28,945 nt of DNA from the IMG/VR virus record IMGVR_UViG_3300005519_000011, positions 1 through 28,945 of that record; one strand, given 5' to 3'. The translations under genes and the position numbers were made by a program. The stretch is from a virus. Shown here piece after piece: positions 1 through 28,945 of this stretch (position 1 is its first letter; every line of letters begins with the position of its first letter). A model generated the notes under the pieces. It made no database searches and was not told the DNA's origin. It saw nothing but the letters and a program-made list of their open reading frames with translations.

Positions 1-1
1 C

Positions 2-26
2 AAGCCCGCCACTGAGCGGGCTTTTT
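2..26 (+). terminator. Rho-independent terminator
   Basis: A 7-bp stem (AGCCCGC at 3-9, GCGGGCT at 16-22) with a 6-nt loop is followed by five T. It ends whatever is transcribed from left of the window. The same kind of hairpin recurs at 131-154 and before several later genes. Confidence 0.8.
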
Positions 27-130
27 GCTTTCCGGGCTCAGATTGCTCGTTCTCTAATGACCGAGGCCGGCGCGGCCAATAACCGCCCCGTGTGGCGTAT
101 GTGACCGCCCAACGTATCCCGATTACCTCT

Positions 131-154
131 CAAGCCCGCACAGAGCGGGCTTTT
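131..154 (+). terminator. Rho-independent terminator, cassette in front of the 172 gene
   Basis: Stem AGCCCGC (133-139) and GCGGGCT (145-151), loop of 5 nt, then TTTT. The next start codon follows 17 nt after the T-run, the same distance seen in the late-gene cassettes further right. The 104 bases between this and the first terminator contain only a 15-codon ORF (56-103) without a ribosome binding site. Confidence 0.75.
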
Positions 155-171
155 GTGTTTCCGCCATCGAT

Positions 172-345
172 ATGCTTCCTTCCACCGCGCTGCCTGAGAA
201 GTCGTATCGCGACCCCATGCTGGTGTTGCAGAACAAGCAAGAGCGTGAGGCGTCGGAAGCGAGGCGCGAGCAGGCCCGCAAGCTCGCGCGCATGTCGCTG
301 GCGCGCATCCGGGCCGAATTGCTGTTCACCAAGGACGCCGACTGA
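172..345 (+). CDS. small charged helical protein, unknown function
   Basis: A 57-residue ORF beginning MLPSTALPEK and ending TKDAD. From about residue 16 on it is almost wholly helical and charged (QNKQEREASEARREQARK), so a short coiled coil is likely. I do not recognise a family. The start at 172 has no clear Shine-Dalgarno, but it lies 17 nt after a terminator T-run, matching the spacing used by several other genes here. An internal ATG at residue 16 is the alternative start. Its stop overlaps the next ATG (TGATG at 343-347), which suggests translational coupling and supports both ORFs being real. It lies in the stretch just before the packaging genes. Confidence 0.5.
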   Translation: MLPSTALPEKSYRDPMLVLQNKQEREASEARREQARKLARMSLARIRAELLFTKDAD

Positions 346-419
346 TGTTCGCCCCGACCATGATGTACCTCTGGTGGGGCGTCTGGCTGGCCGCCTGGTG
401 GCCGAACAACGATGGGTGA
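345..419 (+). CDS. 24-residue tryptophan-rich membrane peptide
   Basis: A very short ORF (begins MFAPTMMYLWW, ends WWPNNDG) whose ATG overlaps the stop of the preceding ORF. Nearly all of it is one hydrophobic, tryptophan-rich stretch, so it could be a single-pass membrane peptide. Nothing identifies its role. It is followed four bases later by the next small ORF, giving a tight three-gene run. It could be a chance ORF; the overlap with its neighbour and the strongly biased composition are the only support. Confidence 0.3.
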   Translation: MFAPTMMYLWWGVWLAAWWPNNDG

Positions 420-423
420 CGCC

Positions 424-603
424 ATGACGCCGGAACAATTGACCATCCGAATCACCATCCCGTGGTGGATGAAGTTGCACATTCGCGCCGTCGGCTGCTT
501 CGCTGCCATCACTGGCATGGAAATCGACATGGAAAAACTGGAAGCCAAGGTCTGGCGCTCGTTGCGCGCCGAGGTGATCCGCGAACGGCTGCCGAAGGCG
601 TAG
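424..603 (+). CDS. small phage protein, unknown function
   Basis: A 59-residue protein beginning MTPEQLTIRITIPWW. It has a beta-like N-terminus, a central hydrophobic segment (residues 19-30, IRAVGCFAAITG) and a charged helical C-terminus. I prefer the ATG at 424 over the one at 412 because GGGTGA lies just upstream of 424 and nothing comparable precedes 412. It is the last gene of a three-ORF run that ends just before a folded-RNA candidate and an HNH endonuclease gene. No family is recognised. The amino-acid composition is ordinary for a folded small protein, so I think it is genuine, but its function cannot be stated. Confidence 0.5.
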   Translation: MTPEQLTIRITIPWWMKLHIRAVGCFAAITGMEIDMEKLEAKVWRSLRAEVIRERLPKA

Positions 604-608
604 CCGCT

Positions 609-694
609 TCACCCAAACCGCAGGCTGCCCATCCGGGCTAAGCGCGCCAACAGGGAATTGCCCCGACAGGCGAACGGGCTGGCGGTTTGGGTGA
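609..694 (+). ncRNA. candidate structured RNA (three-way junction) upstream of an HNH gene
   Basis: A perfect 13-bp inverted repeat closes the element: TCACCCAAACCGC at 609-621 pairs with GCGGTTTGGGTGA at 682-694. The 60 nt inside fold into two further hairpins: GCCC/GGGC (627-630 with 635-638, loop ATCC), and CGCC/GGCG (645-648 with 669-672) that continues across a symmetric 4x4 internal loop into GGG/CCC (653-655 with 662-664). There is no T-run, so it is not a simple terminator. It ends 29 nt before the start codon of the HNH endonuclease gene. Seen: the pairing potential. Inferred: that it forms and works as RNA. Confidence 0.45.
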
Positions 695-723
695 GGGATG
701 CCCGTCCATTCAGTGTGTGAGAC

Positions 724-1116
724 ATGTTCCGCATTCTTTCCATCTGCAAGGGCGGCGGCTACCGGTATTGCCGCACCGATCCTCCGCATCCACGTCGCAA
801 TTCGAATGGCCTGTATCCGTTGCATCGGGTACTCGCAGAAAACAAGCTTGGCAGGCTGTTGGAGCCAGGCGAGGTTGTTCACCATAGGGACGAGGTGAAA
901 ACCAATGACTCCCCGGACAATCTAGAGGTCAAATCTGCGCGAGAGCATTCACGCGACCACGGGTACATAGACAACCTCAGATTCACGTGCCCGTGCGGGA
1001 ATGTGTTTGAACTCAAGCCGCATCGCGCTCGGCAGCGCTTGCAACAAAGCATGACCGGAACCCTCTGTTGTTCCCGGCACTGCGGTCGAAAGTACGCGGC
1101 AAAGCCCAGCAAGTAG
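724..1116 (+). CDS. HNH homing-type endonuclease
   Basis: A 130-residue protein carrying the HNH endonuclease core: conserved block YPLHRVLAENKLGR (31-44), then PGEVVHHRDE (48-57) with His53-His54 of the active site, Asn66 in the DNL segment, and His75/His79 completing the metal site. The C-terminus adds a cysteine pattern (CPC at 89-91, CC at 115-116, C120) that looks like a small zinc ribbon for DNA binding. Free-standing HNH genes of this type are selfish elements that cut alleles lacking them. The start is the first ATG after an in-frame TGA at 718-720; no Shine-Dalgarno is obvious. It stands alone between the small-ORF cluster and the terminase genes, behind the structured-RNA candidate and before a terminator. 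Confidence 0.85.
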   Translation: MFRILSICKGGGYRYCRTDPPHPRRNSNGLYPLHRVLAENKLGRLLEPGEVVHHRDEVKTNDSPDNLEVKSAREHSRDHGYIDNLRFTCPCGNVFELKPHRARQRLQQSMTGTLCCSRHCGRKYAAKPSK

Positions 1117-1152
1117 GGCTGCCGCAACCAGTTCCTTCGTGTGTCTCCTCCT

Positions 1153-1208
1153 GGCAGGCAACTGCCCTTGGCGCCCGCTTGGCTTCGGCCGGCGGGCGCG
1201 TTGTTTTT
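1153..1208 (+). terminator. tandem hairpins: GNRA-loop hairpin then terminator
   Basis: A GGCAG-GCAA-CTGCC hairpin with a GNRA tetraloop (1153-1166) is followed by a strong stem GCGCCCGC (1171-1178) with GCGGGCGC (1192-1199) and GTTGTTTTT. The second is a convincing Rho-independent terminator for the HNH gene. The terminase transcript would have to begin at or after it, or read through it. Confidence 0.7.
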
Positions 1209-1240
1209 GGGGGCGCCACAACCAACAACCTGAGTAAGCC

Positions 1241-1858
1241 ATGGCGCAGTCTGAAAAGCCCGCGCCGGACTGGGAGCGCATCGAAGCCGACTACCGGGCC
1301 GGCCTGCTGTCGGTGCGGGAAATAGCGTCCTCTCAAGGCATTTCGCACACTGCCATCCAGAAGCGCGCGAAGACGGAAGGGTGGGAGCGCGACCTAGCCG
1401 CCAAGATCAAGGCCAAGGCCGAGGCGCTGGTTGCCAAACGCGAAGTTGCCAAATCGGTTGCCATGGAAACTGCGGCAACCGAGCGGGTGATCGTCGAGGC
1501 AAATGCCGAGGTGATTGCGGGTGTCCGCATGTCGCACCGGCAGGACATCGCACGCGCGCGCAAGTTGGCCATGACACTCCTGGAGGAACTGGAGGTCGAA
1601 ACCGGCAACGTCGATTTGTTCGAGGAGTTGGGGGAAATCCTCCGCTCGGAAGACGACAAGGGCCAGGACAAGCGCAACGACGTCTACCGCAAGGTGATCT
1701 CCAGTGCTGGCCGGATCGACGGCATGAAAAAGCTGGCCGAGACGCTGAAAGTGCTGATCAGCCTTGAGCGTGAGGCCTACGGGCTCGCTGAAACCGAACG
1801 GCCGCCATCCGACAACTCGCAGTTGCTGAAGGAGATTGCGGCACACCTCCCTGACTGA
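1241..1858 (+). CDS. terS: terminase small subunit
   Basis: A 205-residue protein of the size and plan of phage small terminases: an N-terminal helix-turn-helix (about residues 23-44, LSVREIASSQGISHTAIQKR), a long lysine/alanine/glutamate-rich helical region (about 50-125) fitting the oligomerisation coiled coil, and a C-terminal tail that would contact the large subunit. It recognises the packaging site on phage DNA and loads the motor. The stop overlaps the start of the large-subunit gene (TGATG at 1856-1860), the usual coupling. The start at 1241 has only a weak GAG upstream. The call rests on the HTH plus position directly before an unmistakable large terminase. Confidence 0.88.
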   Translation: MAQSEKPAPDWERIEADYRAGLLSVREIASSQGISHTAIQKRAKTEGWERDLAAKIKAKAEALVAKREVAKSVAMETAATERVIVEANAEVIAGVRMSHRQDIARARKLAMTLLEELEVETGNVDLFEELGEILRSEDDKGQDKRNDVYRKVISSAGRIDGMKKLAETLKVLISLEREAYGLAETERPPSDNSQLLKEIAAHLPD

Positions 1859-3174
1859 TGGCCCTGAGTCTGCAAACGAAGCGGGAACTTGATCGCTGGT
1901 ACAAGCTGATCGAGCATCCGGTGCAGACAGAGCTGCTGCACGCGGTCGAAAATGGCGTCCGTTTCCCTGTGGTGCCTGCTGGGCGCCGGTCGGGAAAGAC
2001 GGAGCGCGCGAAACGATTTGTCGCCAAGATGGCGATGCGGCACAGCAATGAGATGTACTTCATCGCTGCGCCTACCCGCGACCAGGTCAAAAAGATCTAC
2101 TGGGCGGACATGAAGCGCCTGTGTCTGACGAGCCTGTGCAAGAAGCCGCCGTCGGAAACCGAGTTGATCATCTTCATGGACAACGGCACGCAGGTGCAGT
2201 TGATTGGTCTGGATCGGCCAGAGCGTATTGAGGGTGTTTTCTGGTCCGGCGGCGTGATCGACGAAATCGCCGACATCAAGGCGGAGGCGTGGGAGGCGAA
2301 CATCCGCCCTGCGCTGGACACATTCAATCCGACGCGCCCGGGGTACAAGGCGTGGTGCTGGCTAATCGGCGTGCCCGATGGCCTGAACCACTACTACGAA
2401 ATGGCGCAGTACGCGGAGACTGCTAACGATCCCGACTGGAAGGTGTTCCACTGGAAGAGTTCGGAGATTCTGCCTGCCGAGACGATCGCCGCTGCCCAGC
2501 GGCAGATGTCGAAAAAGCAGTTCCTGCAGGAATACGAAGCCAGTTTCGAGACTGCCGCGGGGCGCATCTACGAGGACTACAGCCCGGCGAACTACACCAC
2601 CGAGACGATCCAGCCTCACGAGCAGCTGCTTTGGTATCACGACTTCAACTTCACGCCGCTGAGCAGTGGCGTTGGTGTGCGGCGGGGCGATGCTCTTTTC
2701 TTACTGGAAGAAATCGTACTCACGTCGGCGGTATCTAGGCAGTCGGCGCAAGAATTCGTGGATCGCTTCAAGGACCACAAGAACCGCCATGTGATCATTT
2801 ACGGTGATCCTGCGGGGCGTGCGGGCGAGAAACACGGCCATGCCTCGGATTACACCGAGATGGAAAAGGTGCTGCGCGAGAACGGGTGGCAGTTCACCAG
2901 GCGAGTGAAAAAGGCCGCGCCGGCGATCAAAGATCGTCAGAACGCCGTGCGCGCCAAGATCAAGAACGCGGCCGGCGAGATTTCGTTGTTCGTCAACACG
3001 AAACAGGCGCCGTACACGCACAAGGGCCTCGCCACCGTCCAACTCAAGAAAGGTTCGACCTTTCTGGAGGATGAGACGGAATACCAGCACATCACGACCG
3101 CCGTCGGCTACATGGTCGATTACGAGTTCCCGATCGTGAAACGCGAAACGCAGGTCGAAAGCCTGCACGCATAA
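1858..3174 (+). CDS. terL: terminase large subunit
   Basis: The 438-residue ATPase-nuclease that drives DNA into the prohead and cuts it. Walker A is GRRSGKT (42-48), the strand GGVIDE (131-136) is Walker B with the catalytic acid. The C-terminal RNase H-like nuclease shows the acidic residues in WYHDFNF (Asp262) and IIYGDPAG (Asp317), followed by SDYTEM (330-335). The length is typical. It starts at an ATG overlapping the small-subunit stop and is followed 14 nt later by the portal gene, so the three packaging genes form one block. Family subtype was not determined. Confidence 0.95.
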   Translation: MALSLQTKRELDRWYKLIEHPVQTELLHAVENGVRFPVVPAGRRSGKTERAKRFVAKMAMRHSNEMYFIAAPTRDQVKKIYWADMKRLCLTSLCKKPPSETELIIFMDNGTQVQLIGLDRPERIEGVFWSGGVIDEIADIKAEAWEANIRPALDTFNPTRPGYKAWCWLIGVPDGLNHYYEMAQYAETANDPDWKVFHWKSSEILPAETIAAAQRQMSKKQFLQEYEASFETAAGRIYEDYSPANYTTETIQPHEQLLWYHDFNFTPLSSGVGVRRGDALFLLEEIVLTSAVSRQSAQEFVDRFKDHKNRHVIIYGDPAGRAGEKHGHASDYTEMEKVLRENGWQFTRRVKKAAPAIKDRQNAVRAKIKNAAGEISLFVNTKQAPYTHKGLATVQLKKGSTFLEDETEYQHITTAVGYMVDYEFPIVKRETQVESLHA

Positions 3175-3188
3175 CCAAAAACCCACGC

Positions 3189-4595
3189 ATGAGCGACGTC
3201 CGCACACCATCTAAGGCCGTGTCCGCCATGGCCGAAGACTGGCCGCTGATCGATGCCCTCATGGGCGGCACCACGGCCATGCGCAAGGCTGGCAAGAAGT
3301 ATCTGCCGCAGTGGCCAAACGAGCAGGACGATGCCTACAAGAACCGCGTGGCCACCGCAACGTTGTTCCCGGCGTTCTCGCGCACGGTCGAGGTTTTGAC
3401 GGGAAAGCCGTTCGCCAAGCCGATCACCTACAGCGATGACGTGCCTCCACGTATCAAGGGATGGTCGGAGGACATCGATCTCCAAGGCCGCAACCTGCAC
3501 AGCTTCGCTGACAGCCTCTGTATGGAGGCGCTGGCGCGCGGAATTGGCGGCATCCTGGTCGACTTCCCAAGGACGACCGACAAGGCCGGCCGCAAGCTGT
3601 ATAAGACGCTCGCTGACGAGAAAAAAGCAGGCGTGCGCCCGTACTTCGTCCAGATCCTGGCAGGGAACATCCTCGGCTGGCGCTCGCGGCGCATCAATGG
3701 CATTGAGACGCTGACGCAGCTTCGCTTGCTGGAAACCGTCATCGAGGAAGACGGCGAGTTCGGCGATGTCGAGATCGAGCAGGTCCGCGTGCTCTATCCG
3801 GGCCGGTGGGAGGTTTGGCGCAAGTCCGAAAAATCGGTCGATGCGCTTAAACCTGACTGGCTTCTGCACGACAAGGGTACGGTCAGCCTGAAACGCATCC
3901 CGTTCGTGCCGTTCTACGGCAAGCGCACTGGCTTCATGACAGGCGTGCCGCCGCTCGCCGAGCTGGCGCATATGAACGTCGAGCACTGGCAGTCGAAGAG
4001 CGACCAGCAGACGATTCTGCATGTCGCACGCGTGCCGATCCTGTTCGCCAAGATGCTCGGTGACAAGACGAAAATCACCGTCGGCGGGTCCTCGGCGATT
4101 CGGTGCGAAGACGAAAACGGTGACCTGAAGTACGTCGAGCACAGCGGCGCTGCCATCGAGGCCGGCCGCAAGGCGCTGCTTGACCTGGAAGATCGCATGC
4201 GCCAAATCGGCGCCGAGCTGCTGGTCATCAAGCCAGGCAATACCACCGTCACGCAGACGCGCGCGGATAACGAGCCCGGCACCTGCGCTCTGCAGCGGAT
4301 CGTCCAGGGGCTAGAAGACAGCCTGGATGGCGCTTTGCAGCTTGCCGCCGAGTGGGTTGGCGAGCAGGAAGGTGGTCACATCCAGATCTTCCAGGACTTC
4401 GGCGTCGCATCGCTGGCCGAGGCATCGCTCGAACTGCTGCGGGACATGAACGTCGACGGCACGCTGTCGGATGAGACGCTGTTCCGCGAAACCCAGCGCC
4501 GCGGCGTTGTAAGCCCGGAATTGGACTGGGTCGGCGAGCAGGAGCGCATCAAGAAGAACCGACCCAAGCCTGGGACGGCACAGATCAACGACTGA
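3189..4595 (+). CDS. portal protein (DUF4055-like)
   Basis: A 468-residue protein matching what I know of the DUF4055 family of phage structural proteins, which occupy the portal position. Recognisable parts are an N-terminal segment with repeated aromatic and lysine residues (LPQWPNEQDDAYKNR), the stretch RTVEVLTGKPFAKP (about 69-82), and a central block VEHWQSKSDQQTILHVARVP characteristic of portal-type clip/stem regions. The portal is the dodecameric ring at the capsid vertex through which DNA enters and the tail joins. It lies directly between the large terminase and the scaffold-like gene, the standard place. A terminator follows at 4623-4651. Confidence 0.85.
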   Translation: MSDVRTPSKAVSAMAEDWPLIDALMGGTTAMRKAGKKYLPQWPNEQDDAYKNRVATATLFPAFSRTVEVLTGKPFAKPITYSDDVPPRIKGWSEDIDLQGRNLHSFADSLCMEALARGIGGILVDFPRTTDKAGRKLYKTLADEKKAGVRPYFVQILAGNILGWRSRRINGIETLTQLRLLETVIEEDGEFGDVEIEQVRVLYPGRWEVWRKSEKSVDALKPDWLLHDKGTVSLKRIPFVPFYGKRTGFMTGVPPLAELAHMNVEHWQSKSDQQTILHVARVPILFAKMLGDKTKITVGGSSAIRCEDENGDLKYVEHSGAAIEAGRKALLDLEDRMRQIGAELLVIKPGNTTVTQTRADNEPGTCALQRIVQGLEDSLDGALQLAAEWVGEQEGGHIQIFQDFGVASLAEASLELLRDMNVDGTLSDETLFRETQRRGVVSPELDWVGEQERIKKNRPKPGTAQIND

Positions 4596-4622
4596 GCGGC
4601 CCAGCGCCGCACCGATTAACCG

Positions 4623-4651
4623 AGGCCGCAGCTAACCCCTGCGGCCTTTTT
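4623..4651 (+). terminator. Rho-independent terminator after the portal gene
   Basis: An 8-bp stem AGGCCGCA (4623-4630) with TGCGGCCT (4640-4647), 9-nt loop, then five T. It separates packaging genes from head genes. Unlike other cassettes here, the next start codon is 83 nt away, with three 24-nt repeats filling most of the gap. Confidence 0.8.
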
Positions 4652-4662
4652 CGTGTCCAGAC

Positions 4663-4734
4663 GGCGGATGCCAGAGGGCGAAACGCGGCGGATGCCGCAC
4701 AGGAACACAGGGCGGATGCCCGGAGTAAGCCACC
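4663..4734 (+). repeat. three tandem 24-nt units headed GGCGGATGCC
   Basis: GGCGGATGCC occurs at 4663, 4687 and 4711, exactly 24 bases apart; the remaining 14 bases of each unit are purine-rich and only loosely alike. The last unit supplies the GGAG ribosome binding site and ends immediately before the ATG at 4735. The array looks like duplication of a leader segment. Confidence 0.7.
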
Positions 4735-5511
4735 ATGCCATTCAAGTACGACGCTGAAGGTCACATCGTTCTCCAGGAAGTCAACGGTCAGAAGCTGCCC
4801 GTGTTTGTTCATCCCGACGGCAAAGAAGCGCCGTTCGACGGTGACGGCACGGTCGCCACGATCGGCCGGCTGAACGGCGAGGCCAAGACGCACCGTGAAG
4901 CAAAGGAAGCTGCAGAAGCTGCGCTGAAGCCGTTCAAGGACGCCGGTTTGACCGATGCGGCCGCTGCGGCGAAGGCCCTGACGATCGTCAAGAACCTGGA
5001 CGACAAGAAGCTGGTGGATGCCGGCGAAGTCGAGCGGGTGAAGGCCGAAGCAATCAAGGCAGTCGAAGAGAAGTACGCGCCGGTTATGAAGGAGCGTGAT
5101 GATCTTCAGTCGGCTTTGGTGCAGGAAAAGGTCGGCGGCAGTTTCGCGCGTTCCAAGCTGATCACGGACAAGTTGACCATCCCGGCCGACCTCGTGCAGG
5201 CCCGATTCGGTGACGCGTTCAAGGTCGAAAACGGCAACGTCGTCGCGTACGACAAGTCCGGCAACAAGATCTTTAGCCGCACCAATCCGGGCGAACTGGC
5301 AGCCTTCGACGAAGCGCTGGAAGTCCTCATCGAGCACTACCCCCATCGGGACACAATCCTGAAGGGCACTGGTGCAAGCGGCGGCGGCGCATCTGGAGGC
5401 AATGGCGGCGGCAACGGCGGGCGCACGATTTCGCGCGCTCAGTTCGACGGTCTCTCGGCTGTGGAGCAAGCCAAGACAGCCCGAGACCCGAACGTAACCA
5501 TCACGGACTGA
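4735..5511 (+). CDS. putative scaffolding / head assembly protein
   Basis: A 258-residue protein placed between portal and coat genes, where scaffolds are encoded. After a beta-like N-terminus it is long, alanine/lysine/glutamate-rich and helical (about residues 45-135, e.g. KTHREAKEAAEAALKPF), a normal scaffold composition. A compact region follows (PADLVQARFGDAFKV, about 149-163), then a glycine-rich linker (about 215-232) and a short C-terminal helix (FDGLSAVEQAKTA) that could be the coat-binding tip. It resembles phage proteins I know as DUF6651-like, but that name is from memory. The start has GGAG seven bases upstream. A terminator follows at 5533. Confidence 0.7.
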   Translation: MPFKYDAEGHIVLQEVNGQKLPVFVHPDGKEAPFDGDGTVATIGRLNGEAKTHREAKEAAEAALKPFKDAGLTDAAAAAKALTIVKNLDDKKLVDAGEVERVKAEAIKAVEEKYAPVMKERDDLQSALVQEKVGGSFARSKLITDKLTIPADLVQARFGDAFKVENGNVVAYDKSGNKIFSRTNPGELAAFDEALEVLIEHYPHRDTILKGTGASGGGASGGNGGGNGGRTISRAQFDGLSAVEQAKTARDPNVTITD

Positions 5512-5532
5512 ACGTCCTCCCATAGAAATGCA

Positions 5533-5555
5533 AGCCACCTTCGGGTGGCTTTTTT
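5533..5555 (+). terminator. terminator cassette before the coat gene
   Basis: Stem AGCCACC (5533-5539) with GGTGGCT (5544-5550), loop TTCG, then six T. CATTTGAGGG and the coat start codon follow; 19 nt separate the T-run from the ATG at 5575. Confidence 0.85.
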
Positions 5556-5574
5556 CATTTGAGGGTCTGCCCAC

Positions 5575-6900
5575 ATGAAAAGCTTCATCTCCAAAATCCG
5601 CGTGCTGACGCTCGCGGCCATCGCCTTCGTTGTGGCGATCTACCCCATGGCCACCATGGCCAAGGTGGCGGCTCGCCTGTATGAGATGGTGGTGGATGCC
5701 GTCCAGCGACCGCTGCAAGGCGGCATGATCGCTGGCGCAAACACGCTGACCGGCCTGATCCCGACGCTTTACGAGGCGCTGGATGTTGTTTCGCGCGAAA
5801 TGGTCGGCCTGATCCCAGCCGTTTCCCGCAACAGCAGCGGCGCCCGCGCGGCTCTCAATGAATCGATTCTGATTCCGATCACGCCGCCCAGCACGATGGC
5901 CGACAACACGCCGGCCGTGACCGCCCCGAACACTGGGGACCAAAGCATCGGCAACGTGTCGATGACCATCAGCAAGTCGAAGCATGTGCCGATTCGCTGG
6001 AACGGTGAAGAGCAACGTGGCATGAACAACGCTGGCACGTACGGCAAAGTTCTCGTGGAGCAGTTCACCCAGGCGTTCCGTACCCTCGGCAATGCCATCG
6101 AGGTGGATCTGTTCACCACTGCATACCAGAACGCCTCGCGCGCCTATGGCACCGCCGGCACCGCTCCTTTCGGGACCGCCGGCGACCTGTCGGATATTGC
6201 TCAGGTTCGCAAGATCCTCGACGACAACGGCGCGCCCCAGACCGATTTGCAACTGGCGCTCGGCTCTGCCGGCATCGCCAACCTGCGCGGTAAGCAGAAC
6301 GTGCTGTTCAAGGTGAACGAAGCCGGCACGGACGATCTGCTGCGTCGCGGCATGATCGGCGAGCTGGAAGGCATGGCCATTCGCAATTCGGCCGCCATCA
6401 AGGCTGTTACCAAGGGCACTGGCGCGAGCTACACAACTGATACCGCCGGTTACGCAGTCGGCGCCACGCAGATCACCCTCATCACCGGTACCGGCACGGT
6501 GCTGGCAGGCGACACGGTGACATTCGCGGGCGACTCCAACAAGTATGTGGTCGCAACTGGCGTCTCCGCTCCGGGCCAGATCACGCTCGCAGCGCCCGGG
6601 CTGCTGCAGGCGATCGGCACGTCGGCGACCGCTATGACGGTCGGCAATACCGCCACCCCGAACCTCGCGTTCAGCAAGTCGGCAATTCAGCTCATCACGC
6701 GCTCGCCGCAAATGCCGATCGGCCCGGATGGCAAAGCGATGGATATGGCTGACGACGTGATGCAAATCACCGATCCGGTGACCGGCATCGTGTTCGACAT
6801 CGCCGTGTACCGCCAATTCATGCAATTGGTCTACCACGTGCGTCTGGCGTGGGGTACGCAGGCCATCAAGCAGAACCACATCGCCGCGCTGCTTGGTTAA
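5575..6900 (+). CDS. major capsid protein, P22-coat-like, with hydrophobic N-terminal extension
   Basis: A 441-residue coat protein. The region from residue 53 (ANTLTGLIPTLYEALDVVSR) onward matches the P22-coat type, including a beta-rich inserted domain (about 285-365, with GDTVTFAGDSNKYVV) like the P22 I-domain. Such proteins form the icosahedral shell on the HK97 fold. The odd part is residues 1-50: a basic start (MKSFISKIR), a hydrophobic stretch (about 10-24) and a small-residue site, resembling a signal peptide or membrane anchor. The usual family start would be Met51 (base 5725). I keep 5575 because GAGGG precedes it and its distance from the terminator fits the cassette rule. Met51 has only weak upstream purines. 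Confidence 0.85.
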   Translation: MKSFISKIRVLTLAAIAFVVAIYPMATMAKVAARLYEMVVDAVQRPLQGGMIAGANTLTGLIPTLYEALDVVSREMVGLIPAVSRNSSGARAALNESILIPITPPSTMADNTPAVTAPNTGDQSIGNVSMTISKSKHVPIRWNGEEQRGMNNAGTYGKVLVEQFTQAFRTLGNAIEVDLFTTAYQNASRAYGTAGTAPFGTAGDLSDIAQVRKILDDNGAPQTDLQLALGSAGIANLRGKQNVLFKVNEAGTDDLLRRGMIGELEGMAIRNSAAIKAVTKGTGASYTTDTAGYAVGATQITLITGTGTVLAGDTVTFAGDSNKYVVATGVSAPGQITLAAPGLLQAIGTSATAMTVGNTATPNLAFSKSAIQLITRSPQMPIGPDGKAMDMADDVMQITDPVTGIVFDIAVYRQFMQLVYHVRLAWGTQAIKQNHIAALLG

Positions 6901-6950
6901 GCGTCCACGGGCGGCGCAGTCTGGCCGCCCGTATTCACCTCGGAGTGAGC

Positions 6951-7199
6951 ATGGAACTGAAAACCGTGAAGATCGTCTCTCCCGTGACCGATGAAAACCC
7001 ACTGGGTTACATCGTCATCAACGAGACCGATCTGACGAAAGAACACGAGGTCTTCGACGAGGAAGGCGCCAAGAAGGTGGACAAGTCGCTCAGCGTCGCC
7101 GACCTGAAGGCTGCGCTGACCGAAAAGGGTGTGGAAATCCCGGAAGGCGCCAAGAAGGTGGACCTTCAGGCACTGCTGGACGAAGCAAACAAGGGTTAA
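6951..7199 (+). CDS. small head protein with HeH/SAP-like motif
   Basis: An 82-residue acidic protein beginning MELKTVKIVSPVTDEN. The C-terminal half (LSVADLKAALTEKGVEIPEG followed by AKKVDLQALLDEA) has the helix-extension-helix pattern of HeH/SAP-type domains, which bind nucleic acid or partner proteins. The motif GAKKVD occurs twice (about 40-45 and 67-72). I place the start at 6951, with GGAG upstream, because the open frame before it lies inside the coat gene. A GC-rich hairpin without T-run (6909-6930) fills the gap after the coat gene. Position suggests a capsid decoration or head completion role, which is inference. Confidence 0.7.
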   Translation: MELKTVKIVSPVTDENPLGYIVINETDLTKEHEVFDEEGAKKVDKSLSVADLKAALTEKGVEIPEGAKKVDLQALLDEANKG

Positions 7200-7202
7200 A
7201 GC

Positions 7203-7598
7203 ATGCTCACCGATGCCCAACTGACCGATGTGCGGCGTTTCATGGGCTACCCGCTGGCCGGCACGACGATGACGATCACGAATGATCAGGACATCGTCTA
7301 CGGTCGTTTTGGCATGGTGATCATGTCGCTGCACCAGCGTCTGACCACGCTATCGGCGAGCGAAGAGTCGGTGCTGATCAATACGTACCTGACTAACCTC
7401 TATACGCTCGAATCCGCGATTCCTGCTACGAGTGACAACCTCGACACCGAGCAGGCTGCAGTGTGGCGGCACAACGCCAACGAGCAGCGTGATCGTGATC
7501 GTCTTTTTGACTCGTGGCGACGCCGGCTGTGCGAGTTCATCGGCTTTGCGCCTGGCCCGATTCTCGGCGATGGCGGCATCAGCGTAGCAAGGGCCTGA
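7203..7598 (+). CDS. head-tail connector-type protein
   Basis: A 131-residue protein beginning MLTDAQLTDVRRFMGYP, largely helical, with a conserved-looking end (RDRLFDSWRRRLCEFIGFAPGP). I have seen this pattern in proteins just downstream of the coat gene in related phages, where they are usually labelled head-completion or DNA-packaging adaptor proteins. The position of adaptor genes in tailed phages supports that, but no catalytic motif is present. It starts 3 nt after the preceding stop and is followed 1 nt later by the Ntn-hydrolase gene, so the genes are probably translated together. Confidence 0.65.
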   Translation: MLTDAQLTDVRRFMGYPLAGTTMTITNDQDIVYGRFGMVIMSLHQRLTTLSASEESVLINTYLTNLYTLESAIPATSDNLDTEQAAVWRHNANEQRDRDRLFDSWRRRLCEFIGFAPGPILGDGGISVARA

Positions 7599-7599
7599 C

Positions 7600-8025
7600 A
7601 TGACCGTGATCGCGTGGGATGGCAAGACGTTAGCCGCCGACAAGCGCGCCACGTCGGTCGGGCTGGCGCGCACCGTCACCAAGATTCAGCGTCACGGCGA
7701 GAAGTTGCTCGCGATGACTGGCGACTGGGATGTCGCAGCCGAGATTCGCGAGTGGTTCAAGGCTGGCGCCGTGCCGCGAGATTTCCCGGCGAAGGCCCGC
7801 GAGGATCTGGCCTCGTTGATTGTGATCTGCCGCAGCAGTCTAGCGGTGTACAGCACAGGTCCTTTCCCCATTCTGATCGAGTCGGAGAGGGCTGCATTCG
7901 GTTCCGGCCGCGACTTTGCGGAGGCGGCTATGCATCTCGGCTGCTCCGCGATAGAAGCAGTGTCGGTGGCATGCCACTTTCAGACCGACTGCGGAAACGG
8001 CATCGATGCACTGATCCTTAATTGA
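7600..8025 (+). CDS. proteasome/HslV-like Ntn-hydrolase
   Basis: A 141-residue protein with the look of a 20S proteasome beta/HslV subunit: Thr2 would become the N-terminal nucleophile after Met removal, LAADKRAT (11-18) places the acid-lysine pair, TKI (27-29) supplies a second lysine, AMTGDWDVA (39-47) matches the glycine-x-x-x-acid turn, and FGSGRDFAEAAM (106-117) matches the late GSG helix. HslV is about 175 residues, so this is shorter. Genes of this fold occur in some phages; their substrates are mostly unknown. Sitting among head genes, it could be a maturation protease or block a host protease. Start at 7600 with AAGGG upstream. Confidence 0.75.
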   Translation: MTVIAWDGKTLAADKRATSVGLARTVTKIQRHGEKLLAMTGDWDVAAEIREWFKAGAVPRDFPAKAREDLASLIVICRSSLAVYSTGPFPILIESERAAFGSGRDFAEAAMHLGCSAIEAVSVACHFQTDCGNGIDALILN

Positions 8026-8034
8026 GGAAAACCG

Positions 8035-8691
8035 ATGGACGCAGCCAAGCTGCAAGCCAAGATCTACGCGGGCTATGGCAAGTCGGCCAAGCGGATCGGC
8101 TACGTCTATGACGTGTTCCGCCCGGCCAGCGCGGCCGACCCGCTGACCAACAAGGTCGCCAGCCTGAACGCCTCGTTCAACGCCCAAGACTGGACGTACA
8201 CGAAGCCGAACCTACCAGACAAGCCATACTGGTACTGCCTGATCGACGGACGGCTAACTCAGGTCGGCGACTACCTGCAGCGCGGCACGAACCTGCATTT
8301 CATCGCTGGGATGCAGGACGAGTTGCCCATCCTCACGGTGGAGTGCAACGCAAAGGTGTGGGTCACGCGCACGACGACGCCGAGCGGCGTTGGGGCCGTG
8401 GGCTACTCTGGCAAGTGCGCGACAGAAGACACTTATGTGCTCGGTACAAAGGGCGGCGCAGGATGGCCAGCATCGATCCTGTTCGGCGGTCGCACGCGCA
8501 AGCACGATGTGCTGCCGACGTCAGCCGATGAGCATGGCTTTGTGGTCATGATGCCAGCGAGCGTCCCTATCCAGTTCGGCGCGGGTGACATCCTCATCGA
8601 TGACATGGACGTGGCGCGGCGGTTTCAGGTGGCGGGCGCGCAGCGAACCGATCAAGGCTGGAAACTCAACGTCAACGAAGTTCACCCGTAA
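8035..8691 (+). CDS. virion structural protein, neck/connector region
   Basis: A 218-residue protein beginning MDAAKLQAKIYAGYGKSAKR. The first about 110 residues look like an alpha/beta connector domain (YWYCLIDGRLTQVGDYLQRG); the rest is mostly beta. I recognise the general pattern from uncharacterised phage proteins at this place but cannot name a domain. GAGGAAAA lies just upstream of the ATG, a strong ribosome binding site. The next gene starts immediately after its stop (TAAATG). Position between the head genes and the tail sheath suggests head closure or a neck component. Confidence 0.6.
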   Translation: MDAAKLQAKIYAGYGKSAKRIGYVYDVFRPASAADPLTNKVASLNASFNAQDWTYTKPNLPDKPYWYCLIDGRLTQVGDYLQRGTNLHFIAGMQDELPILTVECNAKVWVTRTTTPSGVGAVGYSGKCATEDTYVLGTKGGAGWPASILFGGRTRKHDVLPTSADEHGFVVMMPASVPIQFGAGDILIDDMDVARRFQVAGAQRTDQGWKLNVNEVHP

Positions 8692-9534
8692 ATGGCCGAC
8701 ATTTCAGACGTCTCCGCGGCGCTGGTGACGACGATTGCCGGCATTGTGTACCCGAACGGGACGAGCCAGCCATCGATTACCGGCGCGCCGGTTCTGGTGT
8801 ACAGCGGATGGCCGGATTCTGTGCAGCTGCGCGCGGATCTCGCCGCCGGCAAGATTCACGTGTCGGTCTTTCCTCAGCCGAACATGCTGCGGGTGGTCGA
8901 CTCGAGCATGTCGGACTGGTCGACGCCGTCGGCGCCGGTCAATACCGTGACCCTGACGCTGGCCGGCCAGGCCGTGACGGTCGGCGGCACGGTGAGCACG
9001 CCGCAGAATGCGGCACTGGCGGTCGACAACAAGGCCTATATCTATGCGGTGCAGGCTGGCGACACGCTGGCCGGCATCGCCGCCGCGCTCGCTGCGCTGG
9101 TGAACGTTGACCAGACGGCGACGGCGTCGGGCGCGGTGGTGACAATCCCGGGCGCAAAGTACATCTCGCCGCGCGTTGGCGGCCAGGGTGTCGCGGTGCG
9201 TGAGACGCGCCGGGAGGAGCAGGGCTTTATGGTCACTGTCTGGGCCAACTGCTTCGACCAGCGCGACCCGATTGCTTCTGCGATCAATTCCGCGCTGTCT
9301 GGTATTACTAGACTCACTCTGGCCGACCAGAGCAGCGCCACGCTGCGCTACAAGAGCAGCCGCCAGGACGACAGCCAGCAGAAAGAGGGCATCTACAGGC
9401 GCGATCTCATGTACGCGGCGGAGTTTTCGACGTTCCAGAGCCAGACGCTCACGCAGATCACTGCGACCATCGAGAACGTCAGCGCTGGTCCGTCGCTCGA
9501 TGCGCAATTCCCCATCAAGACCATCGTGGAGTGA
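8692..9534 (+). CDS. tail completion / neck protein with LysM-like insert
   Basis: A 280-residue protein beginning MADISDVSAALVTTIAGIVYP. Its outer parts resemble tail terminator or completion proteins (N-terminal helix, then a beta region with REEQGFMVTVWANCFDQRDP, about 181-199), which cap the tail and join it to the head. A middle insert (about 80-160) contains YAVQAGDTLAGIAAALAA, similar to the first half of a LysM repeat; this phrase also turns up in phage tail proteins without proven sugar binding. It begins directly after the preceding stop and is followed 3 nt later by a 49-residue ORF. Confidence 0.6.
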   Translation: MADISDVSAALVTTIAGIVYPNGTSQPSITGAPVLVYSGWPDSVQLRADLAAGKIHVSVFPQPNMLRVVDSSMSDWSTPSAPVNTVTLTLAGQAVTVGGTVSTPQNAALAVDNKAYIYAVQAGDTLAGIAAALAALVNVDQTATASGAVVTIPGAKYISPRVGGQGVAVRETRREEQGFMVTVWANCFDQRDPIASAINSALSGITRLTLADQSSATLRYKSSRQDDSQQKEGIYRRDLMYAAEFSTFQSQTLTQITATIENVSAGPSLDAQFPIKTIVE

Positions 9535-9537
9535 CCC

Positions 9538-9687
9538 ATGAAACTGGTTGTGAACGTGCCGTTCGGCACCTACAAGCCGGGCGACGAGATCACCGACCAG
9601 GACGCCATCCAGGCCGTGCTGGCCAGTGAGCAGTCCGCATACGTCGTGCAGGTCTCCGACGACGCGCCTCCGAAGGCGAAGAAGTAA
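9538..9687 (+). CDS. 49-residue phage protein
   Basis: A short ORF beginning MKLVVNVPFGTYKPGDEITD and ending PPKAKK. The N-terminal half resembles a small beta domain, the C-terminus is a lysine tail. GGAG sits about eight bases before the ATG, and the gene is 3 nt after the preceding stop and just before a terminator. Short proteins of this style occur just upstream of tail sheath genes; role unknown. Confidence 0.6.
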   Translation: MKLVVNVPFGTYKPGDEITDQDAIQAVLASEQSAYVVQVSDDAPPKAKK

Positions 9688-9726
9688 TCAACCCTCGCCG
9701 CCTGCGCGCGGCATCCCCATCTTTGT

Positions 9727-9747
9727 GCCGCCTCCGGGCGGCTTTTT
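9727..9747 (+). terminator. terminator cassette before the tail sheath gene
   Basis: Stem GCCGCC (9727-9732) with GGCGGC (9737-9742), loop TCCG, then five T. After CGTTTCTCGGAGG the sheath ATG comes 18 nt from the T-run. Confidence 0.85.
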
Positions 9748-9765
9748 CGTTTCTCGGAGGCGCGA

Positions 9766-11298
9766 ATGCCGATCGTCCAGCAGGGCAGCATCAATACGAC
9801 TGCCCTCATCGTCCCGGACTTGTACGTCCAGATTGTTCCGCCGCAGGTGGCGTTGCTCAACGGCGTGCCCACCAACGTGCTGGGCGTCGTCGGCACGGCA
9901 ACCTGGGGACCCACCAACTCGCCGACCATCATCGGCAACATGGCCATGTACGCCCAGGCCTTCGGCGCGATCCAGAATCGCACGTACGACATGGGAACGG
10001 CGGTGGCTGTGGCCGTCCAGCAGGGCGCCAACAACTTCCGCTGCGTGCGCGTGACCGACGGCACCGACACGGCGGCCACGGCGACCGTGCAAACCAACGG
10101 TCTGACCCTGACGGCGAAGTACACCGGCACGCTTGGCAACACTGTGACTGTCGCGCTCGCCGCCGGCAGCGCCGCAAACACCTGGAAGGTGACGGTGGCC
10201 GCGCCGACGCTCAATCCCGAGGTGTTCGACAACATTGGCGCGGGCCTGTCCGGCAACGCGCTGTGGTTGGCCATCGCCGCTGCGATCAACAACGGCACCA
10301 GCGTGCAGCGCGGTCCGTCGCAGATCATCACGGCCGCTGCCGGCGCCAGCACCAGCGCGCCCGTGGCCGCTAGTTTCACTCTGGCCAGCGGTACCGACGG
10401 CGCAACGACGATCTCCGGCTCAGTACTGATCGGCCAGGACACCGTGCCGCGCAAGGGCATGTATGCCCTGCGCAATCAGGGCGTGTCGGTGGCCATGCTC
10501 GCTGACTGCTCGGATTCGACCACGTGGGCGACGCAGGTGTCTTTCGGTCTGTCCGAGGGCATCTACATGATCGGTGTGGGTCCGGCTGGCGACACAATCG
10601 CCAACGCGGTCAGCACCAAGAGCACGGCCGGCATCGACAGCTACGCCTTCAAGTTGCTCTTCGGCGATTGGGTGTACTGGCTCGATACCGTGAACGGTGT
10701 GACGCGCCTGGTGTCGCCGCAAGGCTTTGTGGCGGGCCTGCTGGCCAACCTGTCCCCGCAGAACAGCAGCCTGAACAAGCAGATCTATGGCGTGGTGGGC
10801 ACGCAGAAGTCGTACGCCAACCAGACGTACAGCTCGGCCGAGTTGCAGACGCTGATCCAAGCGGGCATCGACCTCATCACCAACCCGGTGCCAGGCGGCT
10901 CGTACTTCGGTTGCCGCTGCGGCCACAACAGCAGCTCGAACGCGCTCACGCAGGGTGACAACTACACCCGCATGACGAACTACATCGCCAGCACGATCAA
11001 TGCTGGCATGGGCAAGTACGTCGGTCAGTTGCAGTCGGCCACGGTGCGTGCACAAGCGGCAGCCACGCTGTCGAACTTCCTCAGCTCGATGGAGCAGCAG
11101 GGAATGATCGGCGCGGCCAACGGCGGCCCGGCATTCTCGGTGCAGATCGACACCAACAACAACCCGATGAACCGCGTCGCGCTGGGCTATCTCCAGGCGG
11201 ATGTCAAGGTGATCTACCTCAGCGTTATCGAGAAATTCCTCGTCAATGTTGAGGGGAGCCAAGCGACCGTCATCCGCACCAGCACGGCAAACCAATGA
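9766..11298 (+). CDS. contractile tail sheath protein
   Basis: A 510-residue protein with tail sheath features: an N-terminus made for handshake contacts (PIVQQGSINTTALIVPDLYV), the motif LGVVGTATWGPTN (about 44-56) of sheath subunits, a variable beta-rich outer domain (about 110-220), and a conserved C-terminal part (NRVALGYLQADVKVIYLSVI, about 468-487) ending in a beta strand used for inter-subunit contacts. The sheath contracts to drive the tube into the cell and marks this phage as a myovirus. A strong GGAGG precedes the start. Its stop overlaps the start of an inserted HNH endonuclease gene. Confidence 0.93.
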   Translation: MPIVQQGSINTTALIVPDLYVQIVPPQVALLNGVPTNVLGVVGTATWGPTNSPTIIGNMAMYAQAFGAIQNRTYDMGTAVAVAVQQGANNFRCVRVTDGTDTAATATVQTNGLTLTAKYTGTLGNTVTVALAAGSAANTWKVTVAAPTLNPEVFDNIGAGLSGNALWLAIAAAINNGTSVQRGPSQIITAAAGASTSAPVAASFTLASGTDGATTISGSVLIGQDTVPRKGMYALRNQGVSVAMLADCSDSTTWATQVSFGLSEGIYMIGVGPAGDTIANAVSTKSTAGIDSYAFKLLFGDWVYWLDTVNGVTRLVSPQGFVAGLLANLSPQNSSLNKQIYGVVGTQKSYANQTYSSAELQTLIQAGIDLITNPVPGGSYFGCRCGHNSSSNALTQGDNYTRMTNYIASTINAGMGKYVGQLQSATVRAQAAATLSNFLSSMEQQGMIGAANGGPAFSVQIDTNNNPMNRVALGYLQADVKVIYLSVIEKFLVNVEGSQATVIRTSTANQ

Positions 11299-11765
11299 AG
11301 ACGATCCCGCTCGGAAACGGCGGGGAGGCTCTGGTCGATGATGAGGACTGGGCCTCCCTTTCCGTGTTCAGTTGGCATCGGAACGACAGCGGATATGTGG
11401 TTCGCGGCGACAAATCATCCGGTCGCCTTACGCTGGTTCGCATGCATCGCCAGATACTCGGCGCGCAAAAGGAGCAGCACGTTGACCACATCAACGGAAA
11501 TCGCGTCGACAACCGCCGATCGAATCTCAGATTCTGCACCCGTACACAGAACATGTGGAACGCGGGCAAGCATGCCAAATGCACGTCAAAGTTCAAAGGC
11601 GTCTATTGGCTGAAGGCGACGCAGAAATGGCGCGCGAAGATCAAGGTCGGCGGCAAGCATCTGTCTTTGGGATGCTTCACTGACGAGATAGAAGCCGCTC
11701 GCGCTTACAACGCGGCAGCCAAAGAACACTTCGGCGAATACGCTCGCCTCAACCTCATCCCATAG
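11295..11765 (+). CDS. HNH endonuclease with AP2 DNA-binding domain
   Basis: A 156-residue homing-type endonuclease. The HNH core is about residues 50-80: MHRQIL with His51, QHVDHINGNRVDN with Asp64-His65, and Asn77 in RRSNLRFC. An AP2-type DNA-binding domain follows (about 98-150, SKFKGVYWLKATQKWRAKIK then AARAYNAAAKEHFGEYARLN). The ATG overlaps the sheath stop by four bases (ATGA), so translation is coupled to a highly expressed gene. It separates sheath and tube genes, normally adjacent, showing insertion of a selfish element between them without breaking either. Residues were read directly from the translation. Confidence 0.92.
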   Translation: MKTIPLGNGGEALVDDEDWASLSVFSWHRNDSGYVVRGDKSSGRLTLVRMHRQILGAQKEQHVDHINGNRVDNRRSNLRFCTRTQNMWNAGKHAKCTSKFKGVYWLKATQKWRAKIKVGGKHLSLGCFTDEIEAARAYNAAAKEHFGEYARLNLIP

Positions 11766-11773
11766 GTGAAGCA

Positions 11774-12205
11774 ATGCCAATCAGCAATTACTCGGTCGGG
11801 CGCGACTATACGCTGGTCATCCAGACGTCCAATGGCACGCTGCAGCCGAACAAGATCACCGAATTCAAGAGCAAGCAGGATGTGACCGACGTGCGCGTTA
11901 AGCGTCTGGACGGTATCACCGACCATGTGCGCTTTTTCGACGGCTGGAGCGGTGGTTTCAGCATCGAGCGCCAGGACGCCACGCTCGACAACTACTTCGC
12001 GCAGCTCGAGGCCGGCTATTACGCCGGCATCAACGAACAGGCCGCGCAGATTTACGAAACGATCCAGGAAGCCAATGGCGCTGTTTCGCAGTTCCGCTAC
12101 GACGGTGTGCTCATGACCCTGGATGACGCTGGTACGCGCGCAGGGGACGCCACCATCAAACAATCGATCAGCTTCGTGGCCTCGCGCCGCATCAAGGTCT
12201 CGTAA
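11774..12205 (+). CDS. tail tube protein
   Basis: A 143-residue protein beginning MPISNYSVGRDYTLVIQTSN. Its beta-rich make-up and length fit phage tail tube proteins, whose hexameric rings stack inside the sheath. The position, after the sheath (with an HNH gene between) and before the tail assembly chaperone, is the conserved one. AGGTGA lies six bases before the start. Its stop overlaps the next start (TAATG at 12203-12207). Confidence 0.85.
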   Translation: MPISNYSVGRDYTLVIQTSNGTLQPNKITEFKSKQDVTDVRVKRLDGITDHVRFFDGWSGGFSIERQDATLDNYFAQLEAGYYAGINEQAAQIYETIQEANGAVSQFRYDGVLMTLDDAGTRAGDATIKQSISFVASRRIKVS

Positions 12206-12582
12206 TGCAAGTCACCATCGACAACAGTGCGCCGACGCCGACGCAACAGATTCTTACGGCAGCATCCACCGAGGCTACCGCGACCGACTCAACTGGCCGC
12301 GTCATTAAGCTCCGCAAGCCGGGGCCCATCGCCAAGCTGCGCTTTATTGAAGCCATGGGCGAGTCGTCGAGCAACCCACTTTGGACGGCCATCGTTTCGC
12401 AACTGATGTACGTGGCTGGCATTGACGGTGAGCCTATTGCGACGCCGGTTACCAAGCGGGAAATCGAAGCTCTATATCAGCGCCTCGATGATCACGGCCT
12501 GGAGGCAATCGCAAAGGCATTACCCGGCAATTTCGGCATCGGTGGCGCGGAGGTGAGCAACGAAGCCGTAAAAAAATCGTAA
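12205..12582 (+). CDS. tail assembly chaperone, short form (gpG-like)
   Basis: A 125-residue protein from the standard frame, beginning MQVTIDNSAPTPTQQ. It is helical after a disordered N-terminus (IAKLRFIEAMGESSSNPLW, about 43-61) and ends AVKKS just past a run of seven A. Position between the tube and tape measure genes is that of the lambda G/GT pair, which coats the tape measure protein during tail assembly and is absent from the finished virion. The short form would be the main product; a minority of ribosomes shift at 12570-12576 to make the long form. Confidence 0.85.
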   Translation: MQVTIDNSAPTPTQQILTAASTEATATDSTGRVIKLRKPGPIAKLRFIEAMGESSSNPLWTAIVSQLMYVAGIDGEPIATPVTKREIEALYQRLDDHGLEAIAKALPGNFGIGGAEVSNEAVKKS

Positions 12583-12752
12583 GGGACGACGCCATTCGGT
12601 CCTCGGCGTGGCTGATTAGCCGCGGCGTTCCGTTCGATGTAGCGTTCTCCCTTAATGACACGTGGCGTACGGCGCTGACTATCATCCTGTCGGAGCAGGA
12701 ATCCGGTAAGGAATTCAACTTCGACCGCGGCGAATATGTTTCCCCGACATGA
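12205..12752 (+). CDS. tail assembly chaperone, long form by -1 frameshift (gpGT-like)
   Basis: Reading 124 codons from 12205, slipping back one base on A-AAA-AAA (12570-12576) and continuing from 12576 gives a 182-residue product. The added part reads IVRDDAIRSSAWLISRGVPF (first 20 residues) and ends EFNFDRGEYVSPT at a TGA (12750-12752) that overlaps the next ATG at 12749. The extension has no start codon of its own but is clearly protein-like, and it fills the space up to the next gene. This is the conserved layout of tail assembly chaperones in long-tailed phages. Confidence 0.85.
12570..12576 (+). promoter_or_regulatory. -1 ribosomal frameshift slippery site
   Basis: Seven A in the phase A-AAA-AAA (after GTA), the classic X-XXY-YYZ heptamer, six codons or fewer from the zero-frame stop. 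A weak stem ACGCC (12589-12593) with GGCGT (12605-12609) begins 12 nt downstream and could stimulate the shift; I am less sure of it than of the heptamer. Confidence 0.85.
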
Positions 12753-13252
12753 AGACGTTCAACAGCTTCGGAGCGTTTGCTGGGCATCTGGCCAAGCTGG
12801 CCGCGACTGGCCCAGCTGTGATGCATCACGCCCTCGATGTTGGCGCGGCCGAGATCCAGAAGACGGCGCAGGGCATGATCGGCGATTACCAATCGGCCGT
12901 CGGCCCGTATCCGGCGTGGGAAGAACTGGCCGAGTCAACGCAGGCGCAGCGGGCGCGGCTCGGGTTCTCAGAGAACGATCCAGGCTATCGAACCGGGCAA
13001 ATGCAGGCGTCCATCACGCGGGCATCCATCCTGCGGATCGTGGATGGCGCAACAACCGTGATCGGCTCGCCAGACCCGCATCTTCTCTGGTTTGACCAAG
13101 GGACCCCGACGCAGCCTCCGCGCCCAGTGTTCGGCCCCGCGGCGATTCACAGCCGAGAGCGAGTTCAAGGCCTGATCGGACGCTCGATCTTCGCCTGGTT
13201 GGCGGGGCGCGGCTGGCGCCGGCCCTCTATCGAGGGTGGCGGCAGTAAATGA
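12749..13252 (+). CDS. tail/virion morphogenesis protein (gp10-like)
   Basis: A 167-residue protein beginning MKTFNSFGAFAGHLAKL: a long N-terminal helix, then a segment (DQGTPTQPPRPVFGPAAIHS, about 116-135) with the proline-rich pattern near the end of many HK97 gp10-like and virion-morphogenesis proteins. These act in tail completion. Its ATG overlaps the frameshift product's stop (ATGA). The last 26 bases overlap the opposite-strand gene at 13227-13484. The family call is from this limited pattern and position. Confidence 0.6.
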   Translation: MKTFNSFGAFAGHLAKLAATGPAVMHHALDVGAAEIQKTAQGMIGDYQSAVGPYPAWEELAESTQAQRARLGFSENDPGYRTGQMQASITRASILRIVDGATTVIGSPDPHLLWFDQGTPTQPPRPVFGPAAIHSRERVQGLIGRSIFAWLAGRGWRRPSIEGGGSK

Positions 13253-13484
13253 ACAAGAAGGCGATGTAGGCGATCGCAAGATAGACGCCGCCTGGCACAA
13301 ACAGCATCAGCGGCGGTGGAATCACGGCTACCGGCCATGGCATCGGCGGCCGGTTTCGCCAGCGTCGCGCGAGGGTCCAAGTAGGCGCCCCGACAGGGTA
13401 TGCGCGCGGCTTCGGGTATTGGATGAACGACACCCGATCCGCAAGCCACTCGTGGAGCCGGAAAAGCGTTTTCGAATGGAGCAT
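13227..13484 (-). CDS. opposite-strand small membrane protein (moron candidate)
   Basis: An 85-residue ORF on the minus strand filling an otherwise empty 270-base gap between tail genes. It begins MLHSKTLFRLHEWLADR, has a proline/arginine-rich middle, and ends with a hydrophobic segment (about 58-80, LMLFVPGGVYLAIAYIAFLF), so a membrane protein is likely. I chose this start over the longer frame (13538) because GGGAG lies six bases before it. On the same strand TATACT (13518 down to 13513) could be a -10; no good -35 is visible. Genes against the late direction with their own signals are usually expressed in lysogens, often for exclusion or conversion. No homology recognised. Confidence 0.6.
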   Translation of the reverse strand: MLHSKTLFRLHEWLADRVSFIQYPKPRAYPVGAPTWTLARRWRNRPPMPWPVAVIPPPLMLFVPGGVYLAIAYIAFLFIYCRHPR

Positions 13485-13525
13485 GTCGGCTCCCAATTGC
13501 ACCAAAGTCACCAGTATAGGCTGCC

Positions 13526-15490
13526 ATGATTGACGCATACCTGATCGGCACGACGATCAAGCTGAACGACTTGGTCACGCCGGGCCTGGTGAAGTTGGAA
13601 GCGGGCTTCAAGAAGATCGATGCCCTGGCGCTGCAGGTCAACAAGCGACTGCAGAAGATGGGCGCGGAAGTGGTTGGCATGCGCAACCTGGCTGCCGCCA
13701 GCAAGTCGCTGGGGGACAGCCTGAAGGTCATCAAGGATCAGGCCGCGCTCGCAGAGCGAAATCTGTTCGCCGTCCGTGGCGCGCTCCCGCGCGGCGGACT
13801 CGGCCTCGAAACCGAGTTGATTGCCGCGAATGCTCAAGCGCGCACATTGGCTGCGACGCTGGCCGGCATTCGCGGCGGCCGATGGCTGCCCTCTCCCGGC
13901 GGCGGTGGTCATGGCGGCAGCGGTGGTGGTGGTCGTGGTTGGCACCCGCATGGCGGGAACATGCATGTGGGCCCCGGCGGCATTGGCCTCAGCGCTGTCG
14001 GTCTCGGCATGGCTGGCGAGATGCTGGTCCCGTTGGCGGCGGCCGGCGCGACCATCTACGTCGGTAAGAAGCTGTACGACTCGGCAAAGGATCTGCAGAC
14101 CGAACAAGCGAAGTTCAAGGTCTACGGCCTCAGCGCAGAGCAAAACAAAAGCGCCTTTGACTTTGCACACCGGATGCATGCCTTTGGCACGTCCGAGACG
14201 CAGGCCATGCACTACATGAACGAAGCGCAGGGCGTTTTCCGCGAGTCGGGTGAGAGCGGAGAGCACGCGCTGGCCGGCGCCAAAATGGCTGCGCCGTTCC
14301 TAGCCAAGATGATGGTGGCGAGTTCAGTGCTGTCGACGGAGGCCAAGGCAAAGCTCGAGCACGAATCGCTGGCCATGCTGCGCGCGGTTGAGCTGCAGGG
14401 CGGCGCCAAACACCCCGAGCAGTTCGCCAAGCTGGCAGATTTCGGCTTCCGGATGACGCAGACGTCCGGCGGACAGGTGAACTGGGAGCAGTTGCGTCAG
14501 ATGTTCCGCGTCGGTGGCGTGGCGGTGCAGAGCATGAGCCCGGAAGCAATCGCAGCGCTCGAGCCAATCATCGGCGAGTTCAAGGGCGGCCCGTTCGCCA
14601 CCGCGATGCGCACGGCCTATAACCGCATGAACGGCATCGTGAAACTGCCGAATCAGGCGGTGCACGAGCTGATGAAAGCCGGCGTTTGGGACGCGTCCAA
14701 GGTTGAGTTGAACGCCAACGGCGGCATAAAGCGCTTCCTTGGTAACCCGCTCACGCATGCTGATGAATACGCGGCAAACTCGCCGGAGTACTACTTCAAG
14801 TACATCAAGCCGTTCTACGACAAGCAGGGTTACGGCCAGACCGAGCGCAATCGCATGAACTCGATGTTCTTCGGGAGCACGGGCGGTGCGTTGTTCACCA
14901 AGATCGACCAGCAGGAAGAGGTTTTCCGCCGCGCAGGTGAGGCGTTCCGCAAGGCGCTTGGTCTGGACGACGCCATGAGTCTGGCGAAGGGCACGGCCGG
15001 CGGTGCAGAGGAAGACTTCAAGGCCGCATGGACCGACTTCAAGACCGAGTTCGGCAAGAACGTGCTGCCGGTGGTCACCGACATGCTGAAGGCTGGAACA
15101 GAACTTCTGCGCATGTTGACCGGGGTCAGCGACAACCCTGTGTGGCAGTCGGTGACTGAAGTCGTCGGCAAGGGAAAGCAGGTGGCTGACACCATTGGGA
15201 ACAAGGGTGGCCCTATTGGCTATGCAATCACGCACCCCTTCACGTTCGCATGGAAAGGTGCCGGGGTCGCCATTGATGCGCTTTCCGGAAAGGAGCCTGG
15301 GTCCGACAAATGGGATCGGTACATTGCCCGTGACAAGCAGGAAACCCAGCAGAACGTGAAGTTGTACCTGAAAGACGGCCGCTTATTGGCGGAGGTTGTC
15401 GCCAAGGAACTCGGCAGAGACTTGGGCCGCCCACAAACCGGCCCCAATACGTTCGACCCCGCAGCATCTCTGCGCCCATCAGCACTGTGA
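13526..15490 (+). CDS. tape measure protein
   Basis: A 654-residue protein whose length sets tail length. The N-terminal third is helical (residues 1-110), followed by a glycine/histidine-rich linker (about 127-155, including GGGGHGGSGGGGRGWHPHGG), a hydrophobic stretch (about 160-180, GLGMAGEMLVPLAAAGATIYVG) that may cross the host membrane on DNA entry, and a long helical remainder. It follows the chaperone genes, as in all long-tailed phages. It is short for this role, implying a rather short tail. No strong Shine-Dalgarno is seen, only TAGG. The upstream gap is occupied by the antisense gene. Confidence 0.88.
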   Translation: MIDAYLIGTTIKLNDLVTPGLVKLEAGFKKIDALALQVNKRLQKMGAEVVGMRNLAAASKSLGDSLKVIKDQAALAERNLFAVRGALPRGGLGLETELIAANAQARTLAATLAGIRGGRWLPSPGGGGHGGSGGGGRGWHPHGGNMHVGPGGIGLSAVGLGMAGEMLVPLAAAGATIYVGKKLYDSAKDLQTEQAKFKVYGLSAEQNKSAFDFAHRMHAFGTSETQAMHYMNEAQGVFRESGESGEHALAGAKMAAPFLAKMMVASSVLSTEAKAKLEHESLAMLRAVELQGGAKHPEQFAKLADFGFRMTQTSGGQVNWEQLRQMFRVGGVAVQSMSPEAIAALEPIIGEFKGGPFATAMRTAYNRMNGIVKLPNQAVHELMKAGVWDASKVELNANGGIKRFLGNPLTHADEYAANSPEYYFKYIKPFYDKQGYGQTERNRMNSMFFGSTGGALFTKIDQQEEVFRRAGEAFRKALGLDDAMSLAKGTAGGAEEDFKAAWTDFKTEFGKNVLPVVTDMLKAGTELLRMLTGVSDNPVWQSVTEVVGKGKQVADTIGNKGGPIGYAITHPFTFAWKGAGVAIDALSGKEPGSDKWDRYIARDKQETQQNVKLYLKDGRLLAEVVAKELGRDLGRPQTGPNTFDPAASLRPSAL

Positions 15491-15498
15491 CCTGATCC

Positions 15499-16461
15499 AT
15501 GTCCGACCTCACCCTAAAACTCGGCAGCTTCCAGTTCGAAGGGCTGGAGATTCCCGAGTCACTGCCGTTCGGTGGCAGCCAGCGGCTGGCGGTGCACGAT
15601 CTGGTGGGCGGCACGCGCGTGATCGATTCGATGGGCGCATTCACCGGCCCGATCGAATGGTCGGGATGGCTGCTTGGTGAGACCGCCATGGACCGTGCGC
15701 GCGCGCTGGACGATCTGCGTCAGCAGGGGAATGATCTGCTGCTGAAGTGGCACGAGATCGCCTACCAGGTCGTGATCCGCGAGTTTCGGGCCGACTTCCA
15801 GCGCTTCTACAAGATCCCGTACCACATCACCTGCGAGGTGGTCAGTGATCTGTCGAAGTTCGCCGGCAACGACGATGATCAAAGCATCGACGGCCAGATG
15901 ACCGAGGACGCGGCCACGGCCACGGAGTTGTCGGATTCAGTCGGTGACAGCACGCTGTCTGGCTTGATGGATTCGGTGAACTCGGCCATCAGCACCGTGA
16001 GCGACTTTGCCACTGCAGCGCAGTCGACCATCAACAGCGTGCTGCAGCCCATCGCTGCGCTGCGTACGCAGGTTCAGACCATGATCTCGTCGGCAAACAA
16101 CACGCTGATGAACGTGACGACGCTGGGCGGCATCCTGCCGAACAACCCGATCTCGCAGCAGGTATCCAAGCTGAGCGGACAGATCGTGGCAGCAACAAAC
16201 CTGCCTGTTCTGGTGCAACTCGACCGCGTCGCCGGCCGCATGCAGGGCAACCTGGGTTCTATCTACAGCAGCGCCAAGCAGGTGACGGTGGCAGGCGGCA
16301 ACCTGATGAACATGGCCGCCAAGGAATGGAACGACGCGATGGCCTGGACCGGCATCGCGAAGGCCAACCCGCAATTGAACGGCGATCCGCAGATTGTCGG
16401 CATCCAGACCGTGACCATCCCGCCGAATCAGGACTCGGTTGGCGGCGTGCTGAACGCGTAG
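15499..16461 (+). CDS. baseplate/tail protein downstream of tape measure
   Basis: A 320-residue protein. The first about 120 residues form a compact beta-rich domain (LGSFQFEGLEIPESLPFGGS, then RVIDSMGAFTGPIEWSGW) like small hub-associated proteins that link tape measure and baseplate hub. The rest is serine/threonine/alanine-rich and helical (about 130-290), perhaps extended or coiled. In Mu-like phages a gene of this type (the gp43 circularisation/tail protein position) lies before the hub gene. I cannot name the family. It ends before a terminator at 16484. No clear ribosome binding site is seen. Confidence 0.65.
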   Translation: MSDLTLKLGSFQFEGLEIPESLPFGGSQRLAVHDLVGGTRVIDSMGAFTGPIEWSGWLLGETAMDRARALDDLRQQGNDLLLKWHEIAYQVVIREFRADFQRFYKIPYHITCEVVSDLSKFAGNDDDQSIDGQMTEDAATATELSDSVGDSTLSGLMDSVNSAISTVSDFATAAQSTINSVLQPIAALRTQVQTMISSANNTLMNVTTLGGILPNNPISQQVSKLSGQIVAATNLPVLVQLDRVAGRMQGNLGSIYSSAKQVTVAGGNLMNMAAKEWNDAMAWTGIAKANPQLNGDPQIVGIQTVTIPPNQDSVGGVLNA

Positions 16462-16483
16462 CGCCGCGCGACTTCACGAAGAC

Positions 16484-16508
16484 AGCCCCGCCCAGCGCGG
16501 GGCTTTTT
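16484..16508 (+). terminator. terminator abutting the hub gene start
   Basis: Stem AGCCCCGC (16484-16491) with GCGGGGCT (16497-16504), loop CCAGC, then five T. The hub ATG is only seven bases past the T-run. The stem and loop are base-for-base the same as in the hairpin at 25466. Confidence 0.85.
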
Positions 16509-16515
16509 GTTGCCC

Positions 16516-17661
16516 ATGAGCCTCAACGTCCTACCCGTCCAGCCGAAGTCGCGTCAGCCGCGCTCCATCGTGAAGGTGGCCGGCGTACTGATACCAGCAT
16601 GGAAGGCCGGCGTGCGCGTGCCGGCGTGGAAGCACTGGTCGGTCAACAACAACACCTTCTACCAGGCAGACACGTTCCGTGTGAGTTTCGCGGCGTCATT
16701 GCTGCCAGGTGCGACCGATGTGAACTGGTTTTCGCGTCAGACCGAGGCATTCGTCGAGATTTTCGCCGGCTTCCCCATTGATCCGTTGAACTACACCGAA
16801 ACGGACATGGACAGCCTCATCTACGGTCGCATCGATGACATCGAGTACGACCCGGTGTCCACGACGCTGACGCTGACCGGCCGCGATCTGACGGCGGCGT
16901 TCATCGACGCCAAGACGACGATCCAGTATCAGAACCTGACGTCATCGCAGGTAGCGGAGAAATTGGCCCAAAGCCATGGCATGACCGTGGCCGGCCCAGC
17001 AACAACGACGAAGGTCGGCACGTTCTACACGCGCGACCACGTCAGCATGACGGACCAGCGCAGCGAGTGGGACTTGCTCACATGGCTGGCGCAGCAGGAA
17101 GGGTTCGTGTGCTACGTGACTGGCATGACGTTGTACTTCGGCCCACGGCCCCCTGCGCCGATTGAGCCGTATGAGTTGCGGTGGGTGGTGGATCAGTATG
17201 GCCACCCAGCGGCTAACGTCATCGGTTTGGATGTGTCGCGCAGCCTGACCGTGGCCAAGGGCATCACCGTGGTGGTGAAATCCTGGAACACCAAGACGGG
17301 CAAGGGCGTCACCGGCTACTACCCAAGCAAGCCCAAGAGCACACAGGCCGGGAAGGCGTCGCCGTTCGGCAATACCCAGACCTACAGCATCACCCGCGGC
17401 GGCCTCGACCAGGCCGGCGCCAACAAGCTGGCGGCGCAGATCCACCATGAGATCACGCAGCACGAGATGAAGCTGCGCGCGCGGCTGCCGGCCGATAACG
17501 ATCTGACGCAAACCGCCATGGTGCGCCTGACGGGCACAGGAACAGCCTTCGATCAGGATTACTTCGTCGATGGCATCACGCGGTCGATGAGCCTCGATGA
17601 GGGGTACGTCATGGACATCTCGGCCAAGAACATCAACCCGGAAACGATGCCGTCCCTATGA
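16516..17661 (+). CDS. baseplate hub protein (gpD / Mu gp44-like)
   Basis: A 381-residue protein beginning MSLNVLPVQPKSRQPRS. It has the plan of baseplate hub proteins: an N-terminal domain with DTFRVSFAASLLPGATDVNW, then a region with YGRIDDIEYDPVSTTLTLTG (about 114-133) and LTSSQVAEKLAQSHGM, and a C-terminal domain with YFVDGITRSMSLDEGYVMDI. Hub proteins form the trimeric core beneath the tape measure. I use ATG 16516 rather than upstream TTG codons that lie in the terminator T-run. The start lacks a normal Shine-Dalgarno, apart from GGGG within the hairpin. Its stop overlaps the next start. Confidence 0.82.
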   Translation: MSLNVLPVQPKSRQPRSIVKVAGVLIPAWKAGVRVPAWKHWSVNNNTFYQADTFRVSFAASLLPGATDVNWFSRQTEAFVEIFAGFPIDPLNYTETDMDSLIYGRIDDIEYDPVSTTLTLTGRDLTAAFIDAKTTIQYQNLTSSQVAEKLAQSHGMTVAGPATTTKVGTFYTRDHVSMTDQRSEWDLLTWLAQQEGFVCYVTGMTLYFGPRPPAPIEPYELRWVVDQYGHPAANVIGLDVSRSLTVAKGITVVVKSWNTKTGKGVTGYYPSKPKSTQAGKASPFGNTQTYSITRGGLDQAGANKLAAQIHHEITQHEMKLRARLPADNDLTQTAMVRLTGTGTAFDQDYFVDGITRSMSLDEGYVMDISAKNINPETMPSL

Positions 17662-18326
17662 TCAGCCAGATTCGAAACCAGATGGCGCTGCACGCCCAGA
17701 TGGCGCAGAGCGCGCGCGCGACCACGAAGGTTGGCGTCGTCACCAGCTATGACCCTGGCTCGGCATCGGCGCGTGTGGAGATTCAGCCTGTCGACCCGGA
17801 TCATCCGGACAAGTCACTGACCGGCTGGCTTCCCGTTGCCACGGCTTGGGTCGGCAACGGCTGGGGGATCGATGCGCCGGTCAGCCCTGGCGACCAGGTG
17901 GAAGTGCAGTTTTTCGACGGCGAGATCGAAAACGGCGTCATCTGCGCGCGCCTATTCAGCGATCAGGCGAGGTCTACTGGCGCGCAATCGGGCGAGTTCT
18001 TCCTGACGCACGCCTCAGGCTCCAAGCTGCAGTTCCACAACGACGGCACCGTCACGCTCATCAGCGCCGGCACGCTCACCAGCCAGGCGCCGCAGTGGAA
18101 CCACACGGGGCCGGTGCAGATCGACGGAACACTGGTGGTCACGCAAACCATCACGGGCCAAGCGGGTATGGCGGTGTCGGGCAACAACGGCACTGGCAAC
18201 TCGATGAGCATCAGCGGCAACACGCAGTTCAGCGGGCAAGTGTCCGCCAACGGCCACCGCATTGACGACACGCACCGTCACTCCGGCGTCCAGTCTGGTA
18301 GCGGCAATACCGGCACAGTCACATGA
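17658..18326 (+). CDS. baseplate spike protein (gpV / Mu gp45-like)
   Basis: A 222-residue protein: an N-terminal OB-like part (residues about 25-105, RVEIQPVDPDHPDKSLTGWL then PVSPGDQVEVQFFDGEIENG), then repeated beta motifs expected of a triple-stranded beta-helix (about 125-200), ending in HRIDDTHRHSG (about 200-210). The HRH near the tip is the iron-binding pattern known from Mu gp45 and P2 gpV spikes. The spike pierces the outer membrane. Its ATG overlaps the hub stop (ATGA), and its stop overlaps the next ATG. Confidence 0.9.
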   Translation: MISQIRNQMALHAQMAQSARATTKVGVVTSYDPGSASARVEIQPVDPDHPDKSLTGWLPVATAWVGNGWGIDAPVSPGDQVEVQFFDGEIENGVICARLFSDQARSTGAQSGEFFLTHASGSKLQFHNDGTVTLISAGTLTSQAPQWNHTGPVQIDGTLVVTQTITGQAGMAVSGNNGTGNSMSISGNTQFSGQVSANGHRIDDTHRHSGVQSGSGNTGTVT

Positions 18327-18703
18327 CCCAGAAGCTCCTGAACGACGTCAACCACTGGGTGGGGGGCGACATCGGCACGTCGCCAACGGGCGACATTGGG
18401 CTCGTCAGCGGCGATCTTCGCACGCAGCAGCGCATCGTTCGTCGGCTCGTGACCAATCCGGGCGACTACATCTGGCACACCAGCTACGGCGCCGGCCTGC
18501 CGCAGAAGATCGGGCAGACGCTCGACATCGGTGAGTTGCGCGGGCTGATCCGCTCCCAAGTGAAACAGGAAGAAGGCGTCGCGCAGTCGCCTGAGCCGCA
18601 GGTGGACGTGGCCGCGATCACCAACGGCGTCAGCGTGCACATCGTCTACACCAGCGCGATCACCAGTCGCCCGGTTACCTTGAAGTTCTCAGTGAATAAG
18701 TGA
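18323..18703 (+). CDS. baseplate wedge protein (gpW / Mu gp46-like)
   Basis: A 126-residue protein with the gp25-like wedge pattern: DIGTSPTGDIGLVSGDLRTQ (about 16-35), IVRRLVTNPGDYIWHTSYGA (about 38-57) and VSVHIVYTSAITSRPVTLKF at the end. The central NPGDY and YGAGLP blocks are usual in this family. It joins the J-like wedge protein around the hub. It starts four bases before the stop of the spike gene and is followed one base later by the gpJ-like gene. Confidence 0.88.
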   Translation: MTQKLLNDVNHWVGGDIGTSPTGDIGLVSGDLRTQQRIVRRLVTNPGDYIWHTSYGAGLPQKIGQTLDIGELRGLIRSQVKQEEGVAQSPEPQVDVAAITNGVSVHIVYTSAITSRPVTLKFSVNK

Positions 18704-18704
18704 C

Positions 18705-19838
18705 ATGGCCAGCATTCAAACGCAGGACTGGGTGACGCTCGTCCGGAATCAGGTATCGGCCATCCAGGGCTATGCGAAGGTGCTGGTCGACCTGACGGTC
18801 GGGTCGGTGCTGCGCGCGGTGGTGGAGGCCAACGCTGCGCTGGTGATTTGGCTCCAGGGCCTGCTGATGCAGGTGCTTTCCGTCACGCGCGCGTCGACGT
18901 CGAGCGGGGCAGATCTCGACTCGTGGGTGGCCGACTTCGGCTTTACCCGCCTGCCAGCGGTTGCGGCTACGGGGATCGTCACGTTCTCCCGCTTCACGAC
19001 CACGCAGCAAGCGCTGGTGCCGATTGGCGCGACGGTGCAGACGGCGGATGGCACACAGCAGTTCACGGTGACGGTTGATACCACCAATTCGGCCTACAGC
19101 GCCACGCTGGGCGGATACGTCATCGCCGCCGGCACAGCCAGCGTATCGGTACCGGTGTCCGCCGTGACGGTTGGCGCGGCCGGTAATGCCGTGGCAGGCT
19201 CGGTGACGGTGATTGCGGGTGCAATCTCTGGCGTGGATACAGTCACCAATTCGGCCGCCTTCGTGAACGGGGCTGACGCAGAAACCGACGCTGCGGTGCG
19301 CACGCGCTTCGTCGCCTACGTGGCGAGCCTGTCGAAAGCGACGAAGGCCGCAGTCGGCGCAGCCATCGCTGGCGTCAAGCAGGGGCTGACCTACGTCATC
19401 CTGGAGAACCAAACCTATGCCGGTTTGACCCAGAACGGCACCTTCATCGTGATTGTTGACGATGGCACCGGCTCGCCGCCTTCCACGCTGCTGTCCAGCA
19501 TAAGCAACGCAATTGACGCAGTGCGCCCGATCACCAGCACCTTCTACGTGTACGCGCCGGTCATCGTCAATGCGACCGTGTCGATGACGATCACCACGGC
19601 AGCCGGTTACACGCACAGCGCCATCACAGCGCTGGTTCAAACCGCGCTGCTGAACTACATCAACACGCTGCCGCTGGGCACTAGCCTGACGTATTCGCGC
19701 CTGGCGCAGGTCGCCTATGACGCCTCGCCGGCAGTGACCAACGTCACGAGCGTATTGCTCAACGGCGGCACCGCAGACTTGGCGGCCACCAGCCTGCAGG
19801 TCATCAAATCAACGGCTGGCTCGATCACGGTGACCTGA
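18705..19838 (+). CDS. baseplate wedge protein (gpJ / Mu gp47-like)
   Basis: A 377-residue gpJ-type baseplate protein. It begins ASIQTQDWVTLVRNQVSA and shows the family blocks SSGADLDSWVADFGFTRLPA (about 65-84), VVEANAALVIWLQGL, and the repeated beta region with GAAGNAVAGSVTVIAG (about 163-178), then a C-terminal domain ending in VIKSTAGSITVT. It bridges the spike/hub and the tail-fiber-bearing wedge. It begins one base after the previous stop and its stop overlaps the next ATG (TGATG). Gene order gp45-46-47-48 here follows Mu. Confidence 0.92.
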   Translation: MASIQTQDWVTLVRNQVSAIQGYAKVLVDLTVGSVLRAVVEANAALVIWLQGLLMQVLSVTRASTSSGADLDSWVADFGFTRLPAVAATGIVTFSRFTTTQQALVPIGATVQTADGTQQFTVTVDTTNSAYSATLGGYVIAAGTASVSVPVSAVTVGAAGNAVAGSVTVIAGAISGVDTVTNSAAFVNGADAETDAAVRTRFVAYVASLSKATKAAVGAAIAGVKQGLTYVILENQTYAGLTQNGTFIVIVDDGTGSPPSTLLSSISNAIDAVRPITSTFYVYAPVIVNATVSMTITTAAGYTHSAITALVQTALLNYINTLPLGTSLTYSRLAQVAYDASPAVTNVTSVLLNGGTADLAATSLQVIKSTAGSITVT

Positions 19839-20506
19839 TGGCAAAAGGCGATCAACAAGACCTGTATGCGCGCCTGCGGTCGCAGTTACCTCCCTGGTTC
19901 GGGGATGCCGCGAGCTCACCCATTCTTGACGCGCTGCTGCAAGGACTTGCCTACGGCTGGGCATATTTCTACGCCCTGCTGGTGTACGCGCGGCTGCAGA
20001 CCCGGATCAAGACGGCCACCGACGGCTGGCTAGACATGATCGCGTCGGATTTCTTCGGCCTGACACTCCAGCGCAAGACGGGGCAGTCGGATGCGTCGTT
20101 CCGCGCCAACATCATCGCCAACCTGTTCCGCGAGCGCGGCACGCGCAACGCCATCGTGAAGGTCCTGACCGACCTAACCGGGCGCGCACCGACCATCATT
20201 GAGCCCAGCCGGCCGGCGGACACGGGCGCCTACGGCGCGCCGAACAGCGGCTACAGCGTGGCGGGCGCATATGGCCAGGTCTCGCTGACCTATCAGGCGT
20301 TCGTGCAGGCCTATCGGCCGTACGGATCAGGTATTCCCAACATCGCCGGCTATGGCGCATCGCCTACCGGCTACAGCATTCCGTCGCAGGGCGAATACAC
20401 CGACCCGAGCATGAGCAGCAACACCGTCTCCGACGCGGACATCTACGCCGCCATCGAGGCGGTGCGCCCCGTCGCAACCATCATCTGGACGCGCATCAGT
20501 TCCTGA
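19838..20506 (+). CDS. baseplate protein (gpI / Mu gp48-like)
   Basis: A 222-residue protein of the Mu gp48 / P2 gpI kind: LYARLRSQLPPWFGDAASSP (about 8-27), ILDALLQGLAYGWAYFYALL, then DGWLDMIASDFFGLTLQRK (about 62-80). The middle is glycine/tyrosine-rich with recurring YGA..GYS units (about 125-185). The C-terminus AIEAVRPVATIIWTRIS is usual for gpI proteins. It caps the baseplate periphery and receives the tail fiber. Its ATG overlaps the gpJ-like stop. A terminator cassette and the fiber gene follow. Confidence 0.88.
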   Translation: MAKGDQQDLYARLRSQLPPWFGDAASSPILDALLQGLAYGWAYFYALLVYARLQTRIKTATDGWLDMIASDFFGLTLQRKTGQSDASFRANIIANLFRERGTRNAIVKVLTDLTGRAPTIIEPSRPADTGAYGAPNSGYSVAGAYGQVSLTYQAFVQAYRPYGSGIPNIAGYGASPTGYSIPSQGEYTDPSMSSNTVSDADIYAAIEAVRPVATIIWTRISS

Positions 20507-20532
20507 CGCGAGCAGTCCCCAATTCCACGACA

Positions 20533-20557
20533 AGCCCGGCCCAGCGCCGGGCTTTTT
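20533..20557 (+). terminator. terminator cassette before the tail fiber gene
   Basis: Stem AGCCCGGC (20533-20540) with GCCGGGCT (20546-20553), loop CCAGC, five T. After CATTTCGGAGAAGAG the fiber start (TTG) comes 18 nt from the T-run. The loop is the same as at 16484 and 25466. Confidence 0.88.
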
Positions 20558-20575
20558 CATTTCGGAGAAGAGATC

Positions 20576-22291
20576 TTGGATCGTTCGATCATCTATAGCG
20601 GCCAGGTTCCGCAAACGACCGACCTGCTCACCACGAACAAGCAGACGATGATCGCGCTGGCGAAGCTGTGCAGCGATCTGTTCGGCACCGCAACCTTGAT
20701 CTCTGGCCTGGGTTGCGTCCCGACTTCCCCGGCGTCGATGAGCGTCAACATCAACCCGGGCCAGATCTATCAGCTGACGACGGTCGACGGCACGGCGTAC
20801 AGCGCCATCGCCGCGGACACGACGCACAGCATCCTGAAGCAGGGCATCTTGATGGACGCGCAGTCCTTCGCCCTGACAGCTCCGGGCACGCCCGGCTACA
20901 GCCAGAACTACCTGATCCAGGCCACGTACCTAGACAACGACACCAACAACACGGTTCTGCCGTACTACAACAGCGCCAATCCATCGCAGGCGTTCAACGG
21001 GCCGGGCGGCAATGGCACATCGCAGCCGACCACGCGCGCCGGTCAGGTCTCCATGCAGCTTGTTGCCGGCACCGCAGCCGCCACCGGCTCGCAGACCACC
21101 CCGGCCGTCACGGCTGGGTATGTCGGCTTGGCCGTTATCACGGTAGCGAACGGCCAGAGCACGATCACCGCGGGCAATATCAGTGTCTATCCTGGCGCGC
21201 CGATCCTGCCATCTAGCTTGCTTGCCTCGATCCAGAACGGCAATCTGTCGTATGCGGTCGCCACTGGCACGGCCAACGCGCACACCATCGCCCTGACGCC
21301 TGCGCTCACGGCGCGCGTTGATGGGATGCTCATTCGATACAAGGCGCCTGCAGTGAATAACGGCGCGGTGACGCTGAATGACGGTTTCGGTACCGCCAGC
21401 GTGGTCGGCGCGAATCATGCGGCCCTGCAAGGCAACGAATACATCACGAATGGCGATGCTCTCGTGATGTGGAATAGCTCGATTGGCGGCGGCTCGTATA
21501 TCCTTCTGGAATGCACCGGAGGCGCCCTCCAAATTGCCCCGGGCACGCAGAGCCAGCATGCGGTGCAGTTGGGCCAGGTCGGCCATGGTCAGTGCCGCCT
21601 ATCCGTGGCAAGCGCGACATCCCTGGTACTCAAGCCGTACAACGGGAACAACGTCCTCGTGAACGGCGTTCCCCTCGCACTGCCATCAGCTGGTGTGTCG
21701 GTGAGCAATTCCGGGCTCTCGGCGTCGACGCTCTATTACGTTTATCTGGCGGGAACGACAGCCTCGCCGTCGCTTGTCCTATCGGCGACCGGTCACGTCA
21801 CGGCCTCAAGTGGCGTCGAGGTGATGAGCGGCGACGCCACGAAAACGCTGGTCGGGATGATCGTGACGAATTCGAGCAGTCAGTTTTCCACAAATTCTCT
21901 TTTGTGTGCCAATTGGTTCAATCGCCGGAAGCTACTCGGAAATGCGCTTACGAGTTCGGTTACGACGACATCGACGAGCGCAACGAAGCTGACCACTGCG
22001 CTTGATATATCGTTCCTGTGCTGGGCAGACGACATCCCTCAGCAGTTCATTTGCGGAAATATCACCAACAACACGAACAGCATCTTGACGAATGTTTCCG
22101 GTTACATCGACGGCTCCCAGGCTGGACTGACCCAGAGTTATGCTGGTACAGCAAACTTCGGTGTCCCATACTCTCTGAGCAACGCACTTGGCTTGTCGGA
22201 GGGGATGCACACATCTTCGGTGTATGGGAGCGTCTCGTCTTCGTCGACAGGTACTTTCTCAGCAAACCACAGTGTGATTACGAACGCTTAA
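20576..22291 (+). CDS. tail fiber protein
   Basis: A 571-residue fiber starting at TTG, with GGAGAAGAG upstream. The N-terminal part (DRSIIYSGQVPQTTDLLTTN, then NINPGQIYQLTTVDGTAYSA) is the baseplate-attachment type I know from Burkholderiales phage fibers. The middle carries shaft-like repeats; the last about 130 residues, from about 440, are rich in serine, threonine and asparagine and probably bind the receptor. The sequence becomes less GC-rich from about base 21880, as expected of a tip exchanged by recombination. No separate fiber chaperone gene is seen. The TAA at 22289 overlaps the convergent acyltransferase stop. Confidence 0.85.
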   Translation: MDRSIIYSGQVPQTTDLLTTNKQTMIALAKLCSDLFGTATLISGLGCVPTSPASMSVNINPGQIYQLTTVDGTAYSAIAADTTHSILKQGILMDAQSFALTAPGTPGYSQNYLIQATYLDNDTNNTVLPYYNSANPSQAFNGPGGNGTSQPTTRAGQVSMQLVAGTAAATGSQTTPAVTAGYVGLAVITVANGQSTITAGNISVYPGAPILPSSLLASIQNGNLSYAVATGTANAHTIALTPALTARVDGMLIRYKAPAVNNGAVTLNDGFGTASVVGANHAALQGNEYITNGDALVMWNSSIGGGSYILLECTGGALQIAPGTQSQHAVQLGQVGHGQCRLSVASATSLVLKPYNGNNVLVNGVPLALPSAGVSVSNSGLSASTLYYVYLAGTTASPSLVLSATGHVTASSGVEVMSGDATKTLVGMIVTNSSSQFSTNSLLCANWFNRRKLLGNALTSSVTTTSTSATKLTTALDISFLCWADDIPQQFICGNITNNTNSILTNVSGYIDGSQAGLTQSYAGTANFGVPYSLSNALGLSEGMHTSSVYGSVSSSSTGTFSANHSVITNA

Positions 22292-23271
22292 ATCTTGCCT
22301 GACAGGTGCCCTCTCCGATTCGCCGAGAGGGCATTTTTGAGCAATAAGCACGGGTGCTCGACAAGGCGCCACGAAGCATATGCGGCAGCCAACGTTACTG
22401 CCAGCGTTGCCGCAAAGAGCGGCAGTGGTTTGACAGCAATGCCGTGTCTGACACAAAGCGCAATGATGACTTGTGAGACAGGCCATCCGTAAAGGTAGAC
22501 GCCATAGGAGACATCGGCGGGCAATTTTATCGGTTTGGTGTGCTTGCAAATCGTGATGACAACAATGGGAAGCACCAAGAAGTAGGCCAAGTCTCTGACT
22601 TGAATATCGGAAACCTTTGGCCCAAATATGAAAACACTGCCTCCCAAATCATGAATCCACGTCATGATGGATGGTATGTAGGTGACAACCATAACCGTTG
22701 CCGCAAACGGAAACGCTTTCCTAAGATCAAGTGACTGCTCGTGGATGGCAATCGCTGCGCCTCCGAGAAACAGCATGAACATGGGGGCGATTGCAGTTAT
22801 CGTGCCGGAATCGCGCTGGCCACTGTACAGGGCAAAGATAAGCCATGCCGTGGCAAGGAATGGCATAAACGCTCGTTGCTGAAGCAGGCCGATGACTCCA
22901 AGCGCTGCACAGAGGATATAGCAAGCTGCTTCCCACGATAGCGTCCAAACCGGGCCATTCGAGATGTACGGAATGGGGTTGGTTGTGTACCTATCGAAGT
23001 GTATCCAGAGTGTCTGGCTGACCATGTGTGCAACGATTAGGGCAGGCGCAATTCGCAGCGCACGCTTCGCCAGAAATGACAGCACAGAAGCAGACGCATT
23101 GAAGCTGCGGCAGACCAAGTAGCCGCTAATGCAGAAAAATCCGTGCACGGCCATTGCACCCATGCTGTGGTCATAAATCATCCACTCGACCCCTCCGGCC
23201 AGCGCGAAGGAGTGCGAGTAAATCACAGCGATAGCCAGTAGCAGGCGGGCGGCGTCGAAGTTGTCTCGCAT
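22288..23271 (-). CDS. membrane acyltransferase (O-antigen acetylase-like)
   Basis: A 327-residue integral membrane protein of the acyltransferase-3 family: starts MRDNFDAARLLLAIAVIYSH, with the family motif AVHGFFCISGYLVCRSF (about 41-57), a typical RALRIAP segment (about 70-76), about ten hydrophobic segments, and WRLVEHPCLLLKN near the end. Such enzymes acetylate surface sugars, often O-antigen. Phage copies change the host surface and can block later infection by the same phage. AAGGAAA precedes the start on the minus strand. It faces the fiber gene, overlapping its stop by four bases. It is visibly less GC-rich than the neighbouring tail genes, suggesting separate acquisition. Confidence 0.9.
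   Translation of the reverse strand: MRDNFDAARLLLAIAVIYSHSFALAGGVEWMIYDHSMGAMAVHGFFCISGYLVCRSFNASASVLSFLAKRALRIAPALIVAHMVSQTLWIHFDRYTTNPIPYISNGPVWTLSWEAACYILCAALGVIGLLQQRAFMPFLATAWLIFALYSGQRDSGTITAIAPMFMLFLGGAAIAIHEQSLDLRKAFPFAATVMVVTYIPSIMTWIHDLGGSVFIFGPKVSDIQVRDLAYFLVLPIVVITICKHTKPIKLPADVSYGVYLYGWPVSQVIIALCVRHGIAVKPLPLFAATLAVTLAAAYASWRLVEHPCLLLKNALSANRRGHLSGKI
22307..22338 (+). terminator. tail-operon terminator inside the convergent acyltransferase gene
   Basis: Stem TGCCCTCTC (22307-22315) with GAGAGGGCA (22325-22333), loop of 9 nt, then TTTTT. It sits 16 bases after the fiber stop and so lies in the last codons of the opposite-strand acyltransferase gene: one piece of DNA serves as both coding sequence and terminator. 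Confidence 0.88.
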
Positions 23272-23296
23272 TCGGTTATTTTTCCTTTTGGTGCCA

Positions 23297-23331
23297 ACAA
23301 AATATTGCCCCGCACGTCATAACTGCGGGGC
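23297..23331 (-). terminator. minus-strand terminator between OMP and acyltransferase genes
   Basis: GCCCCGCA (23307-23314) with TGCGGGGC (23324-23331) gives an 8-bp stem and 9-nt loop. On the minus strand AATATTTTGTT follows, so it can terminate the outer-membrane protein transcript before the acyltransferase gene, which may then have its own promoter nearby. Confidence 0.7.
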
Positions 23332-23344
23332 GCGTTATATTAGG

Positions 23345-24007
23345 TCAAAACCGATAGCGTATCAGGATGAGGTCTACCGAGTGCCAAATGGACGGCGCGC
23401 TGTTGTTGCTGGATGGCTTGATGAAAAAGTGCTGGTAAACGAGCGAGACGTTGCCGTATGAGACGGATGCGCCTACCACCGCGCCAGGACGCCAGCCGTC
23501 GGTGCTGGCGACACGCAGGTTGATTGGCGAGGCCGTGGGCGTCGCGTGCCAGTTGCCAACGTCTTCCACCCACGTCGCACGGTGTAGCGTCGGGCCGGCT
23601 TCGATGCCGAAGCGCCACTTGCCGACGTCGTAATGCGGTTCAAGGGTGAACAGGAAAGCCTGGGCATGGCCGGTGCCGCGGAAGTTGGCGAGCGGCCAGC
23701 ATTCGCCGTTGCACCCGGTTGCTGAGGTCGGGTTGTAGTTCTCGTCGCTGGGGGTGGCCAGGCTCTGGGTGTGAATCTGCCCGAGCCATGCCCAATCGGC
23801 GTGCCATGAAATGCCCCAGCGCGGGGCTCGGTACAGGTCGCCGGTAAAGCCGACCTCAAATGCCGGCGCCGTGAGCTGCAACTTGTGCTGGAAGTGCTCT
23901 TGCACCCAGTAGCCGTCTTGTCCTCGGCTGTAGGCCGCACCACCGGCGCCTGCTTCCAGGTGGATCGGCAGCTCGGCATGCGCGACAGCTGCGCAGCCGA
24001 GCGACAT
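23345..24007 (-). CDS. outer-membrane beta-barrel protein
   Basis: About 220 residues from ATG at 24007 (MSLGCAAVAHAELPIH). The body alternates hydrophobic and polar residues (LTAPAFEVGFTGDLYR, WGISWHADWAWLG, FLFTLEPHYDVGKWRFGIEA) and ends SVDLILIRYRF with a C-terminal phenylalanine, the barrel-insertion signal. A phage-encoded outer-membrane protein could mask a receptor or alter the surface. Only an 11-residue hydrophobic head precedes the AHAE cleavage-like site, too short for a normal signal peptide. The frame is open up to 24346, where a strong AAAGGAAC-ATG start exists, but that region is occupied by the HTH gene in another frame. It starts two bases after the HTH stop. Confidence 0.75.
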   Translation of the reverse strand: MSLGCAAVAHAELPIHLEAGAGGAAYSRGQDGYWVQEHFQHKLQLTAPAFEVGFTGDLYRAPRWGISWHADWAWLGQIHTQSLATPSDENYNPTSATGCNGECWPLANFRGTGHAQAFLFTLEPHYDVGKWRFGIEAGPTLHRATWVEDVGNWHATPTASPINLRVASTDGWRPGAVVGASVSYGNVSLVYQHFFIKPSSNNSAPSIWHSVDLILIRYRF

Positions 24008-24009
24008 CG

Positions 24010-24297
24010 CTACGGATGCGGCTCGCCATCCGGCTCCGGCTCGATAACTGCCCCCAGCGACCTGGCCATTTCGTACAGCTGATCGATGCCCGTCACAGGC
24101 CCGCGCGCCAGTGCCAGATTCAGCATGCCGAACATGAGCACGTGAAAGCCCATCTCGCGCTTGTCCTCGTCGGACATGTACTTGTGAAACTGCCTCCCCG
24201 TGGCGACGCCGAAGAGTTCGGCCATTTGCCCGTTGGTGTACTTGAGCGTCTCCTTGAGGCGTCGAAGCTCGTCCCGCGATGGGGGCTGATAGCGCAT
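24010..24297 (-). CDS. HTH transcriptional regulator
   Basis: A 95-residue protein beginning MRYQPPSRDELRRLKETLKY. The helix-turn-helix is about residues 18-38 (KYTNGQMAELFGVATGRQFH), in the manner of XRE-like regulators found in phages, followed by a helical dimer-like region. The start is ATG 24297 with a modest GGA upstream; an open frame extends to a TTG at 24324. It is read from the promoter at 24402-24429, whose palindrome is a likely binding site for it. Directly downstream is the outer-membrane protein gene, presumably in the same transcript. Confidence 0.75.
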   Translation of the reverse strand: MRYQPPSRDELRRLKETLKYTNGQMAELFGVATGRQFHKYMSDEDKREMGFHVLMFGMLNLALARGPVTGIDQLYEMARSLGAVIEPEPDGEPHP

Positions 24298-24401
24298 GGA
24301 TGGCGATTCCAAGAATGCGCGCAAAAGCGCGAAAGGTGCGGTTCATGATGGGTTCCTTTCGGAATGTCGGGCACAGCGGGATGCATAGCCCTGTCAGTCA
24401 C

Positions 24402-24429
24402 AGAATATCACCCCTAGGGTGATTGTCAA
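24402..24429 (-). promoter_or_regulatory. promoter with perfect palindromic operator
   Basis: On the minus strand: -35 TTGACA (24429-24424, consensus), 16-nt spacer, and -10 TATTCT (24407-24402) with an upstream TG giving an extended -10. The spacer is filled by a perfect palindrome, on the plus strand ATCACCCCTAGGGTGAT (24407-24423): arms ATCACCC and GGGTGAT around CTA. An operator in this position would block RNA polymerase; the adjacent HTH gene is the obvious source of the repressor. The half-site TATCACC resembles the lambda operator half-site. Confidence 0.82.
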
Positions 24430-24445
24430 GAACGAGATACCAACC

Positions 24446-24468
24446 GGCCGCCAATGCGCGGCCTTTTT
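24446..24468 (+). terminator. terminator cassette before the holin gene
   Basis: Stem GGCCGC (24446-24451) with GCGGCC (24458-24463), loop CAATGC, five T, then CATTTCTGGGGG and the holin ATG 17 nt after the T-run. No plus-strand gene lies just upstream: the preceding 2 kb is all minus-strand. Confidence 0.75.
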
Positions 24469-24485
24469 CATTTCTGGGGGTCTGA

Positions 24486-24908
24486 ATGTCCGAACCAATC
24501 AGCGGCAGCGCAGCAGCAGGGGCGGCGGGTGCCGCGGCTTTCAAAGCCTTGGGCGGCCCGGCCGCCGTGGCAGGAGGTGCGAGTGTGCTTGCGACGATTG
24601 TGGTGATGGTGATGACGCTGCCGAAAAACCGAAGCGAATGGGCCGTTGCTTTGATCTCGACGGTGGTGGCCAGCCTTTGCGGCGGCGCGGCGGTGATCCA
24701 GTACTTGGGCCTCGCCGGCTGGATGGCCACGACCAACGGGACCATGGCGCTGGGCGGCATCTATTTCTCGTGCGGTCTGCCTGGCTGGACCATCGTGCGC
24801 TGGGTCTTCAACTTCCTGAACAAGCGCAAGGACAAAGACCTGCCCGAGATCGTGGCCGAGCTGGCCGACGATGCGCGAAAGATTACCGCAGGCGGCACAA
24901 ATGGCTGA
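24486..24908 (+). CDS. holin
   Basis: A 140-residue membrane protein with three hydrophobic segments (about 26-45 AAVAGGASVLATIVVMVMTL; 52-77; 86-111), a short N-terminus and a charged C-terminal tail (KRKDKDLPEIVAELADDARK). This is the make-up of class I phage holins, which open the inner membrane at lysis time and release endolysin. It is followed by a GH19 endolysin gene overlapping by eight bases. GGGGG precedes the ATG. Exact family not determined. Confidence 0.82.
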   Translation: MSEPISGSAAAGAAGAAAFKALGGPAAVAGGASVLATIVVMVMTLPKNRSEWAVALISTVVASLCGGAAVIQYLGLAGWMATTNGTMALGGIYFSCGLPGWTIVRWVFNFLNKRKDKDLPEIVAELADDARKITAGGTNG

Positions 24909-25446
24909 GCCCCTTGTCACCGCGGCGCAGCTGCACGCGATCATGCCCCTGGCTGGCGCGCGCGCGGATGTGTTCGCTCCGATCCTCGCTGACGTGATGC
25001 TGTTCCGGCAGATCAATACGCCGACTCGCGCGGCTGCGTTCCTGGCGCAGGTCGGGCACGAGTCTGGCCAGCTGCGCTACCTCCGCGAGATCTGGGGCCC
25101 GACGCCGGCACAGAGCCGCTACGAGGGCAGCGCAGACCTGGGGAATACGCAGGCAGGGGACGGCAAGCGCTTCATGGGGCGCGGCCTCATCCAGATCACC
25201 GGGCGCGTCAACTACGCAGCGTGCGGTGCTGCTTTGGGTCTTGATCTGATCGCCCAGCCCGAGCTGCTGGAAAAGCCTGAGAACGCCGCCGCATCGGCCG
25301 CCTGGTTCTGGGTGCAAAACAACCTTAACCGCTTTGCTGACCGCGGCGATTTCGTCGGGTTGACCCGTGCCATCAACGGAGGAACCACGGGCATCGCTGA
25401 TCGGCGGGCGCTCTGGGAGCGCGCGAAGACCGCGCTACACGCCTGA
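24901..25446 (+). CDS. endolysin, GH19 chitinase/lysozyme family
   Basis: A 181-residue enzyme degrading peptidoglycan. The core shows QVGHESGQLRYLREIWGPTP (50-69) with Glu54 and the second acid Glu63, SRYEGSADLGNT (72-83), GKRFMGRGLIQITGRVNY (88-105) and INGG near the end. These are the hallmarks of GH19-type phage lysozymes. There is no signal peptide, so it depends on the holin. I start at ATG 24901, eight bases inside the holin gene; an earlier frame from 24871 is less likely. A terminator follows at 25466. Confidence 0.92.
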   Translation: MAEPLVTAAQLHAIMPLAGARADVFAPILADVMLFRQINTPTRAAAFLAQVGHESGQLRYLREIWGPTPAQSRYEGSADLGNTQAGDGKRFMGRGLIQITGRVNYAACGAALGLDLIAQPELLEKPENAAASAAWFWVQNNLNRFADRGDFVGLTRAINGGTTGIADRRALWERAKTALHA

Positions 25447-25465
25447 TTCGGTCCACACACAACAC

Positions 25466-25489
25466 AGCCCCGCCCAGCGCGGGGCTTTT
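25466..25489 (+). terminator. terminator cassette after the endolysin
   Basis: Stem AGCCCCGC (25466-25473) with GCGGGGCT (25479-25486), loop CCAGC, four T. Identical to the hairpin at 16484. CATTTCTGGAGGG follows and the next ATG is 18 nt after the T-run. Confidence 0.85.
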
Positions 25490-25507
25490 GCATTTCTGGA
25501 GGGCCGC

Positions 25508-26023
25508 ATGGCCGTCACCGACATTCATGAGCAAGCCCATACGTTCCACGAGGTGGTGGAATTCCCTGGCCACGAAGAACGCACTGAATCGGCTGAATTT
25601 CGCAAGAACAAGCGGGTTCTCGTGAAGCAGCTTGACCTTCCGTGCTGGATTTGTGGATCGCGCGATGCGCGCGAAGTCCACCATCTGCATGAGTGGAGCT
25701 TGTGGCCGGCGCTTGATCCCGACAAGGTGCTCGACACCCTGCATGTTTTCGATCCATATGGCTTCACCCACAAAATGGGTGAGCAGGCCATCGAGTCGCC
25801 GGATGACATTCGCAATCTGCTGGTGCTATGTGGCCACCATGAGATCGACGGAGTTCCTGTGCCGGGAGGTCACCACCGCGGTGTCAATCTGGGCGTGCAT
25901 GATCTGACCATGCCGACATGGCTGGCGCTCAAGTCCGCGCGCAAAGGTGTGGATGTGACGAAGGCTATCGGCCACGCGCAGAACGAAGACAAGAAGCTCC
26001 GCGGGACCAAACAGAAGGGCTAA
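25508..26023 (+). CDS. HNH-like zinc protein
   Basis: A 171-residue protein. CWICG (46-50) with a downstream LCGHHE (107-112) gives a zinc site, and VHHLHEW (57-63), Asn103 in IRNLLVLCGHHE and the trailing histidines follow the plan of HNH nucleases. The end (VNLGVHDLTMPTWLALKSAR) does not resemble one. I think it is an HNH-fold nuclease or a DNA-binding relative; it is one of four such genes in the window. GGAGGG precedes the ATG. It lies between the endolysin and the larger zinc-module endonuclease. Confidence 0.65.
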   Translation: MAVTDIHEQAHTFHEVVEFPGHEERTESAEFRKNKRVLVKQLDLPCWICGSRDAREVHHLHEWSLWPALDPDKVLDTLHVFDPYGFTHKMGEQAIESPDDIRNLLVLCGHHEIDGVPVPGGHHRGVNLGVHDLTMPTWLALKSARKGVDVTKAIGHAQNEDKKLRGTKQKG

Positions 26024-26024
26024 A

Positions 26025-26069
26025 ATGTCGGAAGCCCGCAGGTGCTGGTAACACCGCGCGGGCCTCCTA
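26025..26069 (+). promoter_or_regulatory. structured leader with eight-codon ORF before the zinc-module endonuclease
   Basis: Stem GCCCGC (26034-26039) with GCGGGC (26058-26063) encloses an inner stem GGTG (26041-26044) with CACC (26052-26055), loop CTGGTAA. There is no T-run. The same bases contain an ORF of eight codons and a stop (26025-26051, MSEARRCW). CTCCTA (26064-26069) could pair with TAGGGAG (26084-26090), the next gene's ribosome binding site. A regulatory leader is inferred. Confidence 0.5.
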
Positions 26070-26096
26070 ACCACCATCTGCTATAGGGAGCAAAAG

Positions 26097-27128
26097 ATGG
26101 CTGCGTCAGATTTTACGCCCATTGGATCGCGATTCTCTAGACTCGTTGTTACGAGCGAGTATTGGAGCGACAAGTTCTACATTCGCCGCGTCCGCTGCAT
26201 TTGCGATTGCGGAAAGCAGACGGAGGCGTCTTGCCAGCAGCTTGTCAAAGGCATCAAGAAGTCGTGTGGGTGCCTGAAGGGCGAAGTCGGCAAGCGACTG
26301 GCAGAGGAGCGTATTGCCCAAGGCATCGTTCGATCCGTCGAGCCAGGGCAGAGATTTGGACGACTGGTCGTCACAGGGCAAATCGAGCTCCGCAATAATG
26401 GCGCTCGGTACGTGCAATGTGCTTGCGATTGCGGCGGCATGAAGTCGATCGGCGTCAATCAGTTGCGCTCAGGAAAGACTCGTTCGTGCGGATGTTTGGT
26501 CCGCGAAAGCAACGATAGAGTTCACCCAGTCCCGATCGGACAAAGATTCGGAAGCCTTGTCGTCCTGGGTAAATCTGGTAGCCGCGCAAGTGGCCGCATG
26601 GTCGAAGCCCAATGCGATTGCGGAAATATCACGATCACAAGTATCAATAACTTGCGTAGCGGACACACCGGATCATGTGGGTGCCTTAAACTGCAGGCGA
26701 TCCAAAATCGAGCAATTCACGGGCACACGCGCAAGAACGGGTTCAATCGCACGTATGCGGTCTATCGCGATATGCGAACTCGTTGCGAGAATCCGAACTA
26801 TCGTGAATTTCACCTTTACGGTGGACGCGGGATAACCGTCTGCGAACGTTGGCGTCAAGGCTATGAATTCTTTCTCGCAGATATGGGCGAGCGTCCTCCC
26901 GGCATGACTTTGGAGCGTGATCGTGTCAACGAAGGGTACTCTCCTGAAAATTGCCGCTGGGCGAGTCCAGCGGAACAGTCCGTCAACAAGCGAAACAATG
27001 TTTTTATTGAGCACCAAGGACGTCGCATGACTGTCTCGCAATGGGCCGCCGAACTTGGGCTCAATGCAAAGAGGATGTACTACGGCGTAAAGCAAGGCTG
27101 GCCACCTGAACGGCTGCTTTCAAAATAA
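26097..27128 (+). CDS. endonuclease with three zinc-ribbon modules and HNH-like domain
   Basis: A 343-residue protein. Residues about 9-60, 83-134 and 147-197 are three copies of one module: a GxRFxxLVV strand, a CxCDCG knuckle (e.g. CICDCG 34-39, CACDCG 108-113, CDCG 173-176) and SCGC (56-59, 130-133, 193-196), each probably binding one zinc and DNA. The nuclease part follows (about 215-300): MRTRCENPNYREFHLYGGRG, VCERW, DMGERPPGMTLER and ENCRWASPAEQ. The last 30 residues look like a helix-turn-helix (MTVSQWAAELGLNAKRMYYG). It resembles phage homing endonucleases. GGGAG precedes the ATG, behind a structured leader. Less GC-rich than neighbours. Confidence 0.8.
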   Translation: MAASDFTPIGSRFSRLVVTSEYWSDKFYIRRVRCICDCGKQTEASCQQLVKGIKKSCGCLKGEVGKRLAEERIAQGIVRSVEPGQRFGRLVVTGQIELRNNGARYVQCACDCGGMKSIGVNQLRSGKTRSCGCLVRESNDRVHPVPIGQRFGSLVVLGKSGSRASGRMVEAQCDCGNITITSINNLRSGHTGSCGCLKLQAIQNRAIHGHTRKNGFNRTYAVYRDMRTRCENPNYREFHLYGGRGITVCERWRQGYEFFLADMGERPPGMTLERDRVNEGYSPENCRWASPAEQSVNKRNNVFIEHQGRRMTVSQWAAELGLNAKRMYYGVKQGWPPERLLSK

Positions 27129-27135
27129 CTCATCT

Positions 27136-27159
27136 AACCCCGCTTCGGCGGGGTTTTTT
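27136..27159 (+). terminator. terminator cassette after the zinc-module endonuclease
   Basis: Stem AACCCCGC (27136-27143) with GCGGGGTT (27148-27155), loop TTCG, then six T. AGGAG and the next ATG follow, 23 nt after the T-run. Confidence 0.88.
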
Positions 27160-27182
27160 ATTAGCCATTTCCAGGAGCAATC

Positions 27183-27410
27183 ATGAACAAGACTTCCGCT
27201 ATCGCAACAGGTGGCGTTGCCATCTCCACGGCAACGCTGATGCCGGCCGTTGAATGGGCACTCGGCCTCATCTTTCACGTTCCCGTGCCGGCCAGCGTTT
27301 CGTCCCTCATCGCAGGCGCCATCGTTGCCGGCGCGCATGCGGCGCTGAACGTCGCCAGCGCCAAGGCGGCAGCCAATTCGAGCGCCGCGCCCTCCGCGTC
27401 CGGGCAATAA
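27183..27410 (+). CDS. small membrane protein, second holin-like
   Basis: A 75-residue protein beginning MNKTSAIATGGVAISTATLM. It has two hydrophobic segments (about 7-31 and 37-58, SVSSLIAGAIVAGAHAALNV) and an alanine/serine-rich tail, the profile of short class II holins or antiholins. It belongs to the lysis region but is separated from the first holin by two endonuclease genes. AGGAG lies eight bases before the ATG. Holin, antiholin and other small membrane proteins look alike at this size, so I leave the exact role open. Confidence 0.6.
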   Translation: MNKTSAIATGGVAISTATLMPAVEWALGLIFHVPVPASVSSLIAGAIVAGAHAALNVASAKAAANSSAAPSASGQ

Positions 27411-27452
27411 CTCCGTCCTCCCTCCTGCAGTTCAATCCCTAGAGGTTTCACC

Positions 27453-27893
27453 ATGAAGCGTTTCATCATGCTGCTTGCGGCAGGCATCGCCGCGTCCGTT
27501 CTGGCCGCTTGCGCCGGCGCGCCTCAACTGACATTCGATCAGCAGGTCGCCATCGCCTGCGGCGCTGCGCAGGGCGAAATCGCCATCCTGAAGGCCGACA
27601 ACGTTTTCACCGGCGGCGCTGGCAACACGCTGGCGAATGACGTGGAGCCGGCCATTGCCAAGGTGTGTGCGGCCGGCGCCACGGTGACCGACGCAAACCT
27701 GCAATCTGTCGTCAATGCCACGCTGCCGCTGATCAAGTCGCTGGTCGATTCGTCCTCGCTGCCGCAGGACAAGAAGAACGCGGCCGATGCCGCCGTCGAT
27801 ACGGCGGTGCTGGCGTTCAATATTGCGGTCAAGCTGGCGCCTACCAGCGCGCCCGCGCCGGTTGCAGCAGCTTCCGCGCCTGCCGCGAAATGA
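27453..27893 (+). CDS. lipoprotein of the lysis region
   Basis: A 146-residue protein with a clear lipoprotein signal: MKRFIMLLAAGIAASVLAAC, lipobox LAAC with the acylated Cys20. The mature part is alanine-rich and helical, with two further cysteines (36 and 72) and a proline/alanine tail. The place, between lysis genes, could suit an outer-membrane spanin, but I see no partner inner-membrane spanin. It overlaps the next gene by four bases. GAGGT precedes the ATG. Lipoprotein assignment is strong, function is not. Confidence 0.7.
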   Translation: MKRFIMLLAAGIAASVLAACAGAPQLTFDQQVAIACGAAQGEIAILKADNVFTGGAGNTLANDVEPAIAKVCAAGATVTDANLQSVVNATLPLIKSLVDSSSLPQDKKNAADAAVDTAVLAFNIAVKLAPTSAPAPVAAASAPAAK

Positions 27894-28468
27894 CACCGCA
27901 GGACTACGCCAGACTGGCCCAGCGGGCTTACCAGCTGCAGCCACAGATAGGCGCGCCGGCCAGCGCTGCGCGCGCGATCGTGGAGGGCGACGCGGTTGCC
28001 TTCCCGGGATCCGACAATCTCGCGTGTTGGCTTGCTGATCTGGATGCTGACGCCGTGCACGTCGACGGCTTAGGGGCGCTCCATCGCGGGTTCTGGAAGG
28101 CGTTCAGTTCGATCAGCACCAAGCTGCTGGCGCTGCCGGCGCCGGCCGTGACCGTGGGGCACAGCGAGGGTGCAGCGTTGGCCATTTTGTTCGCTGCCCA
28201 ACTCTGCATCGCTGGCCGGCCGCCGCGCGCGGTGTACGGATTCGAGCCCCCGCGCGTGAGCGCCGATGGCACGCTTGGCAATTTGCTGAAGGCTTGCGGC
28301 GTGCAGGTCAACCTGTACCGCAATGGTCAGGATGTGGTGCCGCTGGTGCCGCGCCTGCTGCGCGCGTGGCAGCATCCTGCGCCGCTGATCGAAATCGGCC
28401 GGGCGGCATGGCCGCTGCCGAACGTCGAGGATCACAAGCTTGCGCGGGTGATCCAGGCGCTCGCATAA
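27890..28468 (+). CDS. alpha/beta-hydrolase, lipase-like
   Basis: A 192-residue enzyme. The nucleophile elbow is GHSEG (90-94, Ser92), with a glycine-rich oxyanion surround; Asp148 in NGQDVVP and His182 in VEDHKL complete a serine-aspartate-histidine triad in the right order for class 3-type lipases. The stretch FRGFWKAF-like (HRGFWKAF, 65-72) also fits that family. No signal peptide is seen. It could act on phospholipid during lysis or after release; that is inference. Its ATG overlaps the lipoprotein stop, so the two are coupled. Phage lipases of this type are unusual in Gram-negative hosts. Confidence 0.8.
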   Translation: MTPQDYARLAQRAYQLQPQIGAPASAARAIVEGDAVAFPGSDNLACWLADLDADAVHVDGLGALHRGFWKAFSSISTKLLALPAPAVTVGHSEGAALAILFAAQLCIAGRPPRAVYGFEPPRVSADGTLGNLLKACGVQVNLYRNGQDVVPLVPRLLRAWQHPAPLIEIGRAAWPLPNVEDHKLARVIQALA

Positions 28469-28482
28469 AGCAGGCTTTGATG

Positions 28483-28498
28483 CTGTATATTTGTACAG
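28483..28498 (+). promoter_or_regulatory. LexA (SOS) box
   Basis: CTGTATATTTGTACAG is an exact CTGT-N8-ACAG match, with AT-rich centre, to the LexA operator consensus of gamma- and beta-proteobacteria. TATATT inside it could be a -10 element, so the transcript would begin almost at the ATG at 28500; no good -35 is seen. It suggests DNA-damage control of the small gene that follows. Confidence 0.75.
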
Positions 28499-28499
28499 T

Positions 28500-28715
28500 A
28501 TGAAAGTTCCATCATGCCCAGGGCTGGACGGCGGTCTCCATTGGAGCGACATCGTCCACAAAGAGCGCACGTGCACAACCTGCTCGCATGCGATCCACAG
28601 GCTGGAGTGCGATCCATATGGAACGTTCCACGCATTCCCGGCGTGGTGCGACAAGGGGCTGCGTACGAGCAGCTATCCGTGCGACTCGTACGAGCGGGAG
28701 CCGGGGGTAGATTGA
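28500..28715 (+). CDS. small cysteine-rich protein under SOS control
   Basis: A 71-residue protein beginning MKVPSCPGLDGGLHWSDIVH. It contains six cysteines (CTTC pair at 25-28, others at 6, 37, 50 and 61), four of which might bind one zinc, and is rich in aromatic residues. I do not recognise it. The start is ATG 28500, two bases beyond the LexA box; a TTG at 28491 in the same frame lies inside the box and is less likely. It is the last gene before the attachment site, beyond the lysis genes. A damage-induced role, for example in prophage induction, is possible but inferred from the box alone. Confidence 0.6.
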   Translation: MKVPSCPGLDGGLHWSDIVHKERTCTTCSHAIHRLECDPYGTFHAFPAWCDKGLRTSSYPCDSYEREPGVD

Positions 28716-28725
28716 GCCGAAAATC

Positions 28726-28805
28726 GTGGGAATACCCTCCAGCAAAGCCTTGTAGAATGGACTCCAAAGAATGCGGAGTATTCCCACTGGTTACCCGCAA
28801 AGGCT
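28726..28805. repeat. interleaved inverted repeats beside the attachment site
   Basis: GTGGGAATAC (28726-28735) is perfectly inverted at 28778-28787, and AAGCCTT (28745-28751) at 28799-28805. The two pairs interleave, so as RNA they could make a pseudoknot, and as DNA they could be protein-binding arms. TTGTAGAA also occurs at 28750 and 28882, on either side of the tRNA fragment. There is no supported gene between 28716 and 28827. Confidence 0.55.
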
Positions 28806-28827
28806 TGTGCGGATTGGATTGATGTAT

Positions 28828-28876
28828 CAGATTGTGATTCTGGTTGTCGTGGGTTCGAATCCCATCGGTCACCCCA
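28828..28876 (+). tRNA. 3' fragment of tRNA-His; attachment site
   Basis: This is positions 27 to 76 of a tRNA-His: anticodon stem CAGA/TCTG around a GTG anticodon loop, the variable GTTGTC, the T-arm GTGGGTTCGAATCCCAT and the acceptor end with CCA. No 5' half is present: the bases upstream cannot pair with the acceptor strand. A phage that integrates into a tRNA gene leaves just such a fragment at one junction, while the other regains a complete tRNA. The crossover lies within this 49-base stretch. What follows to the right is likely host DNA. Confidence 0.85.
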
Positions 28877-28890
28877 AAGATTTGTAGAAA

Positions 28891-28914
28891 AGCCCGCTTC
28901 TTGCGGGCTTTTTT
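28891..28914 (+). terminator. Rho-independent terminator after the tRNA-His fragment
   Basis: Stem AGCCCGC (28891-28897) with GCGGGCT (28903-28909), loop TTCTT, then a run of six T (28909-28914). It would be the tRNA-His gene's own terminator or host sequence. Confidence 0.85.
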
Positions 28915-28945
28915 GCGTCTATACATCGGCGACCACCGTCCCCTG

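Follow-up and report, generated by a model that had tools for sequence, protein, structure and literature searches.

Terminator-like stem-loops are already known from the late operons of lambdoid phages, and they are annotated in the public records of HK97 and P22. In the HK97 record seven forward-strand features are marked as 'putative' terminators; by their own coordinates, the following late gene begins 5-13 nt further on. The P22 record describes a stem-loop as 'similar in location to stem-loops in phage HK97 and phage lambda'. When T-tailed hairpins are scored in these genomes, those of lambda end 20, 25, 29 and 17 nt before E (capsid), J, lom and stf, respectively, five in HK97 end 17-23 nt before annotated starts, and one in P22 ends 18 nt before orf69. 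By the same rule no hairpin precedes an annotated start in the late regions of Mu, PB1 and 186, and P2-like contigs have essentially none. Since the layout is present in lambda, HK97 and P22 but missing, or all but missing, from PB1 and from the activator-controlled phages P2, Mu and 186, it goes with Q-type antitermination in this small sample of well-studied phages. Q proteins are encoded at equivalent positions and fall into families that have no mutual sequence similarity (PMC7171158); Q21 narrows the RNA exit channel, leaving terminator hairpins unable to form (PMC7171158).

Related arrangements occur elsewhere. Gene 11 of T7 begins 18 nt after Tphi, and in LUZ24 a terminator directly follows the capsid gene; in both, as in the DNA described here, the next start codon lies ~18-24 nt beyond an intrinsic terminator, but these virulent phages have a single terminator and T7 has its own RNA polymerase. 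Two further systems have terminators within a long mobile-element operon that a processive antiterminator overcomes. In Tn916 the terminator was shown to insulate and antiterminator-mediated read-through was shown experimentally, canT being, unlike protein Q, most likely an RNA (PMC11658703), and in the Caulobacter GTA cluster a terminator was bypassed experimentally by the antiterminator GafZ, which is described as having no similarity to Q (PMC11150451). The available portions of these two papers report no hairpin-to-start spacing for canT or GafZ (PMC11658703, PMC11150451).

The DNA analysed here (the window) is a 28,945-base IMG/VR virus record, which PHROGs profiles identify as the late region of a myovirus. 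Matches include the small and large terminase, portal, scaffold, a P22-coat-5-type capsid and tail sheath, followed by baseplate, fibre, endolysin and several HNH endonucleases; the tail tube and tape measure genes were assigned by position. This prophage contig is most closely related to prophages found in Ralstonia and further Burkholderiales. The features considered below are as follows.

1..26, + strand: first late terminator, tR'-like, AAGCCCGCCACTGAGCGGGCTTTTT; the promoter-leader block ends and the window starts here
134..154, + strand: hairpin and T-run before ATG 172 of a 57-aa ORF; L457 has an equivalent second hairpin
4624..4651, + strand: hairpin and T-run between the portal and scaffold genes, also present in L006
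5534..5574, + strand: hairpin, T-run (TTTTTTCATTT) and Shine-Dalgarno, then the major capsid gene at 5575
5575..6900, + strand: major capsid protein gene, P22 coat-protein-5 type, phrog_283
9697..9712, + strand: decayed upstream hairpin copy, stem kept and T-run lost; an intact tandem pair in many relatives
9727..9765, + strand: hairpin, T-run and Shine-Dalgarno, then the tail sheath gene at 9766
9766..11298, + strand: tail sheath protein gene, phrog_23
16485..16515, + strand: hairpin and T-run before ATG 16516 of a baseplate hub/tail protein
20534..20575, + strand: hairpin, T-run and Shine-Dalgarno, then the tail-fibre gene at TTG 20576
24446..24485, + strand: hairpin, T-run and Shine-Dalgarno, then a phrog_1024 gene at 24486, upstream of the endolysin
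25467..25507, + strand: hairpin (stem identical to 16485), T-run and Shine-Dalgarno, then an HNH endonuclease gene at 25508
27138..27182, + strand: hairpin, T-run and Shine-Dalgarno, then a 75-aa ORF at 27183

The product of the last of these ORFs resembles a membrane protein and may be a holin. The hairpin at 20534 has a counterpart in Burkholderia phage Magia, where a terminator is annotated at the equivalent place, 14 nt upstream of the fibre gene.

An independent scan found nine strong T-tailed hairpins on the window + strand (134-150, 4624-4646, 5534-5549, 9727-9742, 16485-16503, 20534-20552, 24446-24463, 25467-25485 and 27138-27153), where dinucleotide-preserving shuffles of the window gave a mean of 0.27 and at most 2 in 100 shuffles. 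With a looser consensus scan there was no clear excess over shuffles (12 against 12.6; 17 against 10.9), and the signal therefore resides in the strong hairpins. A tenth hairpin (2-23) lies at the very edge of the window; it and the hairpin at 4624 were absent from the original prediction. The window hairpins have the form of intrinsic terminators, a GC-rich stem-loop directly abutting a T-run.

Eight of the nine end 12-29 nt upstream of a start codon, for which the probability of chance placement before one of 33 starts is ~3e-13. The exception, at 4624, is followed after 21 nt by the ATG of a 29-codon ORF and after 88 nt by the scaffold ATG at 4735. Counted from where the T-run ends, the start codons follow after 17 (134), 19 (5534), 18 (9727), 7 (16485), 18 (20534), 17 (24446), 18 (25467) and 23 nt (27138), so that the distances quoted originally are all exact when the T-run is excluded; counted from the stem's final G-C pair the distances are, in the same order, 21, 25, 23, 12, 23, 22, 22 and 29 nt. 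Because the hairpin at 16485 leaves no room for a Shine-Dalgarno sequence, the start at ATG 16516 is uncertain.

The spacing also holds in related phages, as the original prediction had proposed to check. Among 159 related loci and the window there are 355 distinct T-tailed hairpins on the coding strand, and 53% of these are followed 18-28 nt past the stem by an ATG-initiated frame, compared with 9% of hairpins lacking a T-run and 2% of T-tailed hairpins on the other strand. The consensus 3' of the stem in these relatives is TTTTTTCATTT, then a Shine-Dalgarno sequence, then 5-7 nt and the ATG. We found no paper describing this hairpin-to-start spacing in the literature searched, subscription journals aside.

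A near-constant distance had been taken to suggest that the hairpin works as a special unit with the ribosome binding site. That argument is not supported, as the interval equals the T-run (TTTTTCATTT, ~10 nt), the Shine-Dalgarno sequence and the usual 5-7 nt placed end to end. Both flanks of the hairpin are near their minimum and the T-run ends where the Shine-Dalgarno sequence begins; the constant interval therefore needs no extra principle, and is the shortest arrangement of T-run, Shine-Dalgarno sequence and start. Ribosome footprints also put at ~20 nt the distance that keeps a hairpin clear of a ribosome engaged in initiation or termination, and the minimal 17-19 nt leader leaves the hairpin just outside the initiating ribosome.

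The hairpins are far from evenly distributed among genes. We counted, for each gene family, T-tailed hairpins lying 10-34 nt before the start. Such hairpins precede 60% of sheath starts (56/93 relatives by the strict rule, 69 when relaxed), 45% of tail tube starts and 18% of capsid starts (12/65 relatives strict, 17 relaxed), as against 0-10% for portal, terminase, neck, baseplate and other genes, or ~1.5% when these other late genes are pooled. Taken together, sheath, tube and capsid account for 112/255 starts and other late genes for 13/857 (Fisher p 4e-66, a value that overstates independence because the sequences are related). Thymine frequency at the first five positions past the stem is 0.8-0.96 for sheath hairpins and 0.08-0.27 for the rare hairpins before other genes, and when hairpins are picked with no T requirement, a T-run follows those of sheath, tube and capsid and is absent after the rest. 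Capsid, sheath and tube are also mostly the genes that have a real intergenic gap, most others overlapping or touching their upstream neighbour.

This bias towards abundant virion proteins is one reason to consider that the hairpin is an expression signal, protecting the processed 5' end of late mRNA (or the preceding 3' end) and insulating the ribosome site, with the U-tract aiding S1 docking, to yield an excess of these proteins. The distance from hairpin to start in relatives (median 22 nt, IQR 20-24, SD 3.1) is likewise tighter than that from the preceding stop to the hairpin (median 23 nt, IQR 19-31, SD 28.8), and the region 24-13 nt before sheath, tube and capsid starts is U-rich (0.35-0.53, against mostly 0.1-0.26). 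However, the modal stop-to-hairpin distance is also ~20-30 nt, so packing alone explains much of the constancy; the T-run abuts the stem exactly in the fashion of a terminator; the sheath hairpins of relatives are often doubled in tandem, which suits termination; and lambda also has such hairpins in front of lom and stf, neither of which encodes one of its main virion proteins. We regard an expression signal as a possible, if somewhat doubtful, primary role, one kept alive by the capsid, sheath and tube bias and partly compatible with an antiterminated operon.

A second alternative is that a fixed-sequence regulatory site, either a protein-binding repeat or a promoter, merely resembles a terminator. 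It is true, as had been noted, that the stems at 16485 and 25467 are identical and that three window hairpins share the loop CCAGC. Among the relatives, however, dozens of unrelated stems occupy the same place, with 43 different stem sequences before the sheath gene and 41 before the tube gene; since these differ, it is the structure and the T-run that are conserved, not the sequence. T-tailed hairpins also show a strong strand bias in relatives, and there is no enrichment of -10 boxes. On comparison of the stem sequences a fixed site is already disfavoured, and we consider it highly improbable. Promoters within the hairpin-start intervals or just 5' of the hairpins were also rejected: a sequence scan found no sigma-70-like promoter in any such interval of the window, and -10-like matches upstream of the hairpins are rarer than in shuffles. 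Because the intervals lack promoters and the upstream flanks lack -10 enrichment, the downstream genes must be reached by read-through, in agreement with the original prediction.

How polymerase might read through is suggested by the DNA immediately upstream. An IMG/VR contig (L482) is 100% identical to window positions 1-4926 and extends 760 nt further upstream, where it contains a leader, a TTGTAA-17-TATCCT promoter and the 3' part of a phrog_19609 gene. All close relatives have this block in common (TTGYAN-17-TATYCT, a strongly conserved ~110-nt leader, then a terminator), and base 1 of the window lies at its end. The terminator lies 74-87 nt past the start of the conserved core in 22/25 loci scored, and the remaining 3/25 have a hairpin at the terminator position that the strict rule overlooked. 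Promoter, short leader and first terminator are thus arranged as in a Q operon. The leader hairpin varies in sequence by clade (GCATCC...GGATGC in some, ATGCACCCC...GGGGTGCAT in others), and MAFFT misaligns it between clades. The sole Rfam overlap in the leader is a sub-threshold Trp_leader match in L449; a put-like antitermination RNA missing from Rfam may still be encoded there. A conserved AGATTACTG-like element is also seen past the -10 in part of the loci.

Searches with the Pfam Q families, both lambda-type and 21-type, were empty in 22 relative records, and a candidate antiterminator was therefore sought by position. In the closest full relative (L440) the gene order is replication initiator, DnaB helicase, NinB, HNH, a 141-aa phrog_19609 protein and NinX. 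The phrog_19609 gene sits between replication/nin-type genes and terminase, just 5' of the late promoter, a location that Q proteins have in common (PMC7171158). PHROGs assigns this family no function, a PDB sequence search with the candidate gave nothing meaningful, and its members match neither PF03589 (lambda Q) nor, in the 19 members searched, PF06530 (Q21). An AlphaFold2 model of the L440 protein, of moderate confidence (mean pLDDT 58.9), is nevertheless predicted to adopt the Q21 fold. The seven best Foldseek PDB matches are all phage-21 Q chains, with probabilities of 0.97-1.00 for 6/7, and VIA-align against Q21 gives Z 8.0-9.9 over 96-121 residues, the next unrelated rows (sigma region 4) scoring 6.6. 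The likeness to Q21 of phage 21 (6P18, 6P1A, 6JNX) thus lies in a predicted fold of ~120 residues and in gene position, while identity is 14-18%. From fold and position we infer that phrog_19609 is a Q-type antiterminator. Among the relatives, only the closer ones from Ralstonia/Burkholderia were found to carry the family. In more distant relatives with the same hairpins, Pfam Q profile searches gave no Q.

The window region shares with the lambda, HK97 and P22 late operons the placement of a hairpin and T-run 17-29 nt ahead of certain late genes, among them capsid gene E in lambda, and would also share the order Q, promoter, leader, tR'. It differs in having more hairpins, a different host group and sheath and tube as the main targets, and in a Q-like protein that, unlike those of lambda, HK97 and P22, is missed by the Pfam Q models. 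Antitermination, one of the three options raised at the outset alongside re-initiation and 5'-end protection, has strong circumstantial support from the candidate gene of predicted Q21 fold, the conserved late leader and the first terminator at window base 1.

We consider it probable that the hairpins are intrinsic terminators in a single late operon under Q-type antitermination. Transcription would start at the late promoter just upstream of the window and proceed through the conserved leader to the first terminator (1-26, the tR' equivalent). There polymerase would acquire the Q21-like protein, whose gene lies directly upstream, and in this modified state it would pass the first and all later terminators. 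Unmodified polymerase, from stray host or intra-prophage transcripts, would be halted before the most heavily translated virion genes, which would keep the lysogen silent. Blocking stray transcription in this manner is probably the purpose of the terminators, and may be why they have been retained; such a role was demonstrated for the insulating Tn916 terminator (PMC11658703), and the Caulobacter GTA terminator that GafZ bypasses fits it (PMC11150451).

Alternatively, no antiterminator would be involved and the hairpins would be leaky terminators, each setting a further step in expression along the late operon, in the manner of T7 Tphi. The position of Tphi has its parallel here, and the tail operon of phage 186 contains tI, which is annotated as a partial terminator. 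Against this, 9-10 serial terminators would leave little distal transcription, the hairpins precede rather than follow the most needed genes, and a Q-like gene is present; we think stepwise leakage unlikely.

For the antiterminated operon, silencing of the lysogen is not the sole use of such a terminator, since T7-like phages and LUZ24 are non-lysogenic and each have one. Pure silencing alone also does not explain the strong capsid, sheath and tube preference, and it is possible that the hairpin additionally stabilises mRNA or insulates the ribosome binding site. In its fullest form, which we put forward only tentatively and hold to be rather unlikely, this would make the hairpin-(U)n-Shine-Dalgarno sequence before high-copy virion genes a dual-purpose cassette: a terminator for unmodified polymerase and, after antitermination, a 5' stabiliser or ribosome-site insulator that sets dosage. 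It would work together with a structured late leader RNA and with phrog_19609 as a Q family so far unrecognised.

The present analysis adds a quantified rule for the spacing, a preference of these hairpins, whose stems include dozens of unrelated sequences, for the genes of the three most abundant virion proteins, a candidate Q family and the conserved leader. A large, uncharacterised group of myoviruses from Burkholderiales and other bacteria thereby gains a late-operon model that can be tested, together with a candidate antiterminator that sequence profiles miss. The rule that a terminator ends ~22 nt before the capsid, sheath or tube start can aid annotation of late operons and of true starts. 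Should the hairpins raise expression as well, expression design would have in them a set of compact natural insulators.

Inverted repeats 5' of translation starts at several genes are also a feature of the SAS/ESAS elements of cluster K mycobacteriophages. We rejected these as the same element: SAS is a fixed 13-bp sequence at non-structural genes, and its authors saw little evidence that it forms an RNA hairpin, whereas the window-type stems are variable, precede structural genes and lack the fixed GGGATAGGAGCCC adjoining the start.

An origin of the motif in host genomes was likewise rejected, as nine of these (4-9.5 Mb) gave 0-3 pattern matches each, some of them inside prophage. Within 226 kb of host DNA, 5/35 T-hairpins were followed by an ATG at 15-32 nt.

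L482 and L130, two IMG/VR contigs from the single metagenome 3300003762, each match a stretch of the window at 100% identity, and on this sequence identity they and the window are one phage population.
Window 1-4926: stretch matched by L482
Window 6363-10747: stretch matched by L130

Between the late promoter and the first late terminator lies a structured, strongly conserved late leader, which is about 110 nt long and precedes that terminator in L482 (reverse strand) and in the related loci L487, L480, L489 and L496. The leader hairpin keeps its structure across clades while its sequence changes, and the leader has no Rfam match above threshold. It could be a put-like RNA, or else simply the region where Q is loaded. 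The Q position in phages of Ralstonia/Burkholderia is occupied by phrog_19609, which is predicted to have a fold like that of Q21, the phage 21 antiterminator, and whose members also include Magia gp68 and KS9 gp47. Predicted fold and gene position make phrog_19609 a candidate new antiterminator family.
L440 18817-19242: phrog_19609 gene (protein P0001)
L482 5354-5683, minus strand: phrog_19609 gene

Tandem duplicate hairpins precede the sheath gene in many relatives (L086, L088-L092, L095, L100, L163, L166); in the window (9697-9742) the upstream copy retains its stem but no longer has a T-run. At the sheath-tube junction, 45% of relatives carry a terminator hairpin, which is absent from the window, where an HNH endonuclease gene sits.
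Window 11295-11765: HNH endonuclease gene between the sheath and tube genes

The 29-codon ORF ahead of the scaffold gene may be a short leader ORF or a remnant; the related locus L006 has a longer frame at its counterpart.
Window 4624-4755: hairpin, then 29-codon ORF, upstream of the scaffold gene

Finally, a tRNA 3′ end and the terminator after it, at 28852-28910, are probably the prophage's right-hand attachment site with flanking host DNA.
Window 28852-28876: tRNA 3′ end (GGTTCGAATCCC...ACCCCA)
Window 28890-28910: terminator
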